Part shown: positions 1 to 64,000 of the stretch, one piece after another
How positions within the stretch are numbered: position 1 is the stretch's first letter
How the letters are laid out: the number at the start of each line of letters is the position of its first letter
Assembly: GCF_020177335.1 (NCBI RefSeq)
Contig: NZ_JAIVMG010000008.1
Coordinates: 124,001-188,000, forward strand
Source: Stappia indica
GTDB lineage: Bacteria; Pseudomonadota; Alphaproteobacteria; Rhizobiales; Stappiaceae
Length of the DNA: 64,000 bases
Direction: 5' to 3'
Notes under the pieces: generated by a model
Told to the model about the DNA's origin: nothing
The model's database searches: none
Seen by the model: the letters and a program-made list of their open reading frames with translations, nothing else
Position numbers and translations under genes: made by a program

Positions 1-159
1 GATGTCGAACTCTTCCTCGATCGCCAGCATCAGCTGGACCGAGGCGAAGGAGGACAGGCCGGCGGCATAAAGGTCGCTGTCTTCGCCAAGGGTGGCCGCG
101 TCGACGGGGAGCTTGCCGTGTTGCGCCAGAATCGTTCGAATGGTGTCGGCAGTCGCCAT
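1..159 (-). CDS. Acyl carrier protein, 5' part only
   Basis: The first 53 codons of an acyl carrier protein-like gene whose 3' end lies outside the window. The start codon is preceded by a good AGGAG. The visible part has the ACP helix I/loop pattern and then LSSFASVQLMLAIEEEFDI, which aligns with the DSL(D)xVELVMALEEEF phosphopantetheine region of AcpP. The second serine of SSF takes the place of the modified serine, so the usual DSL is SSF here. It is therefore probably a specialised carrier protein rather than housekeeping AcpP. Its partner enzymes would be further downstream on the minus strand, outside the window. Divergent from the thiolase gene. Confidence 0.8.
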   Translation of the reverse strand, partial: MATADTIRTILAQHGKLPVDAATLGEDSDLYAAGLSSFASVQLMLAIEEEFDI

Positions 160-478
160 GACCTGCTCTCCTGTTATTCCTGATCAAAAAAAACGGGCAG
201 TCCGAGGGACCGCTTTGTGCCGGTGATGGTGCGGCCTCGGCGTTTAAAATCCCTAAAACGCAACCGGCGCTCGTGGCAAAGCTACGGATAAGGTTAACCG
301 GAACTCTCTGCCCGCAGCGGCGAAGAACGGCAGGCCAGCGCCGTGGGTTCGAATTTAATTGACCGTCCGGTCGGCTTATTATTTCATGCTGCGACGCGGC
401 GTGGTTGACGCGCTGAACGACGTGTCGGAAAAGACCTCCTGATTTTGTCAGGATTGGGCCCGCGGGAGGGGCATGAGA
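160..478. other. Divergent intergenic region, acp-like / thiolase
   Basis: A 319-bp non-coding stretch between two divergent genes, so it must hold both promoters. I see no RNA gene or terminator in it. The only notable element is a short palindrome at 361-372, listed separately. Confidence 0.6.
359..382 (+). promoter_or_regulatory. Possible TetR-type operator upstream of thiolase
   Basis: GACCG-TC-CGGTC at 361-372 is a perfect 5-bp inverted repeat. It resembles the ACCG/CGGT operators often bound by TetR repressors of acyl-CoA and aromatic catabolism genes. A TATTAT at 377-382 follows. The regulator is not in the window, so this is tentative. Confidence 0.3.
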
Positions 479-1684
479 ATGCGCAACGCCTATATTGTCG
501 ATTACATTCGCACACCGATCGGACGGTTTGGCGGGGCGCTCAGCCCGGTTCGCGCCGACGATCTCGGCGCCGTTCCCATTCGTGCCTTGATGGAACGCAA
601 TGCCTCCGTCGACTGGGCGCGGCTGGATGATGTGATCTACGGCTGCGCCAACCAGGCGGGCGAGGACAACCGCAACGTGGCCCGCATGGCCGCCTTGTTG
701 GCCGGGCTGCCGCAGGAGGTGCCGGGCACCACCGTCAATCGGCTGTGCGGCTCCGGCATGGATGCGGTGATCATGGCCGCCCGCGCCATTCGCTGCGGTG
801 AGGCGGATCTGATGATCGCCGGCGGTGTGGAAAGCATGAGCCGCGCGCCCTTCGTCATGCCCAAGGCGGACAGCGCCTTTTCCCGCAAGGCGGAGATTTT
901 TGACACGACCATCGGCTGGCGCTTTGTCAATCCGGTGATGAAGGCGCAATACGGCATCGATTCCATGCCGGAGACAGCGGAAAATGTCGCCGAAGACTTC
1001 AACATCGGCCGGGCCGATCAGGACGCCTTCGCCGCCCGCTCGCAGGCAAAGGCCGTCGCCGCCCAGGAAAACGGTCGCCTCGCCCGGGAAATCACGCCAG
1101 TGACCATCCCCCAGCGCAAGGGCGATCCGGTTATTGTCGAGCGTGATGAACACCCGCGTGCGGGAACCACGGCGGAGAAACTCGCCAAGCTGCCAACCCC
1201 GTTCCGCTCCGAAGGATCGGTGACGGCGGGCAACGCCTCCGGCGTCAATGATGGCGCGGCCGCGCTGCTGATTGCCTCGGAAGAGGCGGTGAAGGCTTAT
1301 GGGCTGACGCCGATTGCCCGGGTTCTGGGTGGGGCCGCCGCCGGTGTGCCGCCGCGCGTGATGGGCATCGGTCCGGTTCCGGCAACGCGCAAGCTGCTGG
1401 CCCGCCTTGGGCTGGCGGTGAGCGACATGGATGTGATCGAGCTGAACGAGGCTTTTGCCGCGCAAGGGTTGGCGGTGATGCGCGACCTCGGTCTTGCCGA
1501 CGATGCCGCCAACGTCAATCCCAATGGCGGGGCCATTGCGCTGGGCCATCCGCTCGGCATGTCGGGCGCGCGGATCGTCGGGACGGCGGCGCTGCAACTG
1601 GCCGAGACCGGCGGCCGCTACGGCCTGTCGACCATGTGCATCGGCGTTGGTCAGGGTATTGCCTGTGCCATTGAGCGAGCCTGA
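479..1684 (+). CDS. pcaF: 3-oxoadipyl-CoA / acetyl-CoA acyltransferase (thiolase)
   Basis: Thiolase of about 401 residues, the usual length for PcaF. PcaF cleaves 3-oxoadipyl-CoA with CoA to succinyl-CoA and acetyl-CoA, the last step of the beta-ketoadipate and phenylacetate routes. The nucleophile cysteine is residue 90 in [11 protein letters not shown]. The C-terminal thiolase signatures [17 protein letters not shown] (catalytic His) and CIGVGQG (second Cys) are intact. The stretch [20 protein letters not shown] is typical of PcaF/PaaJ rather than PhaA or FadA. The ATG at 479 is preferred over the in-frame ATG at 473 because it sits at proper distance from GGGAGG (464-469) and matches the family N terminus [15 protein letters not shown]. 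It is a stand-alone gene ending at a strong hairpin. Other acyl chains remain possible substrates, since no other aromatic-pathway gene is adjacent. Confidence 0.85.
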
Positions 1685-1716
1685 ACACCGCTTTCCTTGA
1701 TCGTCTGCAACATACG

Positions 1717-1744
1717 GCCGTCCCGGATGCGGGACGGCTTTTTT
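1717..1744 (+). terminator. Rho-independent terminator after thiolase
   Basis: GCCGTCCCG (1717-1725) pairs perfectly with CGGGACGGC (1730-1738), a 9-bp GC-rich stem with a 4-nt loop, followed by six T residues. It lies between the convergent thiolase and methyltransferase genes. Confidence 0.9.
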
Positions 1745-1747
1745 GCG

Positions 1748-2560
1748 TCAGTCGATCAGAGCCGCCATGTCCCTGTGTCCGACATGGCTGGTCAGGCGCT
1801 TCTCGGCGAGGGCCTTGCGGTGGGCCGCAGCGAAGCCGACAAGTCCCTCCCGGTCGATGCCGATTTCCTCCGCCGCCGCGATCCAGCCATCGAGCAGCAT
1901 CTCCTGAAACCCGGTCTCGTTACTGCGGGCCTGCCAGTCGGACGGGCCTTCGGTGACCTTGAAGCCTGCGGCGGCAAAGGCGTGCGCCGCGTGATCGGCG
2001 GCTTGCGGTCCGAGCGCGGGGCCAAAGCCCTTGTCCCCGCGCTGATGGGTGTTCATCGCCGCGCGCACGGTCTCGTCAAACGGATGCGGCGGGGAAACGG
2101 ACATGCGTCCGTCATAGGTCAGCATCGCCAGGAACGGCAGCCGGGCACGAGCAAGGTCGCCGGCCAGCCGGTCAAGCCAATCGCTGGAGACAAGATCGAG
2201 AAACGCCGAGGTGGTGACTGCATCGACACCGCCGAGCAGGGCAGGCGGCACCCCATCGGCAAGATCCGCCTCGATAACCTCGACCGGGGTTTCCCCGGGC
2301 AATGCCAGCTCCCGGGCGACGGCGATCAGCGCAGGATCGAATTCCGCCAGCCGCCAGCGGTGAGGGAAGGGCAGGTGCGGGCTCAATGCCCGCGCGCTGG
2401 CGCCTGTACCCGATCCCAGATCGAGCAGGGTCAGCGGGCGTTGCAGCCGTGCCTGGCGCTGTTTGAGTGCGGAGACGAATGCCTCGCGCACGGCCGCGTT
2501 GCGTGCCCTGAGGTCGACCGGCTCGCGCAAGGCGAGCCACTGGTGGGAAAACCCGCTCAT
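1748..2560 (-). CDS. Class I SAM-dependent methyltransferase
   Basis: A protein of about 270 residues with a Rossmann-type methyltransferase motif I, LLDLGSGTGASARAL, near residue 45, then an acidic motif II region (RLAEFDP). The substrate cannot be read from the sequence. The start at 2560 overlaps the stop of the upstream glycosyltransferase gene as ATGA, so translation is coupled; a longer reading from 2611 would run into the glycosyltransferase and is not needed. It is the last gene of the dehydrogenase, PTPS-like, glycosyltransferase, methyltransferase operon. By context it probably methylates the same small molecule, perhaps a pterin or its sugar. Confidence 0.8.
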   Translation of the reverse strand: MSGFSHQWLALREPVDLRARNAAVREAFVSALKQRQARLQRPLTLLDLGSGTGASARALSPHLPFPHRWRLAEFDPALIAVARELALPGETPVEVIEADLADGVPPALLGGVDAVTTSAFLDLVSSDWLDRLAGDLARARLPFLAMLTYDGRMSVSPPHPFDETVRAAMNTHQRGDKGFGPALGPQAADHAAHAFAAAGFKVTEGPSDWQARSNETGFQEMLLDGWIAAAEEIGIDREGLVGFAAAHRKALAEKRLTSHVGHRDMAALID

Positions 2561-3642
2561 TCGGACAGTCCTCTCAGAAGGTGAGCGAAGGCGCGCGCCT
2601 GATCGGGCCATGTCGGCAAGGACAGGGCATGTTTGTGCGCGCCTTCGGCAAGTGCCTGCCTTTGCCCCGGATCGGCAATCAGCCGGCGCAGGGCATCGGC
2701 GACCGTCTCCACCGCTCCGGCGGGGAGCACCACGCCGGCGGAAGCCGGGACCGTGGTGGCGACAGCGCCTTCGCCGGTGGCGATGACCGGCAGACCATGC
2801 GCCATCGCTTCGGCGAAGGCCATGCCGTACCCCTCATAAAGGGTGGTCAAAACGAAGATGTCGGCGGTGCGGTAAAGAGAGGTCACAGCGTCCTCCGGCA
2901 GGGCACCGTGCACGGTGATGCGTTCGCCGAGCCCCAGTTCCTCGATCCGCCGGGCGATCTCCACGGCATGATCCGGGTCGGCGTCCCGGCTGCCGGCGAT
3001 GTCGAGATGCCAGGTGAGGTCGGTAATCCGTGCCAGCGCCGCCAGCAGGGTCGGATAGTCCTTGCGGCGGATGAGCGAGCCTACCGCGAGCAGGCGGATA
3101 CAGGGGCGGGCGCCGGGCTCGGCTTTCTTATTCTGGGCTGGCTCGTGCGGCGGAAGGGACAGCGCGGGTTCGATGATGCCGATCCGCTCTGGCGGGACGG
3201 CAAACTCGCGAACCAGCGTGTCCGCCGTCGCAGCGCTGGTGGTGACCACCTGCCGGGCATGGGCAAGGGCGGCGCGCTCGCGGGTCGCGAGTTCGGCTCT
3301 CCGGTCGGCGCTCAACCCGCTTTCATGGGCCAGTGGGTGATGCACCAGCGCGATCAGCGCCAGCCGCTCGCCATGCCGTGCGGCAACCGCATCGAGCACG
3401 CCATAGGCCAGACCGTCGATCACCACCTGCGTCCCGTCGGCGAGCCCGGAAAGAAGCGCATCCGCTCTCGCCAGCGTCTCCGCCGTTGGTGCCGGATAGC
3501 CCTTGCCAAGGGAGAGAGCCTCGACCGCAAGGCCGATCTCCTCCAGCGCCTTCAACAGATGTCGGTCGTAGACATAGCCCCCGGTCGGCATTTCCAGCCG
3601 ACCGGGGTAGAGAAAAATGATTGGCCGCGCCCGTGGCGTCAT
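2557..3642 (-). CDS. Glycosyltransferase family 4
   Basis: A 361-residue GT-B glycosyltransferase. The N-terminal acceptor domain begins with a beta strand and glycine turn (FLYPGRLEMPTGGYVYDRHLL). The C-terminal donor domain has the GT4 signature: the LLAVGSLIRRKDYPTLLAAL strand near residue 185 and the E-x7-E motif in TLYEGYGMAFAEAMAHGLPVI near residue 280. It would transfer a sugar from a nucleotide donor; donor and acceptor are unknown. The start overlaps the PTPS-like stop (ATGA) and its own stop overlaps the methyltransferase start. This tight coupling to a pterin-type enzyme suggests a soluble pterin acceptor rather than a polysaccharide. Confidence 0.85.
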   Translation of the reverse strand: MTPRARPIIFLYPGRLEMPTGGYVYDRHLLKALEEIGLAVEALSLGKGYPAPTAETLARADALLSGLADGTQVVIDGLAYGVLDAVAARHGERLALIALVHHPLAHESGLSADRRAELATRERAALAHARQVVTTSAATADTLVREFAVPPERIGIIEPALSLPPHEPAQNKKAEPGARPCIRLLAVGSLIRRKDYPTLLAALARITDLTWHLDIAGSRDADPDHAVEIARRIEELGLGERITVHGALPEDAVTSLYRTADIFVLTTLYEGYGMAFAEAMAHGLPVIATGEGAVATTVPASAGVVLPAGAVETVADALRRLIADPGQRQALAEGAHKHALSLPTWPDQARAFAHLLRGLSE

Positions 3643-4040
3643 GCGATCGGCGCCTCGTACCAGGCGCGAGCCACATGGGATTCATGCAAGGAAACCCGGA
3701 TCGAATGCAGCTCACTTCCCGGACGGCCAAGCCGGTCGGCCCGGGCGGCTTCGGCCAGACGGTCGTGGATGTGCCGGGTCAGGAATTCGGTGGTGGTGTT
3801 CTTGCCGGCGAATTCGGGCAGCTCGTCGAGGTTCTGGAAGTTGAGCGGTGTCAGCACCTCCTTCAGCACCTCATGCGCCCGGCCGATGTCGATGACGATG
3901 CCATTGGCATCGAGCGACTGGGCGAAAAAGGCTGCATCGACCACGAAGGTCGCGCCGTGCAGCTTCTGCGCCGGCCCGAAAACCTCGCCGGAAAACGAAT
4001 GGGCAATCATGATGTGGTCGCGCACTTCAACGGCATGCAT
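3639..4040 (-). CDS. 6-pyruvoyl/6-carboxytetrahydropterin synthase-like protein
   Basis: A 133-residue T-fold protein of the PTPS/QueD family, of normal length. The zinc-site region reads MIAHSFSGEVFG and then KLHGATFVVD. Canonical enzymes have C-x3-HGH there, and the fold continues with IDIGRAHEVLKEVL and NTTTEFLTRHIHDRL. Comparing with E. coli QueD from memory, the catalytic Cys is absent, the second His of HGH is Ala, and the LDH catalytic segment is LNF. It may therefore bind a pterin without performing the QueD reaction, or catalyse a different step. It is the second gene of the operon, 23 nt after the dehydrogenase, and overlaps the glycosyltransferase start. Normal queuosine genes are not adjacent. 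Confidence 0.8.
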   Translation of the reverse strand: MHAVEVRDHIMIAHSFSGEVFGPAQKLHGATFVVDAAFFAQSLDANGIVIDIGRAHEVLKEVLTPLNFQNLDELPEFAGKNTTTEFLTRHIHDRLAEAARADRLGRPGSELHSIRVSLHESHVARAWYEAPIA

Positions 4041-4063
4041 GGGATATCTCCAGACGAAAGGGA

Positions 4064-5095
4064 TCAGTTCTGTGGTTCGGCGTCCCGGTAATCGATCACC
4101 TGGGCGAGCGCTTCCCGTTCGCCGGAAAAAATGGCGGGAAGGAGTCCGGGGGCATCGTCGAACGCGATTGCAGGGGAGAGAAGCGCGTCGAGGACAGGCT
4201 CACGCAAAAGTGAAAGGGCGGTTGCAAGGCGCCGCCGGTAGCTCCAGCGGGCGCGTCGCTCCGGTGGCAACTGGCCGACCTGGCTCGACTTGAGCGTGAG
4301 GCGTCGGCTGTGAAAACCGCCGCCCAGATGCGCCGTCACGGGCGCGCTGCCATACCAGCTCATTTCCAGAACCGTGGCTTCCTGTCCGGCCAGCGCCAGC
4401 GCGGTGTCGAGCCCCGCCGGATTGCCGCTGGTGTGCAGCACAAGGTCCTGTTCGCCGGCCGCCTGATCGGGCGCGGCGAACCCGACGCCGAGCCGCCGGG
4501 CGATCTCCGCCCGTGCCGGATTGACGTCGACAACGGTGACCCGGGTTGCCGGGATTCGACTTGCGAGCCAGGCTGCGAGCAGTCCGACGACACCGCCGCC
4601 GACCACGGTAATGTGATCTCCCGGTGAGGCCCCGCCGTCCCATAACCCATTGAGAGCGGTTTCCATATTGGCCGCCAGCAGGGCGCGCTCGGCGCTCACT
4701 CCCTCAGGCAGGGGGTGGGCTGCCTCGGCGGGGAGGTTGAACCGGGTCTGATGCGGATGCAGCGTGAACACCGAGGTGCCGGTCGGCAACCCGTCGCCGG
4801 CGACGACATCGCCGACACAGGCGTAGCCGTATTTCACCGGGAAGGGGAAATCGCCCTCCTGGAACGGGGCGCGCATGCGCTGCCATTCGCTCTCGGGCAC
4901 CTTGCCGGTGAACACGAGCCGTTCGGTGCCCAGGCTGATGGCACTGAAGCGGGCACGCACCTGAACCTCGCCAGCGCGCGGCGGGGGGAGTGGTTCCGCC
5001 CGCAGCGCCAGTTTGCGGGGGGCCTCGGTCCACAACGCACGGGCGTATGTCGTGTCGTGGCTAAAATTTTTTTTCGGCGTCGGGCTGTGCGTCAC
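4064..5095 (-). CDS. Zinc-type alcohol dehydrogenase-like (MDR) oxidoreductase
   Basis: A 343-residue medium-chain dehydrogenase/reductase-like protein. The N-terminal GroES-like domain contains VRARFSAISLGTERLV and KYGYACVGDV. The nucleotide-binding Rossmann domain has ITVVGGGVVGLLAAWLA followed by VTVVDVNPARAEIARRLG near residue 185, with Asp after the second strand, which favours NAD. The classic cysteine ligands for structural zinc are not evident. Proteins of this subgroup act on polyol or sugar-like substrates in several pathways, but the substrate here is unknown. It is the first gene of the four-gene operon and diverges from opgH across about 90 bp, which must contain both promoters. 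By context it may reduce or oxidise the side chain or sugar of the proposed pterin product. Confidence 0.75.
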   Translation of the reverse strand: MTHSPTPKKNFSHDTTYARALWTEAPRKLALRAEPLPPPRAGEVQVRARFSAISLGTERLVFTGKVPESEWQRMRAPFQEGDFPFPVKYGYACVGDVVAGDGLPTGTSVFTLHPHQTRFNLPAEAAHPLPEGVSAERALLAANMETALNGLWDGGASPGDHITVVGGGVVGLLAAWLASRIPATRVTVVDVNPARAEIARRLGVGFAAPDQAAGEQDLVLHTSGNPAGLDTALALAGQEATVLEMSWYGSAPVTAHLGGGFHSRRLTLKSSQVGQLPPERRARWSYRRRLATALSLLREPVLDALLSPAIAFDDAPGLLPAIFSGEREALAQVIDYRDAEPQN

Positions 5096-5185
5096 AAATC
5101 CTCCTTACTGCCGCGCAACGTATGTTGCATCGCAGCGTCGCTGACGTCGACGTTGGGTATTCCGGTTCGTGTAGAGGCTTACTGA

Positions 5186-7084
5186 ATGTTTGGAGAACGT
5201 TTGCCCCATTTCCTCGCCCCCGACCAGCCCGCAAGCGGCGGCGCTGGCGAGGATCATGATATGGACCGGCCATATGTCCACCGGCCGGACGATGCGCGCC
5301 GGCTGTTCTGGCGCCGTGCCGTCTTTCTTTTTCTTGTTCTTGTCAGCATGGCCGGCCTGACCGCGCTTCTGACCATGAGCCTTGCCGGCAACGGTATCGG
5401 CTGGGGCGAAGGGCTGATGATCGCCTGTTTCGTCGCCACCCTGCCCTGGACCGTCATCGGCTTCTGGAACGCGGTGATCGGCTTTCTGGTGATGCGCCTG
5501 TCCCGCGATCCGGTGGAAAGCGTCTGCCCGATCGCGCCGGGCGATGCCAGCCGCGCGGGCTCTGCCTCGACGGCGATCCTCTCCTGCATCCGCAATGAGG
5601 ATGTGGATCAGGTGGCGGTCAATCTCGATGCCATGGCCGCGGATCTGCATCAGGCCGGGCGTTGCGAGGGCTTCTCGATCTATGTGCTGTCCGATACGGA
5701 CCAGCCGGAGATCGCCGCCCGCGAGGAAGCCGTCTTCGCGGCACTGCATGACCGCTGGGCGGCGCATATCGACATCTTCTATCGCCGCAGATCGGACAAT
5801 CCGGGCTTCAAGGCCGGCAATATTCGTGATTTTTGTGAGCGCTGGGGCGCAGCCCACGACTATGCGCTGGTGCTTGACGCGGACAGCTTCATGGCGGCGC
5901 CCGCCATTCTCGATCTGGTGGCGCGGATGGAGGCCAACCCGCGTCTGGGCATCCTGCAGACCCTGGTGGTCGGCATGCCGACGGTCAGCGCCTTTGCCCG
6001 GATCTTCCAGTTCGGCATGCGTCTTGGCATGCGCTCCTACACCCTGGGCAGCGCCTGGTGGCAGGGGGATTGCGGTCCCTATTGGGGGCACAATGCGATC
6101 CTGCGTCTGGCGCCGTTCACCGAGCATTGTCACCTGCCGGAGCTGCCGGGCAAGGGGCCGCTGGCCGGCACGATCCTCAGCCATGACCAGGTCGAGGCGG
6201 TGTTGATGCGCCGGGCCGGCTACGAGGTCCGGGTGATCCCGCGCGAGACCGAGAGCTTCGAGGAAAACCCGCCCAACCTGCTGGAGTTCATCCGCCGCGA
6301 TCTGCGCTGGTGTCAGGGCAATCTGCAGTATTTCAAGCTCTTGCGGATGCCGGGTCTTTATCCCCTCAGCCGGTTGCAGCTGCTGCTGGCGATCCTGATG
6401 TTCACCTCCGCCCCCGCTTGGCTGGCCTTCATGGCAACCGGCGCGGCGCTGGCGGCGCTGAACAGCGGCGAGATGGTGCAGATCAACGCGGCGGCGGGTC
6501 TTGCCCTGTTCGCCACCATCCTGACGATGATCTTCGCGCCGAAGATCGTCACCGTGATCGACATTCTCGCCCGCCGCGAGCTGCGGACCGCCTATGGCGG
6601 CGGTGTGCGGGTGGTGATCAGCGCGCTGACCGAGATCGTGTTTTCCGCGCTGCTGGCGCCGGTGATGGCGATTGCCGTGTCGCTGTTCATTGCCGGGCTG
6701 CCCTTCGGCCGGGCCATCGGCTGGGGCGCGCAGGTGCGCGAGACCAAGGGATTGCCCTTGGGCCTTTGCGCCAGCAAGCTGTGGCCGCAGACCCTGTTCG
6801 GCGTGTCGGGCATTGCCTTTGCCGCGTGGCTGTCGCCGGTGCTGATCTGGCCGCTGTTGCCGGTGGTGCTGGGGCCGGCGCTGGCCGTGCCGCTGTGCAT
6901 GGTTCTGTCGCGCCGCGATGTCGGCGAGCTTGCCCTGGCCACCCGGCTGTGGCGCCTGCCGGAAGAAACCGTGCCGCCCACCTGCCTCCTGCCGCTGCGC
7001 CTTCCGGCCCATGCCTCGCTCGGCGTGTCCTTCGCGCCGGTCGGTGCGATGTTCGGCGCCGAGGTGGAAAACGCCGAAGCCTGA
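5186..7084 (+). CDS. opgH: Glucans biosynthesis glucosyltransferase H
   Basis: A 632-residue inner-membrane family 2 glycosyltransferase that polymerises glucose from UDP-glucose into the linear backbone of osmoregulated periplasmic glucans. Two N-terminal membrane segments (about residues 42-65 and 75-98) precede the cytoplasmic catalytic domain. That domain has LSDTDQ, NPGFKAGNIRDF, the metal-binding VLDADS near residue 233, and the ETESFEENPPNLLEF plus RRDLRWCQGNLQ acceptor/product motifs near residues 350-375. Further C-terminal membrane helices follow. The protein is shorter than E. coli OpgH (about 850 residues), as in other alphaproteobacteria. OpgG/OpgD are not adjacent, but opgC lies 6.6 kb downstream on the same strand. 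Confidence 0.9.
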   Translation: MFGERLPHFLAPDQPASGGAGEDHDMDRPYVHRPDDARRLFWRRAVFLFLVLVSMAGLTALLTMSLAGNGIGWGEGLMIACFVATLPWTVIGFWNAVIGFLVMRLSRDPVESVCPIAPGDASRAGSASTAILSCIRNEDVDQVAVNLDAMAADLHQAGRCEGFSIYVLSDTDQPEIAAREEAVFAALHDRWAAHIDIFYRRRSDNPGFKAGNIRDFCERWGAAHDYALVLDADSFMAAPAILDLVARMEANPRLGILQTLVVGMPTVSAFARIFQFGMRLGMRSYTLGSAWWQGDCGPYWGHNAILRLAPFTEHCHLPELPGKGPLAGTILSHDQVEAVLMRRAGYEVRVIPRETESFEENPPNLLEFIRRDLRWCQGNLQYFKLLRMPGLYPLSRLQLLLAILMFTSAPAWLAFMATGAALAALNSGEMVQINAAAGLALFATILTMIFAPKIVTVIDILARRELRTAYGGGVRVVISALTEIVFSALLAPVMAIAVSLFIAGLPFGRAIGWGAQVRETKGLPLGLCASKLWPQTLFGVSGIAFAAWLSPVLIWPLLPVVLGPALAVPLCMVLSRRDVGELALATRLWRLPEETVPPTCLLPLRLPAHASLGVSFAPVGAMFGAEVENAEA

Positions 7085-7136
7085 GGCGTCCGCCTCCGCC
7101 GTGCCCTGGCGGATCGCGGCAATGTGAATGCCGGTG

Positions 7137-7205
7137 CCCTCGGTGTCTCGAGACTGTGATTTGAGCGGATCGCCGCCATTTCCCACGTTAGCGGGACACC
7201 GAGGG
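7137..7205. repeat. Widely spaced perfect inverted repeat
   Basis: CCCTCGGTGTC at 7137-7147 is exactly complementary to GACACCGAGGG at 7195-7205, an 11-bp repeat separated by 47 nt. It lies in the 160-bp gap between opgH and the next gene. There is no T-run, so a simple terminator is unlikely. It could be an operator pair or a structured leader for the downstream membrane protein. Confidence 0.6.
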
Positions 7206-7244
7206 TGACGACCGGATCGTCCCCGCTTCGCCGGAGGGACACGC

Positions 7245-7757
7245 ATGAACCAGGGCAAATCCACAACCGTTTCCGATTCTGCCGCCTTGCCGGCACTGTT
7301 TCCGCCGCTGACGGCGGCAACCCTCGGGACCATTCTTCTTGGCGGCATCCTGGCCGATGCCACCTGGGAGATATGGGCCCGGTTCATCACGCCGCTGTGG
7401 GTTGGCGGACCGCTGCAGCCGGCTGCGCTCGTGCAGTCGGTGTTCGGGTTCCGCAACCTCGCGCTGGCGGAACTGATCCATCTGGTCGTTGGTGTGGTGT
7501 TCTACCCCATCGGCTATCTCTATATCGCCCGGCCGATTGCGGATCGCTTTCTGCCGTTCCTGTCCTGGCCGGTGGTGGCGCTCGGCTATGGCGTCGGCCT
7601 GTGGACCTTCGCGCTCTATGTGATGGCGCATCTGATCGCCGGCTTTCCCGCCTTCCTCGGCTTCATTCAACTGACCTGGGCCTCGCTGGTCGGTCACTTG
7701 CTGTTCGCTCTGGTTCTCGGTGCAGTGGTTCACTGGCGCATGCCCGCCTCGCGATGA
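7245..7757 (+). CDS. Hypothetical integral membrane protein
   Basis: A 170-residue hydrophobic protein with about four membrane segments, near residues 22-44, 75-97, 105-130 and 140-162. The start is supported by CGGAGGG eight bases upstream. A negatively charged first loop (LADATWEIWARFI) and conserved-looking aromatic loops suggest a structural membrane family, but I do not recognise a domain. No catalytic motif is evident. It stands alone between opgH and the CoA-transferase gene. Confidence 0.75.
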   Translation: MNQGKSTTVSDSAALPALFPPLTAATLGTILLGGILADATWEIWARFITPLWVGGPLQPAALVQSVFGFRNLALAELIHLVVGVVFYPIGYLYIARPIADRFLPFLSWPVVALGYGVGLWTFALYVMAHLIAGFPAFLGFIQLTWASLVGHLLFALVLGAVVHWRMPASR

Positions 7758-7873
7758 CGACCGTTCGGTCGGGGCAGTGCAGAGGATGCTTGGCGGCCGC
7801 GCGGCGGTATTCTAGGGTCGTCTCCGGCCTGCGAAGCACTTCCCCTCACCCCTGCCGATGAAAGGGCCTTCTT

Positions 7874-9133
7874 GTGTCCGCAGAACGCTCCTCCGGCCCG
7901 CTCGATGGCCTCCTTGTCCTTGATCTCTCGCGCATTCTCGCCGGTCCGACCGCCACGCAGCTTCTGGGGGATCTCGGCGCCCGGGTGATCAAGGTCGAGC
8001 GTCCTGGTCGGGGCGACGACACCCGGGGTTGGGGTCCTCCGTTCCTGCGCGATGCGGACGGGCGGGAGACCACTGAGAGCGCCTATTACCTCTCCGCCAA
8101 CCGCAACAAGCAGTCGCTGGCCGTCGATCTTGCCAGTGCTGGCGGGCAGGAGATCATCCGCCAACTGGCGGCGCGCGCCGATGTGCTGGTGGAGAATTTC
8201 AAGGTCGGCGATCTCGCCCGGCGCGGGCTTGGCTATGACGATCTGAAGGCGGCAAATCCGGGGCTGATCTATTGCTCGATTTCCGGCTTCGGCCAGACCG
8301 GCCCCTATGCCCATCGCCCGGGTTACGACTTCCTGATCCAGGGCATGGGTGGGATCATGTCGCTGACCGGCCGGCCCGACGAAGAGGGCGGCGAGCCGAC
8401 CAAGGCCGGGGTCGGCATCGCCGATGTGATGTGCGGCATGTATGCCTCCAATGCGATCCTCGCCGCCCTGCATCACCGCACCCTCACCGGCGAGGGGCAA
8501 TACATCGACATCGCCCTGTTCGATACCCAGGTGGCCTGGCTGATCAACCAGGGCGTTGGCTATCTGACCGATGGCCAGGTGCCGCCCCGGCGCGGCAACG
8601 CCCATCCGACCATTGTCCCCTACAATGCCTATCCGGCCAGCGACGGCAGTTTCATTCTGGCCGTCGGCAATGACGACCAGTTCGCCCGCTTCTGTGACGT
8701 GGCGGGCGCGGCGCAACTGGCGACGGATCCGCGCTTTGCCCGCAACTCCGACCGGGTGCGCCGACGCAGCGAGCTGGAGCCGCTGATCCGCGATCTGACC
8801 CGCACCCGGCCGGCGGCAGAATGGCTCGCGGCACTGGAGGAAGCGGGCGTGCCCTGCGGTCCGATCAACGATCTTGCGGGCGTATTCGCCGATCCCCAGA
8901 CCCAGGCGCGGGGCATGCGGATCGCCCTGCCGCATGAGACGGCACAGGGCGGTGCGGTCGATCTGATCGGCAATCCGGTGAAACTGTCGCGCACCCCGGT
9001 CACCTATCGCCATGCGCCGCCCCGGCGCGGCGCCGATGGGGTGGAGGTGCTGCGCGGGGTGCTGGGGCTGAATGACAAGGAAATCGCCGCGCTGATCGAC
9101 GAAGGCGTGCTGGACCCGGGAGACGATGCATGA
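7874..9133 (+). CDS. CaiB/BaiF family (class III) CoA-transferase
   Basis: A 419-residue class III CoA-transferase, normal length for the family, which moves CoA between carboxylic acids through aspartyl-CoA and mixed anhydride intermediates. Visible motifs are DLSRILAGPTATQLLGDLGARVIKVE at the N terminus, LVENFKVGDLARRGLGYDDL, and the catalytic Asp in GVGIADVMCGMYA near residue 185. It starts with GTG, preceded by AAAGGG. Its stop overlaps the start of the following TPP enzyme (ATGA), so the two are translationally coupled. The pair resembles the formyl-CoA transferase/oxalyl-CoA decarboxylase logic, in which the transferase activates an acid and the TPP enzyme cleaves the CoA ester, but the substrate is not determined. 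Confidence 0.9.
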   Translation: MSAERSSGPLDGLLVLDLSRILAGPTATQLLGDLGARVIKVERPGRGDDTRGWGPPFLRDADGRETTESAYYLSANRNKQSLAVDLASAGGQEIIRQLAARADVLVENFKVGDLARRGLGYDDLKAANPGLIYCSISGFGQTGPYAHRPGYDFLIQGMGGIMSLTGRPDEEGGEPTKAGVGIADVMCGMYASNAILAALHHRTLTGEGQYIDIALFDTQVAWLINQGVGYLTDGQVPPRRGNAHPTIVPYNAYPASDGSFILAVGNDDQFARFCDVAGAAQLATDPRFARNSDRVRRRSELEPLIRDLTRTRPAAEWLAALEEAGVPCGPINDLAGVFADPQTQARGMRIALPHETAQGGAVDLIGNPVKLSRTPVTYRHAPPRRGADGVEVLRGVLGLNDKEIAALIDEGVLDPGDDA

Positions 9134-10758
9134 CCACCGGAGCGGATCTGATCGCCGAGAGGCTCGCCGGTGCCGGCTGCCGCCATGCCTTTGGCATTCC
9201 CGGCGGCGAGGTGCTGGCGCTGATGGGGGCGCTGGCCGATGCGGGCATCGCTTTCCATCTGGTCAAGCATGAGAACGCCGGCGGCTTCATGGCCGAAGGG
9301 GTCTGGCATGCCGAGGCGCGGGCGGGAAAGGCGGCGCCGGGCATTCTGCTGGCGACGCTCGGTCCGGGCGTGGCCAATGCGGTCAATGTGGTGGCCAACG
9401 CCTGGCAGGACCGGGTCCCGCTGATCTTCCTGACCGGCTGCGTCGATGCCGCCGAGGCGGAGAGCTACACTCACCAGGTGTTCGATCATCAGCAATTGCT
9501 GCGGCCCATCGTCAAGGCCAGCTTCCGCGCCGCGCCCGGCGCCATCGGCAGGATGATGGACAAGGCGATTGCCATCGCCCTCAGCGGACAGCCCGGGCCG
9601 GTGCATGTGGATGTGCCGATCTCGGTCGCCGAAAGCCTGTGCGAGCCCCGCGAACGTCCGGCGGGCAAGGCCCCGCCGGCACCGCAGCTTCGCCCGGAAG
9701 GCGCGGAGCTGGAGGCAGCGCGCGCCCTTTTCAAAAACGCCAAGCGGCCACTGGCGATTGCCGGTGTTGATGCGGTCAACGAAGGCGCCGGCGCGGAAAT
9801 CGCCGCTTTCTGCGACCGCTTTCATGTGCCGCTGATCACCAGCTACAAGGCCAAGGGCCTGCTCGACGAGGCGCACCCGCTGGCGCTGGGCGGCGCCGGC
9901 CTCAGCCCCAAGGCGGATGCGCATCTGCTGCCGTTGCTCAAGGCGTCTGACTGCATTTTGCTGCTTGGCTACGACCCGATTGAAATGCGCATCAACTGGC
10001 GCGATCCCTGGCCGGACGCGGCGCCGGTGGTCGAGATTGCCGCCACGCCGCGCCTGCATGGCATGCACGCGGTGCGCCATCTTCTCCCCTCCGGGGTGTC
10101 CGCCGGGCTTGCCGCCCTGTCGGATGGGCTGACGCCGCGGGCGACCTGGTCCGATGGCGCCACCGAGGCCGCGCGCTCCGCGCTTGCCGCCCAGTTCGCG
10201 CCGGAGCCGGAAGGCTGGGGGCCGGCGACGGTGTTTCATACCCTGCGCCAGGTATTGCCGCCCGAGACCGTTGCCACCGCCGACAGCGGCGCGCACCGGA
10301 TCCTTGTGTCGCAGATCTGGCGGACGGGGCTCGCGCGCGGGATGCTGCAATCCTCCGCCCTTTGCACCATGGCCTGTGCCCTGCCGCTTGGCATGGGCCA
10401 GCGGCTCGCCGACCCCACCCGTCCGGTGGTGGTGTTTGTCGGCGATGCCGGGCTGGAAATGGGACTGGGGGAACTGGCGACCTTGCGCGACATGGGGCTG
10501 TCCCTGATCGTCTGTGTGCTGGTCGATGAAAGCCTGTCGCTGATCGAGCTGAAGCAACGGAGCGGGCAGCGGGCCAATCTTGGCGTCGATTTCGCCGGAA
10601 CGGACTTCCCGGCTCTTGCCCGGTTCTTCGGCGGTCACGGGGTCTGGGTGGCGGATGCGAAGACGCTCGCGGCCGAAGCGCAGGCCGCGCTCGACCGCCC
10701 GACCTTCACCCTGCTCGCCTGCCGGATCGGACGGCGGGCCTATGATGGCAAGTTCTGA
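9130..10758 (+). CDS. Thiamine pyrophosphate-dependent enzyme (acetolactate synthase-like)
   Basis: A 542-residue enzyme with the three-domain layout of the acetolactate synthase / oxalyl-CoA decarboxylase / 2-hydroxyacyl-CoA lyase superfamily. The N-terminal Pyr domain has the activating glutamate in VKHENAGGFMAEG near residue 50. The central domain begins near residue 195. The C-terminal PP domain binds TPP-Mg through GDAGLEMGLGELATL near residue 437. The ILV FAD/quinone signatures are not clear, so it is probably not a biosynthetic acetolactate synthase. The 4-nt overlap with the CoA-transferase gene suggests a decarboxylase or lyase acting on an acyl-CoA made by that protein. Confidence 0.85.
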   Translation: MTTGADLIAERLAGAGCRHAFGIPGGEVLALMGALADAGIAFHLVKHENAGGFMAEGVWHAEARAGKAAPGILLATLGPGVANAVNVVANAWQDRVPLIFLTGCVDAAEAESYTHQVFDHQQLLRPIVKASFRAAPGAIGRMMDKAIAIALSGQPGPVHVDVPISVAESLCEPRERPAGKAPPAPQLRPEGAELEAARALFKNAKRPLAIAGVDAVNEGAGAEIAAFCDRFHVPLITSYKAKGLLDEAHPLALGGAGLSPKADAHLLPLLKASDCILLLGYDPIEMRINWRDPWPDAAPVVEIAATPRLHGMHAVRHLLPSGVSAGLAALSDGLTPRATWSDGATEAARSALAAQFAPEPEGWGPATVFHTLRQVLPPETVATADSGAHRILVSQIWRTGLARGMLQSSALCTMACALPLGMGQRLADPTRPVVVFVGDAGLEMGLGELATLRDMGLSLIVCVLVDESLSLIELKQRSGQRANLGVDFAGTDFPALARFFGGHGVWVADAKTLAAEAQAALDRPTFTLLACRIGRRAYDGKF

Positions 10759-10795
10759 CCGGTCAAAAACCGCTTGCGGTTTGTGGGCCGGTCAG
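10755..10795. terminator. Nested inverted repeat between convergent genes
   Basis: CTGACCGG (10755-10762) pairs with CCGGTCAG (10788-10795). Inside them AAACCGC (10767-10773) pairs with GCGGTTT (10776-10782). The structure covers the stop codon of the TPP enzyme and lies between convergent genes, so it could act as a bidirectional terminator. There is no long T-run. Confidence 0.45.
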
Positions 10796-10818
10796 GTCCT
10801 CACCATCTTGAGGCCGGG

Positions 10819-11979
10819 TCAGCCCATGCCGAGTTTCAGCCTGATCCGGGTGCCGGCAAGGCTGCCGATGAAGCCGAACACCAGCCACAGCCAGCCGTGC
10901 AGCGAGCCGGAGACGATGCCGCCGAGATAGGCGCCGATGTTGCAGCCATAGGCAAGGCGCGCGCCATAGCCCATCAGCAGCCCGCCGATGAGGGCGGTGA
11001 GAAGATCGCGTCGCGACAGCTTCCAGGCAGGCGCGTATTTGCCGGCCAGGGCCGCCGCCACCATGGCGCCGAGCAGGATGCCGAAATTCATCACCGAGGT
11101 GGCATCGGCGAAGACCGAGGCTTCCAGCGCGCCCTTCTGCCATTGCCAGTAGGGCCAGTCGGTGACGGGGACGCCGAGCCCTTGCCAGATCTTCGCGCCC
11201 CACAGGGCAAAGCCGGAGGTGATGCCCCAGGGTCGGCCCAGCACGAGGAAGGTGGCGATGCCGACGATGGCGATCATCACCGCCCCGAACACGAGGGACC
11301 AGGGGCCGGTCAGAACGGACTCCGTGGCGCGCGGTTCCGCCAGCGATCCATGGGCGCGGGTTTCCACCCGCACGCTCCAAAGGGCGATCGCCCCGAGCAC
11401 GACGGCGGTGATGGCGAAGGCGCCGATCGGTCCGAAATTGCCGATCAGGGAAAACGCCGGCAGTTTCGGCAATTGCCCCCATAGGTGCATGTGCGGGGTG
11501 GCGGCCACCGAGCCGGTGACGAAGGCGGCCAGGGTCACCATCATCCGCGTCGAGCCGCCTCCGGCGGTAAACAGGGTGCCGGAGGCGCAGCCGCCGCCTA
11601 GCTGCATGCCAAGGCCGAACATGAAGGCGCCAATGGCCGCGGCGATGCCGAAGGGAAAGACGAAGCCGCCGGTGGGAAGGCCGATCCCGGCGCCCCAGCC
11701 GATCAGCGGGAAGGACACCAGAGCGGTCAGCAGGATCAGGAGGAACTGGGCCCGCAAACCGCCGCCCCTCTTTTCGGTGACGATCCGGCGCCAGGCGGCG
11801 GTGAAGCCGAAGCTGGCGTGATAGAGCGACACGCCGGCGAGGCCGCCGATCAGCGTGGCGAGACCGAGCGTGTGCCCGCCGTGAAGGCTGGCAAGAGCGG
11901 TGACCGCGGCGAGGCCGGAAAGCGCAGCCGCCAGTATCAGGCGGTTGGGTCCGGAGAAGGTTTGGGCAAGAGCTGTCAT
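10819..11979 (-). CDS. YeeE/YedE family sulfur-compound transporter
   Basis: A 386-residue polytopic membrane protein with about nine or ten helices. It carries the hallmark cysteine motifs of the YeeE/YedE (TsuA) family: MQLGGGCASGTLFTAGGGS near residue 135 and YGCNIGAYLGGI near residue 350. In TsuA such cysteines line an hourglass path for thiosulfate. The protein would import thiosulfate or a related reduced sulfur species. The usual TusA-like YeeD partner is not adjacent, so the gene is a singleton. The start at 11979 has only a weak ribosome site. Divergent from the TPR gene across 290 bp with no recognisable element. Confidence 0.85.
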   Translation of the reverse strand: MTALAQTFSGPNRLILAAALSGLAAVTALASLHGGHTLGLATLIGGLAGVSLYHASFGFTAAWRRIVTEKRGGGLRAQFLLILLTALVSFPLIGWGAGIGLPTGGFVFPFGIAAAIGAFMFGLGMQLGGGCASGTLFTAGGGSTRMMVTLAAFVTGSVAATPHMHLWGQLPKLPAFSLIGNFGPIGAFAITAVVLGAIALWSVRVETRAHGSLAEPRATESVLTGPWSLVFGAVMIAIVGIATFLVLGRPWGITSGFALWGAKIWQGLGVPVTDWPYWQWQKGALEASVFADATSVMNFGILLGAMVAAALAGKYAPAWKLSRRDLLTALIGGLLMGYGARLAYGCNIGAYLGGIVSGSLHGWLWLVFGFIGSLAGTRIRLKLGMG

Positions 11980-12269
11980 GCGTATGGTCTACCCCTTTCC
12001 GCCCTCGGGCCGGAAGGCTTCCTTTTCCGGTTGGCGCGCCGCGCGGGCAAATGCATTTTCACAACCAGGAGCTATTTGGAATATGAGCGCTTTCAAGGGC
12101 CGGTCCCGACAAGCGCGCCACAAGTTATTGTGTCTTGCGTGTCATCGGGGCAAGCGGAACACTCTGGGCCACAAATAGAGGTCCGGCGCTCGGTCCGCGC
12201 CACCGTTCGGCCATGCTTTGCCCGCGATTGTGCGTCAAGACCTCCCGATCGCAGGTTCAAGAGGCTGCC

Positions 12270-13652
12270 ATGAGCATCATCGACCCCTTTGGATATTCGT
12301 TGACCCTGTCCGAGCCGGAGGCACTTGCCCCCTGGAGCGGCACGGTCAAGGCGTTCCTGGCCCATGGCAAGGCAACCCCGGATCTGATCGGCGAGGCGCT
12401 GGCGTGCGATCCGCAGTTCGCCATGGGCCATGCGACACATGGCTTGTTCTGCCTGCTGCTCGGGCGAAAGGAACTCTTGGCGGTGGCCGAGGGCGACTGG
12501 CGCGATGCCGAGGCGGCGCGCCGGCTGGCGCCGGTCACAGTGCGCGAGGCGGTGGTCATCGACGCGCTGCGCGACTGGCTCGACGGGGCCCCGCGAAGAG
12601 CGGCCGCCCGGCTTGATGCGGCGCTCGCCGACTTTCCCGCCGATCCGCTGCTGATGAAGCTGGCGCATGCCATCTATTTCGTGCTGGGTGAGGCGGTAGC
12701 GATGCGGCGCTCGGTGGAAAAGGTCCTGCCCGTCTATGGCACTGACCATCCGGCGCTGGGCTATGGTCTTGGTTGCCATGCCTTCGCGCTGGAGGAAACC
12801 GGTGCCTATGCCGAAGCGGAGCGGGCGGGGCGACAGGCGCTGGAGCTTGCCGCCGACGATGCCTGGGGGCTGCATGCGGTTGCCCATGTCTATGACATGA
12901 CCGGGCAGTCGGAGACGGGGCGGAAATGGCTGGAGAGCCACACCGCCACCTTCGCCCATTGCAACAATTTCGGCTATCACGTGTGGTGGCACCTGGCGTT
13001 GATGTATCTCGACAAGGGCGATATCGGCGAGGTGCTGTGGCTCTACGATACCAGGATCCGCCGCGATCACACCGACGATTACCGCGACATTTCCAACGCC
13101 GCCTCCCTGCTGGTCCGGCTGGAGATCGAAGGGGTGGATGTGGGCCAGCGCTGGGAGGAACTGGCGCGGCTCGCCGAAACCCGGATCGACGACCGCTGCA
13201 ATGTCTTCGCCAACCTTCACTACATGCTGTCGCTGAGCGGCGGCGGCCGCAGGCAGGCGGCCGACCGGATGCTCTCGGCCTTGTCCGGCTGGTCGGAGGA
13301 TCATTCGGACATGGGCGAGGTCGCCGCTCGCACAGGTCTGCCGGTGGCGCGGGGACTGGAGGCCTATCAACGCGGCAATTTCTTCTCCGCCTTCCACCAT
13401 CTTGACCGGGCGCGGCCGGGGCTTCAAAGCATCGGCGGCAGCCATGCGCAGCGCGATGTGTTCGAGCAACTGGCAATCGATGCGGCCCTGCGTGCCGGTC
13501 TTGCCGAGGATGCGGAACGCTTGCTGCGCGAGCGACAGGCGCTGCGCGGGGCCACCGACCGTTTCGCCAGCGAGCGGCTGGCGCGGGTGGAGCGGATGCG
13601 CCGCGCCGAGCGGGTCATGGGCGACGAGGGCCTGCGGGCCGTGCCTCTTTGA
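12270..13652 (+). CDS. Tetratricopeptide repeat protein, TTC38-like
   Basis: A 460-residue protein made of helical TPR-like repeats, matching the TTC38 family of eukaryotes and bacteria in motifs such as HATHGLFCLLLGR, GLHAVAHVYDMTGQ and FGYHVWWHLALMYLDKGD. The His-rich HAVAHVYDM and YHVWWHLAL segments recur around residues 205 and 240 and look like a conserved pocket. No signal peptide is seen, so it should be cytoplasmic. The start at 12270 follows AGAGG and fits the family N terminus; upstream in-frame codons lie in non-coding sequence. Molecular function is unknown. It lies 49 bp upstream of opgC on the same strand and may be co-transcribed. Confidence 0.8.
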   Translation: MSIIDPFGYSLTLSEPEALAPWSGTVKAFLAHGKATPDLIGEALACDPQFAMGHATHGLFCLLLGRKELLAVAEGDWRDAEAARRLAPVTVREAVVIDALRDWLDGAPRRAAARLDAALADFPADPLLMKLAHAIYFVLGEAVAMRRSVEKVLPVYGTDHPALGYGLGCHAFALEETGAYAEAERAGRQALELAADDAWGLHAVAHVYDMTGQSETGRKWLESHTATFAHCNNFGYHVWWHLALMYLDKGDIGEVLWLYDTRIRRDHTDDYRDISNAASLLVRLEIEGVDVGQRWEELARLAETRIDDRCNVFANLHYMLSLSGGGRRQAADRMLSALSGWSEDHSDMGEVAARTGLPVARGLEAYQRGNFFSAFHHLDRARPGLQSIGGSHAQRDVFEQLAIDAALRAGLAEDAERLLRERQALRGATDRFASERLARVERMRRAERVMGDEGLRAVPL

Positions 13653-13701
13653 CGGCGCCAACGGCGCAAGGTTTCAAATTCACACAAGCGAAGGTCTTTC
13701 G

Positions 13702-14967
13702 GTGAACGTACACGCAAACACTCCGCTGCCGGTGCCAAGGCCGCGCGATCCGCGGCTCGACTTCTTTCGCGGCATCGGCATGTTCATCATCTTTGTCGCC
13801 CATCTGCCGAACAACACCTGGACCTTGTGGATCCCGGCCCGGTTCGGCTTTTCCGACGCGACCGAGATCTTCGTGTTCTGTTCCGGCATGGCCTCCGCCA
13901 TTGCCTTCGGCCGGGTGTTCGATCAGCGCGGCTGGTGGATGGGCGCGGCCCGGGTCAGCCATCGCGTCTGGCAGGTGTACTGGGCGCATATCTGCCAGTT
14001 TCTGGTGATCGCCGCCGGCCTGATCGCCGTGCAGCGCAGCGGCTATCTCGCCAGTTGTTGCGGCCTGACCGAGGACTACGTCGCCTCGCTGAATCTCGTC
14101 AATTTCCTGGACAAGATCGACACCACCCTGCCGGGGCTGCTGACCCTGACCTATGTGCCGAATTATTTCGACATCCTGCCCATGTACATCGTCATCCTGA
14201 TGATGTTGCCGCTGGTAATGGCCGCATCGTACCTTGGGCGCGGCGCGATCTTCGCGTTGATGGGGCTCAGCTGGGGTCTTGCCACCCTGGGCTATCTCGG
14301 CCTGCCGGCGGAGCCGTGGTCCGATCGGGTCTGGTTCTTCAATCCCTTCGCCTGGCAGCTGATCTTCTTCACCGGCTTTGCCTTCATGCGTGGCTGGATT
14401 CCGGCACCGCCGGTGCGTCGGGAACTGATGCTGCTGGCCGTGGCCATCGTCGTGCTGACCGTGCCGTTTGCCTATTTCCGCGCCTATCAGGCGGTGCCGT
14501 TGCTGGCGGAGATGCGCCAGGCCATCGCCCCGCTGTGGGACAAGACCCACTTCGGCATCCTGCGCTTCGTGCATTTCCTCGCGCTGGCCTATCTCGCCTG
14601 GATCGCGGTTGGCGCGGGCGGGCGTTATCTTGTCGTCGACAACGGTTGGGGCCGGTTCGTCAAGGTGGTGCAGAAGGTCGGGCAACAGTCGCTGGCGGTG
14701 TTCCTCGCCAGTCTGGTGCTGGCTCAGGCGATTGGGATCCTGCGCGACATGGCCTGGGGGCGTGGCAACATGCTTGCCGAACTGATCGCCAATCTGGCCG
14801 GCTTCGCCGGATTGATCGCGGTTGCCTATGTCGTCGCCTGGTACAAGGGCAATCCCTGGAAACGGGGCGGCGGTCCGGGTGCCGGCGGCCAGGACGTGGC
14901 GCGGGCGCTTGCCTCCGGACCGGAGCCGTCGCCGGGCCGGAGCGCGCGGCTCGAAACGATCCGATAG
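13702..14967 (+). CDS. opgC: OpgC family membrane protein (glucan succinylation)
   Basis: A 421-residue polytopic inner-membrane protein with about ten helices, of the OpgC family related to acyltransferase 3 proteins. OpgC adds succinyl groups to osmoregulated periplasmic glucans in Rhodobacter and in E. coli. The N-terminal signature LDFFRGIGMFIIFVAHLPNN has the conserved Arg and His. Family motifs FGFSDATEIFVFCSGMASA and YVPNYFDILPMYIVIL are present. The GTG at 13702 is chosen because GAAGG lies seven bases upstream and the ORF cannot start earlier without entering the TPR gene. It is probably functionally linked to opgH 6.6 kb upstream. The C-terminal 25 residues are low-complexity Gly/Arg/Pro. 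Confidence 0.9.
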   Translation: MNVHANTPLPVPRPRDPRLDFFRGIGMFIIFVAHLPNNTWTLWIPARFGFSDATEIFVFCSGMASAIAFGRVFDQRGWWMGAARVSHRVWQVYWAHICQFLVIAAGLIAVQRSGYLASCCGLTEDYVASLNLVNFLDKIDTTLPGLLTLTYVPNYFDILPMYIVILMMLPLVMAASYLGRGAIFALMGLSWGLATLGYLGLPAEPWSDRVWFFNPFAWQLIFFTGFAFMRGWIPAPPVRRELMLLAVAIVVLTVPFAYFRAYQAVPLLAEMRQAIAPLWDKTHFGILRFVHFLALAYLAWIAVGAGGRYLVVDNGWGRFVKVVQKVGQQSLAVFLASLVLAQAIGILRDMAWGRGNMLAELIANLAGFAGLIAVAYVVAWYKGNPWKRGGGPGAGGQDVARALASGPEPSPGRSARLETIR

Positions 14968-15007
14968 CGCAAGCCCGGCAAGGGCGGGGGCAGCCTGTCG
15001 GTCCCCA

Positions 15008-15889
15008 CTACGGAGTGTCTTGCGCGCCTTGCTGTCGGTCTTGCTGAAGATCGTGGGCGAGCGCGCGCCAGGCGCGGGCGATCCAGGCCGCGCGCAGGCT
15101 GTGGCCGCCCGCGTGCAGGCAGACCTCCAGAACCGCTTCGCCCGTCTCCTGCCGCTGGCATCCCAGCCCCTCCGCCGGGGCGGTTTTGGGGAAGATCACC
15201 GCCAGCCCGGCCTTGCGTTGCCAGACGGCAAGGCTGTCGGCGACCGTCGACTGGTGCCAGCGCTCGCCGATCGGCCGACCGAGGAGCGGCACGGTGCGAT
15301 CCTCGGTGCCATGCACATGATAAAGGTCGGGGACTGGCGATGGGCAGCTCTCCGGGACCGGCTCCCAGAAGGCGCCGGCAACGGGCGCATAGCCGGAAAA
15401 CAGCTCGCCGCGATAACATGCGAGGTTCCACACCATCGAGCCGCCGATGGAAAAGCCGGCGGCCATCAGCCGGTCCCGGCGGATCGGAAAGCGCCGGGCC
15501 AGGTCGGAGACCAGATCCTCGAAGAAGGCGAAATCGTCCCGCAGTGCGTCCGGTGCCCCAGGATAGGACCAGGTGCCGTCCTTGCCCTCCGGGAGGACGA
15601 CGGCGACGTTCAGCTGATTGGCAAGCTGTACCCAGGCCGGGTTGCGAAGTTCGGCGCGCGCCGATCCGCGCCAGCCGTGCAGAAAGACGATCGCGCCGAG
15701 CGGCGTGCGTCCGTTCCACTCTTCCGGAACGCGGATGCGGTATTCGCCCGAGGCGATCCGGCAGGGCGTTTTCACGCCGCAGCTTGGCGCTCCGTTGCCG
15801 GGCCATGCGGGGAAGAGCAGGAGCAAGGCGAGGCCGGGCAGGGCCGCCGCCATGCGGCGCAAGAGGGGCGGTCGCTGCGCCATCGGCAA
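15008..15889 (-). CDS. Secreted alpha/beta hydrolase, LpqC / PHB depolymerase-like esterase
   Basis: A 293-residue protein with an N-terminal signal peptide (two Arg, then about 18 hydrophobic residues, PAWPGNGAPS). The mature part is an alpha/beta hydrolase: oxyanion region VFLHGWRGS, nucleophile Ser in AAGFSIGGSM near residue 147, likely acid in HGTEDRTVP near residue 200, and base His in HAGGHSL near residue 262. This is the layout of LpqC/feruloyl esterase/poly-3-hydroxybutyrate depolymerase family enzymes, which act on ester substrates outside the cytoplasm. Several cysteines (SCGVKTPC, CQR...VCLH) could form disulfides in the periplasm. The start could be 15889 or 15883. Convergent with opgC; probably a single-gene unit. 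Confidence 0.8.
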   Translation of the reverse strand: MPMAQRPPLLRRMAAALPGLALLLLFPAWPGNGAPSCGVKTPCRIASGEYRIRVPEEWNGRTPLGAIVFLHGWRGSARAELRNPAWVQLANQLNVAVVLPEGKDGTWSYPGAPDALRDDFAFFEDLVSDLARRFPIRRDRLMAAGFSIGGSMVWNLACYRGELFSGYAPVAGAFWEPVPESCPSPVPDLYHVHGTEDRTVPLLGRPIGERWHQSTVADSLAVWQRKAGLAVIFPKTAPAEGLGCQRQETGEAVLEVCLHAGGHSLRAAWIARAWRALAHDLQQDRQQGAQDTP

Positions 15890-16000
15890 GCCTCCGTTCC
15901 ATCGGTTCGCTGCCGATAGAATGACCGGTCTGGCCGCTGCCGCAAGCTGTGTCCGCCCGACGTCACATCACGGCTTGGTGAGCGCAGCGGGCGGATGTCG

Positions 16001-16141
16001 TCAGAGAATGGCCCAGCGGATGGCGCCAGCGACGAGGAACAGGGTCAGCACCCCGGCCAGCCACAGACCGGCGAACCAGGCCAGCCGGCGGCTGAAGCCG
16101 CCGGGAGGGTGGTGCTTGTCCTGACCGTCTTGCCGGATCAT
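16001..16141 (-). CDS. DUF2474 small subunit of cytochrome bd (CydX-like)
   Basis: A 46-residue protein with one membrane helix (about residues 20-42) preceded by basic residues (GGFSRRLAWFAGLWLAG). This is the pattern of the DUF2474 family, which follows CIO-type cydAB in many proteobacteria and is thought to play the CydX/CydH role of stabilising the oxidase. Its ATG overlaps the cydB stop by one base (TGATG), so translation is coupled. It ends the operon. Confidence 0.85.
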   Translation of the reverse strand: MIRQDGQDKHHPPGGFSRRLAWFAGLWLAGVLTLFLVAGAIRWAIL

Positions 16142-17148
16142 CAGTGATACCCCTCGCCAATCCGCACCTTGCCGCGGAACACCCAATAGGCATAGCCGCT
16201 ATAGGCCAGGATCATCGGCACCAGAACGAGCGCACCCACCAGCAGGAACAGCAGCGAGGAGTGCGGCGCGGCCGCCTGCCAGATGGTGATGTGCGGTGGC
16301 ACGATATGCGGGAAGAGGCTGATGCCAAGGCCGATATAGCTGACCAGGAAGAGACCGAGGCCAGCAAGGAACGGCAGGCCGTCCCGGGTGCCCGACAGGC
16401 TGCGGAACAGGACGACGGCAAGGGCCGCGACCATCAGCGGCACCGGCGCGGTGTAGAGGATTTGCGGCATGGTGAACCAGCGCGCGGCGAACTGCGGATG
16501 CAGGAACGGGGTCCACAGGCTGACGATGCCGATGACGCCGATCATCAGGACGGCAAAGAGCCGGGCCTTCTCGCGGAAATGGGCCTGGGTCGGGCCCTCG
16601 CATTTCCAGATCAGCCAGCAGGCCCCGAGCAGCGCATAGCCAATCACCAGCGCCACGCCGGTCATGATGGAGAACGGGCTCAGCCAGTCGAGCCAGCCGC
16701 CCGCATAGCTGCGGCCCTCGACGGCAATGCCCTGAACAATCGCTCCGAGGGCGACCCCTTGCGCGAAAGCGGCGGTCAGGGAGCCGAGGAAGAAGGCGAT
16801 ATCCCAGATCCAGCGGCGTTCGGGGTGTGCCTTGAAGCGGAATTCGAACACCACGCCCCGAAAGACCAACCCGAGTAGCATGGCGATGATCGGTGCGTAG
16901 AGTGCCGGCATCAGCACCGAATAGGCAAGCGGGAACATGGCGTAGAGCCCGCCGCCGCCCAGCACCAGCCAGGTTTCGTTGCCATCCCACACGGGTGCGA
17001 TCGAATTCATCATCAGGTCGCGTTCCGTCGCTGAACGGGCGGTGGGAAACAGAATCCCAATGCCGAGATCGAAGCCGTCGAGCACCACATAGATGAAGAC
17101 GGCGGCGGCGATGATGAGAGCCCAGACGAGGGCGAGATCGATGTCCAT
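16141..17148 (-). CDS. cioB: Cytochrome bd ubiquinol oxidase subunit II, CIO type
   Basis: A 335-residue membrane subunit of a cytochrome bd quinol oxidase, which reduces oxygen to water in the inner membrane without pumping protons. Visible family signatures are the N-terminal VLDGFDLGIGIL and NSIAPVWDGNETWLVLGGGGLYAMFPLAYS. The length and the short loops match CioB (cyanide-insensitive oxidase) rather than E. coli CydB. It starts 5 bp after the cioA stop. This copy has no adjacent cydDC assembly transporter; a second, complete cydDCABX set lies about 24 kb away in the same window. Confidence 0.93.
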   Translation of the reverse strand: MDIDLALVWALIIAAAVFIYVVLDGFDLGIGILFPTARSATERDLMMNSIAPVWDGNETWLVLGGGGLYAMFPLAYSVLMPALYAPIIAMLLGLVFRGVVFEFRFKAHPERRWIWDIAFFLGSLTAAFAQGVALGAIVQGIAVEGRSYAGGWLDWLSPFSIMTGVALVIGYALLGACWLIWKCEGPTQAHFREKARLFAVLMIGVIGIVSLWTPFLHPQFAARWFTMPQILYTAPVPLMVAALAVVLFRSLSGTRDGLPFLAGLGLFLVSYIGLGISLFPHIVPPHITIWQAAAPHSSLLFLLVGALVLVPMILAYSGYAYWVFRGKVRIGEGYH

Positions 17149-17153
17149 CCGGT

Positions 17154-18560
17154 CTACTCCGTCGTGTTCGAGGGGTGGGGGTCGGTAAAGGCGGGGGCCG
17201 GGGTCACGCCGGCGGCGCGTGCCGGTTCACCGGGTGTCGGGCCGCTTCCCGTTGCGGGGCTGCGCAGCATGGCGGCGAGCATGTAGCCGGTGCCGATACC
17301 AAAGACGATGAAATAGACGATGATAAAGATCACCAAGGAGGTGGCCACCGCCGGCGCATCGACCGGCGAGATGCTGTCGCTGGTGCGCAGCAGCCCGTAG
17401 ACCGTGTAGGGCTGGCGGCCCACCTCTGTGGTGATCCAGCCGGCAAGCACGGCGATGAAGCCGGAGGGCCCCATGACAAGGGCCGCCCGGTGCAGCAGCG
17501 GGGTCTCGTAGAGCGTGCCCCGGTAGCGCAGCCACAGGCTCCAAAGCCCCATGCCGAGCATCAGGAAGCCAAGCCCGACCATCACCCGGAAGGAGAAGAA
17601 CAGGATCGCCGCATCCGGCCAGTCTTCGCGCGGGAAGTCCTTCAGTCCCGGCACCCGCCCGTCAAGGGAATGGGTGAGGATGATGCTGCCAAGCAGGGGA
17701 ATCTCGACCTTGTAGTAGGTCTCGGCCTTCTCCATGTCCGGGATGCCGAACAGGAGCAGCGGCGCGCGCGTCTCGCCCTCGAAATGCCCCTCAAGCGCGG
17801 CGATTTTCGCGGGCTGGTGCTCCAGGGTGTTGAGCCCATGCATGTCGCCGGCGAAGATCTGCACCGGCGTTACGATCGCCGCCATCCACATGGCCATGGA
17901 GAACATCACCCGCGCGGCGTCGTTGGTGCGGTCCTTCAGCAGGTGATAGGCGCCGACCGCGCCGACGACGAAGGCCGTGGTCAGATAGGCCGCCAGCATC
18001 ATATGCACGAAACGGAACGGGAAGGAGGGATTGAAGACGATCTCCAACCAGTTCTCTGGGGCGAACTGACCCGCCTCGTTGATCGTGTAGCCGGCGGGCG
18101 TCTGCATCCAGCTGTTGGCCGACAGGATCCAGAAGCCGGAGATGGCCGTGCCGAGAGCGACCATCGCGGTTGCCGTGAAATGCAGCCGGGGGCCGACCCG
18201 ATTGAGGCCGAACAGCATGATGCCGAGGAAGCCAGCCTCCAGGAAGAACGCCGAGAGAACCTCGTAGCCCATCAGCGGGCCGAGGATCGGTCCGGTCTTG
18301 TCGGCGAACACGGCCCAGTTGGTGCCGAACTGATAGGCCATGACGATGCCGGAGACCACGCCCATGCCGAAGGCAACGGCGAAGATCTTCAGCCAGTAGT
18401 GGAACAGGCGGAGATAAACCTCCCGCTTGGTGGTCAGCCACAGGCCCTCCAGCACCATCAGGAAGCTGGCGAGGCCGATGGTGAAGGAGGGGAAGATGAT
18501 GTGAAAGGAGATCGTAAAGGCGAATTGTATTCGCGCCAGATCGACTGCCGAAATGTCCAT
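17154..18560 (-). CDS. cioA: Cytochrome bd ubiquinol oxidase subunit I, CIO type
   Basis: A 468-residue membrane subunit that carries haems b558, b595 and d and the quinol site. The N-terminal DLARIQFAFTISFHIIFPSFTIG contains the conserved haem-ligand His. The GRQPYTVYGLLRTSDS signature follows a short Q-loop, which marks the S-type (CIO) subgroup; the other CydA in this window, at 555 residues, has the long Q-loop. Such oxidases give respiration at low oxygen and resistance to cyanide, sulfide and NO. First gene of cioAB-DUF2474. I found no clear FNR or FixK box in the roughly 200 bp upstream. Confidence 0.93.
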   Translation of the reverse strand: MDISAVDLARIQFAFTISFHIIFPSFTIGLASFLMVLEGLWLTTKREVYLRLFHYWLKIFAVAFGMGVVSGIVMAYQFGTNWAVFADKTGPILGPLMGYEVLSAFFLEAGFLGIMLFGLNRVGPRLHFTATAMVALGTAISGFWILSANSWMQTPAGYTINEAGQFAPENWLEIVFNPSFPFRFVHMMLAAYLTTAFVVGAVGAYHLLKDRTNDAARVMFSMAMWMAAIVTPVQIFAGDMHGLNTLEHQPAKIAALEGHFEGETRAPLLLFGIPDMEKAETYYKVEIPLLGSIILTHSLDGRVPGLKDFPREDWPDAAILFFSFRVMVGLGFLMLGMGLWSLWLRYRGTLYETPLLHRAALVMGPSGFIAVLAGWITTEVGRQPYTVYGLLRTSDSISPVDAPAVATSLVIFIIVYFIVFGIGTGYMLAAMLRSPATGSGPTPGEPARAAGVTPAPAFTDPHPSNTTE

Positions 18561-18759
18561 TACATACTCTCTCCTGTCTCCGTCCTATGTGCTGTGCAAC
18601 CTTAGCATATCCCGGTTGCCGGGTGCGGCACGGCTGTCGCCGGCACGCGCCTGGGTTCGCTCGGCAAGATGGCGCATCCGCCGGTTACGACCATGTGACA
18701 GATTGAACCGCGTCCGGCCGCCGCGCGGCGCCATGACGCGCAGGCGGATGGCAAGAATA

Positions 18760-19575
18760 CTATTCGCCTTCGGTCGGGATATGGATCGTCCGCCCGCAAT
18801 GCTTGCAGTGGACTGCGTCCGGATCGTGCCGCGACAGGCCGCAGTCGGGGCAGGTGTAGCTGATCTTCTGGGGGCGGAAGATCGTCTGCACCAGCCGCAG
18901 GAACAAGCCGACGCCGAAGATCATGATCATCACGGTGAGGAAGCGACCGAAGCTGTCGGTCATGGTGATGTCGCCGAAGCCGGTCGTGGTCAGCGTGGTC
19001 ACCGTGTAGTAGAGCGCGTCCAGATAGGTGTTGATTTCCGGATTGCGGTGAGCCTCCGCCACATAGACGATGGCCGTCACCACGAAGACAAAGACGAAGA
19101 GGTTGATCGCCGACTGGATGATCTCCTCGTTCCTGCGGAAGAAGGCCGAGGCATCGCGCAACTCCTTCAAGAGGTGGTAGGAGCGCAGCAACCGCAGCAT
19201 CCGCACCACCCGCAGGAAGGCGAGATTATCGATGAACGCACTGGCCAGCAGCGACAGGATCACCACCAGATCGGTCACTGCGGTGAACTCGAAGACCGCG
19301 CGCACCGGGCGGTGTGCGGCGGCAAGCCGCAGCAGGTAGTCCGCCGTGAGCACGGCGGCGATCAGGTAATCGGCAATATGATTGGACCGGTTCGGATCGA
19401 GCATCGACGAGATCACGAAATAGGCGATGGTCACGATGTCGAAGGTCAGCAGCGTCAGCCGCCAGCGCTGGGCACCCGGCGTCATGCCGTAGTAGAGGCG
19501 GCGCACGCCGGCGCGAAAGCGCTGGAACCGCGTATCGGTCTGCGTTGTGCCGGACGGATTCGGATGCGATGTCAT
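18760..19575 (-). CDS. Voltage-gated-type potassium channel with C-terminal zinc ribbon
   Basis: A 271-residue ion channel subunit with six membrane segments. An S4-like helix (FLRVVRMLRLLRSYHLLKEL) with regularly spaced arginines lies near residue 140. The pore loop ends in the selectivity filter TTTGFGDI near residue 207, K+-selective with GFG in place of GYG. After S6 a cytoplasmic tail holds two Cys pairs, CPDCG and CKHCG, forming a zinc ribbon near residues 244-262. The start at 19575 is preferred over 19611 because it gives a normal cytoplasmic N terminus. It would form a tetramer in the inner membrane; the ribbon may sense zinc or redox state, or join subunits. No neighbour suggests regulation. 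Confidence 0.85.
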   Translation of the reverse strand: MTSHPNPSGTTQTDTRFQRFRAGVRRLYYGMTPGAQRWRLTLLTFDIVTIAYFVISSMLDPNRSNHIADYLIAAVLTADYLLRLAAAHRPVRAVFEFTAVTDLVVILSLLASAFIDNLAFLRVVRMLRLLRSYHLLKELRDASAFFRRNEEIIQSAINLFVFVFVVTAIVYVAEAHRNPEINTYLDALYYTVTTLTTTGFGDITMTDSFGRFLTVMIMIFGVGLFLRLVQTIFRPQKISYTCPDCGLSRHDPDAVHCKHCGRTIHIPTEGE

Positions 19576-19873
19576 GTCCCGAAAAGAGCGCGACGACGGG
19601 GCCAGCGTCAATGGAAATACAGCGTCTTTGCAACGCCGCCGGAACGAAAAACCTTAATGGTTCGTCAACTGTTTTGGACTCTTGCGCGAATCGGGTCAGA
19701 ATTTGCAACCGGCGACGCCTGTCTGACCGCTCCGTCGCCGGTCTTGGGGCGGTGTGTGCAAGACATGCCGGATCGAGGACGGTTCAGGGAAGCATGTTAG
19801 TCAAACCGGACGCCTGCAGCTCCGCTCATGGGGCGGAGGCGGCACGGGTGAGAGTGAAACAGGGGTTGGTGTC

Positions 19874-20167
19874 ATGTCGCGTCTTCAGCTTGCCCTTCCG
19901 ACGCTGGACGATTCCCTGCGTTTCGCCGAGCGGCATGTCGGCGACATTCTGCACACGCCGAAATCGCCGGATGGCGCCGCCTATCGGTTCATCGTCCGCG
20001 GCCCTGGCCGCTTTGGCGAGGGGGCACGAAGCGGTCGCGCCATCGAGATCGTGGCGACGACCCGCCGGGAGGCCGAATTGAAGCGCCTGCACGCGGTCGC
20101 CACCAGTATCGCCCAGTATCTGGAAGAGCGCATCGCGGCGGAACAGCCCGGGGTCGCCGCCGAGTAG
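19874..20167 (+). CDS. Small hypothetical protein
   Basis: A 97-residue, probably cytoplasmic protein starting with MSRLQLALPTLDDSLRFAERHVGD. An AGGGG lies eight bases before the ATG. The middle is a short beta-rich stretch (YRFIVRGPGRFGEG) and the C terminus is helical (EAELKRLHAVATSIAQYLEERI). I recognise no domain. It stands alone, convergent with the dipeptidase gene. In-frame codons upstream to 19754 are in sequence without coding character. Confidence 0.6.
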   Translation: MSRLQLALPTLDDSLRFAERHVGDILHTPKSPDGAAYRFIVRGPGRFGEGARSGRAIEIVATTRREAELKRLHAVATSIAQYLEERIAAEQPGVAAE

Positions 20168-20202
20168 TCCGCCGGGCGCTTGGCCGGAAGGCCGGGTGGG
20201 GC

Positions 20203-21258
20203 TCAGGCCCAGGTGCGTTCCAGCACCGAGACCCAGTTGCGCCAGGCAATCTTCTCGATCAGGTCCTCGCCATAGCCGGCCTTGCGAAAGGCGTCGATCA
20301 GGTTGGGCAACCCGGCGGCATCGCCGATGGCGCTGGGGACCATACACCCATCGAAGTCGGAGCCGAGGCCTACCCCGTCCTCGCCGAGCCGTTCCAGCAG
20401 ATGATCCACGTGTCGGACCATCAGCTCAAGCGGCGTGTCGCTGCGATAGGCGCCGTCCGGGCGCAGGAAGGCAACGTGGAAGTTGAGGCCGACCAATCCG
20501 CCGCTTTCGGCGACCGCGTCGAGTTGCCGGTCGGTCAGGTTGCGCGAGGACGGGCAGACCGCATGGGCGTTCGAATGGGAGGCGACCAGCGGACGGTCGC
20601 TGAGCCCGGCGACGTCCCAGAACCCCTTCTCGGTGATATGAGACAGATCGATCATGATGCCGAGCCGGTTGCAGGCCCGCACCAGATCGCGGCCCACCTC
20701 GGTCAGCCCCGGGCCGGTGTCCGGTGAGGCCGGACAGTTCATCGGTACCCCATGGCCGAAGATGTTGGACCGGCTCCAGACCGGGCCGAGTGAGCGCAGC
20801 CCGGCTGAATGCAGCACCTCCAGCGCCGTCAGCTCCGCATCGATCGCCTCCGCCCCCTCGATATGCAGCACCATCGCCAGCACGCTGGAGGCAAGGGCGG
20901 CGCGAATCTCCGCAGCGTCGCGGCAGATCGCGACCTGGCCGTCGCTGTCGCGCGCCAGCCGCAACGCGCGGGCCGCCAGCTTCAGGGTGAAGTCAAGGGC
21001 GGGACCATGGGCCACTTCGGCATAGTTGGCCGGGTCGTCGGGGCGATAGGGTAGGGCCGTGTCGTCGCAGGCGCGCGAGGGCACATACATGGCGAACAAC
21101 CCGCCGGCGAACCCGCCTTCGCGCGCGCGCGGCAGGTCGATATGCTCGCGGCTGGAGCGCTCGAAGAATGAACGTTCCCGTGGTGTCCCGGCGCCGAGTT
21201 CGAGTTTCAGCAAGGTGTCGTTGTGGCCGTCGAACACGGGGACGGGGCGTGGCTGCAT
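20203..21258 (-). CDS. Membrane dipeptidase (peptidase family M19)
   Basis: A 351-residue zinc dipeptidase of the amidohydrolase fold. Visible metal ligands are the N-terminal HND of VFDGHNDTL, the bridging Glu in VLHIEGAEAID near residue 130, and histidines in IMIDLSHI and VASHSNAHAVCPSSRN near residues 215-245. The last motif and GVGLGSDFDGCMVP are family signatures. It hydrolyses dipeptides, including D-amino-acid and cyclic forms in some members. The start at 21258 is set by AGGAG upstream; a longer reading to 21360 would add a non-conserved leader. No signal peptide is evident. Convergent with the small hypothetical gene. Confidence 0.9.
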   Translation of the reverse strand: MQPRPVPVFDGHNDTLLKLELGAGTPRERSFFERSSREHIDLPRAREGGFAGGLFAMYVPSRACDDTALPYRPDDPANYAEVAHGPALDFTLKLAARALRLARDSDGQVAICRDAAEIRAALASSVLAMVLHIEGAEAIDAELTALEVLHSAGLRSLGPVWSRSNIFGHGVPMNCPASPDTGPGLTEVGRDLVRACNRLGIMIDLSHITEKGFWDVAGLSDRPLVASHSNAHAVCPSSRNLTDRQLDAVAESGGLVGLNFHVAFLRPDGAYRSDTPLELMVRHVDHLLERLGEDGVGLGSDFDGCMVPSAIGDAAGLPNLIDAFRKAGYGEDLIEKIAWRNWVSVLERTWA

Positions 21259-21449
21259 GGGGAACTCCTGATAGGGACCGGCGCGCGGTATGGGGGCGAA
21301 GTCTTGCCGCCGCCAGCGGGCATTGCAAGGGGCGAGGGACGAATTTCGAAGGTGACGCACCGCTCGCGCGCCATCGGGGACGCCCTGCCGGATGTGCTCC
21401 GGGGGACCGGCGCGGAAGCTCCGCGCTCAGTCCGGGATCGGCAGTCGGT

Positions 21450-22550
21450 TCAGGCCACCGCCCGTTCGGGGAACAGCGAGGCAAGACCCGCCTGGCTGGC
21501 GCTGCACACGCCGCGTTCGGTGATCAGCCCGGTCACCAGCCGTGCCGGCGTCACGTCGAAGGCCGGGTTGGCCGCCGGCGAGGTCGGCGGGGCGATCAGG
21601 ACCTTGTCGACGACCCCATCGGGCCGGCGCCCGTGCACCCAGGTCACCTCGGCGCCGTCGCGCTCCTCGATCGGGATTTCGCGCACCCCGTCGCGCACGG
21701 TCCAGTCGATGGTGGAGGAGGGCAGGGCGACATAGAAGGGCACGCCGTTGTCCTGTGCCGCCAGGGCCTTCAGATAGGTGCCGATCTTGTTGCAGACATC
21801 GCCAAGCGCCGTGGTCCGGTCAGTGCCGGTGATCACCATGTCGACCTGGCCGTGCTGCATCAGATGGCCGCCGGCATTGTCGACGATCAGCGTATGCGGC
21901 ACCCCGTGCCTGCCCAGCTCCCAGGCGGTGAGGCTCGCACCCTGATTGCGCGGCCGGGTCTCGTCCACATAGACATGGACATTGAGCCCGGCGTCATGCG
22001 CCTGATAGATCGGCGAGGTGGCGGTGCCCCAGTCGACGGTGGCAAGCCAGCCGGCGTTGCAATGGGTGAGGATGTTCACCGGTTCGCCCGCCGGCTTGCG
22101 CGCGGCCAGCGCCCGGATCAGCTCCAGCCCGTGGCTGCCGATAGCATGGTTGACGGCGACATCGTCGTCGCAGATTTCGCCGGCGCAGCGCCAGGCGGCC
22201 TCGGCCCGCTCGACCGGGCTGAGCGGGCCCACCCGGGCCATCACCGCATCGAGCGCCCATTTCAGGTTGATCGCCGTCGGCCGCGTGGCAATCAGCGTAT
22301 CATAGGCCGCCTGAAGGGCGCTGTCGCTGGCGTCGTCGCGCAGGGCGATCGCCATGCCATAGGCCGCCGTCGCGCCGATCAGCGGCGCGCCGCGCACCCA
22401 CATGTGGCGGATCGCCACTGCGGCCTCGTCGAGGCTGCTGAGCTCCAGGGTGACGAATTCATGCGGCAGCCGGGTCTGGTCGATGATCCCGGCGCTGCGG
22501 CCGCCCGCCCCAGCCCAGATGGAGCGGTACGCGGTGCCGTCGATTTTCAT
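21450..22550 (-). CDS. mtnA: S-methyl-5-thioribose-1-phosphate isomerase
   Basis: A 366-residue isomerase that converts 5-methylthioribose-1-phosphate to 5-methylthioribulose-1-phosphate in recycling of methylthioadenosine from SAM-dependent polyamine and homoserine lactone synthesis. It belongs to the eIF2B-alpha-like family. Visible markers are [10 protein letters not shown], the catalytic Cys in [16 protein letters not shown] near residue 160, and the Asp in [21 protein letters not shown] near residue 240. The start at 22550 is placed by GGAG. It diverges from a class II aldolase gene, its likely next step. Other methionine-salvage genes (mtnBCDE) are absent here. Confidence 0.93.
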
Positions 22551-22764
22551 GGTAGTTCTCCATTGAGGTCCATCCGGATGAGGCGGGCCTGGTGATCCTT
22601 GAGGGGGCATACCCTGGGAAGCCGAAACGAATTATGTCAAAGGCAATCGACTGATGATAGTTGCCTTGTCGGGGCATCTGCCGGCGGGGCCGGCGGCACC
22701 CTTTATCTGGACGTGAGGGAAAGGCTCCCGCGCGCCTTTCGCAGCAAGCAGGACGAAGACCAGC

Positions 22765-23427
22765 ATGACCGCCCACGAGACCGAATTGCGTCAGTCGATC
22801 ATCGACGCCTGCCGGGGCATGAACGCCTCCGGGCTCAATCAGGGGACCTCGGGCAACATCAGCCTGCGCAACGGCGATGTCATGCTGATCACCCCCTCCG
22901 GCGTGCCGTATGACAGGCTGGAGCCGGCGATGATCGCCGCCCTGCCGCTGGACGGGAAGGGCGCGTATGAGGGGCCGATGAAACCCTCGTCGGAATGGCG
23001 GTTTCATCTCGACATTCTCAACGCCCGGCCGGATATCGGCGCCGTGGTGCACACCCATTCCACCTACGCAACGGCGCTGGCCATTGCCGGGCGCGAGATT
23101 CCCGCCTGTCACTACATGATCGCCGCCACCGGCGGCCCGGTGGTGCGCTGCGCCGACTACGCCACCTATGGCACCCAGGAGCTGTCCGATGCGGTGCTGA
23201 AGGCGCTTGACGGGCGGCTCGCCTGCCTGATGGCCAACCACGGGATGCTTGCCGCCGGCACCGACCTTGCCAAGGCCATGTGGCTCGCCAAGGAACTGGA
23301 GACCCTGGCGCGCCAGTATTACCTGGCGCTGCCTTTGGGGCCGCAGATCCTGCCCGATGCGGAGATCGAGCGGGTGCGCGAAAAGTTCAAGGGCTACGGG
23401 CTCAATGCGCAGAAGGCGGCCGGTTAA
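22765..23427 (+). CDS. Class II aldolase, probable methylthioribulose-1-phosphate aldolase
   Basis: A 220-residue class II aldolase/adducin-family enzyme of normal length. Zinc-binding histidines are visible in VVHTHSTYATAL near residue 95 and in MANHGMLAAG near residue 155; the catalytic Glu is in KPSSEWRFH near residue 74. NQGTSGNISLR and ITPSGVPYDRL bind the phosphate. General family substrates include fuculose-1-phosphate and ribulose-5-phosphate. Divergence from mtnA over 214 bp strongly suggests 5-methylthioribulose-1-phosphate cleavage to DHAP and methylthioacetaldehyde, the Ald2 reaction of the DHAP shunt described in Rhodospirillum rubrum. Its stop overlaps that of the DUF2325 gene by 4 bp. 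Confidence 0.85.
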   Translation: MTAHETELRQSIIDACRGMNASGLNQGTSGNISLRNGDVMLITPSGVPYDRLEPAMIAALPLDGKGAYEGPMKPSSEWRFHLDILNARPDIGAVVHTHSTYATALAIAGREIPACHYMIAATGGPVVRCADYATYGTQELSDAVLKALDGRLACLMANHGMLAAGTDLAKAMWLAKELETLARQYYLALPLGPQILPDAEIERVREKFKGYGLNAQKAAG

Positions 23428-24680
23428 CCGGCTTCCGGCTCGTCCTGGCGGGTGGGCGCCGCCGCGTCTTCCCGCAGCAGCGCGGCAAGCGCATTGCGAA
23501 AGGCCGTCTGGCCGGAGCTGCGCAGCGGCACGAACGGCTTGTTCAGTTTCTGGCACATGCGCTTGGCCCTGAGGCTGGCGTCATGGCTGACGCAGTTGAC
23601 CGGGCACAGCACGCAATCGACCGAGGGCAGCATGCCGTCGAGCCGTTGCGGCGTGTCCTCCACCCCGCCGTCGTGATGGTGAAAGCTGGCGTTGAAGGTC
23701 TCGGCGATGCCGCGCAGTCGCTCGGTGCGGCCGTGCAGACCGCCAATGTAGAGCACCGCCCGTTCCGGACGGGCTTCGGCAGGCTTCGGAGCCTCCGCGC
23801 TCGGCGTTAGTGTCGTAGCCGTGGCCGAGGGGAGGGGCCGGGAGGCCGTGGCGCGCCGTGCCGATGCGGCTTCCAGCTCCTCCGCGCGGGCCTCCGCCTG
23901 CCGTGCCCGGACCCGGGCCGACTGCAACGCCCGCTCCATCTTGTCGAGCCGCCGGGTGAGATCCCGGGACGGGCCGCGCGGCTCGGCCGGGGCAGGGGCC
24001 GCCTGGTCCGCCTTCAGCCGCGCCAGCGTGGTTCGCAAATCCGCCAGCTCCCGGTCGCGCGCCTCCAGCGCCTGTTTCAGACCGGCCTCGACCCGGCGCG
24101 CCCGGTCTTCCTCGTCCTGCAACTGGTCGCGCAGCGCCACCGCTTCCACCGATTTTTGCCGGAACGAGGCGCCGGCCAGATGCGACAGCATGTGCACCTC
24201 GCCGAAGATCCGCACCCGCAAATCCGAGGGCACATGGCCGTGGGTCATGAACGCCCAATAGGCCGCGGCGACCTGGCCGCGTTCGCACATCAAGCGCCAG
24301 AGGGCATCGAGGTCCTGCGCGCAAGGCGTGCGCGCAACCCGGCGCAAGGCTCCTTCGAAGCGCTGGTCGAGCAGCTTCTGAAAGGCCCGGGTGAAGGGGG
24401 TGTCCATGGTGGCGAGCCGGACGAAATGGCCGTGAATGTCGTAGTCCGGGGTGCCTCCGGCGATGTCGATGCCGACCTTGCGGGCGACGCGGCGCAGGTC
24501 GCCGACGCTGGCGCAGGTGCCAAGCAGCGAACAATGCACGCTGTCGCTCTGCTCCCATAGCGCGATCCGCCGCCGGGTCTGGCCGGCCTCCGCCGTATTG
24601 ACCGCACGAGGGGAAGGGGCCGCCGCCGCCTTCACGGCGGCATCGATCGCCCGCGTCAGATCCTCCGCTCTACCGCACAT
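23424..24680 (-). CDS. DUF2325 domain-containing protein
   Basis: A 418-residue protein in three parts. The N-terminal domain (about 1-170) has SVHCSLLGTCASVGDLRRVARKVG and repeated His and Cys residues. A long coiled coil (about 175-275) is rich in Arg/Glu/Ala. The C-terminal DUF2325 domain (about 310-405) has VLYIGGLHGRTERLRGIAE, HHHDGGVEDT and the Cys pair CVLCPVNCVSHDA. Clustered Cys/His suggest metal or haem binding, though no activity is known to me. It is divergent from hemP, so it shares a control region with a haem uptake gene. I infer a link to haem or iron metabolism. Confidence 0.8.
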   Translation of the reverse strand: MCGRAEDLTRAIDAAVKAAAAPSPRAVNTAEAGQTRRRIALWEQSDSVHCSLLGTCASVGDLRRVARKVGIDIAGGTPDYDIHGHFVRLATMDTPFTRAFQKLLDQRFEGALRRVARTPCAQDLDALWRLMCERGQVAAAYWAFMTHGHVPSDLRVRIFGEVHMLSHLAGASFRQKSVEAVALRDQLQDEEDRARRVEAGLKQALEARDRELADLRTTLARLKADQAAPAPAEPRGPSRDLTRRLDKMERALQSARVRARQAEARAEELEAASARRATASRPLPSATATTLTPSAEAPKPAEARPERAVLYIGGLHGRTERLRGIAETFNASFHHHDGGVEDTPQRLDGMLPSVDCVLCPVNCVSHDASLRAKRMCQKLNKPFVPLRSSGQTAFRNALAALLREDAAAPTRQDEPEAG

Positions 24681-24878
24681 GCTGAATCCGCCTTCTCAAC
24701 AATGTCACCGGACATCGGCTTTCGCCGCTTGTTGCAAAAGCCTGGCTTGCTGGCCGACGAGGGAGCGAACGGCGTGGCTTGCTGGCGCTTGGACCGCCCA
24801 TCGGGATGCCGGGGCACAACGGATCCCGTCGAAGGGCATTGCCTTGGGTATAAAAGATGAGTATTGCAGTCAAGAAAT

Positions 24879-24901
24879 AACTTGCGAATGACTTGCAAGT
24901 T
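24879..24901. promoter_or_regulatory. Inverted repeat in hemP / DUF2325 control region
   Basis: AACTTGC (24879-24885) and GCAAGTT (24895-24901) form a perfect 7-bp inverted repeat with a 9-nt spacer. ACTTGC also recurs as a direct repeat 11 bp apart. The site lies 43 bp upstream of the hemP start and is a candidate operator for an iron-responsive regulator such as Irr, RirA or Fur. It does not closely match the consensus I know for any of them. Confidence 0.45.
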
Positions 24902-24943
24902 TGGAACGATTCCAAAAACCCGAGTTTCCGGAAGGATTTGACG

Positions 24944-25141
24944 ATGCCCGAGACCCCGCATGCGCGCCGCGAGACCCTGACGGCGCCTGTTGGCAGCGGT
25001 GCCGGCAAGGACCAGCCGACGCCTGCGGTGCTGGACAGCGAGGCCCTTTTCAAGGGCGCGCGCGAGCTGCATATCCGCCACAAGGACATGATCTACCGCC
25101 TGTCGATCACCCGGTTCGAGAAACTGCTTCTGACCAAGTAA
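24944..25141 (+). CDS. hemP: Hemin uptake protein HemP
   Basis: A 65-residue HemP/HmuP family protein. The conserved C-terminal half reads SEALFKGARELHIRHKDMIY and then RLSITRFEKLLLTK, which is diagnostic. HmuP is a small protein needed for expression of haem receptor genes in rhizobia; HemP proteins bind or regulate haem uptake. The start at 24944 follows GGAAGG at good spacing. It is a singleton: no hmuTUV or receptor is adjacent. It diverges from the DUF2325 gene. Confidence 0.9.
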   Translation: MPETPHARRETLTAPVGSGAGKDQPTPAVLDSEALFKGARELHIRHKDMIYRLSITRFEKLLLTK

Positions 25142-25147
25142 GTCCCG

Positions 25148-25182
25148 CTCATGCGCCCCGGTTGTCCCGGGCGCGCATGAGT
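25148..25182 (+). terminator. Hairpin downstream of hemP
   Basis: CTCATGCGCCCCGG is followed after TTGT by CCCGGGCGCGCATGAG, a long GC-rich stem with one bulge, starting six bases after the hemP stop. No T-run follows, so it is a probable but not certain terminator. Confidence 0.5.
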
Positions 25183-25548
25183 CGGCACCGCCGGTCTTGC
25201 CATCGCCGCCGCGATCTGCGAAGGAATGGCCACCAAGACAGGTGGACAGATGATAATCGCCCCATCCAGCGCGACACCCCGTGACGAGAGCCGGGTGCGG
25301 CCCTTGAACGGCCCTGTGCGCGCGGCCGACCGTCTGCTTCCGCAAGGGCCCGCCTGCGGCCGATTTAGCAAGACCTCCTGATCTCCTGCCCTGATCCGGG
25401 TGCTCCCGTGCGGCTGACGTCGCGCGGTGAGACCTCGTTTTCCCGCAGACGGCTGGAAACCCCCTCAAAGTCTGATAAAAGACGCAAAATTCCTCGCAAC
25501 GCGCCGCGCCGGTGCCGAACGCTGCGCGCCGCCAATCCCGACGGTGTC
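25183..25548 (+). other. Leader region upstream of pheS
   Basis: A 366-bp non-coding stretch before pheS. It must carry the pheS promoter. I see no convincing Phe-rich leader peptide, T-box or attenuator, and the pheS ATG has no good Shine-Dalgarno sequence. The rpmI-rplT genes that often precede pheS are not here. Confidence 0.5.
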
Positions 25549-26631
25549 ATGTCCGATCTAGAAACCCTTGAATCCGAAATTCTCGCGGCGGTGGCCGCTG
25601 CGGCGAGCGAAAGCGCTCTGGAAGAGGTGCGCATTGCCACCCTTGGCAAGAAGGGCTCGGTCTCCGAACGGCTGAAAATGCTGGGCAAGGTCTCGCCGGA
25701 AGAGCGGCGGGAACTGGGGCCGGCGATCAACGGCCTGAAGGCGCGGGTTGGCGAGGCTCTGGCCGCGCGCAAGGCGGTGCTTCAGGAAGAGGCTCTCACG
25801 GCCCGGATGGAGGCCGAGCGTGTCGATATCTCCCTGCCGCTGCGCCGGCCGCCGGCGGAAGAGGGCCGGGTTCACCCGGTCAGCCAGGTGATCGACGAAC
25901 TGACCGCGATCTTCGCCGACATGGGTTTTTCCATTGCCGAGGGGCCGGACATCGAGACCGACCACCTCAATTTCACCGCGCTCAACTTCCCGGAAGACCA
26001 TCCGGCACGCGACATGCACGACACGTTCTTCATGCATCCGCGCGCCGATGGCGAGCGCATGCTGCTGCGCACCCACACCTCGCCGGTGCAGGTCCGCACC
26101 ATGATGAGCCAGAAGCCGCCGATCCGGGTGATTACCCCGGGCCGCACCTATCGCTGCGACAGCGACCAGACCCACACGCCGATGTTCCATCAGGTCGAGG
26201 GGCTGGTGATCGACAAGGGCAGTCATATCGGTCACCTCAAGTGGGTTCTTGAGGAATTCTGCAAGGCGTTCTTCGAGGTCGACGAGCTGAAGATGCGGTT
26301 CCGCCCGTCCTTCTTCCCCTTCACCGAACCGTCGATGGAGGTCGATATCGGCTGCGACCGCTCCGGCGGCGAAGTGCGGGTCGGCGAGGGCGACGACTGG
26401 CTTGAGATCCTCGGCTGCGGCATGGTGCATCCGAATGTGATCCGCAACTGCGGCCTCGATCCGGACGAGTATCAGGGCTTTGCCTGGGGCATGGGCATCG
26501 ACCGGTTGGCCATGCTGAAATACGGCATGCCGGACCTGCGCGCCTTCTTCGATGCGGACGTGCGCTGGATCGAGCACTACGGCTTCCGCCCGCTCGACCT
26601 GCCGACCCTGTTCGGAGGGCTTTCGCGATGA
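25549..26631 (+). CDS. pheS: Phenylalanine-tRNA ligase alpha subunit
   Basis: A 360-residue class II aminoacyl-tRNA synthetase subunit that, with PheT, charges tRNA-Phe. An N-terminal coiled coil (about 1-80) that binds tRNA is followed by the catalytic core. Class II motif 2 is [12 protein letters not shown]...[12 protein letters not shown] with the phenylalanine pocket, and motif 3 is [17 protein letters not shown]. The start at 25549 matches the usual N terminus; the in-frame extension to 25408 is non-coding. Unusually, pheT does not follow directly: an unknown membrane protein gene overlaps its stop codon. Confidence 0.96.
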
Positions 26632-27311
26632 CGGGCTCCGGGAGGGGACGAAGCCGGAAGGCCGGGGGTGGGGCGCTGGTCGCTCTCTTGATGCTGCTCG
26701 CCGCTCTTCTGGGCGGGGCCGGTTCCGGTCCGGCGCTGGCCCAGCCGCAGGAGTTGCCCTCGTTCATCGAGGTCTGCGCCGACAAGACCGAGGAGCGCGG
26801 ACGCCTGCGCTATTGCGACGCGTACTTCCGCGAGGCGCTCGGCGCCAAGGCGGATCCGGTTCTGTATCTGCGCGATCGCATCACCCATTTGCGGGCGAGC
26901 CAGGAAGCCAATGCGGAAGACAATTACGAAAGCTTCCTGACTGCCGTCGCGATCACCGCCTTTCTCACCATTGCGACGATGATCCTGGTGGTCAGCGAGC
27001 GTCGGATCGCCGGAATTGCCAAATGGTCGACGGCGACCTCGGCCCTGGCGCTCCTGGTGATCATCGCCACCATGACCATCGGTTGGTTGGAGAAATACCG
27101 CGCCGAGGATGCGGCGATGCTCGAACTGGGACTGTTGCGCGACCAGATCGAGACCGAGGCGTCACAGGTGATCGTTACCGGCGGGGCGTTGAGCGATGCC
27201 CAGATCCAGCGCTGGACCGACCGGCTGCACGACATTGGCCAGCGGTTTGCCGAGAACTACGGCAATTCCTCCATCGTGCCCGACCTGGACCGTTTCTCCC
27301 CGAAGAATTGA
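26628..27311 (+). CDS. Unknown membrane protein inside the pheST operon
   Basis: A 227-residue protein. A basic N terminus and hydrophobic stretch ending LAQPQ look like a signal peptide. Two further hydrophobic helices lie near residues 103-125 and 133-150, separated by a short basic loop ([12 protein letters not shown]). The part before them (40-95) contains two cysteines ([16 protein letters not shown]) and would face the periplasm; the C-terminal soluble part (155-227) would also be periplasmic. I do not recognise a domain. It overlaps the pheS stop by 4 bp (ATGA) and ends 55 bp before pheT, so it is co-expressed with the synthetase. Codon use matches the neighbours. Confidence 0.75.
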
Positions 27312-27366
27312 TGCCGCGCCCCGGTGGATGCCGGGCGGCCCGCGGCCAAGACAAGAGACCGACACC

Positions 27367-29793
27367 ATGAAATTCACCCTGTCCTGGTTGAAGGATCATC
27401 TGGAAACCGACGCAAGCCTCGACGAGATCGTCGAGACGCTGACCCGCATCGGCCTGGAAGTCGAGGAGGTGACCAGCCCCGCCGACCGCCTGCGCCCGTT
27501 CACCATCGCCAAGGTGCTGGAGGCAAGGCCGCATCCGAACGCCGATCGCCTTCAGGTGCTCAGCGTCGATGCCGGCGATGGCGCCGCGCCGCTGCAGATC
27601 GTCTGCGGCGCGCCGAACGCCCGCGCCGGGCTGGTCGGCGTGCTGGCGCGGCCGGGAGACTATGTGCCGGGCATCGACGTCACCCTGTCGGTCGGCAAGA
27701 TCCGCGACGTGGAAAGCTTCGGCATGATGTGCTCGGAGCGGGAGCTGGAGCTGTCCGAGTCCCACGACGGCATCATGGATCTTGGCGAGGATGCCCCGCT
27801 TGGCGCTTCCTATGCCGAATATGCCGGGCTCGACGATCCGGTGATCGAGATCGGCCTGACGCCGAACCGGCCCGACTGCGCCAGCGTGTCCGGGATCGCC
27901 CGTGATCTGGCCGCGGCCGGTCTTGGCATCTTCAAGGAAAACCGCCCGGCATCGGTGGTCGGCGAGGGGGCCTGCCCGGTTGCCGTGCGCCTTGAGTTCG
28001 GCGATACGCCGCCGCTCTGCCCCGCCTTCGGCCTGCGTCTCGTGCGCGGCATCACCAATGGTCCGTCTCCGGCCTGGATGCAGAAGCGCCTGGTGGCGAT
28101 CGGTCTGCGTCCGATCAACGCGCTGGTCGACATCACCAACTACATCACCTTCGACCGGGGTCGGCCGCTGCATGTGTTCGACGCCGCCAAGGTCGCCGGC
28201 GATCTGGTGGTTCGGCGCGGCCGCGAGGGCGAGGAACTGCTCGGCCTCGATGGCAAGACCTATCGGTTCGATGACAGCATGTGCGTCATTTCCGATGACA
28301 ATGGCGTGGAATCCATCGGCGGTATCATGGGCGGCGAGCTGTCCGGCTGCACCGAGGAAACCACCGATGTGCTGATCGAATCCGCCCTTTGGGACCCGGT
28401 CAACATCGCCCGCACCGGGCGGGCGCTCGGCATCAGCACCGATGCGCGCTACCGGTTCGAACGCGGCGTCGATCCGCAGTTCTGCCTGCCGGGCCTCGAT
28501 CTGGCGACGCAGATGGTGATCGAGCTGTGCGGCGGCACGGCAACTGAGGTCATGTTCACCGGCGAGCTGCCCAACAGCGAGCGGATGATCGACTTCCCGG
28601 TGGCGGAAGTGAAGCGGCTGACCGGCCTGTCGCTGACGACGCCGGAGATCAAGGGCGTGCTGACGCGCCTTGGCTTCTGGGTCACCGGCAGCGGCGATAC
28701 CGTGAAGGTGGCGCCGCCCTCCTGGCGTCCGGATGTGCATGGCAAGGCCGATCTGGTGGAAGAGGTGGTGCGCATCGTCGGTCTCGATGAGGTGCCGGCA
28801 ACCCCGCTTCCCAATCTTTCGTCGGTCTCCGGGCGGGTGTTGACGCCCGGCCAGTTGCGCCGGGGGCAGGCGCGGCGGGCGCTGGCCGTGCGCGGTCTGA
28901 AGGAGGCGGTCACCTGGTCGTTCATTTCCCGCGCGCAGGCCGAAGCCTTTGGCGGTGGCCGGCGTGATCTGGAGCTGGCCAACCCGATTTCTCCGGAGCT
29001 GTCGGACATGCGGCCGAGCCTCGTGCCCGGGCTGGCGGCAGCAGCGCAGCGCAACGCCGACCGCGGCTATCCCGATGTCGCCCTGTTCGAGGTCGGGCAG
29101 ATCTTCGGCGACGACACGCCCAAGGGGCAGTCAATGGTCGCCGCCGGCCTGCGCCGGGGCACCGCTGGCTTCAACGGCGCCGAGCGGCACTGGTCCGGCA
29201 ATGCGCCGGCGGTGTCGGTGTTCGACGCCAAGGCGGATGCGGAAGCCGCGCTTGCTGCGATCGGGGCGCCGGTCGACAAGCTGATGGTCTTCGCCGAGGC
29301 GCCGGCCTGGTTGCATCCGGGACGCTCGGGCGAATTGCGGCTTGGCCCGAAGACGGTGCTCGCTCGGTTCGGCGAGTTGCATCCTCGGGTTCTCGCGGCG
29401 CTCGATCTGGAAGGTCCGATGGTGGCCTTCGAGGTCTATCTCGATGCGGTGCCGACGCCGAAGTCCAAGGCCCGGGCGGGGCGCTCCAAGGGCGCGCTCG
29501 ACACGTCCGATCTGATGCCGGTGCGGCGTGACTTCGCCTTTGTCGTCGACGAGGCGGTCACCGCCGAGCGGCTGCTGAAGGCCGCGCGCGGCGCGGAAAA
29601 GACGCTGATCACCGGGGTGACCCTGTTCGACGTCTATCGCGGCGCGGGCATCGCCGAAGGACAGAAGTCGATGGCCATCGACGTCACCCTGCAGCCGCGC
29701 GACCGGACGCTGACCGACGAGGACATCGAGGCGGTTGCGGCCAGCATCCGGGCGGCGGTGGAAAAGGCCACCGGCGGTACCTTGCGCGGCTGA
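27367..29793 (+). CDS. pheT: Phenylalanine-tRNA ligase beta subunit
   Basis: An 808-residue beta subunit of normal bacterial length. It has the N-terminal start [20 protein letters not shown], an EMAP/tRNA-binding domain ([21 protein letters not shown] near residue 55), the B3/B4 editing domain that hydrolyses Tyr-tRNA-Phe, a B5 domain and a C-terminal ferredoxin-fold anticodon-binding domain ([18 protein letters not shown] and [23 protein letters not shown]). It completes the PheRS heterotetramer. It is transcribed after the inserted membrane protein gene and is followed by a hairpin at 29809. Confidence 0.96.
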
Positions 29794-29808
29794 ACCGTGC
29801 CCTGAACC

Positions 29809-29837
29809 ATCGCCGGCGGGTCCTGTCTGCCGGCGAT
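29809..29837 (+). terminator. Hairpin after pheT
   Basis: ATCGCCGGC (29809-29817) pairs perfectly with GCCGGCGAT (29829-29837), a 9-bp stem with an 11-nt loop, 15 bases after the pheT stop. There is no T-run, so termination is likely but not certain. Confidence 0.45.
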
Positions 29838-29886
29838 CCTCGTGGTGCTTGCGCCGGTCGCCGCCACATGTCATGTCGGAGGTGAC

Positions 29887-30666
29887 ATGAGACCACAACG
29901 CACCTTGCGGGTCGTGCCCCGACCCGCCGACCGGCCCTCACTGCTGCCGCTGGACCGGCGGAGCCTTGGCGATCCGTCGCTGACCAGCGAGCGGGACCGT
30001 CGGTGCATGCTGGAACTTCTGATCCGCACCGATGAGACATTGATGGGCGTTCTGCGCGCCGCGCGCGATCTTGCGCTGCCCGACTGGCGTCTGGTGAGCG
30101 GTGCGATCTACCAGAGCGTCTGGAACGCCCTGACCGCTCGTCGGCCCGGTCACGGGATCAAGGATTTCGACCTGGTCTATTTCGATGCGTCCGATCCGGG
30201 GTTCGAGGCGGAAGACCGGGTGATCGCCCGCGCTGCCCCGTTTTTCGCCAGGGCGGGACGGCCGGTGGAGATCCGCAATCAGGCCCGGGTGCATCTGTGG
30301 TTCGAACAGCGCTTCGGTGTGCCTTACGCGCCGCTGCGCTGCACTGACGAGGCGCTCCTGCGCTATGCCGCGCACACCCATGCGGTTGGCGTGCGCCTCT
30401 GCGCCGATGACCGGCTCGATATCGTCGCGCCCTTCGGTCTTGCCGATATCTTCGCCATGCGGCTGGTGCCCAATCCGGCGCTCGACAATCGCCGGGGCTA
30501 CGCGGAAAAGGCCCGTCGCATGAAGGTGCTCTGGCCGGAGCTGGAGGTCGTGTCCTGGCCGGAGGGAGCACCAATGGCGGCATCCGCCGAGGTCCGCCCG
30601 GTCTCGGCGGCATCGCGCGACTGGATGTCCGTCGCCACCAGCCCGCGCACCGAATTGCCGAAATAG
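29887..30666 (+). CDS. Nucleotidyltransferase family protein (DUF925-like)
   Basis: A 259-residue protein of the nucleotidyltransferase-like DUF925 family. The core motifs are WRLVSGAIYQSVWNALTARRPGHGIKDFDLVYFD near residues 60-95, where KDFDLVYFD holds the metal-binding acidic pair, and RNQARVHLWFEQRFG near residue 135. The end of the family domain (KARRMKVLWPELEVVSWP) is followed by about 35 extra residues. GGAGG lies five bases before the ATG. The last 169 bp overlap the convergent pabB-pabC fusion gene on the other strand. The substrate is unknown. It is divided from pheT by a hairpin. Confidence 0.8.
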   Translation: MRPQRTLRVVPRPADRPSLLPLDRRSLGDPSLTSERDRRCMLELLIRTDETLMGVLRAARDLALPDWRLVSGAIYQSVWNALTARRPGHGIKDFDLVYFDASDPGFEAEDRVIARAAPFFARAGRPVEIRNQARVHLWFEQRFGVPYAPLRCTDEALLRYAAHTHAVGVRLCADDRLDIVAPFGLADIFAMRLVPNPALDNRRGYAEKARRMKVLWPELEVVSWPEGAPMAASAEVRPVSAASRDWMSVATSPRTELPK

Positions 30667-32411
30667 ACGCTGTCCGCGCCGGCAAGGTCGGCGAGGGTGA
30701 GGTCTGCCTCATGGGCGCGGCCGCTCTCCAGCAGCGCGGCGCGCAAGGTCCCTGGCAGCAACCCGTGCCGCAGTGCCGGGGTCAAGAGATGCCCGCCCCG
30801 GGCAATGAACAGATTGCTGATGCTGCCCTCGGTCAGAAACCCTTCCGCGTTGAAGAACAGCACCTCGTCGCAGCCGGTCTCTGCCGCCAGCCGTGCCCGG
30901 GTTTCGTCATAGTGGGCGCGGGCGGTGGTCTTGTGCCGCAGCAAGGGGGGCGGGGCGTCGACGGGGCTCTCGGCCAGCACCGCGCGCCAGCGCGGCGGGG
31001 TGGGGGCAAGCGGGGCGTCGGTCACCGAAAAGTGGCCATCGGCGTCCAGTTGCACCCGCACCCGCCGGGCCGCGTCAAAGCTTGCCGCCCGCTGTGCCAG
31101 ATCCTGCCGGATGGCACCAAGCGGACAGGCGAAGCCGAGCTGGGCGGCGCTGGCCTCAAGCCGGTTCAGGTGCCGCTCCAGCAGCAAGTAGCCGTCGCCC
31201 GGGTGCCAGGCCATGGTCTCGAACAGGGCGAACTCCGGCGCGCTTCGCTCCAGGAAGGCAAGCTTCAGCCGGCATTCCTCGTATTCCGGTTCGGCGCGGG
31301 AATCGAACACAAGACCCGAGCCGGTACCGATCTCGAAGCTTCCATCCCGCGCCGCGACCAGCGTGCGAATGGCGACGTTGAAGCGAAAATTGCCGCCTGG
31401 CTCCAGACAGCCGATGGAGCCGGTGTAGATGCCGCGCGGGCCGGTCTCAAGCTCCCGCAGGATCTCCATCGCCCGCAGCTTCGGCGCGCCGGTGATCGAG
31501 CCGCAGGGAAAGAGCCGCGCCATGCAGGCGGCAAATCCGGTGCCGGGTGTGATCCGCCCTTCCACCGTCGAGGTCATCTGGAACAGGGTGCGATAGCCCT
31601 CCACCTCCAGCAGCTTCGGCACCTCGACGCTGCCCGGATCGCAGATCCGCGAGATGTCGTTGCGCATCAGGTCGACGATCATGATGTTTTCTGCGCGGGA
31701 CTTCTCGTCGGCGGCAAGCTCTGCGGCAATTGTCCGGTCTTCCTCCGGATCTGATCCGCGCGGGGCCGTGCCCTTCATCGGCCGGCTTTGCAGCCGTGCG
31801 CCCTGCCGTTCCAGGAACAGCTCCGGCGACAAGGACAGCACGCTGTGGCTGCCGAGATCGAGAAAGGCGGCATGACCGACCGGCTGGGCGGCGATCAGCC
31901 GGCAAAACAGCACGGCCGGGTCGCCGTGCCAGGTGCCGCGCCCGCGCATGGTCAGGTTGGCCTGATAGATATCGCCCTTGGCCAGGTGATCGCGGATGGC
32001 GGCAAACGCCTGCGCGTAGGCCTCGCGGGTCATGTCGAACCCGTCGAGGCGAAGCCCTGAGGGCGCCTCCTCGGCGCTCTGGGGTGCCGGTACGGCGGTG
32101 AGCGCGGCAAGGGCCTCTTCGCGGCTCAGCTCCCGGGGCGGGCCATAAACGCCGAACCACACCAGCGGCACCGCTGGCGATGTGAAGGGCGGCGTGCGCA
32201 GCTTGTCCTCGAAGGCATAGCCGGCCTCATAGGCGAGATAGCCGGCGCAGTGATGGCCTTGCGCCGCGGCCTGCTCGGCGGCCTCCAGAACCGATGGCAC
32301 CTCTTCCAGCCGCGTGCAGGCAAGGATCCGTTCCGGCGCGGTGAAGAGCCGTGCCGTGCCGGCAAGCGCATCGAGAAGAAGAAGGGTGCCGGTCGAGGGG
32401 GTATCGCGCAT
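30498..32411 (-). CDS. pabB: Aminodeoxychorismate synthase I / aminodeoxychorismate lyase fusion (PabB-PabC)
   Basis: A 637-residue bifunctional folate enzyme. The N-terminal two-thirds is PabB, which aminates chorismate: GDIYQANLTMRG, QSRPMKGTAPRG (canonical PIKGT is PMKGT here), NIMIVDLMRND, TSTVEGRI and PCGSITGAPKLRAMEI are all present. From about residue 390 (EFALFETMAWHPGDGYLLLERHLNRL) it continues as PabC, a fold IV PLP enzyme that releases pyruvate to give 4-aminobenzoate. The PLP lysine is in LLRHKTTARAHYDE near residue 495, with NAEGFLTEGSISNLF further on. Such fusions are common in alphaproteobacteria. A roughly 45-residue tail after YFGNSVRGLV overlaps the nucleotidyltransferase gene. 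Confidence 0.93.
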   Translation of the reverse strand: MRDTPSTGTLLLLDALAGTARLFTAPERILACTRLEEVPSVLEAAEQAAAQGHHCAGYLAYEAGYAFEDKLRTPPFTSPAVPLVWFGVYGPPRELSREEALAALTAVPAPQSAEEAPSGLRLDGFDMTREAYAQAFAAIRDHLAKGDIYQANLTMRGRGTWHGDPAVLFCRLIAAQPVGHAAFLDLGSHSVLSLSPELFLERQGARLQSRPMKGTAPRGSDPEEDRTIAAELAADEKSRAENIMIVDLMRNDISRICDPGSVEVPKLLEVEGYRTLFQMTSTVEGRITPGTGFAACMARLFPCGSITGAPKLRAMEILRELETGPRGIYTGSIGCLEPGGNFRFNVAIRTLVAARDGSFEIGTGSGLVFDSRAEPEYEECRLKLAFLERSAPEFALFETMAWHPGDGYLLLERHLNRLEASAAQLGFACPLGAIRQDLAQRAASFDAARRVRVQLDADGHFSVTDAPLAPTPPRWRAVLAESPVDAPPPLLRHKTTARAHYDETRARLAAETGCDEVLFFNAEGFLTEGSISNLFIARGGHLLTPALRHGLLPGTLRAALLESGRAHEADLTLADLAGADSVYFGNSVRGLVATDIQSRDAAETGRTSADAAIGAPSGQDTTSSSGQSTFMRRAFSA

Positions 32412-32626
32412 TTTCGGTCAGGGAGCGGGGGATGGAGCGTGCCGCCCGGCAGGCCGGACGGCGATCGGTGCGGGCCGCTGTGCCGGTCGGGAGATGGCTC
32501 CCGCGCGGCCAAGCGTCCGCCTTGCTTTGGCGCTACCGTCTTGCGGGCGACATTGCAAGCCCCCCATCGCGACATGAACATCGCGACATGCCCCGGCCCA
32601 CCGCGACGAAACCGGCGTTGCAGGCG

Positions 32627-33286
32627 TCAGTCCGCCGCCGGCATCGGGCAGGTGACGCCGGTGCCGCCGAGCCCGCAATAGCCCGAAGGGTTCTTGGCGA
32701 GATACTGCTGATGGTCGGTCTCGGCGAAGTAGAAGCTTTCCGCCGGCTTGATCTCCGTGGTGATCGTCCGGCCGTGACCGGCACTGCCGAGCGCCTGTGC
32801 ATAGGCCGTCTTCGAGCGTTCGGCGGCCTCGCGCATGGCCTCGCTGCTGAAGTAGATGGTCGAGCGGTATTGCGTGCCTGTGTCGTTGCCCTGGCGCATC
32901 CCTTGCGTCGGATCGTGTCCTTCCCAGAAGGCTTGCAGCAACCGGTCATGCGGCAACACCTTGGGATCGAACACCACCCGCACCACCTCCGCATGGCCGG
33001 TCCGTCCGGTGCAGACCTCGTGATAGGTTGGGTTCGGCGTGTAGCCGCCCGCGTAGCCGACGGCGGTGACGACAACGCCCGGCATCTGCCAGAACAGCCG
33101 TTCCGCGCCCCAGAAGCAGCCGAGACCGAGGAGCACCTCTTCCTGCCCCTCCGCCGGGCTGGCGTCGATCGGCATGCCGGACACCGCATGGACCCCGGGC
33201 GTAACGATCGGCGTTTCGCGTCCCGGCAGGGCGGCGTCGCGGCCCACGAGGGAGAACTTGTTGCTGAGCATGGTCATGAACGACAT
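32627..33286 (-). CDS. msrA: Peptide-methionine (S)-S-oxide reductase
   Basis: A 219-residue MsrA, which repairs the S epimer of methionine sulfoxide. The catalytic Cys is residue 57 in [10 protein letters not shown]. Family motifs [41 protein letters not shown] and [16 protein letters not shown] are intact. A resolving Cys is near the C terminus in [16 protein letters not shown]. The N-terminal extension of about 45 residues before the core is typical of the alphaproteobacterial form. A very good AAGGAGG sets the start at 33286 rather than 33304. It is a singleton. Confidence 0.95.
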
Positions 33287-33337
33287 GTGCGCCTCCTTGG
33301 GCACTAAGGGAACCGGCGGCGGGGCCGGCGTTCCGCG

Positions 33338-33658
33338 TCACACAAACTCCGGCCGGCGGCGGGACCAGCGGCGCTCGCCAAGCCACAGAAGGACAAAGCC
33401 GAGCGGTCCGGCGACGAGCCAGACCGGCTGCACCAGAAGGGTCAGGATCACCGGATCCCACAGGACCGGATTGACGTGGCGCTGGATCGCCGCCTGAGTG
33501 ATGTTCAGCGACGCGGGCGAAATTTGGAACCAGTACTGGCCGAGCGGCGTGGTCGACCATGCCGAGGCGGCGATGGTCTGGGTGCCATCGAGGACGATGG
33601 TGACCAGCGCGACGGCGACCAGCGCAAGGCCGAGAAGGCGCAGGAGAAAACGTATCAT
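33338..33658 (-). CDS. DUF6460 family small membrane protein
   Basis: A 106-residue protein with an N-terminal helix (LLRLLGLALVAVALVTIVLDG, about 4-24) and a second helix near 68-92 (VILTLLVQPVWLVAGPLGFVLLWLGERR). Between them SAWSTTPLGQYWFQISPASLN is conserved in related proteins. Both termini are probably cytoplasmic given the Arg-rich C terminus. Function is unknown. It is 51 bp upstream of msrA on the same strand and could be co-transcribed. Confidence 0.7.
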   Translation of the reverse strand: MIRFLLRLLGLALVAVALVTIVLDGTQTIAASAWSTTPLGQYWFQISPASLNITQAAIQRHVNPVLWDPVILTLLVQPVWLVAGPLGFVLLWLGERRWSRRRPEFV

Positions 33659-33913
33659 TGCGGCGGTCCATTCCCCATGAAGGGCGTGATCTGATCTGCC
33701 GGAAAGATAGGCGGAGGAGGGGCGCCGGGCAATGACGCTGACGGAATGTTGATAACCGCGTCAAAAAGGAATTTCGGCGCTTGAACTCGATCGCGTGCTG
33801 GGTATAGTGCGCGACTTGCGGGCATCAGAAACGGTGGCTGCAAACCGCATTCTGGCAATGCGGTTCGGACCTGCGGGCTCCGGCTTCGACCGGCTCATGA
33901 GGACCGAGACTGC

Positions 33914-34003
33914 GGAGAGGTGGCCGAGTGGTCGAAGGCGCACGCCTGGAAAGTGTGTAGGCGGGTAACCGTCTCGAGGGTTCGAATCCCTCTCTCTCCG
34001 CCA
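33914..34003 (+). tRNA. tRNA-Ser (GGA)
   Basis: A complete serine tRNA. The acceptor GGAGAGG (33914-33920) pairs with TCTCTCC before the discriminator G at 34000, and CCA is encoded at 34001-34003. The anticodon loop CTGGAAA gives GGA. A long variable arm (GGCGGGTAACCGTCT region) typical of class II tRNAs is present, and the T loop reads GGTTCGAATCC. It marks the left edge of the atypical region and is a classic kind of integration site, but I saw no repeat of its 3' end at the right edge. Confidence 0.97.
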
Positions 34004-34248
34004 TTTCGGCATAAAATCGGGAGCACCGCTTCCCGTGCGCTCGACGATGTGACGTCCGGCATCGGTTGGTCGGGCGCCCTGAGTGTGGGGCTTGGGCGAA
34101 AGGCTAGCAAGGTCGGCCTCCAGCGCCTTCACGCGGGCGCTGTTGCTGGATCGGGCTATGCCGAGGCGTTGCGGCAGGTGCGTCGTGGGCGAATTCTAGG
34201 CTCGTCGCCCACGCATTGCAGTCAGCTATCTCGGTGACTGACCTATCA

Positions 34249-34719
34249 TTATGCTTTGCTCACACTTTCCGGCCCCATTTCCAATGGGTGTTGCAAGCGC
34301 GAACTCACTGCAATCCTGTTCCATATATTGATTGTGCCGATGGCAATGGTCAGTTGTGCAATCTCGGTCTCGGAGAACGCGGCTCTGACCACTTCAAACG
34401 TGGCATCTGGAATGCCGGTTTGGGCGGCCAGCGTCACACTTTCAGTCCAATCTAGGGCCGCGCGATCCCGGTCGTCGAAGAAGGGGGATTCACGCCATAC
34501 AGGCAGGAGGTGCAGCATTTGTGGGCTTAGTCCATCAGCCAGTGCCTCCTTCACGTGAAGATCGACGCAGTATGCGCAACCGTTGATCTGCGAGGCGCGC
34601 AGCTTAACGAGGTGCAGAAGGCGAGCGGCGATACCCGAGGTCTTCACCGCACTGTCGAGGGCCGCGACGGCACGATAGAGGTCAGGCGCAAGATGGGCGA
34701 TGTTCATTCTCGGTTGCAT
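34249..34719 (-). CDS. Carboxymuconolactone decarboxylase / AhpD-like protein
   Basis: A 156-residue alpha-helical protein of the CMD/AhpD family. The conserved active-site segment is LVKLRASQINGCAYCVDLHVKEAL near residue 40, with the CxxC and downstream His of AhpD-type peroxidases. These proteins reduce peroxides or other thiol-reactive compounds. It is divergent from an Rrf2 regulator with an excellent palindrome between them, so expression is very likely controlled by that regulator. It is the first gene after tRNA-Ser and has somewhat lower GC than the genes to its left. Confidence 0.9.
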   Translation of the reverse strand: MQPRMNIAHLAPDLYRAVAALDSAVKTSGIAARLLHLVKLRASQINGCAYCVDLHVKEALADGLSPQMLHLLPVWRESPFFDDRDRAALDWTESVTLAAQTGIPDATFEVVRAAFSETEIAQLTIAIGTINIWNRIAVSSRLQHPLEMGPESVSKA

Positions 34720-34752
34720 GGCAAAGTCCTGTCAGATGAGGGTTGGCGTCGA

Positions 34753-34777
34753 ATCGTGGATATAATATATCCACGAT
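34753..34777. promoter_or_regulatory. Palindromic operator, likely Rrf2 site
   Basis: ATCGTGGATAT (34753-34763) and ATATCCACGAT (34767-34777) form a perfect 11-bp inverted repeat around AAT. It includes TATAAT (34761-34766), a plausible -10 element, and lies between the divergent CMD and Rrf2 genes. Binding here would block both promoters. Confidence 0.8.
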
Positions 34778-34820
34778 ATGAGGGTGCCAACCCAACACCG
34801 CGAAAACAGGGGGAAACCCG

Positions 34821-35315
34821 GTGCGGCGATTGAGCGATGGAGTCGAGGCGGCGCTGCACTGCGCCCTAGCACTTGCCTACCTGCCAGATGGCAAGGTTCT
34901 CGCGGGCAAGAGCCTTGCCGAGCTTCATGGAGTTTCCGAGTCCTACCTCCTGAAGCATTTGCGCGCGCTCGCGGCTGCCGGTGTCATTGACGCACTGCCG
35001 GGGCCACGGGGGGGATATCGCCTGGCGCGAGAGCCAGCGAGCATAACGTTACTCGATATCGTTGAGGCCATTGACGGGCGTGAACCGGCGTTCGTCTGCC
35101 GCGAGCTTCGACGCCGCGGGCCGGGCTATTCTAAAGACCCGTGCGTCTACAAAGCAGACTGCTTCATCAAGTCTCGCATGCTTGCTGCGGAGGACGCCTG
35201 GCGGGACGCTTTGCGTGCTCAAACACTCTCTGATCTGGTGAGCGATGGAGAGGCGTTAATCAGCGACCACAACCGGCGGGCAATTGCAGATTTCATCGCG
35301 GAATCGCAGCGTTAA
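34821..35315 (+). CDS. Rrf2 family transcriptional regulator
   Basis: A 164-residue winged-helix regulator. The N-terminal HTH is visible as AGKSLAELHGVSESYLLKHLRALAAAGVIDALPGPRGGYRLAR. Three cysteines follow, in FVCREL and DPCVYKADCF near residues 93-115, the positions used by IscR/NsrR-type proteins to hold an Fe-S cluster or to sense thiol-reactive compounds. It starts at a GTG after GGGGG. It is divergent from the CMD gene and the shared palindrome is its probable operator. I infer redox or electrophile control of the CMD protein. Confidence 0.9.
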   Translation: MRRLSDGVEAALHCALALAYLPDGKVLAGKSLAELHGVSESYLLKHLRALAAAGVIDALPGPRGGYRLAREPASITLLDIVEAIDGREPAFVCRELRRRGPGYSKDPCVYKADCFIKSRMLAAEDAWRDALRAQTLSDLVSDGEALISDHNRRAIADFIAESQR

Positions 35316-35388
35316 ACGCGACCCGATGCCATCAGTCAGTGCTTCGTTCCTGCCGGTTTGCCGCGACACCGATGCGACGAAGAAGGCG

Positions 35389-35639
35389 ACCTTCTCGCTG
35401 GCCGCTGAAGGCGCCCGGAACCGTCATGGTCTCGGCGGCGATCACGACCATCGGTACGGCCATCTCGGGCGCGAACGGCACCACGGTGGGTCAACACGCC
35501 GACCGTGGTCGAGGTCAGGCTCGACACCGACATCCCCGCCGCGACCCAACTCCTGAGCCTTCGCAGTTTCATGAACAACGGCGCGACGGCGGCGGTCGCC
35601 TACGATTGCTCGGGGGGGTACGTGGAGACGGATTATTGA
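35389..35639 (+). pseudogene. Degenerate coding remnant
   Basis: Protein-like stretches occur in different frames. APGTVMVSAAITTIGTAISGAN runs in one frame at about 35408-35475. After a shift near 35490, VEVRLDTDIPAATQLLSLRSFMNNG and VAYDCSGGYVETDY run to a TGA at 35637-35639. The pattern suggests one small gene broken by a frameshift. I do not recognise the family. The 509 bp between the Rrf2 stop and the next gene hold nothing else except the palindrome at 35757. Confidence 0.4.
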
Positions 35640-35756
35640 GGGCCCGCTGCTCCATTGCCTCGCTGGGCTGAGCGGTGCCCCTCTTCGCATTCGCCTCCCA
35701 GCGCAGAGACGGTGACCGTCCTTCGGCTTGACCTCAGGAAATACGGGCGGTCGCTT

Positions 35757-35771
35757 GGTGACCTTGTCACC
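35757..35771. promoter_or_regulatory. Island palindrome, copy 1
   Basis: GGTGACCTTGTCACC, a perfect 6-bp inverted repeat around three bases, 53 bp upstream of the membrane protein gene at 35825. It is one of four similar 15-mers (also 41086, 44635 and 51257) upstream of transcription units in the 34-53 kb block. Confidence 0.65.
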
Positions 35772-35824
35772 CGCCCTCCGCGCGAAGCTGTGTCAAGAGT
35801 GCTCCATCAAGCAGGAGCATCGCC

Positions 35825-37033
35825 ATGTCCATGATTCGCAGACCGGCCGACAACTGGGCCCCTCTCTACCTTCTCTCCTCTGTCGGGGCGGGCGGCCTTG
35901 CTGTCTCGTTCTTCATGTATCTGCTCTTCTGGGTGCCGCATCCCGGACGCGCCGTTCCGATCTTCGAGGACATCGCCGCAGCATTCGGCAAGGCGTCGCC
36001 TCTTCTGGCCACGGCGATCCTCGCCGCGGTGGCCGGCATCGCGATCTTCGGTGCCATGAACCTCTACCTCCTAGTCTGGAACCTCCGCCGCGTCGGCGCC
36101 TTCTTGGCGTCCGAAAAGGGACGGATGCTTGCAGGAGCCAACGCCCAGACCCAGATGATGACCCTGCCGCTGGCGCTTGCGATGTCGGTCAACGTCGGCT
36201 TCATCCTCGGCCTCGTCTTCGTTCCGGGTCTCTGGTCCGTCGTCGAGTACCTGTTCCCGGCGGCGATGGCCGCGTTCCTTGCCATCGGCGTGCTGGCCTT
36301 CCGGCAACTCGGCGGGTTTCTCGCCCGCGTCATCGGTGCCGGCGGTTTCGACTGCAAGGCCAACAATTCCTTCGCCCAGCTGATGCCCGCCTTCGCGCTC
36401 GGGATGGTTGGGGTCGGCCTTGCCGCTCCCGGTTCGATGAGCGCGACCGCGCTAACGGCGGGTGCGTCGATCATACTGTCGACCTTCTTCCTCGTCGCCG
36501 CCGTCCTGATCGCCGCGGTCGCACTGACCCTCGGCGTCCGCTCGATGCTGGAGAACGGTGTCGCCGTCGAGCAGGCGCCGACGCTCACGATCGTCGTGCC
36601 GCTGATGACGGTGCTCGGCATCCTCGTCCTGCGGCAGGATCACGGGCTCCACGTCCATTTCGGGGGACACGGCGGCGCCGGCGACATGCTGGTGACCCTG
36701 TCGTGGTTTATCTCGGTCGAAATCCTCTTCGCGCTCTTCGGCCTCACGATCCTGCGCGCGACGGGGTATCTGCGCCGCTTCATCATCGGATCCGAGACCT
36801 CGGTCGGCAGCTATGCGCTGATCTGCCCAGGCGTCGCGCTGTCGGTAATGGGGCACTTCTGGATCAACAAGGGCCTCGTCGCGGCCGGGCTGATCGCGAA
36901 ATTCGGGGTGGCCTACTGGATGCTGACCGGCCTCGCGCTCGCAGTCCAGGCGGCCATGGTCGTGCTACTCCTCGTGCTCAATCGGCGCCACTTCCTCAGC
37001 GCGGCCCGGACCCCGGTCGTTCCTGCCGAGTGA
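35825..37033 (+). CDS. Multi-pass membrane protein next to cyd genes (TsoY-like?)
   Basis: A 402-residue protein with about ten hydrophobic helices evenly spread through it. A His-rich loop, LRQDHGLHVHFGGHGGAGD, near residues 262-280 could bind metal. I recall similar proteins beside Crp and cydDC genes in Rhodobacterales, named TsoY-like, but cannot confirm this; its overall layout also resembles SLAC1/TehA-type or NrfD-type membrane proteins. The start follows AGGAG. It is first in a run with the Crp/Fnr, cydD and cydC genes on the same strand. Substrate and activity are unknown. Confidence 0.7.
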   Translation: MSMIRRPADNWAPLYLLSSVGAGGLAVSFFMYLLFWVPHPGRAVPIFEDIAAAFGKASPLLATAILAAVAGIAIFGAMNLYLLVWNLRRVGAFLASEKGRMLAGANAQTQMMTLPLALAMSVNVGFILGLVFVPGLWSVVEYLFPAAMAAFLAIGVLAFRQLGGFLARVIGAGGFDCKANNSFAQLMPAFALGMVGVGLAAPGSMSATALTAGASIILSTFFLVAAVLIAAVALTLGVRSMLENGVAVEQAPTLTIVVPLMTVLGILVLRQDHGLHVHFGGHGGAGDMLVTLSWFISVEILFALFGLTILRATGYLRRFIIGSETSVGSYALICPGVALSVMGHFWINKGLVAAGLIAKFGVAYWMLTGLALAVQAAMVVLLLVLNRRHFLSAARTPVVPAE

Positions 37034-37045
37034 CTCGGAACCTCG

Positions 37046-37070
37046 GCCCGGCGCTCTTCATGCGCCGGGC
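37046..37070 (+). other. Intercistronic hairpin before crp-like gene
   Basis: GCCCGGCGC (37046-37054) and GCGCCGGGC (37062-37070) form a perfect 9-bp stem with a 7-nt loop, between the membrane protein stop and the ribosome site of the Crp/Fnr gene. No T-run follows. It may be a processing or partial termination site that sets different levels of the two genes. Confidence 0.5.
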
Positions 37071-37086
37071 AGGACGGAGATCAGAC

Positions 37087-37788
37087 ATGCATTGCGATCT
37101 TGATATCCGGGCCCGTCCCGATCCTGCGGTTCTGGAGAACGCCGTGGTCAAGGCGGGTGGCATCGCGCACGTGGCCGAGGCCGGCGCGACAGCCTTTCGC
37201 TGGCACGGCTTGCCGGAGGCCTTCGTGCTCCTTCGGTCCGGACGAATCACGGTCCGTTTCCGCACGAAACGGGCCGGCTTGCCATGGGCGGAATGCCGGG
37301 CATTCGCGGGGCAGGATTGCATGCCAGTCTCTGCGGCGATCCTGTCCGGCTCCCCGATCACGGTGCAGGCTGTCTGCCTTGAGCCGTCGACCTGGCACGA
37401 ACTCGAACCGCAGGCCTTCATCCGTCTCGTCGGGGAAGATCCGGCCTTTCGGGCCGCCCTTTTTGCCGGACATGCGGCGCGTCTTCCACGGTTTTTCAGG
37501 CGCATCTCCGAAAAGGGCGTCGAGACGACTGACCAGAGGCTCGCGGCATGGCTGATTGCGCAGGGACAGGGCAACCCGATCGTCGCGACACATCGCGAGA
37601 TCGCCGTGGATCTGGTGACAGCGCGCGAAGTCGTGTCGCGGCGTCTGAAGTGCTTTGCCGACAAGGGGTGGATCCTGCAGGCCAGGGGCCGTATCGAGGT
37701 CGTGGCACAGGGGGCCCTCTCGCGTGTTGCGCGAGGCTCGTCAACCTGGTGCGTGTCGGGTAGACAGACAAGGCGCGACATGCGCTGA
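37087..37788 (+). CDS. Crp/Fnr family transcriptional regulator
   Basis: A 233-residue regulator with an N-terminal cNMP-binding-like domain (about 25-130) and a C-terminal winged helix with THREIAVDLVTAREVVSRRLKCFADKGWI near residues 167-195. The cyclic-nucleotide phosphate cassette is missing; its place is taken by FAGQDCMPVSAAIL, with Cys near residue 79 and another in VQAVCLEP. There is no FNR-type four-cysteine cluster. It could sense redox or sulfur species by cysteine thiols, or bind no ligand. It lies between the membrane protein and cydD and is a natural candidate to control the cyd genes. Confidence 0.88.
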   Translation: MHCDLDIRARPDPAVLENAVVKAGGIAHVAEAGATAFRWHGLPEAFVLLRSGRITVRFRTKRAGLPWAECRAFAGQDCMPVSAAILSGSPITVQAVCLEPSTWHELEPQAFIRLVGEDPAFRAALFAGHAARLPRFFRRISEKGVETTDQRLAAWLIAQGQGNPIVATHREIAVDLVTAREVVSRRLKCFADKGWILQARGRIEVVAQGALSRVARGSSTWCVSGRQTRRDMR

Positions 37789-37815
37789 TCGCCATTCAGA
37801 ACTGACTCGAAATCA

Positions 37816-39492
37816 ATGCCCAGGAAAAAAGCCCCCGAGCATGCTGTGTCCTCACAGCGGCAAAGGGCAAGACAACGCATCATCCTGCCGGTGTCCGGGG
37901 ACCTGAAGGCCGCCGGGCGTCTTGCCGTGCTCGCGGGGTTGCTCTGGCCGGTTCAGGCCGCCGCCATCGCCTGGGCGGTCTCGGGATGGGTCGAGGGCGA
38001 GGTCGAGCCGGCCCACACGCTTGGCGCCGCACTCGCCTTCCTGCTTGCCGGCTTGGTGCGGGCGATCCTCGACCATCGGGCCGGGGCGCTCCTGTTCCGG
38101 GCGGCCGATGCGACGATCGCGCGTGAGCGTGCCGCGATGATCCGGCGCGAGGCACGGGCGACCGCCGGGATCGGATCTGCGGCCGTCGCGTCGCTGGTCG
38201 TGCAAAAGCTGCCGCTGCTGCAGCCCTGGATCACCCGCTACCATGTAGCGATGATGCGGGTGTCGGTCCTGCCGCTGGTGCTTCTTGCCCTGTCCTTTTC
38301 CCTGTCCTGGGTCGTCGGGCTAACGCTGCTGGTCGCCGGGCCGCTGATCCCGGTTTTCATGGCGCTGGTCGGCATGGCCGCCGAAGAGGCGTCGCGGCGG
38401 CAGATGGACGAGATCGGCAGCATGAACGACATGCTGATGGACCGGCTTTCCGCACTGACGGACATCCGGCTTCTGGGCGCATCCGAGCGGGCGACGGTCG
38501 ATTTCGCGGTGCGGGCCGAGGCACTGAGGGTCCGGACCATGGCCGTGCTCCGCATCGCATTTCTCTCCTCGACGGTGCTCGAGCTGTTTTCGGCCATCGG
38601 CGTGGCGCTGGTCGCGGTCTTCGTCGGATTCACGCTTCTGGGTGAGATCGGGTTCGGCAGCTGGGGCAGTCCGCTAACGCTCGGCGAGGGGCTGTTCCTC
38701 TTGCTGATCGCCCCCGAGTTTTTCCAGCCGCTGCGCGACCTTTCGGCGGCCTGGCACGACCGGGCCGCCGGATATGCCGTAGTTGCCGATCTCGATGCAC
38801 TCGACGCGGCCGAACGGGCCTCGATGGTCGGGAGCGGCGAAGAGGCCGAACCGCTGGCGGGGGCGTTCTCGCTCCGGACGGAGGCCGCCGTCGCGGCGCT
38901 GCCGGGGCGAGAGGTGACGCTGCCGGACATCGTGCTCGGGCCGGGGGACGCGCTGGCCATCATCGGGCCGAGCGGTGCGGGCAAGACCACGGTTCTGGCT
39001 GCCATCGCCGGGCTGGTGCCGCTGGCGGCGGGGCGGATTTCCGTTTGCGGCAGCGCGCTGGGAAGCGGGACGGCGGACGGCTGGCGCCGCCGCATCGCTT
39101 TCGTCCCGCAGCGGGTGCATTTCGCGGACATGCCGCTGGGCGATTGGCTCGATCCGCGTGGGACTGGCGCCGACCCCTGGGCGGCGCTGCGGCTCGCCGA
39201 CGCCGAGGGGATCGTGGACCGTCTGCCCGAGGGGCTGGCGACACGGCTGGGCGAGACCGGCGGCGGCGTGTCGGGCGGCGAAGCGCGGCGGTTGATGCTG
39301 GCGCGGGCGGTCATGGAAGGCGGCGACCTGATCCTGGCGGACGAGCCGACCGCCGATCTCGATACCGAGACCGCTACCCGGATTATCGCGGCGCTCGACC
39401 GCGTCCGGGGCGAAGGACGGGCGATCCTCGTGGCGACCCACGACCCGGCCTTGGCGGCGGTCATGGACAGACAAGTGGCGATGAGCGCATGA
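37816..39492 (+). CDS. cydD: Cysteine/glutathione ABC exporter, subunit CydD
   Basis: A 558-residue half-transporter with six membrane helices and a C-terminal ATPase. CydDC exports cysteine and glutathione to the periplasm and is required for cytochrome bd assembly. The ATPase part shows Walker A GPSGAGKTT near residue 384, the ABC signature VSGGEARRLMLARAV near 475 and Walker B LILADEPTADLDTE near 497, with VATHDPA as the H-loop. The membrane part has the family sequence RRQMDEIGSMNDMLMDRLSALTDIRLLGA. It overlaps cydC by 4 bp (ATGA), and the two subunits act as a heterodimer. Confidence 0.93.
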   Translation: MPRKKAPEHAVSSQRQRARQRIILPVSGDLKAAGRLAVLAGLLWPVQAAAIAWAVSGWVEGEVEPAHTLGAALAFLLAGLVRAILDHRAGALLFRAADATIARERAAMIRREARATAGIGSAAVASLVVQKLPLLQPWITRYHVAMMRVSVLPLVLLALSFSLSWVVGLTLLVAGPLIPVFMALVGMAAEEASRRQMDEIGSMNDMLMDRLSALTDIRLLGASERATVDFAVRAEALRVRTMAVLRIAFLSSTVLELFSAIGVALVAVFVGFTLLGEIGFGSWGSPLTLGEGLFLLLIAPEFFQPLRDLSAAWHDRAAGYAVVADLDALDAAERASMVGSGEEAEPLAGAFSLRTEAAVAALPGREVTLPDIVLGPGDALAIIGPSGAGKTTVLAAIAGLVPLAAGRISVCGSALGSGTADGWRRRIAFVPQRVHFADMPLGDWLDPRGTGADPWAALRLADAEGIVDRLPEGLATRLGETGGGVSGGEARRLMLARAVMEGGDLILADEPTADLDTETATRIIAALDRVRGEGRAILVATHDPALAAVMDRQVAMSA

Positions 39493-41090
39493 GCCAGGTT
39501 CTTCGGATCGTTCGCCGTCTTGTCGGTGCCGCGCCCTGGGCCATGGCACGAGGCGCGGCGCTGTCGGTCGTGGTGCTCGTCATGGGCGCGGCGCTTCTGG
39601 GCCTTTCCGGCTGGTTCATCACCGCCACAGGCATCGCGGGGCTGGCCGGAGTCGGTATCGCCTTCGACGTTTTTCGTCCCTCGGCCGGGGTGCGCTTCCT
39701 TGCGCTCGGCCGGACGGCGGCCCGCTATGGCGAGCGGCTTCTGACCCATGACGCCATTCTGCGGGCGCTGGCGGCGCTGCGGGTGGCGATCCTGCGGCGG
39801 CAGGCCGGCCTTGACGCCTGGGCGCTGGCGCGGCTCAGGGGCGAGGCGGTGCTGACCCGGATGATCTCGGACGTGGACGCGCTGGACGGGCTGGTGCTGC
39901 GCGTCCTGCTTCCGTCCGCGGCTGCGCTGTTGACTCACAGCGTGGTCTTTGCAGTGCTGGTCTGGCTGGCCGGTCTCCCGGTCGCTTTGGCGATTGCCGG
40001 TCTCTATCTGCCCGCGGCCGTCCTCGTGCTCTGGGCGCTCGCGCGGCGGACGCAAGGCCCTTCGGATGCCGCCGAACAAGGAGCCCAGCACCTGCGGCGT
40101 GGACTGATCGACATGATCCGCGACCGGGAGGCGCTGATCCTGACGGGCAGGCTCGACGTGCGGGAACGCGACCTAATGGGGCTGGACGCGGCCGTCCGGG
40201 CAGAAACGACCGGGCTCGACCGGATCGAGCGTAGCGCCGGCGCCCTGCTGTCCGTCATCGCCACATTGGCGGCCACCGGGGCGTTTCTCGCCGGCGGCTG
40301 GATGCTGGCAGAGGGCCGGGTCGACCCAGCGACGGCCGTGATTGGCCTGTTCGTCGCGCTGGCGCTGGCCGAGACGATCCTGCCGCTTCGGCGAGGGTTT
40401 GCGGACCTCGGGCGGATAAGCGGTGCGGCGCGGCGTGTGGGCCCGGCAATAGCTGATCTTTCCATCGTCGAGAGACCGCCCCTGAACAATGCGCCCGTTC
40501 TGCGGATCACGCGGCCTGACCTGTCCCTCACCCTCGCGCCCGGCGAGGCGCTGGCGCTGACCGGCCCGTCCGGCGCCGGCAAGAGCACGCTGCTTCTGGC
40601 CATCGCGGGGCTGTTGCCCGCGGACGGCATCACCATCGGCGGGCGCCCCCCGGATGCCTGGAGCGAGGCGTCCTTCCGCACTCGCGTCGCGCTTCTTCCG
40701 CAACGTAGCGCGCTGATCGCCGGCACGATCCGCGAGAACCTATGCCTCGCGGGGGGCTTCAGCGACGCGGAATTCTGGGCCTCGCTGGAGGCGGCCCAGC
40801 TCGCGGGCACGATCCGCGCGCGTGGCGGGCTGGACGAACGCCTGGGTGAAGGCGGGCACGGCCTCTCGGGTGGGCAGGCCAGACGCCTGGCGCTGGCGCG
40901 CTGCCTGCTGCGCCGACCCGATCTGCTGGTCCTGGACGAGCCGACCGAAGGGCTCGACGATGCCACTGCCGCAGCACTGCTCGGTAGCATCCGCAGGTAC
41001 CTGCCCCGTGCAGCCATCCTTGTTGCGCTGCATCGCGGTGCCGATCATCCTGTCTTCGACCGGATCTGCCGTCTCGACGGACTTCGGTGA
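39489..41090 (+). CDS. cydC: Cysteine/glutathione ABC exporter, subunit CydC
   Basis: A 533-residue partner of CydD with the same layout: six-helix membrane domain and ATPase domain. Walker A is GPSGAGKSTLLLAIAGLLP near residue 360, the signature LSGGQARRLALARCLLRRP near 460, and Walker B LLVLDEPTEGLDDAT near 480. The conserved CydC region SGVRFLALGRTAARYGERLLTHDAILRAL is at about 65-95 (ours reads PSAGVRFLALG). It starts at an ATGA overlap with cydD. Its stop codon lies inside the second copy of the island palindrome, so cydA has its own control point. Confidence 0.93.
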   Translation: MSQVLRIVRRLVGAAPWAMARGAALSVVVLVMGAALLGLSGWFITATGIAGLAGVGIAFDVFRPSAGVRFLALGRTAARYGERLLTHDAILRALAALRVAILRRQAGLDAWALARLRGEAVLTRMISDVDALDGLVLRVLLPSAAALLTHSVVFAVLVWLAGLPVALAIAGLYLPAAVLVLWALARRTQGPSDAAEQGAQHLRRGLIDMIRDREALILTGRLDVRERDLMGLDAAVRAETTGLDRIERSAGALLSVIATLAATGAFLAGGWMLAEGRVDPATAVIGLFVALALAETILPLRRGFADLGRISGAARRVGPAIADLSIVERPPLNNAPVLRITRPDLSLTLAPGEALALTGPSGAGKSTLLLAIAGLLPADGITIGGRPPDAWSEASFRTRVALLPQRSALIAGTIRENLCLAGGFSDAEFWASLEAAQLAGTIRARGGLDERLGEGGHGLSGGQARRLALARCLLRRPDLLVLDEPTEGLDDATAAALLGSIRRYLPRAAILVALHRGADHPVFDRICRLDGLR

Positions 41091-41100
41091 CGAAATCACC
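41086..41100. promoter_or_regulatory. Island palindrome, copy 2 (upstream of cydA)
   Basis: GGTGACGAAATCACC, overlapping the last codons of cydC and 98 bp upstream of cydA. It differs from the perfect palindrome at one position. It suggests separate control of cydABX from cydDC. Confidence 0.65.
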
Positions 41101-41198
41101 AAACCGATGACCGTGATGATGCTAATCGGCATTCACGCGCTGACCATTGCGAGTCGCCGGGCGACTGCGCTCTGCGCAATAGAATAGGAGATCACGAC

Positions 41199-42866
41199 AT
41201 GGAGCTCGATATTGTCGAGCTGTCACGCCTGCAATTCGCGATGACGGCGATGTATCACTTCCTCTTCGTGCCGCTGACGCTGGGCCTGTCGATCCTCGTC
41301 GCGATCATGGAGACCGTCTACGTCATGACGGGCCGGCCCATCTGGCGGCAGATGACGAAATTCTGGGGCACGCTCTTCGGCATCAACTTCGTGCTGGGCG
41401 TCGCCACCGGCATCACCATGGAATTCCAGTTCGGCATGAACTGGAGCTATTACAGCCATTACGTCGGCGACATCTTCGGCGCGCCGCTGGCCATCGAGGG
41501 CCTGATGGCCTTCTTCCTGGAAGCGACCTTCGTGGGCCTCTTCTTCTTCGGCTGGGATAAGCTGAGCCGGGTCCAGCATCTCGTTGTCACCTGGCTGGTC
41601 GCGATCGGCTCGAACTTCTCGGCGCTCTGGATCCTCATCGCCAACGGCTGGATGCAGAACCCGGTGGGCGCCTCGTTCAACCCCGACACGATGCGGATGG
41701 AGATGGACAGCTTCTTCGAGGTGCTGTTCAACGAGGTCGCGCAGGCCAAGTTCGTCCATACCGTCAGCGCGGGCTATGTCACCGCCTCGGTCTTCGTGCT
41801 TGGCGTCTCGGCCTGGTATCTGCTCAAGAACCGCCACACGGCTCTGGCCCGCCGCTCGATCACCGTCGCCGCCGCCTTCGGCCTGGCCTCGGCCCTGTCG
41901 GTCGTCGTGCTCGGCGATGAAAGCGGCTACTCGGCCAGCCACACGCAGCGGATGAAGCTTGCCGCGATGGAAGGCATGTGGGAAACCCATCCGGCGCCTG
42001 CGCCTTTCACCGCCTTCGGCATTCCCGACGTCGAAGCCCGCGAGACGCATTACGCGGTCGAGATCCCCTGGGTGATGGGCCTGATCGGCACCCGGTCGCT
42101 GGCCAGCGAAATCCCCGGCATCAACGATCTTGTCGACGAGGCCGAGGTGCGCATCCGCTCGGGCATCGTCGCCTATGACGCGCTGATGACGATCCGCGAG
42201 CAGCGGGGCGACACCCCTGCCAAGGTGCGCGAGACGTTCGAGGCCCATTCTGACAACCTCGGCTTCGCCTTCCTGCTCCTGCGCTACATGGACGATCCGC
42301 GCGATGCGACGCCCGAGCAGATCGCGATGACGGCGACCGATACGATCCCGGGCGTCCTGCCGCTGTTCTGGGCCTTCCGGGTGATGGTCGGCCTCGGCTT
42401 CGCCTTCATCGGCGTGATGGTCTATTTCTTCTGGCGGTCGTCCTTCAGGCAGCAGAGCTATCCGCGCTGGGCCTTGCGGCTTGCCGTGGCGATCATCCCG
42501 GCGCCTTGGATCGCGGCCGAGCTCGGCTGGTTCGTGGCCGAATACGGTCGCCAGCCCTGGACGGTGGACGGCGTTCTGCCCACCGCGCTGTCGGTCAGCC
42601 ACCTCAGCGTGCAGGACCTGCTGCTGACGCTGGCGGGCTTCGTGACCATCTACACCATCCTCTTCATCGTCGAGATGGGCCTGATGCTGAAATACATCCG
42701 CAAGGGCCCGTTCCAGGATGTCGAGGAAACCGAAGCCTGGGAGGCGCGGCACGAACATCGTCTGCGCACCCATGACGGACAGGGCCCCTTCGCCCCGGCC
42801 GGCGCCCGCGCCGCCTCGGCGGTGGACGACGGCTTCTCCGGTTCCAAGCCCACGCCTGCGGAGTAA
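41199..42866 (+). CDS. cydA: Cytochrome bd ubiquinol oxidase subunit I, long Q-loop type
   Basis: A 555-residue haem-carrying subunit. The N-terminal [24 protein letters not shown] has the haem-ligand His. A long Q-loop (about residues 265-390, with [20 protein letters not shown] and many charged residues) precedes [12 protein letters not shown] and [16 protein letters not shown]. This L-type subunit, with adjacent cydDC and cydX, is the classical bd-I arrangement, unlike the CIO copy at 17154. It oxidises quinol at low oxygen and is resistant to sulfide and NO. It is the first gene of cydABX. Confidence 0.96.
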
Positions 42867-42871
42867 CGGAC

Positions 42872-44035
42872 ATGATCCTCTATGAACTTATCTCCTACGA
42901 CGTCCTGCGGGTCATCTGGTGGCTTCTGCTCGGCGTGCTGCTGATCGGCTTCGCGCTGACCGACGGTTTCGACATGGGGGTTGGCGCGCTTCTACCCTTC
43001 GTAGGCAAGACCGACATCGAGCGGCGCGTGGCCATCAACACCGTGGGGCCGGTCTGGGAAGGCAACCAGGTCTGGTTCATCCTCGGCGGTGGCGCGATCT
43101 TCGCCGCCTGGCCGCCGCTCTATGCGGTCAGCTTCTCTGGCTTCTACCTCGCCATGTTTGCCGTCCTCGCGGCCCTGATCCTGCGCCCGGTGGCGTTCAA
43201 ATATCGTTCCAAGCGCGACAGTGCGGCCTGGCGTTCGGGCTGGGATTGGGCGCTGTTCGTCGGCGGAGCGGTTCCCGCGCTGATCTTCGGCGTGGCGGTC
43301 GGCAACGTCCTGCAGGGCGTGCCGTTCGAGCTGACGCCGGACCTCTTCTCGCGCTACGAGGGCAGCTACTACGGTAAGTTCTTCGGCCTCCTGAACCCCT
43401 TCGCCCTTCTGACCGGCGTAGTTTCTCTGGCTATGCTTGTGACGCACGGCGCCGCCTGGCTGTCCCTTAAGGCCGAGGGGCCGGTCGCGGCACGGGCGCG
43501 GGCCATCGGGTCCGTCACCGGACTCGTGACAATCGGCGGCTACGTGCTTGCCGGCCTCTGGCTCGCCCTCGGGATTGATGGCTATGCCATCGTCGGCGAC
43601 GTGATCACCGACGGGCCGTCGAACCCGCTCTATTCGGACGTCGAGCGCACGGGGTCGTGGCTGTCAGCCTATACGGCGCGTCCCTGGATCGCCATCGCGC
43701 CGATCCTGGCGCTGGTGGGCATGAGCCTTGCCGTGATGGGGCTGCGGGCGGGACGCGAGGTCTCGACGCTGCTCTGGTCCAAGCTCGGCATCTTCGGCGC
43801 AATCTCCAGCGTCGGGCTCACGATGTTTCCCTTCATCCTGCCCTCGTCGCTCGACCCGCGCTCGTCGCTGACGGTCTGGGACGCGTCGTCCTCGCATCAG
43901 ACGCTTTTCATCATGCTTGTGGTGACTGCGATCTTCATGCCCTTGATCCTCGCCTACACCGCCTGGGTCTACAAAGTGCTCTGGGGCAAGGTGACCGAGA
44001 AAGACGTCACCGGCAATTCGCACACCGTCTACTGA
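42872..44035 (+). CDS. cydB: Cytochrome bd ubiquinol oxidase subunit II
   Basis: A 387-residue subunit with eight or nine helices that pairs with CydA. Family signatures are [61 protein letters not shown]; a second set near residue 330 reads [20 protein letters not shown]. The length is that of E. coli CydB (379). It starts six bases after cydA and is followed 14 bases later by cydX. Confidence 0.96.
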
Positions 44036-44049
44036 GAGAGGGGAACCCG

Positions 44050-44187
44050 ATGTGGTATTTCGCTTGGCTTCTAGGCCTGCCGCTCGCCGCCATCTTCGCC
44101 GTGATGAACGCCATGTGGCTGGAGTTGCAGCGCGACCGGGTGCTTGCCGATGAACACGAAGACCGCCCGCTCGCGGTCAGGGACTGA
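44050..44187 (+). CDS. cydX: Cytochrome bd small subunit CydX
   Basis: A 45-residue protein with one helix. MWYFAWLLGLPLAAIFAVMNAMWLE matches the conserved CydX pattern (MWYFAWILGxxLAxxFxxxNAxWxE), followed by a short charged tail. CydX sits beside CydA and is needed for oxidase stability. AGAGGGG lies upstream. Confidence 0.93.
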   Translation: MWYFAWLLGLPLAAIFAVMNAMWLELQRDRVLADEHEDRPLAVRD

Positions 44188-44193
44188 ACAGAC

Positions 44194-44217
44194 GGGCCGG
44201 TCCGAAGGGGCCGGCCC
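44194..44217 (+). terminator. Terminator after cydX
   Basis: A 10-bp GC-rich stem with one G-T pair: GGGCCGGTCC (44194-44203) with GGGCCGGCCC (44208-44217), starting seven bases after the cydX stop and followed by GGTCTTCT. Confidence 0.6.
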
Positions 44218-44299
44218 GGTCTTCTGCAGCGGCATTCGACACGGCCGCAAGTTGGAAAGGGCGCAACCGATCATGACCTGCAGGGAAAAATAGCACGAC

Positions 44300-44613
44300 A
44301 TGCGGGGCGAACTCCGCGCGCTCTACAAGGCTGTCCCGGAAGCCGCCTAGGCCTTCGGCGAACTGGGCAAGGCCGTCAAGGACACTGGTGTTCTCGGTCA
44401 CAAGGAAAAGGATCTGGTTGTCATCGGCATGGCCGTAGTCCTGCGCTGCGAGCCCTGCATCACGACCCATGTCGATGCCCTACGAGGGGCGGGGCGACCC
44501 GCGAGGAGCTGGCCGGCGTGATCGCCATGGCGATCCAGATGAGCGCAGGGCCGAGGCTCATGTATGGCGCGAAGGCGCTGGCCCGTTGGGACGAGTTTTC
44601 CGCCGAGGGATGA
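44300..44613 (+). pseudogene. Carboxymuconolactone decarboxylase family pseudogene
   Basis: A broken CMD/AhpD-like gene. MRGELRALYKAVPEAA ends at an in-frame TAG (44348-44350). The frame then reads AFGELGKAVKDTGVLGHKEK and DLVVIGMAVVLRCEPCITTHVDAL, including the CxxC motif. After a shift near 44480, GATREELAGVIAMAIQMSAGP and RLMYGAKALARWDEF run to a TGA at 44611. Two lesions show that it is not functional. It lies between the cydX terminator and sqr. Confidence 0.8.
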
Positions 44614-44634
44614 TCTTTCGCTGCCGGCCCGTTC

Positions 44635-44649
44635 GGTGACCAAGTCACC
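44635..44649. promoter_or_regulatory. Island palindrome, copy 3 (upstream of sqr)
   Basis: GGTGACCAAGTCACC, a perfect 6-bp inverted repeat around three bases, 102 bp upstream of the sulfide:quinone oxidoreductase gene and just after the CMD pseudogene. Confidence 0.65.
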
Positions 44650-44751
44650 GTTCCGCAACCCGGACCGAGATAGACTATCGCATACAGAATCGGCAGCTGA
44701 CTCGCGTATCCCATGCGGTGCCTGCCCCGGCGCATGTAAGGAGGAGCCGCC

Positions 44752-46053
44752 ATGAAACGTAGAGACTTCCTGTCCTTGGCCGCGCTCGGTGCCGCTGCAG
44801 CGGCTGCTCCACTGCGCCGGGCAGACGCCGCGCCCAAACCAGTCGCGACCTCGGCCCATATCGTCATCGTCGGGGCCGGGGCGGGTGGAACGGCACTTGC
44901 CAACCGACTTGTCCGTCGTCTGGACGGCGCGCGGATCACGATCATCGACCCGCGGACGACTCATATCTACCAGCCGGGCCTGACGCTGGTCGCGACGGGT
45001 CTGAAGCCTGCAGACTACGTCATCTCGGACGAGGCTCGCTGGCTTCCCAACGGCGTGGAGTGGATCCAGAGCCGCGTCGCTGCGGTCGACGCCGAGGCGG
45101 AGACCGTCTCGACCGAGGATGGGACCGATATCGCCTATGACTGGCTCGTGCTGGCTCCCGGACTTGTGCTCGACTATGGCGCGATCTCGGGTTTCAGCGA
45201 GGATCTGATCGGCACAAACGGCATCGGCGCGCTTTATGGTGGTCCTGACGCGGCCGCGCGGACCTGGGCCGCGGCGCAGCGCTTTACCGAAGAGGGTGGG
45301 CGCGGAGTCTTCACCCGGCCAGCGACCGAGATGAAATGCGCGGGCGCGCCGCTCAAGCACACCTTCCTGATCGACGACATCGCCCGCCGCGCGGGCAACA
45401 GCGACAAGCTAGAGATGCTCTATGCCGCGCAGAACGACACACTCTTCGGTGTGCCAATCGTCAGCGAGAAGGTGCGGATGCTGTTCGAGGATCGCGGGAT
45501 TGAGCCGGTTTATTCGCATGTCCTGAGCGCCATTGATCCGGGCGCAAAGCGCGCCACCTTCGCGACACCAGAGGGCAGCGCCGAGATCGACTACGACTAC
45601 ATCCACGTCATCCCGCCGCAGCGCGCGCCGGATTTCATCCGCTCCTCTGGCCTGTCCTGGGCAGACAAATGGACCGATCAGGGCTGGGTCGAGGTCGACA
45701 TGGCGACACTGCGTCACCTGCGCTATCCCGAAATCTTTGCGCTTGGCGATGTGGCCGGCGTGCCAAAGGGCAAGACCGCCGCTTCGGTCAAATGGCAGGT
45801 GTCTGTGGTCGAGGATCATCTTGTCGCGGCAATAGACGGGCGCGAAGGGACCGAGACCTATGACGGCTACACCTCTTGCCCGCTGATCACCCGCATCGGT
45901 CGGGCGATGCTGGTCGAATTCGACTATCACGACAACCTTGTTCCCAGCTTCCCCGGCATGATCGCCCCGCTGGAGGAACTCTGGATCAGCTGGCTGATGA
46001 AGGAGGTGGCGCTGAAGGCCACCTACAACGCCATGCTGCGTGGCGATGCCTGA
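44752..46053 (+). CDS. sqr: Sulfide:quinone oxidoreductase, type II (mitochondrial type)
   Basis: A 433-residue FAD protein that oxidises sulfide to persulfide and passes electrons to quinone. The FAD-binding HIVIVGAGAGGTALANRL begins near residue 35. The two catalytic cysteines are in EMKCAGAPLKHTF near 198 and DGYTSCPLITRIGRAMLVEFDY near 380; both segments closely resemble human SQOR (KCAGAPQK and YTSCPLV). LRHLRYPEIFALGDVAGVPKGKTAA is the second FAD motif. The N terminus, MKRRDFLSLAALGAAAAAAP, looks like a Tat signal, so the protein may be exported folded with FAD. AGGAGG precedes the start. It is followed closely by a DUF5368 gene. The product persulfide could go to the MBL hydrolase at 51667. 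Confidence 0.9.
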   Translation: MKRRDFLSLAALGAAAAAAPLRRADAAPKPVATSAHIVIVGAGAGGTALANRLVRRLDGARITIIDPRTTHIYQPGLTLVATGLKPADYVISDEARWLPNGVEWIQSRVAAVDAEAETVSTEDGTDIAYDWLVLAPGLVLDYGAISGFSEDLIGTNGIGALYGGPDAAARTWAAAQRFTEEGGRGVFTRPATEMKCAGAPLKHTFLIDDIARRAGNSDKLEMLYAAQNDTLFGVPIVSEKVRMLFEDRGIEPVYSHVLSAIDPGAKRATFATPEGSAEIDYDYIHVIPPQRAPDFIRSSGLSWADKWTDQGWVEVDMATLRHLRYPEIFALGDVAGVPKGKTAASVKWQVSVVEDHLVAAIDGREGTETYDGYTSCPLITRIGRAMLVEFDYHDNLVPSFPGMIAPLEELWISWLMKEVALKATYNAMLRGDA

Positions 46054-46065
46054 GGAGGACGCGAG

Positions 46066-46431
46066 ATGAAAGATCTGACCTTCCAGACCCTGATCGCCGT
46101 CTTCGAGGAAATCTTCGGCAGATGGCTGTTCTGGGCGATGGTGGCGGCGGCGGTTCTGGTCACACTGGCCTATATCTATGTCTTGATCCGTGACCGTTCC
46201 GTCAGTTGGCGGAAGTTTCTTCTGGCGCAACTCTCGATGCCTGTCGGCGCCGTCGCCGCCGTCTGGTTCGTGATGGCGATGACTCATTCGCACCTTTCGG
46301 ATATCGGCGGACCGGTCGACGTGATCGTGTTTCTCGGTGTGGCCGTGGCAGGCGCGGTTGGAATGGCGATCTTTGTCTATACCGTCGAGGCGCTGCTGGG
46401 CAGTGACCGAACCAAGGGCGATAGGGCCTGA
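46066..46431 (+). CDS. DUF5368 family small membrane protein
   Basis: A 121-residue protein with three membrane helices near residues 20-42, 52-72 and 84-106. A conserved-looking AMTHSHLSDIGGPVDV loop lies between the second and third. It belongs to a family I know only as DUF5368, commonly placed next to SQR-like flavoprotein genes. It starts 12 bp after sqr, so the two are co-transcribed. A membrane anchor or transport partner for SQR is possible but unproven. Confidence 0.8.
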   Translation: MKDLTFQTLIAVFEEIFGRWLFWAMVAAAVLVTLAYIYVLIRDRSVSWRKFLLAQLSMPVGAVAAVWFVMAMTHSHLSDIGGPVDVIVFLGVAVAGAVGMAIFVYTVEALLGSDRTKGDRA

Positions 46432-46484
46432 TTGAAGATGGGGCCTCGCGTCCGGCCGGGCCCCGCAAAAGAAGGAGAAAGAGA

Positions 46485-46970
46485 ATGTCCAACGAAAAGA
46501 TCGTCGAATACCTGCAACGTGCGTTGAAGATGGAACTGAGTGCCGCGCATCAGTATCAGCTTCACGCCCATACGCTGGACGATTGGGGGCTGACGAAACT
46601 CGCCGCGCAGATGCGCGAGGAGATGACCGAGGAGTTGGGCCATTCCGACATGTTCATCGAACGGCTCATGTTCCTGAAGGCGGCGCCGGATATGGGTTTC
46701 GACGCGACCCCGAAAAAGGCCGAAACCCTGCCGGCGATGTTCAAGGCCGATCTGGCTGACGAAGAAGAGGCCATCGACTATTATACAAAAGCTGCACAGC
46801 ATGCGGCCGAAATCGGCGATATCGGGACCCGCACATTGTTTGAGAAAATCGTGCTGGACGAGGAAGGTCACAAATCCTGGCTGGAACTTCAGCTTGACCT
46901 GATCGAACGGCTTGGCGAAAAAACATACAGTTCCAAGCTGGTTTCCTTCGGTCACGATGAAGACGACTAG
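46485..46970 (+). CDS. bfr: Bacterioferritin-like protein
   Basis: A 161-residue four-helix ferritin-like protein of bacterioferritin length. The ferroxidase residues are visible: Glu in MELSAAHQYQLHA near 18, EELGHSDMFIERLMF near 49-52, EEEAIDYYTKA near 94 and DEEGHKSWLELQ near 127. In E. coli Bfr the haem is bound by Met52 in EMKH; here the aligned sequence is ELGH, so the methionine is Leu and haem binding is doubtful. It would store iron and consume peroxide. A strong AAGGAG precedes the start. It sits between the DUF5368 and SLAC1 genes in the same run. Confidence 0.88.
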   Translation: MSNEKIVEYLQRALKMELSAAHQYQLHAHTLDDWGLTKLAAQMREEMTEELGHSDMFIERLMFLKAAPDMGFDATPKKAETLPAMFKADLADEEEAIDYYTKAAQHAAEIGDIGTRTLFEKIVLDEEGHKSWLELQLDLIERLGEKTYSSKLVSFGHDEDD

Positions 46971-46982
46971 GGAAATACGACA

Positions 46983-47951
46983 ATGACGGTCGTGGCTGAA
47001 ACACCCCCGGAGCCGGCACGGCTGGAGCACTTTCCGATCAGCTTCTTCGGAATGGCGATGGGGCTGTTCGGCCTGACGCTTGCGCTTCGCGCGGGCGGAT
47101 GGACGGCAGCCTCGGCTGCGACTGGCTGGGTGTCACTTGCGGTGCTGATCCTGCTGGGGGCTCTCTACGCGGCGAAGGCCGTGCGCCACCCTTCTGCCGT
47201 CGCGGAGGAATGGAACCATCCTGTCCGGCTGGCTTTCTTCCCCGCCATCTCGATTTCTGTGCTGCTGCTGGCGACCTTCCTACGCGATCTGGCGCCCGGT
47301 GCGGCCCAGGTTGTGTGGGTCGTGGGTGCTGCCGTTCAAGGTGTTCTGACGCTCGTCGTCATCACCACCTGGATTTCGCACCGCGCATTCGGGCCAGGAC
47401 AGCTTTCGCCGGCCTGGTTTATTCCCGCTGTCGGGAACGTTGTCGTACCGCTCGCCGGGGCACCGCTTGGCCATATCGAGATCAGCTGGTATTTTTTCTC
47501 GGTCGGTCTGGTCTTTTGGCTTGTCCTGCTGACGCTGGTCTTCAATCGCCTGATCTTTCACGATCCGCTGCCGGGCAAGCTGCGGCCGACCCTCGTGATC
47601 CTCGTCGCGCCGCCGGCGGTCGCTTTCCTCGCCTGGCTTCAGTTAAACGGCGGCCAGATCGATGCCACCGCCCGGATCCTCCTGGACGTAGCGTACTTCT
47701 TCACCCTGCTCGTTGCAATCCAGGTCCCGGCGCTGCTGCGGCTACCCTTCGCGCTGTCCTTCTGGGCGCTGTCATTCCCGCTCGCCGCCGTGACGATCGC
47801 CAGCTTTCGCTTCGCAGAGAAGATGGGCTCTGCAGTGCATTCTGTTATCGGGCAGACCCTGCTGGCGGTGCTTGCCGTTACCATTGCGGGCCTGCTGTTG
47901 CGCACGATCCGTGCCGCGATGGCGCGCGAGATCTGTCAGCCAGAGGGCTGA
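46983..47951 (+). CDS. SLAC1 / TehA family anion channel
   Basis: A 322-residue membrane protein with ten helices. Family motifs are the N-terminal FPISFFGMAMGLFGLTLAL and the mid-protein WFIPAVGNVVVPLAGAPLG near residue 145. SLAC1/TehA proteins are ungated or regulated channels for monovalent anions; bacterial relatives are also annotated as tellurite-resistance or C4-dicarboxylate transporters. In this setting, exit of HS-, sulfite or similar anions is conceivable. It starts 12 bp after the bacterioferritin gene and overlaps the convergent oxyR gene by 16 bp at its 3' end. Confidence 0.88.
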   Translation: MTVVAETPPEPARLEHFPISFFGMAMGLFGLTLALRAGGWTAASAATGWVSLAVLILLGALYAAKAVRHPSAVAEEWNHPVRLAFFPAISISVLLLATFLRDLAPGAAQVVWVVGAAVQGVLTLVVITTWISHRAFGPGQLSPAWFIPAVGNVVVPLAGAPLGHIEISWYFFSVGLVFWLVLLTLVFNRLIFHDPLPGKLRPTLVILVAPPAVAFLAWLQLNGGQIDATARILLDVAYFFTLLVAIQVPALLRLPFALSFWALSFPLAAVTIASFRFAEKMGSAVHSVIGQTLLAVLAVTIAGLLLRTIRAAMAREICQPEG

Positions 47952-48856
47952 TCCGAGCGCTCCCGGAGTGACCGGCGTGCCTCGATCAGCGCATCGGCGA
48001 TCCTGTGGTAGGTTGCGGCTTGTGCGGACGATGCCCGCCAGGCCAGCGCGATCCGACGCGGACAGGCGTCGGGAAGGGCACGCAATTCCAGCGCATGGCC
48101 CCGCGCGGCCCCTGCGTCCAGCGCGAGCTCCGGCAGGAGCGTGATGCCAAGTCCCTCCTCGACCATGGCAATCAGGGTCGGCAGCGACGTAGCCGCGAAA
48201 CTCTGATCCTCGTCGAGCCTCACCTCGGGAAAGCTCGACAGGGCGTGGCGCTGCAGGCAATGGCCTGACTCCAGCAGCAGCAGCGCGCGGGAGGCCAGGT
48301 CCGTGCCTTTGACCGCAGGCGCGCAGGCCAGCGGATCGGTCGGTGGCGCGGCAAGGCGATAGCCGTCCAGAAACAGCTCCTCGGTGACGACCTGGGCGGG
48401 GAGCGCGTAAGGCAAGGCGATCAGGATCAGATCAAGCCGGCCCTCCACAAGCCCGAAGATGAGGGCTTCGGTCAACTCTTCCCGCAGATAGAATGCCGCA
48501 CCCGGAAAAGCGGCCCGCAGAAGCGGCATTGCCCGCGGCATCAGGAAGGGGCCAATCGTCGGTATCGTGCCGAACCGGATATGGGTCGCCCCCGTGGCGT
48601 CCTGTCTGGCGCGATCCTCGAAATCCTCGACCCGGGCCAAGATGTCCCGCGCCCGCGCTGCTAGATCGGTGCCAAGCGGGGTCATCAGAACGGAGTGCTT
48701 CGTCCGCTCGGCAACCTGTATGCCCAAGCGCTCTTCAAGCTCCTTCAGGCCGGTCGACAGGGTGGATTGCGTGACATGACAAAGATCGGCCGCACGGGAA
48801 AAATTGCCGGTGGCGTCGAGCGCGGTCAGGAAGCGAAGCTGGCGGAGTGTGGTCAT
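47936..48856 (-). CDS. oxyR: LysR family hydrogen-peroxide regulator OxyR
   Basis: A 306-residue LysR regulator. The N-terminal HTH is LRQLRFLTALDATGNFSRAADLCHVTQSTLSTGLKELEERLG. The effector domain has the OxyR peroxidatic cysteine in LLLLESGHCLQRHAL near residue 199, and FAATSLPTLIAMVEEGLGITLLPELA matches OxyR closely. In E. coli the resolving Cys208 lies nine residues after Cys199; here HALSSFPEV holds no Cys. Sensing must therefore use a single thiol or another partner. It is divergent from a 1-Cys peroxiredoxin gene, its likely target. Confidence 0.88.
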   Translation of the reverse strand: MTTLRQLRFLTALDATGNFSRAADLCHVTQSTLSTGLKELEERLGIQVAERTKHSVLMTPLGTDLAARARDILARVEDFEDRARQDATGATHIRFGTIPTIGPFLMPRAMPLLRAAFPGAAFYLREELTEALIFGLVEGRLDLILIALPYALPAQVVTEELFLDGYRLAAPPTDPLACAPAVKGTDLASRALLLLESGHCLQRHALSSFPEVRLDEDQSFAATSLPTLIAMVEEGLGITLLPELALDAGAARGHALELRALPDACPRRIALAWRASSAQAATYHRIADALIEARRSLRERSDQPSG

Positions 48857-48879
48857 GGTGATTGATTTATTCGATCACC
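48857..48879. promoter_or_regulatory. Inverted repeat in oxyR / prx control region
   Basis: GGTGATTGA (48857-48865) and TCGATCACC (48871-48879) match at 8 of 9 positions around TTTAT, immediately next to the oxyR start codon. An ATTGAT...ATCAAT pair at 48861 and 48892 overlaps it. This is a likely OxyR self-control site that also faces the peroxiredoxin promoter. Confidence 0.55.
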
Positions 48880-48956
48880 AGTTATGATACAATCAATTTC
48901 CAAGATTTCACGAGCCGGGGTATCGAAAGCCATCACTTGGCAAAGGAGCCTCAGGA

Positions 48957-49613
48957 ATGACCGTCGAAGCGACCATGACCACCCCCACCGGCCTGCCGCG
49001 CCTGAACGAACCGGCACCGGCCTTCACCGCTCTGACCACCCACGGCACGAAGTCGCTCGCCGACTATCGAGGCAAGTGGCTGATCCTCTTCTCCCATCCG
49101 GCCGATTTCACACCGGTCTGCACCACCGAGTTCACCGCCTTCGCCCGCCGCGCCGACGATTTCGCCGCGCTCGATACCGAGCTTCTGGGCCTCTCGATCG
49201 ACAGCCACTATGCGCACATCGCCTGGGTTCGCTCGATTAAGGAGACCTTCGGCGTCGACATCCCGTTCCCGATCATCGCCGACCTCGACATGAAGGTGGC
49301 GCAGGCCTACGGCATGATCCAGCCGGGCGCATCCGACACCCAGGCAGTCCGCGCCACCTTCGTCATCGACCCCGAAGGCGTTCTGCGTGCCATGGTCTAT
49401 TACCCGATGACCAACGGCCGCTCGGTCGATGAATTCCTGCGTCTCGTGCGGGCGTTGCAGACCTCGGTCAAGCACAAGGTGGCAACGCCCGAGAACTGGC
49501 ACCCCGGCGAGGACGTGATTGTGCCGACGCCGCAGACGACCGACGCGGCCGAGGCGCGGATGCACGAAGGCCTCCAGACGAAGGACTGGTATTTCTCAAC
49601 TCGCGCACTTTGA
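48957..49613 (+). CDS. 1-Cys peroxiredoxin (Prx6 type)
   Basis: A 218-residue peroxiredoxin that reduces peroxides. The peroxidatic Cys is in SHPADFTPVCTTEFTAF near residue 54, in the conserved PxxxT/SxxC form. The long C-terminal region (YYPMTNGRSVDEFLRLVRALQ, TPENWHPGEDVIV) is typical of the Prx6 group. No resolving cysteine is present. Divergent from oxyR, and the classical OxyR-Prx arrangement suggests peroxide induction. Ends at a strong hairpin. Confidence 0.93.
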   Translation: MTVEATMTTPTGLPRLNEPAPAFTALTTHGTKSLADYRGKWLILFSHPADFTPVCTTEFTAFARRADDFAALDTELLGLSIDSHYAHIAWVRSIKETFGVDIPFPIIADLDMKVAQAYGMIQPGASDTQAVRATFVIDPEGVLRAMVYYPMTNGRSVDEFLRLVRALQTSVKHKVATPENWHPGEDVIVPTPQTTDAAEARMHEGLQTKDWYFSTRAL

Positions 49614-49620
49614 TGATATG

Positions 49621-49656
49621 CGTTCCAGCGTATCTCGAATGCGCTGGAACGTCTTT
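49621..49656 (+). terminator. Terminator after peroxiredoxin
   Basis: CGTTCCAGCG (49621-49630) pairs perfectly with CGCTGGAACG (49642-49651), a 10-bp stem with an 11-nt loop, followed by TCTTTG. It starts eight bases after the peroxiredoxin stop. Confidence 0.65.
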
Positions 49657-49676
49657 GCCCGGACTGGAGACTTCGA

Positions 49677-50348
49677 ATGACGCCTGATGCTGACTGGATC
49701 GATCGCTTTATCGGCCTGAAGAAATTGCCGGCCGAGATCCGCGCCGATCTCGTCGCGGGAAGTCAGGTGGTGTCTCTGCCCACGGGAACGCCGGTCTTCG
49801 CGCCAGGGCAGTCGGCCGACAATCTGCTTCTGCTGCTCGATGGAACGGTCCGGGTGCAGCAGAAGTCCGAGACCGGGCGCGAGATCTTCCTCTATCGCGT
49901 CCATGCCGGCGAGAGCTGCGTGCTGACGACGGCCTGCATGCTTGCGTTCGAGGAATATTCGGCGGACGGTCTCGCGGAGACGGATGTCACCGCCGTGGCA
50001 ATTCCCCGGACGACCTTCGACGCGCTGGTGGCGCGGTCGCCGGTGTTCCGCCAGTTCGTGTTCACCTCCTATTCGCGGCGGATCATCGATCTGTTCACGC
50101 TGATTGATGACATCGTCTTTCAGAAGATGGATGTGCGACTGGCCTCGCGGCTCCTGGAACTCGCCGATGACGCACAGGTCGTGCATGCCACCCATGCCAC
50201 CCTCGGTACCGAACTCGGCACCGCGCGCGAGGTCATCTCGCGCACGCTGGCCGAATTCCAGCGCCGCGGTTGGGTCGAACAATCGCGCGGGGAGGTGCGC
50301 CTGATCGGGCGACCAGGTCTGGAGCGGCTGGTGCGTTCCGCGGGCTGA
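49677..50348 (+). CDS. Crp/Fnr family transcriptional regulator
   Basis: A 223-residue regulator with a cNMP-like sensor domain and a C-terminal HTH (HATHATLGTELGTAREVISRTLAEFQRRGWVEQ, near 168-200). In the sensor, the usual cyclic-nucleotide cassette is replaced by HAGESCVLTTACMLAFEEYSADG, with two cysteines near residues 80 and 86. This parallels GQDCMPVSAAIL in the other Crp-like protein at 37087. GGAGA precedes the start. A thiol- or persulfide-sensing role is possible. It is followed by a DUF3422 pseudogene. Confidence 0.88.
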   Translation: MTPDADWIDRFIGLKKLPAEIRADLVAGSQVVSLPTGTPVFAPGQSADNLLLLLDGTVRVQQKSETGREIFLYRVHAGESCVLTTACMLAFEEYSADGLAETDVTAVAIPRTTFDALVARSPVFRQFVFTSYSRRIIDLFTLIDDIVFQKMDVRLASRLLELADDAQVVHATHATLGTELGTAREVISRTLAEFQRRGWVEQSRGEVRLIGRPGLERLVRSAG

Positions 50349-50389
50349 TCCATGGCAGAGATTGTCTCCCGCAACGCTGGCAGTGGTCA

Positions 50390-51210
50390 TTCGGAGGTTG
50401 GCGGCTGAAGTGGGAGAGCCATATTGAGGTCGTGACACTCCTGGCCTGGCGTCCGGGCGAGTTGTGCCCGGAGGAACCCTGTCCGACGCTGGATCCCAGA
50501 TGGCTCGCTTCGACGCCAGGGCATGTGCCGGTATCGGCGCAAATTGCGGTCGAGATGGATGCCGGCGATCCTCGGCTTTTGTCCCGGCTGGATGAGATCT
50601 TCACCGATCCGACATCGGCCACGGCGCATCGGCCGGATGGTGCAGCGGCTCTGCGAGATCGAAACCTGTCGTGCGCTCGCCATGCTTGGCGCTCTTGCGC
50701 TCGCGGGAACTCGGTCCCGAGTTTGAGCAAGTCGAATCTGATCTATCCCGTCTGTCGCAGGACATGACCCGGGGGCTCCGTCGGTCGAGAGGCTTGAGGC
50801 ACTGCTCGCCGTCGCCGGCCGGGTCGAGGCCCTGTCCAGCCGTTCGATGTTCGGTTTTCGGCGAGTGCTGCCTATGAGGGGCTGGTGGCGGACAGGATCG
50901 GGGGCCTGCGCGAGCGAAGGTTCCAGGGGCGCCAGACCTTCGAGGAATTCATGACGCACCGCTTCGACCCGGCAATACGGACCACCGCATCGACACGCGC
51001 GCCGACTTGTCGCGCAAGCTTCAGCATACCGTCGAGGGAGTGAGCATCATCGCCATCGCCTATTATGTGACCGGACTTGCGCTTCATGTAGCGGGTTCGG
51101 TGATCTAGGCGCGGCATCTGCCGAAGTCCTGGGTTGCCGCGGCGCTCGTGCCACTCGTGCTGCTGGCGACCTGGGGCGGCCTCGCCCGGCTCCGTCGCGG
51201 GGGGCACTGA
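50390..51210 (+). pseudogene. DUF3422 family pseudogene
   Basis: Decayed DUF3422 gene. The first recognisable part is RLKWESHIEVVTLLAWRPGE and PVSAQIAVEMDAGDPRLLSRLDEIFTDPTS (about 50400-50615). After a gap and frame changes, SAAYEGLVADRIGGLRERRFQGRQTFEEF appears at 50860-50950. The end, LSRKLQHTVEGVSIIAIAYYVTGLALHV, at 51005-51090 is the typical DUF3422 C-terminal region; it reaches a TAG at 51106 and continues as membrane-like sequence to 51210. Several frameshifts, a deletion and a stop show that it is not functional. Confidence 0.78.
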
Positions 51211-51256
51211 GCGGCTTGCCGTCCGCTCTCGGCACCTCGTGGCATGCTGCGGCGCC

Positions 51257-51271
51257 GGTGATGAAGTCACC
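51257..51271. promoter_or_regulatory. Island palindrome, copy 4 (upstream of DUF2892/MBL operon)
   Basis: GGTGATGAAGTCACC, one mismatch from a perfect 6-bp inverted repeat, 58 bp upstream of the DUF2892 gene. It completes the set with 35757, 41086 and 44635. Confidence 0.65.
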
Positions 51272-51329
51272 AAAGCCTTTTGGCATGTCATGCGATTGTC
51301 TCTCGAGCGATTCTGCTAGGGAGCCAAAA

Positions 51330-51542
51330 ATGACCCTCAACATGGGAAAGATCGACCGGGGCCTGCGCCTCGTGGTGGCCGCAGCCCTTGTATACGCTGC
51401 CTTCGCCACCGGAATCTTCGGTGCCGGCGTGCTGTTCTGGGTCGCGCTTGCCATCGCAGCCGTCTTCGCGGTCACGGCACTGATCGGGAACTGCCCGCTC
51501 TACAGCATCATCGGCATCCGCACCTGCCGGGTGGCGCGGTGA
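51330..51542 (+). CDS. DUF2892 (YgaP-like) membrane protein
   Basis: A 70-residue protein with two hydrophobic helices (about 13-30 and 33-52), starting MTLNMGKIDRGLRLVVAAALV and containing LIGNCPLYSIIGIRTC, the DUF2892 signature. The same domain anchors the rhodanese YgaP, and free copies are often next to persulfide dioxygenase genes. Its stop overlaps the next small ORF by one base (TGATG). Confidence 0.88.
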   Translation: MTLNMGKIDRGLRLVVAAALVYAAFATGIFGAGVLFWVALAIAAVFAVTALIGNCPLYSIIGIRTCRVAR

Positions 51543-51640
51543 TGCAGACGGCGTTCACCCCCACCACGGCCCTCATTGCGGGCATCTTGCTTGCCCGCTT
51601 CATCCGGAATTCTGCTGCGCCCAAGGCGGCGCGAGCCTGA
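51542..51640 (+). CDS. 32-residue membrane peptide, coupled
   Basis: A 32-codon ORF, MQTAFTPTTALIAGILLARF followed by a basic tail (IRNSAAPKAARA), with one short hydrophobic helix. Its ATG overlaps the DUF2892 stop, suggesting coupled translation. It is too short for confident family assignment. It could be a small accessory peptide of the sulfur module or a truncated remnant. Confidence 0.5.
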   Translation: MQTAFTPTTALIAGILLARFIRNSAAPKAARA

Positions 51641-51666
51641 CCTGAACGAAAAAGTGGAGACATGAC

Positions 51667-52614
51667 GTGCAATTCCATCCGGCGTCCAGCAATCCCGGCA
51701 ACCCCAACGTGGCCGCCTTCTACGAAGAAGCCAGCGGTTCCTGGCAATACGTGGCCTGGTGCCCCGATACCCGCAAGGCCGTCATCATCGATCCGGTGAT
51801 GGATTTCGACCCGGCCGCCGGGGCGACCTGGACATACAGCGCCGACGAGATGCTGGCCTATGTGAAGGCCGAGGGCCTCGATGTGGAATGGGTGCTCGAC
51901 ACCCATCCCCATGCCGACCATTTTTCCTCGGCCCGCTACATCAAGGAACAACTGGGCGGCACGCCGCAACAGGCGATAGGCAAACTTGTCCTGAAGGTAC
52001 AGGATATCTGGTCAGACAAATACGCCGACGACAGCCTGAAGGGGCACCCGGAATTCTGGGACCGACTTTTCGAAGCGGGTGACAGCTTCACCGTCGGGAC
52101 CTGCAATGTGGGGGTCACTCTTTCCACAGGGCACACCCTGGCCTCCATCACCTACAAGATGGGCGATGCGATCTTTGCCCACGACACCTTCATGGTGCCC
52201 GACAGCGGCACCTCGCGCTGTGATTTCCCCGGCGGTTCTTCGGCCGAGATGTGGGATTCGCTTCAGGCGATGCTGGCGCATCCCGGCGACACCCGTATCT
52301 TCGTCGGGCATGACTATCGCAAGGGCGGTCGCGAAGAGGCCTGCATGGCCACGGTTGCCGAGCACAAGGCCAATAATATCCATGTGCGCGACGGGATCAG
52401 CCGCGAGGAATTCATGGCCGCCCGCGACGAACGCGATGCCACGCTGCCCTTGCCGGACAGGATGCTCTTTGCGCTGCAGGTCAATATCCGCGGCGGGCGC
52501 CTGCCCGAGCCGGACAGCCACGGCCGCGCGGTGCTGCGCGTGCCTCTGAACCGCTTCACGTCCAAGCGGGAGCGCAGCTTCGACGCCGACAGTATCCAGT
52601 CCGTCGCCGAATAG
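51667..52614 (+). CDS. MBL-fold hydrolase, persulfide dioxygenase-like
   Basis: A 315-residue metallo-beta-lactamase fold protein. The metal-binding THPHADH motif is near residue 82, STGHTLASITYKMGDAIFAHDTFM near 158-182 provides further His and Asp ligands, and VFVGHDYRKGGREE lies near 217-230 (ours reads IFVGHDYRKGG). The combination with RYIKEQLGGTPQQAIG is typical of Blh/ETHE1-type enzymes, which oxidise glutathione persulfide to sulfite with one Fe(II). It starts at a GTG; an ATG at 51662 is out of frame. By context it takes persulfide produced by SQR. It ends at a 17-bp hairpin. Confidence 0.85.
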   Translation: MQFHPASSNPGNPNVAAFYEEASGSWQYVAWCPDTRKAVIIDPVMDFDPAAGATWTYSADEMLAYVKAEGLDVEWVLDTHPHADHFSSARYIKEQLGGTPQQAIGKLVLKVQDIWSDKYADDSLKGHPEFWDRLFEAGDSFTVGTCNVGVTLSTGHTLASITYKMGDAIFAHDTFMVPDSGTSRCDFPGGSSAEMWDSLQAMLAHPGDTRIFVGHDYRKGGREEACMATVAEHKANNIHVRDGISREEFMAARDERDATLPLPDRMLFALQVNIRGGRLPEPDSHGRAVLRVPLNRFTSKRERSFDADSIQSVAE

Positions 52615-52626
52615 CATCCATCACCG

Positions 52627-52663
52627 AAGGGCCCGCGCCGCGATGATCGCGGCGCGGGCCCTT
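52627..52663 (+). terminator. Strong hairpin after MBL hydrolase
   Basis: A perfect 17-bp inverted repeat, 52627-52643 with 52647-52663, around TGA. The arms begin AAGGGCCCGCG and end CGCGGGCCCTT. It lies 13 bases after the stop codon. It is very GC-rich with only TT following, but the size makes termination or transcript protection likely. Confidence 0.75.
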
Positions 52664-52919
52664 GCAGCGCGGCCGGACAACGCCCGGGGCATCACCAATG
52701 GCGGCCGCACACCCACGGATACGGGCGACGCAAGCTTCGACGTCGTCATCCTCGACGGATGCCGGGTGGTGAAATACGGCCGCCTCGTCGTCGGCCCGGG
52801 GCTTCAGCTCGACCGGGCCCAGGTCGAGGAGCTGGTCGAAACGCTGGGCCGCAACGGCGTCACCTCGAACTACCGTACGACCTTGCGCCCTACACCTGGG
52901 AACTGGTTCAGGGACTGAA

Positions 52920-53411
52920 GTGCGGGCGGGCCCTGTTCACCCAGCCTTCGATGCCCATCGCTGCGATGTCTATTTCGGCGATGCCTCGGCGCTCTATGCC
53001 CAGCGTCTTTTGCTCACCAATCCGGATCGCTTTGTCGTGCTGCCCGAGGTCATCTCCAAGGAACCTCTCGGTCCGGCCGTGCGCCAGGGCGATGAACAGT
53101 GGTTCAAGATCATGCGCTGGACGCTCTTCGCGCTGATCGAGGGGGAGGAAATGGGGATCACCGAAAAGAACGCGGCCACTCTCAGTGAAAACGGGACTGC
53201 CTCCCAGAAGCGCTTCCTCGGCGTCGGGAGCGGCGCGAGCACGACGATGGGCCTCGATCCCAAGTGGACCTACCGGGTGCTGTCGACAGTCGGCAACTAC
53301 GGCGAGATCTTCGAACGTCACCTCGGCAAGGAAAGCCCCTTGAAGATTGATCGCGGCCTCAACCGGGTGTGGAGCAACGGCGGTCTGATGTACGCACCGC
53401 CAGCGCGATGA
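52920..53411 (+). pseudogene. Truncated amino-acid ABC transporter binding protein (AapJ-like) remnant
   Basis: The 3' part of an AapJ-like general L-amino-acid binding protein. From about 52947 the frame reads FDAHRCDVYFGDASALYAQR and then LLLTNPDRFVVLPEVISKEPLGPAVRQGDEQWFKIM, later WTYRVLSTVGNYGEIFERH and KSPL-type ESPLKIDRGLNRVWSNGGLMYAPPAR, the normal C terminus of this family. The first half, including the signal peptide, is missing. The protein would not be exported or bind ligand. It marks a deletion or recombination junction near the right end of the atypical block. Confidence 0.8.
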
Positions 53412-53538
53412 AACCCCGTCGTCGTGGGGCTTGCTCCACGGCGCTCAGGCCACGCAGGCGGCCTCTCGCCAAGATCGGTTTGCATCCGGGCGCCGGGCCG
53501 GGTAAGCGGTCGGAGCGGATGTCTCTCAAGGTTGAATC

Positions 53539-54294
53539 ATGCTGTCCTGGATGGTGATTGTCGCAGCCGGCTTTCTGGCGGGCTGTCTGAATGCGCTTGC
53601 GGGCGGCGGAACCTTTCTGACCTTTCCAGCGCTGGTCTGGTTCGGTCTGCCGCCGGTGATGGCCAATGCGACGGCGACGGTCGCCGCCCTGCCGGGCTAC
53701 ATCGGCGCGGCCCATGCCTTTCGCGCCAGCTTGCGCGCCGAAGGGGCGCTGGGCCTGCGGGCCTATCTGCTGGTGGCCGCACTCGGCGGGGTCATCGGTG
53801 CGCTTCTGCTGCTCGTCACGCCATCGTCGGTGTTCTCCGGCATCGTCCCCTGGATGCTGCTTTTGGCCACCGTGCTGTTCGCCGCCGGGCCGCGCCTTGT
53901 CGTCATCCTGCGGCGCGGCGACAGGCCAGGGCCGGGGCGGGCGGCGACCCTGATGGCGATGCTGGCCGTTTGCATCTACGGCGGGTATTTCAACGGCGGC
54001 CTCGGCATCCTGTTGCTTGCTGCCTTCGGTCTCGTCGGCTTTCACGACCTCAACGGCATGAACGGGCTGAAGAACCTCTTGTCGGCGATCCTGTCGCTGC
54101 TGTCGGTGATGACCTTCGCCATCGGCGGCATCGTCTCCTGGCCCGAAGCGCTGGTGATGTCGGTGGCGGCGCTCACCGGCGGCTATGCGGGCGCCTGGGC
54201 GGCGCGCCACTGGCTGTCACCGGCAGCCATTCGCTGGTTCGTCATTTTCGTCGGCGTGGTGATGACGGCCCTGTTCTTCTGGAAGGGCGCGTAA
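53539..54294 (+). CDS. TauE/SafE family sulfite/anion exporter
   Basis: A 251-residue membrane protein with eight predicted helices, of the TauE/SafE family that exports sulfite, sulfoacetate or other organosulfur anions. The N-terminal repeat has FLAGCLNALAGGGTFLTFPALVWFGLPPVMANATATVA; the second repeat has YGGYFNGGLGILLLAAFGLVGFHDLNGMNGLKN. Both are diagnostic glycine/asparagine-rich motifs. The ribosome site is weak (AAGG). High-GC codon use matches the core genome rather than the island. It could dispose of sulfite from the persulfide dioxygenase, but this is inferred from proximity. Confidence 0.88.
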   Translation: MLSWMVIVAAGFLAGCLNALAGGGTFLTFPALVWFGLPPVMANATATVAALPGYIGAAHAFRASLRAEGALGLRAYLLVAALGGVIGALLLLVTPSSVFSGIVPWMLLLATVLFAAGPRLVVILRRGDRPGPGRAATLMAMLAVCIYGGYFNGGLGILLLAAFGLVGFHDLNGMNGLKNLLSAILSLLSVMTFAIGGIVSWPEALVMSVAALTGGYAGAWAARHWLSPAAIRWFVIFVGVVMTALFFWKGA

Positions 54295-54299
54295 CGCGC

Positions 54300-54875
54300 C
54301 TATCGGTCGTCTGCATTCTGGCGGCGCGCCAACCGCACCTCCAGCAGCGTCGCGCCGGCCTCAAGCTCAAGGCGGCCTGAGCCGAAGAGCGCTGTCGCGC
54401 CCGCCGGAACCGCCTTGCCATCGAGACGCGCCGTTCCCGTCGTCACATGGATCATCCGCTGGATGCCGGCACGCGCCGGGTAGGCGAGCTCCAGCGCGCC
54501 ATGCAGCGGGGTGACGCGGGCGTCGATAGCTCTCTCGCGAAAGATCAGGTTGAAATTGTGCACTGGCCCGTTCGGTAGCCGTCCCATGATGGGGCGCGTG
54601 CCGGAAAAGGCCACAGGCTCCAGCGGTCTTGCCTGAAGCGTTTCCTGCGGGGCTTCCAGCGTCATGCCATCGCCTGCCACCACGGTCAGGATGCGGGACA
54701 TGGCGGGAAACTCCGAGAACGGCCCCTCCCGGTCCACATCCGCCAGGCTGAGCCGCCACAAGACGCCTTCCGCATCGCTGTCCGCCGCAATTTCCCGGGT
54801 GATGCCGCCGCCATTGACCCAGGCGACCGGGCGCAGGGCTTCGGCCAGGATGATGCGGAGCGGGGCGTCGGTCAT
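54300..54875 (-). CDS. HutD/Ves family protein
   Basis: A 191-residue cupin-fold protein of the HutD/Ves family. It starts with LAEALRPVAWVNGGGITREIAA, a family signature, then WRLSLADVDREGPFSEFPAMSRILTVVAGDGMTL, and VHNFNLIFRERAID in the middle. HutD is found with histidine-utilisation genes, where it may limit flux; Ves is linked to cold response. No hut gene is adjacent, so its role here is unclear. Convergent with the TauE-like gene. Confidence 0.85.
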   Translation of the reverse strand: MTDAPLRIILAEALRPVAWVNGGGITREIAADSDAEGVLWRLSLADVDREGPFSEFPAMSRILTVVAGDGMTLEAPQETLQARPLEPVAFSGTRPIMGRLPNGPVHNFNLIFRERAIDARVTPLHGALELAYPARAGIQRMIHVTTGTARLDGKAVPAGATALFGSGRLELEAGATLLEVRLARRQNADDR

Positions 54876-55000
54876 GAGTGGTGTCCGGTCTGGTTTGTAA
54901 TGGGCGAGAGCGCTTTGTCGCTGCGGCGTGCGGCGCTGTTATGGCCCAGCCGGCGACAAGGGATCAATTGTCGCATTGCCGATGATGGCAAGATGTATAT

Positions 55001-55020
55001 GTTAGTGAGTGCTTACTAAC
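55001..55020. promoter_or_regulatory. TetR operator upstream of exporter operon
   Basis: GTTAGTGAGT-GCTTACTAAC is an imperfect 20-bp palindrome, with 8 of 10 positions symmetric, 12 bp before the TetR gene start. It is the usual place for a self-repressing TetR operator. Confidence 0.7.
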
Positions 55021-55032
55021 TTGAGGCGGCAA

Positions 55033-55662
55033 ATGACCATTCGCAAGCCTGCGGAACAGCGCAAGACGGAGATCATCGACGCGGCGCTTGGTCTGGCCGA
55101 CGCGCTCGGGCCGGACCGGCTGACCACCGAGGCGATCGCCGAAAAGGTCGGACTGACCCAGCCGGGCATCTTCCGTCATTTCCCCACCAAGCAGGCGATC
55201 TGGGTCGGGGTGGCGGAGCGGATCGCGCAGCTCATGGGCGAGGGCTGGCAGGCGGCGCTTGCGAACCGGGAGGATCCGGCGGGGCGGCTGGAGGCGCTGG
55301 TGCTGACCCAATTCCGCATCATCCAGACGACGCCAGCCATTCCGGCAATCCTGTTTTCCCGCGAGCTGCACGCGGAAAACGACATGTTGCGCCAGACCTT
55401 CCTGGGGCTGATGCGCAAGTTCCAGACGGCCCTCACGGCGGAGTTTCAGCGCGGCCAGGCCAGCGGGCGTTTCCGCCCCGACCTTGAGGCTGGCGATGCC
55501 GCGTTGATGCTGATCGGTCTCATTCAGGGAGTGGCCATCCGCTGGTCGCTGGGGGGGCGGACCCGGCCGCTGGCCGAGGAGGGCGGGCGGCTGCTCGCGG
55601 CCCACCTGCGCCTGTTTGCGGCTGGCGCGTTGGACATGTTGAATACGGAGACGATGGAATGA
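55033..55662 (+). CDS. TetR family transcriptional regulator
   Basis: A 209-residue regulator. The N-terminal HTH is RKTEIIDAALGLADALGPDRLTTEAIAEKVGLTQPGIFRHFPTKQAIW. The C-terminal domain (about 60-205) is all helical and would bind an effector. The start at 55033 follows GAGG; a start at 55009 would cover the operator. The stop overlaps the next gene by 4 bp (ATGA), so it is first in the exporter operon and probably represses it and itself. Confidence 0.92.
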   Translation: MTIRKPAEQRKTEIIDAALGLADALGPDRLTTEAIAEKVGLTQPGIFRHFPTKQAIWVGVAERIAQLMGEGWQAALANREDPAGRLEALVLTQFRIIQTTPAIPAILFSRELHAENDMLRQTFLGLMRKFQTALTAEFQRGQASGRFRPDLEAGDAALMLIGLIQGVAIRWSLGGRTRPLAEEGGRLLAAHLRLFAAGALDMLNTETME

Positions 55663-56822
55663 CCAAGCGACGGGTTTCCACCCTGATCGGCGTGCTGCTG
55701 CTGGCCGGGCTGGTGACGGGGGCGTATCTGTTCGTCCAGCACCGGCCGCTGTCCGTGCCGGTGGTGGCGCAGGAAACGGATGTCGACATTCGCGTCTTCG
55801 GACTGGGCACGGTCGAGGCGCGGGTGGTGTCCGAGATTGGCTTTGAGGTCAGCGCCGCCCTGACCGAGCTGCGCGCCGACCATGGCGATGCGGTGTCAAA
55901 GGGCGCTGTCCTGGCTCGGCTGCAGGACAGCGAGCAGCAGGCGCGGGTTCGGCGGGCGGAAGCAGCGGTGCTGGCGGCCTCTGTCACCATTCGCAAGGCC
56001 GAGGCCAATGTGGATCGCGCCCGTTCGGTTCTGGAGCAGACCCGGCAGGTGAACCAGCGCCGCAAGGCGCTGGTCGGCAGCAATGTGGTCTCGCAGCAAC
56101 AGGCCGATGAAAGCCAGCGCGATGAGGAGGTGGCGGCGGCGGAGCTGTCGGTGGCCCGCAGCGAGGTCGAGGTGGCCAAGGCGCAGTTGGCCGATGCGGA
56201 GGCGGCGCTCTCCTATGAACGGACGGTGCTTGGCCAGCATACGCTGACCGCCCCCTTCGATGCGGTGATCGTCCGGCGCCACCGCGAGCCCGGTGCCGTC
56301 GTGCGCGAAGGCGAGGCGATCTTCACCCTGATGGCGCCGGAGACCGTGTGGACGCTCGCCTATGTGGATGAAGCGCGCGCCGGTGCCATTGAGCTCGGCC
56401 AGCCGGCGGAGGTGCGCTTGCGCTCCCTGCCTCATGATGTCTTCCCGGCAAAGGTGGCGCGGATCGGCATCGAAAGCGACCGGGTCAACGAGGAGCGCCG
56501 GGTCTGGGTCAGTTGCCAGCAATGCCCGCCGCGCGCCTTTCTCGGCGAACAGGCGGAAGTGCGCATCACCGTTGCCCGGCTGGAGAGTGCGCTGATGGTG
56601 CCGGAGGCGGCGGTGGCCGGGTTCGATGGCCACACCGGCCGGGTCTGGACCGTGGAGGACGGCCGGTTTCAGCGCCGGGCGCTGGTCTTCGGCCACCGCA
56701 GCGAGGATGCCCGGCTTGAGGTAACCGGCGGTCTGCCGGAGGGCGCGCGCATCGTCAGCGGCACCGTGCCGGGGCTGCGCGAAGGCCGCCTGGCCCGGGT
56801 GAGCGATGGGGCCGCGCCATGA
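55659..56822 (+). CDS. HlyD-type periplasmic adaptor (membrane fusion protein)
   Basis: A 387-residue adaptor with an N-terminal membrane anchor (STLIGVLLLAGLVTGAYLFV). The lipoyl half (VSEIGFEVSAALTELRADHGDAVSKGAVLARL) comes first, then a long helical hairpin (about 85-190) rich in Ala/Glu/Arg, the second lipoyl half (APFDAVIVRRHREPGAVVREGEAIFTL) and a beta-barrel region. It links an inner-membrane ABC transporter to an outer-membrane channel. The order adaptor, permease, ATPase matches DevBCA and MacAB-like systems. It overlaps the permease start (ATGA). Confidence 0.9.
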   Translation: MTKRRVSTLIGVLLLAGLVTGAYLFVQHRPLSVPVVAQETDVDIRVFGLGTVEARVVSEIGFEVSAALTELRADHGDAVSKGAVLARLQDSEQQARVRRAEAAVLAASVTIRKAEANVDRARSVLEQTRQVNQRRKALVGSNVVSQQQADESQRDEEVAAAELSVARSEVEVAKAQLADAEAALSYERTVLGQHTLTAPFDAVIVRRHREPGAVVREGEAIFTLMAPETVWTLAYVDEARAGAIELGQPAEVRLRSLPHDVFPAKVARIGIESDRVNEERRVWVSCQQCPPRAFLGEQAEVRITVARLESALMVPEAAVAGFDGHTGRVWTVEDGRFQRRALVFGHRSEDARLEVTGGLPEGARIVSGTVPGLREGRLARVSDGAAP

Positions 56823-57952
56823 ACCTTGCCTATCGGGATGTGCGCCACAACCTGTTCCGCTTCCTCCTGACCTGCTTCGGCCTCAGCCTGCTGATGGCCG
56901 TGGTGCTGTCGATGATCGGCATCTACAACGGCTTGGTGGTCGATGCCCTGACCATCGCCCGCGCCCCTGGCGCCGATGTCTGGGTGGTGGAGGAGGGCAC
57001 GCGCGGCCCCTTCGCCGAGGCCTCGCGCATTCCCGCCGACACCCGCGAATCGGTCGCCCGGCTGCATGGGGTGACGGCGGCGGGCAGCGTCACATATCAG
57101 ACGGCGGAGGCCGACTTCGCTGGCGGCAAGCTGCGGCTCTATGTGGTCGGCCACGAGCCGGGACGGCCGGGCGCGCCGAAGGATCTGGTCGCCGGCCGGC
57201 CGATTGCCCGCAGCCACTATGAACTGGTGGCCGATACCCGCACGAAGCTGGAACTGGGTGATCGGCTGCGGTTGGGGCGCAATTCCTTCCAGGTGGTCGG
57301 GCTCGTCCGGAACCATGTCAATTCAGGCGGCGATCCGGCGGTCTACATCACCTTGAGCGACGCCCAGACCCTGCAATTCGAGCTGGCGCCGCCGGCCGCG
57401 CGGTTGAGGATCGCCCGGGGCGGATCGGTGGAAGGCACCGACACGGTCAACGCGGTGATCGCCCGGGTGGATCCCAACATCTCCGCCGATGCGGTTGCCG
57501 ACACTGTGCGCCGCTGGAAGCATCTGGCGGCAATGAGCCAGGCGGGGCAGGAAAACCTTCTCACCCGCTCGGTGGTGGATCGCGCCCGGCGGCAGATCGG
57601 CCTGTTCATGGCGATTCTGCTGACCGTCTCGGCGGTGGTGATTGCCCTCATCATCTACACCATGACCATGGAAAAGCTGAAGCAGATCGCGACTTTGAAG
57701 CTGATCGGCGCGCCGGACCGCACCATCGTCGGTCTGATCGTCCAGCAGGCGCTGGCGCTGGGCGGCATCGGCTGGGCCTTCGGCCTCGGCGTCGTCATGT
57801 TGGTCAAGGATTACTTCCCGCGCCGGGTGGTGCTGGAGCCGGAGAACGCGCTTGTGCTCGCCGGGATCATCGCCGCCGTCTGCATTCTGGCCAGCGGTCT
57901 GGGCGTGCGCGCGGCGCTGAAGATCGATCCGGCAACGGCATTGGGGGGCTGA
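56819..57952 (+). CDS. FtsX/DevC-type ABC transporter permease
   Basis: A 377-residue permease. One helix lies near the N terminus (FRFLLTCFGLSLLMAVVLSMIG), a large periplasmic domain fills about 45-260, and three helices form the C-terminal FtsX domain (LFMAILLTVSAVVIALIIYTM, a helix near 310, and LAGIIAAVCILASGLGVRAAL). TLKLIGAPDRTIVGLIVQQALALGG is the conserved coupling loop. This is the DevC/MacB-type mechanotransmission fold, here separate from its ATPase. It would drive substrate extrusion across the envelope, or lipid or peptide removal. Overlaps the adaptor gene by 4 bp. Confidence 0.9.
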   Translation: MNLAYRDVRHNLFRFLLTCFGLSLLMAVVLSMIGIYNGLVVDALTIARAPGADVWVVEEGTRGPFAEASRIPADTRESVARLHGVTAAGSVTYQTAEADFAGGKLRLYVVGHEPGRPGAPKDLVAGRPIARSHYELVADTRTKLELGDRLRLGRNSFQVVGLVRNHVNSGGDPAVYITLSDAQTLQFELAPPAARLRIARGGSVEGTDTVNAVIARVDPNISADAVADTVRRWKHLAAMSQAGQENLLTRSVVDRARRQIGLFMAILLTVSAVVIALIIYTMTMEKLKQIATLKLIGAPDRTIVGLIVQQALALGGIGWAFGLGVVMLVKDYFPRRVVLEPENALVLAGIIAAVCILASGLGVRAALKIDPATALGG

Positions 57953-57956
57953 GCCC

Positions 57957-58682
57957 ATGAGCACGCGCGACCGCAAGGTTCTGATTGAGATCGACGGGGT
58001 GTCGAAGCATTTCGGCGAAGGCGACACCCGGGTTGATGCCCTGCGCCAGGTGAGCCTCGACATTCGCTCCGGCGAGGTGGTGGCGCTGCTGGGCCCGTCG
58101 GGTTCGGGCAAGACCACGCTGCTCAATGTCATCGGCTGCATTGTCGAGCCGGCGGCCGGCCGCCTCACCATTGATGGCGAGGACGTCTACAACGGGCGCT
58201 GGCTGCGCGGTGACCTGCGCCGCCTGCGCCTCGACAAGATCGGCTTCATCTTCCAGTTTCACAACCTGCTGCCGTTTCTCGACACCACCGACAATGTGGC
58301 GCTGGTGCTGGAGCTGGCCGGCAAGACCCGCCGGCAGGCGCGCGAGCGGGCGGTGGAGCTGCTGGAATATCTGGAGATCGGCCACCGCCGCGATGCCATG
58401 CCGGCGCAGCTTTCCGGCGGCGAGGCCCAGCGGGTGGCGATTGCCCGGGCGCTGGCCAACAATCCGCGCATCATCCTGGCCGACGAGCCGACTGCCGCGC
58501 TCGATTCCAAGCGGGCGGGCATCGTCATGGATCTCTTGCGCAAGCTCGCCGCCGAACAGGACGCCTGCATCATTGCCGTTACCCATGACGAGAAGATCTT
58601 CGACCGGTTCGACCACATCTTCCACCTGCGCGACGGCCGGCTCAATGGCAATGGCGGCGAGGACGGCGCGGCGACAGGCTAG
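57957..58682 (+). CDS. ABC transporter ATP-binding protein (LolD/DevA type)
   Basis: A 241-residue ATPase. Walker A is GPSGSGKTTLLNVIG near residue 46, the Q-loop FIFQFHNLLP near 95, the signature LSGGEAQRVAIARALANNP near 145, Walker B IILADEPTAALD near 167 and the H-loop VTHDEK near 200. It belongs to the MacB/LolD/DevA group that partners with FtsX-like permeases. It starts four bases after the permease gene. The substrate of the system is unknown. Confidence 0.93.
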   Translation: MSTRDRKVLIEIDGVSKHFGEGDTRVDALRQVSLDIRSGEVVALLGPSGSGKTTLLNVIGCIVEPAAGRLTIDGEDVYNGRWLRGDLRRLRLDKIGFIFQFHNLLPFLDTTDNVALVLELAGKTRRQARERAVELLEYLEIGHRRDAMPAQLSGGEAQRVAIARALANNPRIILADEPTAALDSKRAGIVMDLLRKLAAEQDACIIAVTHDEKIFDRFDHIFHLRDGRLNGNGGEDGAATG

Positions 58683-58704
58683 CGACAAAACGGAGGCTGC
58701 GGCG

Positions 58705-59121
58705 ATGACGACGGGAGCGAGTCCGGTTCCAGGGGGCGAGGCAGGCAAACGGCGCTGGCAACGGGGGACTGCGGCAGCGGCGATCCTGTTCGGCGGGGTG
58801 ACTGTGCTCGCTGGCGGGCGGGTGCTCTTCGGCGGTGCCGAAGCCCGGGCGGCGGCGGGCGATATCGTGCCCTTCGTGCTCTGGTTCAACTTTCTCGCCG
58901 GTTTTGCCTATGCGGCCGCCGGGGTGGGGCTGTGGCGCGGTCGCCGCTGGGCGGTGCGGCTGTCATGGGTGATCCTCGCCGCCACCCTTGCGGTTTTCGC
59001 AGGCTTTGCCGGGCATATCCTGATGGGCGGGGCGTTCGAGGCGCGCACGCTTGGGGCAATGACGGTCCGAACCCTGGTCTGGGCCGGCATCGTCTGGACC
59101 TTCCGCCCCATCCGAGGGTGA
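58705..59121 (+). CDS. Hypothetical four-helix membrane protein
   Basis: A 138-residue protein with four hydrophobic helices near residues 22-42, 53-75, 83-105 and 112-132. GGAGG lies upstream of the ATG. It starts 22 bp after the ATPase gene, and co-transcription with the exporter operon is likely. I recognise no family. A possible accessory subunit or inhibitor of the exporter. Confidence 0.7.
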   Translation: MTTGASPVPGGEAGKRRWQRGTAAAAILFGGVTVLAGGRVLFGGAEARAAAGDIVPFVLWFNFLAGFAYAAAGVGLWRGRRWAVRLSWVILAATLAVFAGFAGHILMGGAFEARTLGAMTVRTLVWAGIVWTFRPIRG

Positions 59122-59151
59122 CGAGTGCCCGTGGGGAGGAGGGAGCATCGT

Positions 59152-60051
59152 TCAGCTCGCCATGCCGGCCGAAATCCTGGGGATGGCGAAATCGAGGAAT
59201 GCGCGCAGTTTCTGCGGGATCAAGGCGCGCGGCTCATAGAGAAGATGGACCGGCCATGGCTCGGGTTCGAACGCCTCCAGGAGAGGCACGAGCTGTCCGG
59301 CCTTGATCGCGGCGGCTGCCTGGTAGGACAGAACCCGCGTGAAACCGAGCCCGTCGATGGCCGCGTCGATGGCCGCTTCCGCCGTGTTCACGATCAGGCG
59401 CGAATGCACTGAGACCGCCTTTTCGTCGCGGCCGGATCCGAACCGCCAGGTCTGCGGGGACATCAGGCTCTGAAAGGTGATGCCGTCGAGGGGCTCCAGA
59501 TCGCCGGGCACCTGTGGCATCTCCCGGTCCTTGAGGTAGGAGGGGCTGGCGCAGACGATCCGGCGCACCTCGCCCACCTTGCGGGCAATGAACATGCTGT
59601 CGGCAAGAGGACCGATGCGTATGGCCAGATCGAGATGCTCCTCGTGGAGGTTCACGGGACGGTCGGTCAGCTCCAGCCGCACGTCGATATCCGGAAAGGC
59701 CGTCAGAAACGCGGTCACCGAAGGCAGCACATGCAGCCGGCCGAAGACGATGGGGGCCGTCATCGTCAGTGTTCCGCGCGGCGCGGTGAACTCGCCGGAA
59801 GCATTGCGTTCGGCTTCCGAAACGTCTTCCAGGATCCGGCGGCAGGCCGCGACATAGCTCCGGCCGGTGTCCGTGAGCGTGAGGCCCCGCGGAGAGCGCA
59901 GCAACAGCTCGGCCCCGAGCTTCTCCTCCAGTTCGGAAATCCGGCGGCTGACGGTGGCGATCGGCATGCGCAACGCTCGCGCGCCGGCCGTCAGGCTGCC
60001 TTCCTCCACCACGCGCACGAAGATGGCCATGGTTCCAAGACGGTCGGTCAT
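59152..60051 (-). CDS. LysR family transcriptional regulator
   Basis: A 299-residue LysR regulator. HTH: MAIFVRVVEEGSLTAGARALRMPIATVSRRISELEEKLG. The effector domain has FPDIDVRLELTDRPVNLHEEHLDLAIRIGPL, the form of the CrgA/YafC-like subgroup, which often controls quinone, oxidant or GST genes. It diverges from the CMD-like gene at 60155, and two repeated 15-bp sites lie in the gap. It is a probable activator or repressor of the CMD, GST and PNPOx-like genes. Confidence 0.92.
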   Translation of the reverse strand: MTDRLGTMAIFVRVVEEGSLTAGARALRMPIATVSRRISELEEKLGAELLLRSPRGLTLTDTGRSYVAACRRILEDVSEAERNASGEFTAPRGTLTMTAPIVFGRLHVLPSVTAFLTAFPDIDVRLELTDRPVNLHEEHLDLAIRIGPLADSMFIARKVGEVRRIVCASPSYLKDREMPQVPGDLEPLDGITFQSLMSPQTWRFGSGRDEKAVSVHSRLIVNTAEAAIDAAIDGLGFTRVLSYQAAAAIKAGQLVPLLEAFEPEPWPVHLLYEPRALIPQKLRAFLDFAIPRISAGMAS

Positions 60052-60056
60052 GAAAT

Positions 60057-60114
60057 TTCCAATTTATGGAAGGGGTGTTTTCAATCTTATGATCTACTGC
60101 CAATCAATGGAAGG
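60057..60114. promoter_or_regulatory. Two repeated LysR-type sites
   Basis: CCAATTTATGGAAGG (60059-60073) and CCAATCAATGGAAGG (60100-60114) match at 13 of 15 positions, 41 bp apart. The first is centred on the palindrome TTCCA-N5-TGGAA. This pairing of recognition and activation sites is usual for LysR proteins between divergent genes. Confidence 0.65.
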
Positions 60115-60154
60115 ATCTAGATCTGGCTCATACAGCAAGCAAAGGAGCTTTCAC

Positions 60155-60709
60155 ATGTCTCGCATCTCTTATCCCGCCAGCATTGCCGACGCACCCGAAG
60201 CCTCGCAGCCCCTGCTGCAGGCCGTCGAGAAGCAGTTGGGCTCCGTCCCGAACCTGTTTCGCCTGGTCAGCATCAGCCCGGCCGCGCTGGAAGGGTATCT
60301 CGGCCTGTCCGGCGCTCTCGGCAAAGGTCGTCTGCCGGCGGCCACCCGTGAGCGCGTGGCACTGGCCGTGGCACAGATCAACGGCTGCGACTATTGCCTT
60401 TCGGCTCATACTTACCTGGGCAAGAATCTCGCCAAGCTCGACGCGGCCGAAATCGCGGCCAACCGTGCCGGCCGCTCGAACGATGCTAAGGCGGATGCGG
60501 CGGTCCGGTTCGCCGCCAAGCTGACCCATGCGCGTGGTCGTGTCGATGCCGAGGAACTGCGGGCGGTTCGCGATGCCGGCTATGACGACGGCCAGATCGT
60601 CGAGATCGTGCAGCATGTCGCGCTGAACACCTGGACCAACTACATGAACGAGCTGGCCCAGACCGAAATCGATTTCCCCGTGGTCGAGGCCGGCGAGCGC
60701 GCCGCCTGA
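60155..60709 (+). CDS. Carboxymuconolactone decarboxylase family protein
   Basis: A 184-residue CMD-domain protein of the longer peroxidase-related type. The active-site segment is RERVALAVAQINGCDYCLSAHTYLG near residue 75, with CxxC and His. The C-terminal half (about 110-184) is helical, with QHVALNTWTNYMNELAQTEIDFPVVEAG typical of this subgroup. AAAGGAG precedes the start. Divergent from a LysR gene and followed by a GST gene, it probably serves oxidant or electrophile defence. Confidence 0.88.
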   Translation: MSRISYPASIADAPEASQPLLQAVEKQLGSVPNLFRLVSISPAALEGYLGLSGALGKGRLPAATRERVALAVAQINGCDYCLSAHTYLGKNLAKLDAAEIAANRAGRSNDAKADAAVRFAAKLTHARGRVDAEELRAVRDAGYDDGQIVEIVQHVALNTWTNYMNELAQTEIDFPVVEAGERAA

Positions 60710-60719
60710 TCTGCGCAAG

Positions 60720-60751
60720 CGGCCGGGCCGGCTGCGGTCTGGCCGTTTTCT
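60720..60751 (+). terminator. Terminator after CMD gene
   Basis: CGGCC at 60720 pairs with GGCCG ending at 60745, with additional GC pairing inside, followed by TTTTC. It lies 10 bases after the CMD stop. Confidence 0.55.
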
Positions 60752-60909
60752 TCGTTCACGCAAGACCGTCCCAGTGGGAAAAGGTCCCCTGACATGCAGG
60801 CGATGCCCATCCGCGCGGACACGTATAAGTTTCCTTGGCCAATGCGCCGCAGGCCTGGCCCGTATCAGGGCCTTGCGACTTCTACTTTTGATCCCGGGAG
60901 GACATGTCC

Positions 60910-61557
60910 ATGAATCCGCAATTCCCAGCCGATGCCGCACCAGTCAAGCTCTACCGCAATCCGAAATCGGGGCACAGCCACAGGGTTGAGCTGATGTTGT
61001 CGCTGCTTGGCGTGCCCTACGAGCTCGTCGATCTGGACATGGCGGGCGGTGCGCACAAGGCGCCTGCGTTCCTCAAGATCAACCCTTTCGGCCAGGTTCC
61101 GGCAATCGATGACAACGGCACCACCTTGGCCGATTCCAGCGCCATCCTGGTCTATCTGGTCAAGAAGTACCCCGATGGCCACGCGTGGCTGCCGGATGAT
61201 CCCGTTGCGGCGGCCGAAGTGCAGCGCTGGCTGTCGGTGGCCGCCGGAGAGATCGCCGCAGGTCCGGCGGCGGCCCGGCTGGCCGTGCTAATCGGTGTCC
61301 CGCTCGACCGTGACGCCGCCAGGGCCAAGGCGCACAGGCTGTTCGCGGTCATGGAGGCGATCCTGCAGGACCGGCCGTTCCTTGCCGGCAAGGCCATCAC
61401 CATCGCCGATATCGCCGGCTATACCTATATCGCCCATGCTCCGGAAGGGGGCGTCAGCCTGGAAGGCTACCCGGCGCTTCGGGCATGGCTCGCCCGGATC
61501 GAGGCGCTGCCGGGCTTCGTCGGCATGGTGCGCTCCCCCGTTCTCGAAGAAACCTGA
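60910..61557 (+). CDS. Glutathione S-transferase family protein
   Basis: A 215-residue GST. The thioredoxin-like N-terminal domain has [32 protein letters not shown] and [31 protein letters not shown], with the cis-Pro (QVPAI) and the ADSSAI glutathione-binding motif. The helical C-terminal domain has [20 protein letters not shown] near residue 165. The ATG at 60910 is favoured over 60904 because GGGAGG ends at 60901. It is co-directional with the PNPOx-like gene 18 bp downstream and is likely one operon with it. Confidence 0.9.
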
Positions 61558-61575
61558 GAAGGAAAGCGAGGCGGC

Positions 61576-62460
61576 ATGACCCAGGCCAATCGGATCTTCC
61601 ACGCGGGCGAACGCGCGATGCAGGAGCGCGCCGGTGTGTCCGAGGAGTGGCGCGCCCGCGCCGCCCGCGCCATCCGCGCGGCCATGCCGGAGCAGCACCA
61701 GCGCTTCTTCGAAAGCCTGCCGCTCTTGTTTCTCGGCCTGCAGGACGGGATGGGCCGGCCTTGGGCCACCGCCTGCCTGCTTCCCGAGGGGGCGCGGACC
61801 ACGAGCGCCGGGCTCTCACTCAGCGGCCGCCCGGTTCTTGCCGAAACGCTCGGTCTCGACCTGCGGCCAGGAGCCAAGGTGGCCGTGCTTGGGCTGGAAT
61901 TTGCCACCCGGCGGCGGAACCGGATGAATGGCACGATCACCGCTGCGGAAGGCGAAGGGCTGGACATCGCCGTCGAGCAGAGCTTTGGCAACTGCCCGAA
62001 ATACATCCGCACGCGCACGTTTCCTCAGCCTGCCGGGCCCCAACGCCAGCCTGAGGGCACCCGCGTCACCATGGACAATGCGGCGGCGCGCCGGATCCTC
62101 TCTTACGCGGACACATTCTTCATCGCGTCTCATGCGAAGGGCGGGACGGATGTGTCTCATCGCGGCGGCGCGCCCGGGTTCCTCCGTTTGAGCGGGGACG
62201 GCACGCTCTGCTTTCCCGATTACGCCGGCAATCGCTTCTTTAATACGCTCGGCAATATCGGCGTCAGTGGCCGTGCCGGGCTGTTCATCCCCGATTTTGC
62301 CAGCGGTGACGCCCTCCTGCTGACGGGTTCCGCTGGTGTCGATTGGTCCCCCGCTCGGGCTGCGGCGTTCGAGGGCGCCGAGCGCGTGGTGGACATGGTG
62401 CCGGAAGAGGTCTGGCATGTCCGCAACGCGCTGCCGCCCGCCGTCCTTGCCGGCGAATGA
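61576..62460 (+). CDS. Pyridoxamine 5'-phosphate oxidase-like flavoprotein
   Basis: A 294-residue protein with two PNPOx-like parts, the second around 175-260 (FIASHAKGGTDVSHRGGAPGFLRLSGDGTLCFPDYAGNRFFNTLGN) carrying the split-barrel FMN-binding pattern. The first part (30-140) includes FFESLPLLFLGLQDGMGRPWATACL. The RILSYADTFFIAS region is characteristic of this family of uncharacterised FMN proteins. One upstream Cys (NCPKYI) is conserved. It lies 18 bp after the GST gene. Substrate unknown. Confidence 0.85.
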   Translation: MTQANRIFHAGERAMQERAGVSEEWRARAARAIRAAMPEQHQRFFESLPLLFLGLQDGMGRPWATACLLPEGARTTSAGLSLSGRPVLAETLGLDLRPGAKVAVLGLEFATRRRNRMNGTITAAEGEGLDIAVEQSFGNCPKYIRTRTFPQPAGPQRQPEGTRVTMDNAAARRILSYADTFFIASHAKGGTDVSHRGGAPGFLRLSGDGTLCFPDYAGNRFFNTLGNIGVSGRAGLFIPDFASGDALLLTGSAGVDWSPARAAAFEGAERVVDMVPEEVWHVRNALPPAVLAGE

Positions 62461-62788
62461 CCTGATATGCGCCCGGCCGCACCGGCCAACCGTAGCGCAA
62501 AATCACTTGTTGGCCGGGCGCCCCCCCTCCCACAAGTCGCCTGCTCCCACCCCGCTTCCGCACGGGCATTGTCTGGCTCTGCAGCGCTACCCAGGGGGGC
62601 AGGGGCGCGAAAGGTTGAAGTTTGGGTTGAAGCAGTTAATGGTCTGCGTGTAGAGGGGGAGGTGGGGCGGTGGATGATGAATTCTCTTCTATTGTCATTT
62701 AAATTACGACGAATTATAATAAATAATATTATTATGATATAATTTTCATTATAATTCATGTTGTAAAGTTTATGAAGACGGGTAGGCT
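62461..62788 (+). other. Intergenic region with AT-rich tract
   Basis: A 328-bp gap between the PNPOx-like gene and the receiver gene. The last part, about 62675-62760, is almost pure A/T with many TAAT and ATTAT runs, in sharp contrast to the surrounding roughly 65% GC DNA. It may be the promoter of the next gene, bound by a nucleoid silencer, or a scar of transfer. No tRNA or ORF is seen. Confidence 0.6.
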
Positions 62789-63436
62789 ATGCTTGAGCTA
62801 GAATATTTGAGTGATGGTGTGAAGGGGTGTTCTTTTTTATATTATATAAGTTACCTGATTCCGCACCTTATTTGGTCAGGTCTAATAGTTTTTGTTTTGT
62901 TTTGGGTGGGGCGAGAGAGGCTATTGGGCGCGCTGGGGCGGGTTGAGAAGTTGAATGTTGCAGGGCTCGAAATAGGGTTTCAGCATGCAATTGAAGAGGC
63001 GGCTGATCAGCGAGCACAGAAATTATCTGCCGCCGATCTTGGACGCGTTTCGCGTCGCCTTGCGCAGTCCTCGCAATTACTGGAGGGGGCTCGCATACTT
63101 TGGGTTGATGACTCGCCGGAAAATAACCGAAGAGAGCAGGAGTTGTTTGAAGAGGCTGGCGCAAAGGTTGATGTGCGACTGACTAATGACGAAGCGAGCC
63201 GGGCGTTGGAGCGGACGCGCTACGATGTCATTCTGTCGGATGTGGCAAGGCCAGGAGAGGAAAAGGCTGGCCTCAAATTCGCAGAAGCGCTCGCCCGAAA
63301 GAAATTTGCTCCACCTGTTATTCTATACGTCGGCCGGCTCGAGAAACCCCTTCCGGCTGCGGTGTTTGGTGCCACTCAGCGGCCCGATGAGTTGGTTCAT
63401 CTCGTGCTTGATGTGCTTGCGCGCGTTCGGAGTTGA
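62789..63436 (+). CDS. Membrane-anchored receiver-domain protein
   Basis: A 215-residue protein. An N-terminal membrane helix (about 20-42, ISYLIPHLIWSGLIVFVLFWVG) is followed by a linker coiled coil (45-95). A CheY-like receiver domain occupies about 98-215: ARILWVDDSPENNRREQELFE holds the acidic pair and YDVILSDVARPGEEK holds the likely phosphorylated Asp near residue 150. The usual Lys of beta-5 is replaced in LYVGRLEKP. Codon use and GC are lower than the neighbours, and an AT-rich tract precedes it, both signs of transfer. There is no output domain and no kinase gene adjacent, so the partner is unknown. Confidence 0.75.
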   Translation: MLELEYLSDGVKGCSFLYYISYLIPHLIWSGLIVFVLFWVGRERLLGALGRVEKLNVAGLEIGFQHAIEEAADQRAQKLSAADLGRVSRRLAQSSQLLEGARILWVDDSPENNRREQELFEEAGAKVDVRLTNDEASRALERTRYDVILSDVARPGEEKAGLKFAEALARKKFAPPVILYVGRLEKPLPAAVFGATQRPDELVHLVLDVLARVRS

Positions 63437-63450
63437 TCTCATCTGCCCCT

Positions 63451-63495
63451 TCCCACCAACCGCCACCGCAGGGCTGCCATGCAGTGGCGGTGGGA
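63451..63495 (+). terminator. Hairpin downstream of receiver gene
   Basis: ACCGCCAC (63459-63466) pairs with GTGGCGGT (63484-63491), and TCCCA/TGGGA extend the stem with a small bulge. There is no T-run. The 309-bp gap to the next gene contains nothing else I can identify. Confidence 0.4.
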
Positions 63496-63745
63496 CGGGG
63501 TGCTTGACATAAGTTACGATTAGTAATTTAAGGGCGGTCGCAATTCGCGTATCAACCCCGGCCCGGTGCCATGTTCTCATCTGCCCTCCTCTTCATCAGC
63601 GATCCCGCGTGGGCGGGAGACCGGGCCGACCGGCGGGACCTCCCGCGCCGTTGGCGCCGGGGCCGCTGCATGCACTGTCCTCCCGGTCCGTGACGTGCCG
63701 GCCCCTGGCCGTCCTTTCGCGCGTTGGATTTCACGGAGACAGAAG

Positions 63746-64000
63746 ATGCAGGGCATCAAGAGACGGGTCACCTATGTGGCCCTTTACGAGGCGTTGACCT
63801 TCCTCATCATCAGCGCCGCCTTTATCGCCGCCTCGGGCAAGGATGCGGTGCATTCCGGCAGCCTCGGAGTGATGACCGTCGTCGTCGCCATCGTCTGGAA
63901 CACGATTTACAACAGCCTGTTCGAGATGTGGGAGGCGGGCCGCGCCCGCCGTGGCCGCTCGCTCGGCCGGCGTATCGCTCATGCGGTCGGCTTTGAAGTC
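63746..64000 (+). CDS. PACE-type efflux transporter, N-terminal part
   Basis: The first 85 codons of a gene that runs off the window. MQGIKRRVTYVALYEALTFL, then SAAFIAASGKDAVHSGSLGVM and WNTIYNSLFEMWEAGRARRG match the first bacterial transmembrane pair (BTP) domain of the proteobacterial antimicrobial compound efflux (PACE) family. Members export biocides such as chlorhexidine or acriflavine and, natively, polyamines. Two of the four expected helices are visible. GGAG precedes the ATG. Confidence 0.85.
   Translation, partial: MQGIKRRVTYVALYEALTFLIISAAFIAASGKDAVHSGSLGVMTVVVAIVWNTIYNSLFEMWEAGRARRGRSLGRRIAHAVGFEV

Follow-up and report, generated by a model that had tools for sequence, protein, structure and literature searches.

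A palindrome with five-base half-site spacing accompanies a two-cysteine Crp/Fnr-type protein at sulfide oxidation and cytochrome bd genes of Stappia indica

The Crp/Fnr family is a classic example of operator recognition. In E. coli, CRP contacts GTGA through R180, E181 and R185, and in CRP-type proteins a Glu and an Arg of the cyclic-nucleotide pocket contact cAMP; sensing of O2 or NO is frequent in the family, and oxygen control of bd oxidase genes is common. According to passages of two papers, the sites of FNR and NnrR have half-sites separated by six bases (PMC2908626, PMC6710368). Sections of two further papers describe SqrR and BigR, repressors of the ArsR family, as governing sqr or Blh-type persulfide dioxygenase genes through two-cysteine sulfur sensing (PMC9774590, PMC5823870). 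FisR is presented in part of PMC9774590 as an activator of sulfide-oxidation genes with a cysteine-based response to reactive sulfur, and the title of a reference cited there makes it a Fis-family, three-cysteine, sigma-54 dependent protein. RedB of Rhodobacter capsulatus belongs to a CRP/FNR subgroup recently described in Rhodobacterales; it is compared here by its description, of which one portion gives a non-palindromic AT-rich 12-mer motif and an energy-metabolism regulon (PMC9603854). In the open-licence literature, we recognised no paper that connects DUF2892 and sulfide regulation to a Crp/Fnr protein, and none that gives the operator considered below; the Crp2-type protein is little-studied.

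The window, i.e. the whole stretch of 64,000 nucleotides that was analysed, contains, in and next to a 15.5 kb block, the following features.

35755..35773, + strand: candidate operator 1 (core 15-mer 35757-35771), 53 bp before the tsoY-like gene; matrix score 17.6
35825..37033, + strand: TsoY-family membrane protein (NF047644, 491.9 bits, cut-off 150; no Pfam match)
37087..37788, + strand: Crp1, a divergent Crp-type HTH protein (PF13545)
37816..39492, + strand: cydD (best match CydD, 409.4 bits, slightly below the cut-off of 435)
39489..41090, + strand: cydC (CydC models are the best matches, under their cut-offs)
41084..41102, + strand: candidate operator 2 (core 41086-41100), 98 bp before cydA; matrix score 26.5
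41199..42866, + strand: cydA (PF01654)
42872..44035, + strand: cydB (PF02322)
44050..44187, + strand: cydX-like frame of 45 aa, 87-93% identity among relatives
44633..44651, + strand: candidate operator 3 (core 44635-44649), 102 bp before sqr; matrix score 26.9
44671..44676, + strand: candidate -10 hexamer TAGACT at the conserved distance from operator 3, placing the palindrome centre at -41
44752..46053, + strand: sqr, a flavoprotein (best NCBIfam match type III sulfide quinone reductase, below cut-off)
46066..46431, + strand: DUF5368 protein (PF17336)
49677..50348, + strand: Crp2, the proposed regulator (cNMP-binding-like domain, Crp HTH; two cysteines only, 81 and 87; R184, E185, R189)
51255..51273, + strand: candidate operator 4 (core 51257-51271), 58 bp before the DUF2892 gene; matrix score 17.9
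51330..51542, + strand: YgaP-like transmembrane protein (DUF2892, PF11127)
51667..52614, + strand: persulfide-dioxygenase-like protein with a metallo-beta-lactamase fold (best NCBIfam match Blh, 393 bits, below the cut-off of 625)

We read the four palindromes as operators of Crp2, and Crp2 as a two-cysteine activator of the sulfide and bd genes that would respond to sulfane sulfur, with a probability of about 0.75 on the basis of sequence comparison. With CRP, FNR, FixK and NnrR this protein has in common its domains (PF00027 and PF13545 above cut-off), its fold, on which the PDB matches agree, the CRP-type recognition residues, the GTGA half-site and the class II position, but it differs by a spacing of five instead of six bases, by the absence of a four-cysteine cluster and by its sulfur targets. 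It matches Crp/Fnr models and no ArsR model, which sets it apart from the SqrR/BigR family, whose members are repressors whereas the promoter layout around Crp2 sites suggests activation.

An earlier note had described four copies of the palindrome GGTGAYNNNRTCACC, 53-102 bp upstream of genes. All four are exact matches, with the cores listed above, and the range is correct because the gaps between site end and downstream start codon are 53 (35825), 98 (41199), 102 (44752) and 58 bp (51330). Window shuffles contained 0.02 copies on average and 0/100 reached four. The 4.66 Mb genome has seven copies, of which four are inside the block; with independent bases, 1.26 copies would be expected in the genome and 0.004 in the block. 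Scanning the window revealed no exact 15-mer beyond the four and no site upstream of crp2 itself, so that the note's remark that none was seen upstream of genes outside the block holds for exact copies in the window. In the genome, a fifth good core site, GTGACTAGGTCAC, is found beyond the window at a second crp2-like/DUF2892 locus (G000:C5:38327, matrix score 26.1), its outer bases misfitting the 15-mer. Another genome copy of the 15-mer, C21:34394, is coding, within a metallo-beta-lactamase gene, and C16:16001 and C26:5387 are located in open frames of at least 520 codons and have scores (11.8 and 15.9) below those of all four block sites (17.6-26.9). The pattern GTGAYNNNRTCAC has 14 genome matches, and the six scoring above 17 are the four block sites, the C5 site and the coding C21:34394. 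A larger regulon in the genome was rejected, as about five promoters are left once these matches are scored.

The matrix was trained on sites of other genomes, namely 84 matches minus five removed by hand (L119:1965, L124:17697, L125:11345, L143:10587 and L141:976, of which one fell within crp2 and four had no called target), leaving 79, or 75 after removal of near-duplicates. This matrix placed the four window sites first (ranks 1-4). In 1.45 Mb of loci, 88 hits scored at least 15 (the 79 training sites included) versus none in a mononucleotide shuffle, and GTGAC-N3-GTCAC was counted 63 times versus 0-7 for other spacings, an at least ninefold excess over each; as a counter-observation, one unrelated order of these five letters out of 60, GATCG, is equally frequent (68) at this spacing. 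GTGA-N5-TCAC occurs 15 times and the N6 form not once at 29 loci drawn across the phylum, and all four window sites have N5 and not the classical TGA-N6-TCA of Crp/FNR sites, in agreement with the note's description of a core shortened by one base. The shorter spacing is a property of the whole Crp2 subfamily and not just of this block, and the full operator is probably a 19-bp palindrome, T-N-G-GTGAC-N-W-N-GTCAC-C-N-A.

A chance origin of the palindrome is rejected by the window shuffles, the 1.45 Mb shuffle and the spacing counts. GGTGAC and GTCACC are ordinary codon pairs and several genome matches are coding, C21:34394 certainly, but against the shuffles, the spacing spectrum and the fixed position before DUF2892, chance or codon bias has a practically negligible probability. 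A reversed-pattern control in the genome search was set aside because codon bias might favour GGTGAC.

The site GTGAY-N3-RTCAC is present at 70/80 loci of Crp2 relatives, a set skewed to close relatives because it comprises the best 80 of 583 confirmed loci. Within this same best 80 of 583, eight of the remaining ten have a degenerate copy near the expected place, four of these copies scoring low (2.4-12.9), and no site was found at L130 and L146. Further loci from relatives, hand-picked at 36% identity or more and including the second copy of the genome itself, have the site in 22 of 25 cases. A phylum-wide draw of 30 loci (29 excluding this genome) from 57 genomes with a Crp2 match gave 15/29, with 14 of the 15 sites at 55-81 bp before a DUF2892-like gene. 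The conserved order, found also in other classes of the phylum, is crp2, site and YgaP-like membrane gene (DUF2892), the latter being the most conserved target; 46 of the 84 matches in the best 80 of 583 loci sit 54-74 bp before it, and the list of targets extends to cydA, sqr, tsoY, persulfide dioxygenase and sulfur-transport genes. At L148, DUF2892 is on the opposite strand and the site is on its upstream side, so the site belongs with the promoter and not with the 3' end of crp2. The pairing of a Crp2-type protein with the palindrome recurs in many other bacteria.

The strict 19-mer pattern is found in 35/57 genomes with a strong Crp2 match and also in 40/143 genomes without one, three of which, of the f59 family, carry 4-8 copies. 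This would fit a palindrome owned by an unrelated factor encoded elsewhere, its proximity to crp2 being inherited gene order; such an origin is very unlikely, as the adjacency of site and crp2 is kept across classes, the half-site fits CRP-type residues and cydA sites are absent where close Crp2 is absent. For the latter, 26 cydA loci were compared: a site precedes cydA in 4/6 genomes with close Crp2 versus 0/20 without. The two exceptions are G028 and G036, the latter with only 491 bp of upstream sequence, and G004 has no site near its sqr. In G018, G023, G028, G030 and G033, SQR-like genes have a GTGA-N5-TCAC match some 1 kb upstream, which was not taken as support; in L073, L074 and L075 (from G018, G023 and G028) such a match falls within the pdo hit, and G030 and G033 are without strong Crp2. 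In G036 and G053, the match lying some 1.35 kb ahead of sqr stands before a Sulf_transp-type gene instead, as read in the corresponding loci L128 and L120. Taken with the three sets of loci above, the cydA counts support the proposal, already in the note, that one regulator joins bd respiration and sulfide/persulfide oxidation.

The CRP-like recognition helix R-E-x-x-x-R (R184, E185, R189) is present in 80/80 of the best 80 of 583 loci, in which Cys81 is conserved in 80/80 and Cys87 in 77/80. The pocket Glu and Arg are replaced in Crp2, according to a profile alignment to GlxR (4byy), unlike in cAMP-binding CRP. Its best sequence match of solved structure, and top fold match, is PDB 3dv8 (EUBREC_1222 of Eubacterium rectale, E 6e-42), entitled a putative regulator, whose cysteines align with C81 and C87; the comparison concerns the protein. 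The recognition stretch A-R-E-V-x-S-R is common to Crp1, which is encoded behind operator 1, and the C5 paralogue has a like site before its own DUF2892 gene, so that either might be thought to read the operator chiefly, alone or with Crp2. This is unlikely: seven genomes with only the C5 type (G008, G015, G016, G021, G026, G034 and G048) have no site before cydA, and Crp1 was set aside as it has no orthologue in 60 other genomes, its hits at E 1e-15 or better falling at Crp2-type loci only. Because sites also occur at L070 and L072, where Crp1 is absent, Crp2 and not Crp1 is the likely binder, as far as comparison tells, and Crp1 is seemingly not needed for the function of the palindrome. Comparison shows directly the palindrome and its spacing, how it is linked to Crp2 and how far it lies from promoter elements; operator identity and regulator family, though predicted, are well supported.

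With longer flanks, 74 of 78 sites could be used for promoter analysis. The best -10 element was at position 36 or 37 in 29/74 sites, the shuffles giving 4.97 for positions 35-37, and at the -35 place 68/74 sites had three or more mismatches to TTGACA. Over the 74 sites, the centre statistically lies near -41.5 (-41/-42), with starts deduced from sequence, as in class II Crp/FNR-type promoters; within the window, a good -10 at the conserved distance is found for operator 3 only. Class II activation is proposed because of this centre, the -10 and the lack of a clear -35, and activation by Crp2 is moderately supported. Known alphaproteobacterial sulfide regulators are repressors, according to part of PMC9774590, and Crp2 could by analogy with SqrR and BigR be a repressor released by its signal, but a repressor would not need the class II layout with its fixed spacing to the -10, and we consider this quite unlikely.

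As an activator, a Crp2 dimer would contact each GTGA half-site with one recognition helix of CRP type (R184, E185, R189), the distance between GTGA and TCAC being 5 bp where classical sites have 6, and would act from about -41/-42 on a promoter with a -10 element and no clear -35. Its targets would be the DUF2892-pdo unit and, in the lineage considered here, also sqr, cydABX and tsoY-crp1-cydDC; a bd oxidase resistant to sulfide would thereby increase jointly with sulfide oxidation and the removal of persulfide. C81 and C87 would read sulfane sulfur (persulfide or polysulfide), which we infer to be the most likely signal. Less probably, Crp2 activates in response to a different redox cue such as low oxygen or nitric oxide, as the frequent oxygen control of bd oxidase genes and O2 or NO sensing by Crp/Fnr proteins would suggest; its core targets DUF2892, pdo and sulfur transport are however sulfur genes, and there is no FNR-type four-cysteine cluster because Crp2 has only two cysteines.

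More broadly, we propose, as an idea whose chances are evenly balanced, that a phylum-wide Crp/Fnr subfamily is a two-cysteine sulfane-sulfur sensor activating class II promoters through TGA-N5-TCA, with crp-operator-DUF2892 as ancestral unit, and that bd oxidase genes were recruited in some Alphaproteobacteria, where bd respiration would have become a component of a dedicated sulfide response. The operator, shorter by one base, may insulate Crp2 from the CRP, FNR and FixK sites of the same cell, and a firm five-base subfamily, if true, would make it possible to test directly how half-site distance is determined in Crp/Fnr proteins and how cross-talk is avoided. Sulfide is reported to induce cydAB in A. 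baumannii, and earlier in E. coli and M. tuberculosis, in a section of PMC7315123. If true, our reading would add another kind of regulator for sulfide/persulfide detoxification beside SqrR/BigR, CstR and FisR, and would explain the joint rise of bd oxidase and sulfide oxidation in some bacteria.

Scanning the window placed four 15-bp palindromes of the pattern GGTGAY-N3-RTCACC exactly where the earlier note had put them, and the strict 15-mer was confined to these four sites in the window (shuffles expect 0.02). The four sites span 15.5 kb of an atypical block.

35757, operator 1: precedes a TsoY-family membrane protein gene, the gene for the Crp/Fnr-type protein Crp1, cydD and cydC
41086, operator 2: precedes cydABX
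44635, operator 3: precedes sqr and DUF5368
46983-47951: SLAC1-family gene
49677-50348: gene for Crp2, the Crp/Fnr-type protein proposed as regulator
51257, operator 4: precedes genes for a YgaP-like transmembrane protein (PF11127, DUF2892) and a persulfide-dioxygenase-like protein

The best NCBIfam match of the persulfide-dioxygenase-like protein is Blh, and crp2 ends some 0.9 kb before operator 4. Two reading frames lying between cydX and operator 3 (44243-44632) together look like one gene broken by an internal stop codon and a shift of frame, presumably AhpD/carboxymuconolactone-decarboxylase-like. A small frame at 52643-52918, without a Pfam or NCBIfam match, resembles an internal segment of longer SQR-like proteins from related loci (69-75% identity across some 50 residues).

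The whole genome (4,657,997 bases) holds seven copies of the strict 15-mer, where independent bases would give 1.26 per genome and 0.004 per 15.5 kb block. The core GTGACNNNGTCAC occurs four times in the genome, at two block sites, in coding sequence on contig C21 and on contig C5, the last copy belonging to a second crp2-like/DUF2892 locus. In that locus (G000:C5:38327-39019; L086, L100) the second crp2-like gene is followed by the same operator, which overlaps its stop codon, and then by a DUF2892 gene. When both strands of the window were scanned with a symmetrised matrix of 79 sites, all from other genomes, the operators took the top four places (26.9, 26.5, 17.9 and 17.6), ahead of a match inside cydB (15.7); as the training sites score 18.3-30.9, operators 1 and 4 (17.6, 17.9) fall just under the training range. 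With T at position -2 (84%) and A at position 16 (83%) included, the palindrome reaches 19 bp; its middle base is A or T in 75 of 75 aligned sites.

Conservation was studied in stretches fetched around 25 Crp2-type genes of relatives. In 22 of the 25 loci GTGAY-N3-RTCAC lies no more than 1.7 kb beyond the gene's 3' end, in 20 of these within 150 bp, and a DUF2892 match adjoins the site in 21 of the 22. Neither the site, within this 1.7 kb, nor a DUF2892 match was found in L072, L080 and L092; L072 has sites before cydD and cydA. A genome scan with the Crp2 alignment gave 583 loci, the best 80 of which are, by title, mostly from Rhodobacterales and other Alphaproteobacteria. Seventy of these 80 contain the motif, with 84 matches altogether: 46 stand 54-74 bp before DUF2892, others upstream of pdo, the persulfide-dioxygenase-like gene (10), cydA (6), sqr (1) and a tsoY-like gene (1), and one inside crp2. 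Nineteen matches had no called neighbour, and the next open frame, read at 15 of them, was a candidate sulfur-transport (YeeE/YedE-type) gene in 13, a truncated DUF2892-like start in L104 and unclear in L159; three of the 13 candidates were searched against Pfam and all matched Sulf_transp, with one exceeding the gathering score and two falling short of it. In eight of the ten match-free loci a degenerate copy with unchanged spacing lies close to the expected place (scores 2.4-22.3); not even such a copy was found in L130 and L146.

The half-site spacing, described earlier as one base shorter than in classical Crp/FNR sites, held up in the 1.45 Mb of these best 80 loci, where 57 loci together contain 63 copies of GTGAC-N3-GTCAC, against 0-7 copies for each of the other spacings between 0 and 12. 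Among 60 same-letter orderings at this spacing GTGAC ranks second, the mean of all except the top one being 3.4. The top one, GATCG-N3-CGATC, has 68 copies in the DNA of L104-L183 and so equals the operator core in frequency, perhaps through codon usage. In 29 loci drawn phylum-wide, GTGA-N5-TCAC has 15 copies and the N6 form none; 12 of these copies come from a different class of the phylum. Fourteen stand 55-81 bp before a DUF2892-like gene (one protein Pfam-tested and matching PF11127, the rest judged by eye) and the remaining one, in L249, before a SLAC1 gene; the motif was not found in the other 14 loci with their 1.5 kb flanks.

As to which protein reads the site, a search with Crp1 (E 1e-15, 60 other genomes) recovered only Crp2-type loci and no other match; Crp1 (37087-37788), between tsoY and cydD, is a divergent Crp-type protein with no orthologue in the 60 relatives. 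Among 26 cydA loci (at least 56% identity) the site was upstream in four of the six with a close Crp2 (at least 51% identity), the misses being G028 and G036 (491 bp upstream only), and in none of the other 20 (Fisher p 0.001, relatedness not corrected); the link between site and cydA follows a close Crp2. Among 26 sqr loci only G000 and G057 have it within 150 bp, G036 and G053 have it about 1.35 kb upstream, and G004, with a close Crp2, has none. The strict 19-mer pattern, a blunt test because it picks up just one of the window's four operators, occurs in 35 of 57 phylum-draw genomes with a strong Crp2 against 40 of 143 without (p 1e-5), and in 14 of 25 relatives with Crp2 against 7 of 36 without (p 0.004; both tables counted by hand). 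Its presence is enriched with Crp2, yet not exclusive to it. G125, G157 and G240 (family f59) carry 4-8 copies and no strong Crp2 match; a similar site may serve a different factor there. Other Crp/Fnr relatives, at 25-30% identity, were inspected in five loci, and none had such a site.

Counting from the start of the 13-mer, 29 of 74 aligned sites have their best -10 hexamer beginning at position 36 or 37, compared with 4.97 at positions 35-37 in shuffled downstream sequence and 8 on the opposite side of the palindrome, and this puts the palindrome centre at -41 or -42. In 68 of the 74 sites the hexamer located 17 bp before the -10 has at least three mismatches to TTGACA. This predicted arrangement, a centre near -41/-42 with a -10 but a poor -35, is the class II layout established for Crp/FNR promoters. 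In the window only operator 3 has a good -10 at the expected distance; operators 1, 2 and 4 have weak candidates there, and 2 and 4 a better hexamer elsewhere.

Crp2 has a cyclic-nucleotide-like and a Crp HTH domain, and its AlphaFold model (mean pLDDT 91.5) has 3dv8 as the closest solved fold. The best 80 of the 583 loci all have R184, E185 and R189; Cys81 is present in 80 of them and Cys87 in 77. As these are the only two cysteines of Crp2, an FNR-type cluster is unlikely. The Glu and Arg that contact cAMP are absent from Crp2 when aligned to GlxR. In the model Cys81 immediately precedes helix 82-90 and Cys87 is inside it; the corresponding stretch in CRP holds the ligand. Since the targets are of the sulfur and bd-oxidase kind, we infer that sulfane sulfur would be the most economical signal.

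In the sources cited, the persulfide regulators described are CstR, SqrR/BigR and FisR (PMC9774590), and sulfide induces cydAB (PMC7315123). FNR and NnrR sites there are N6 spaced (PMC2908626, PMC6710368), in contrast to N5 here, and RedB, a subgroup of CRP/FNR proteins described for the first time in 2022, in R. capsulatus, has a non-palindromic motif, unlike the proposed Crp2 operator (PMC9603854). No earlier description of this operator or regulator was found in the open-licence literature searched.
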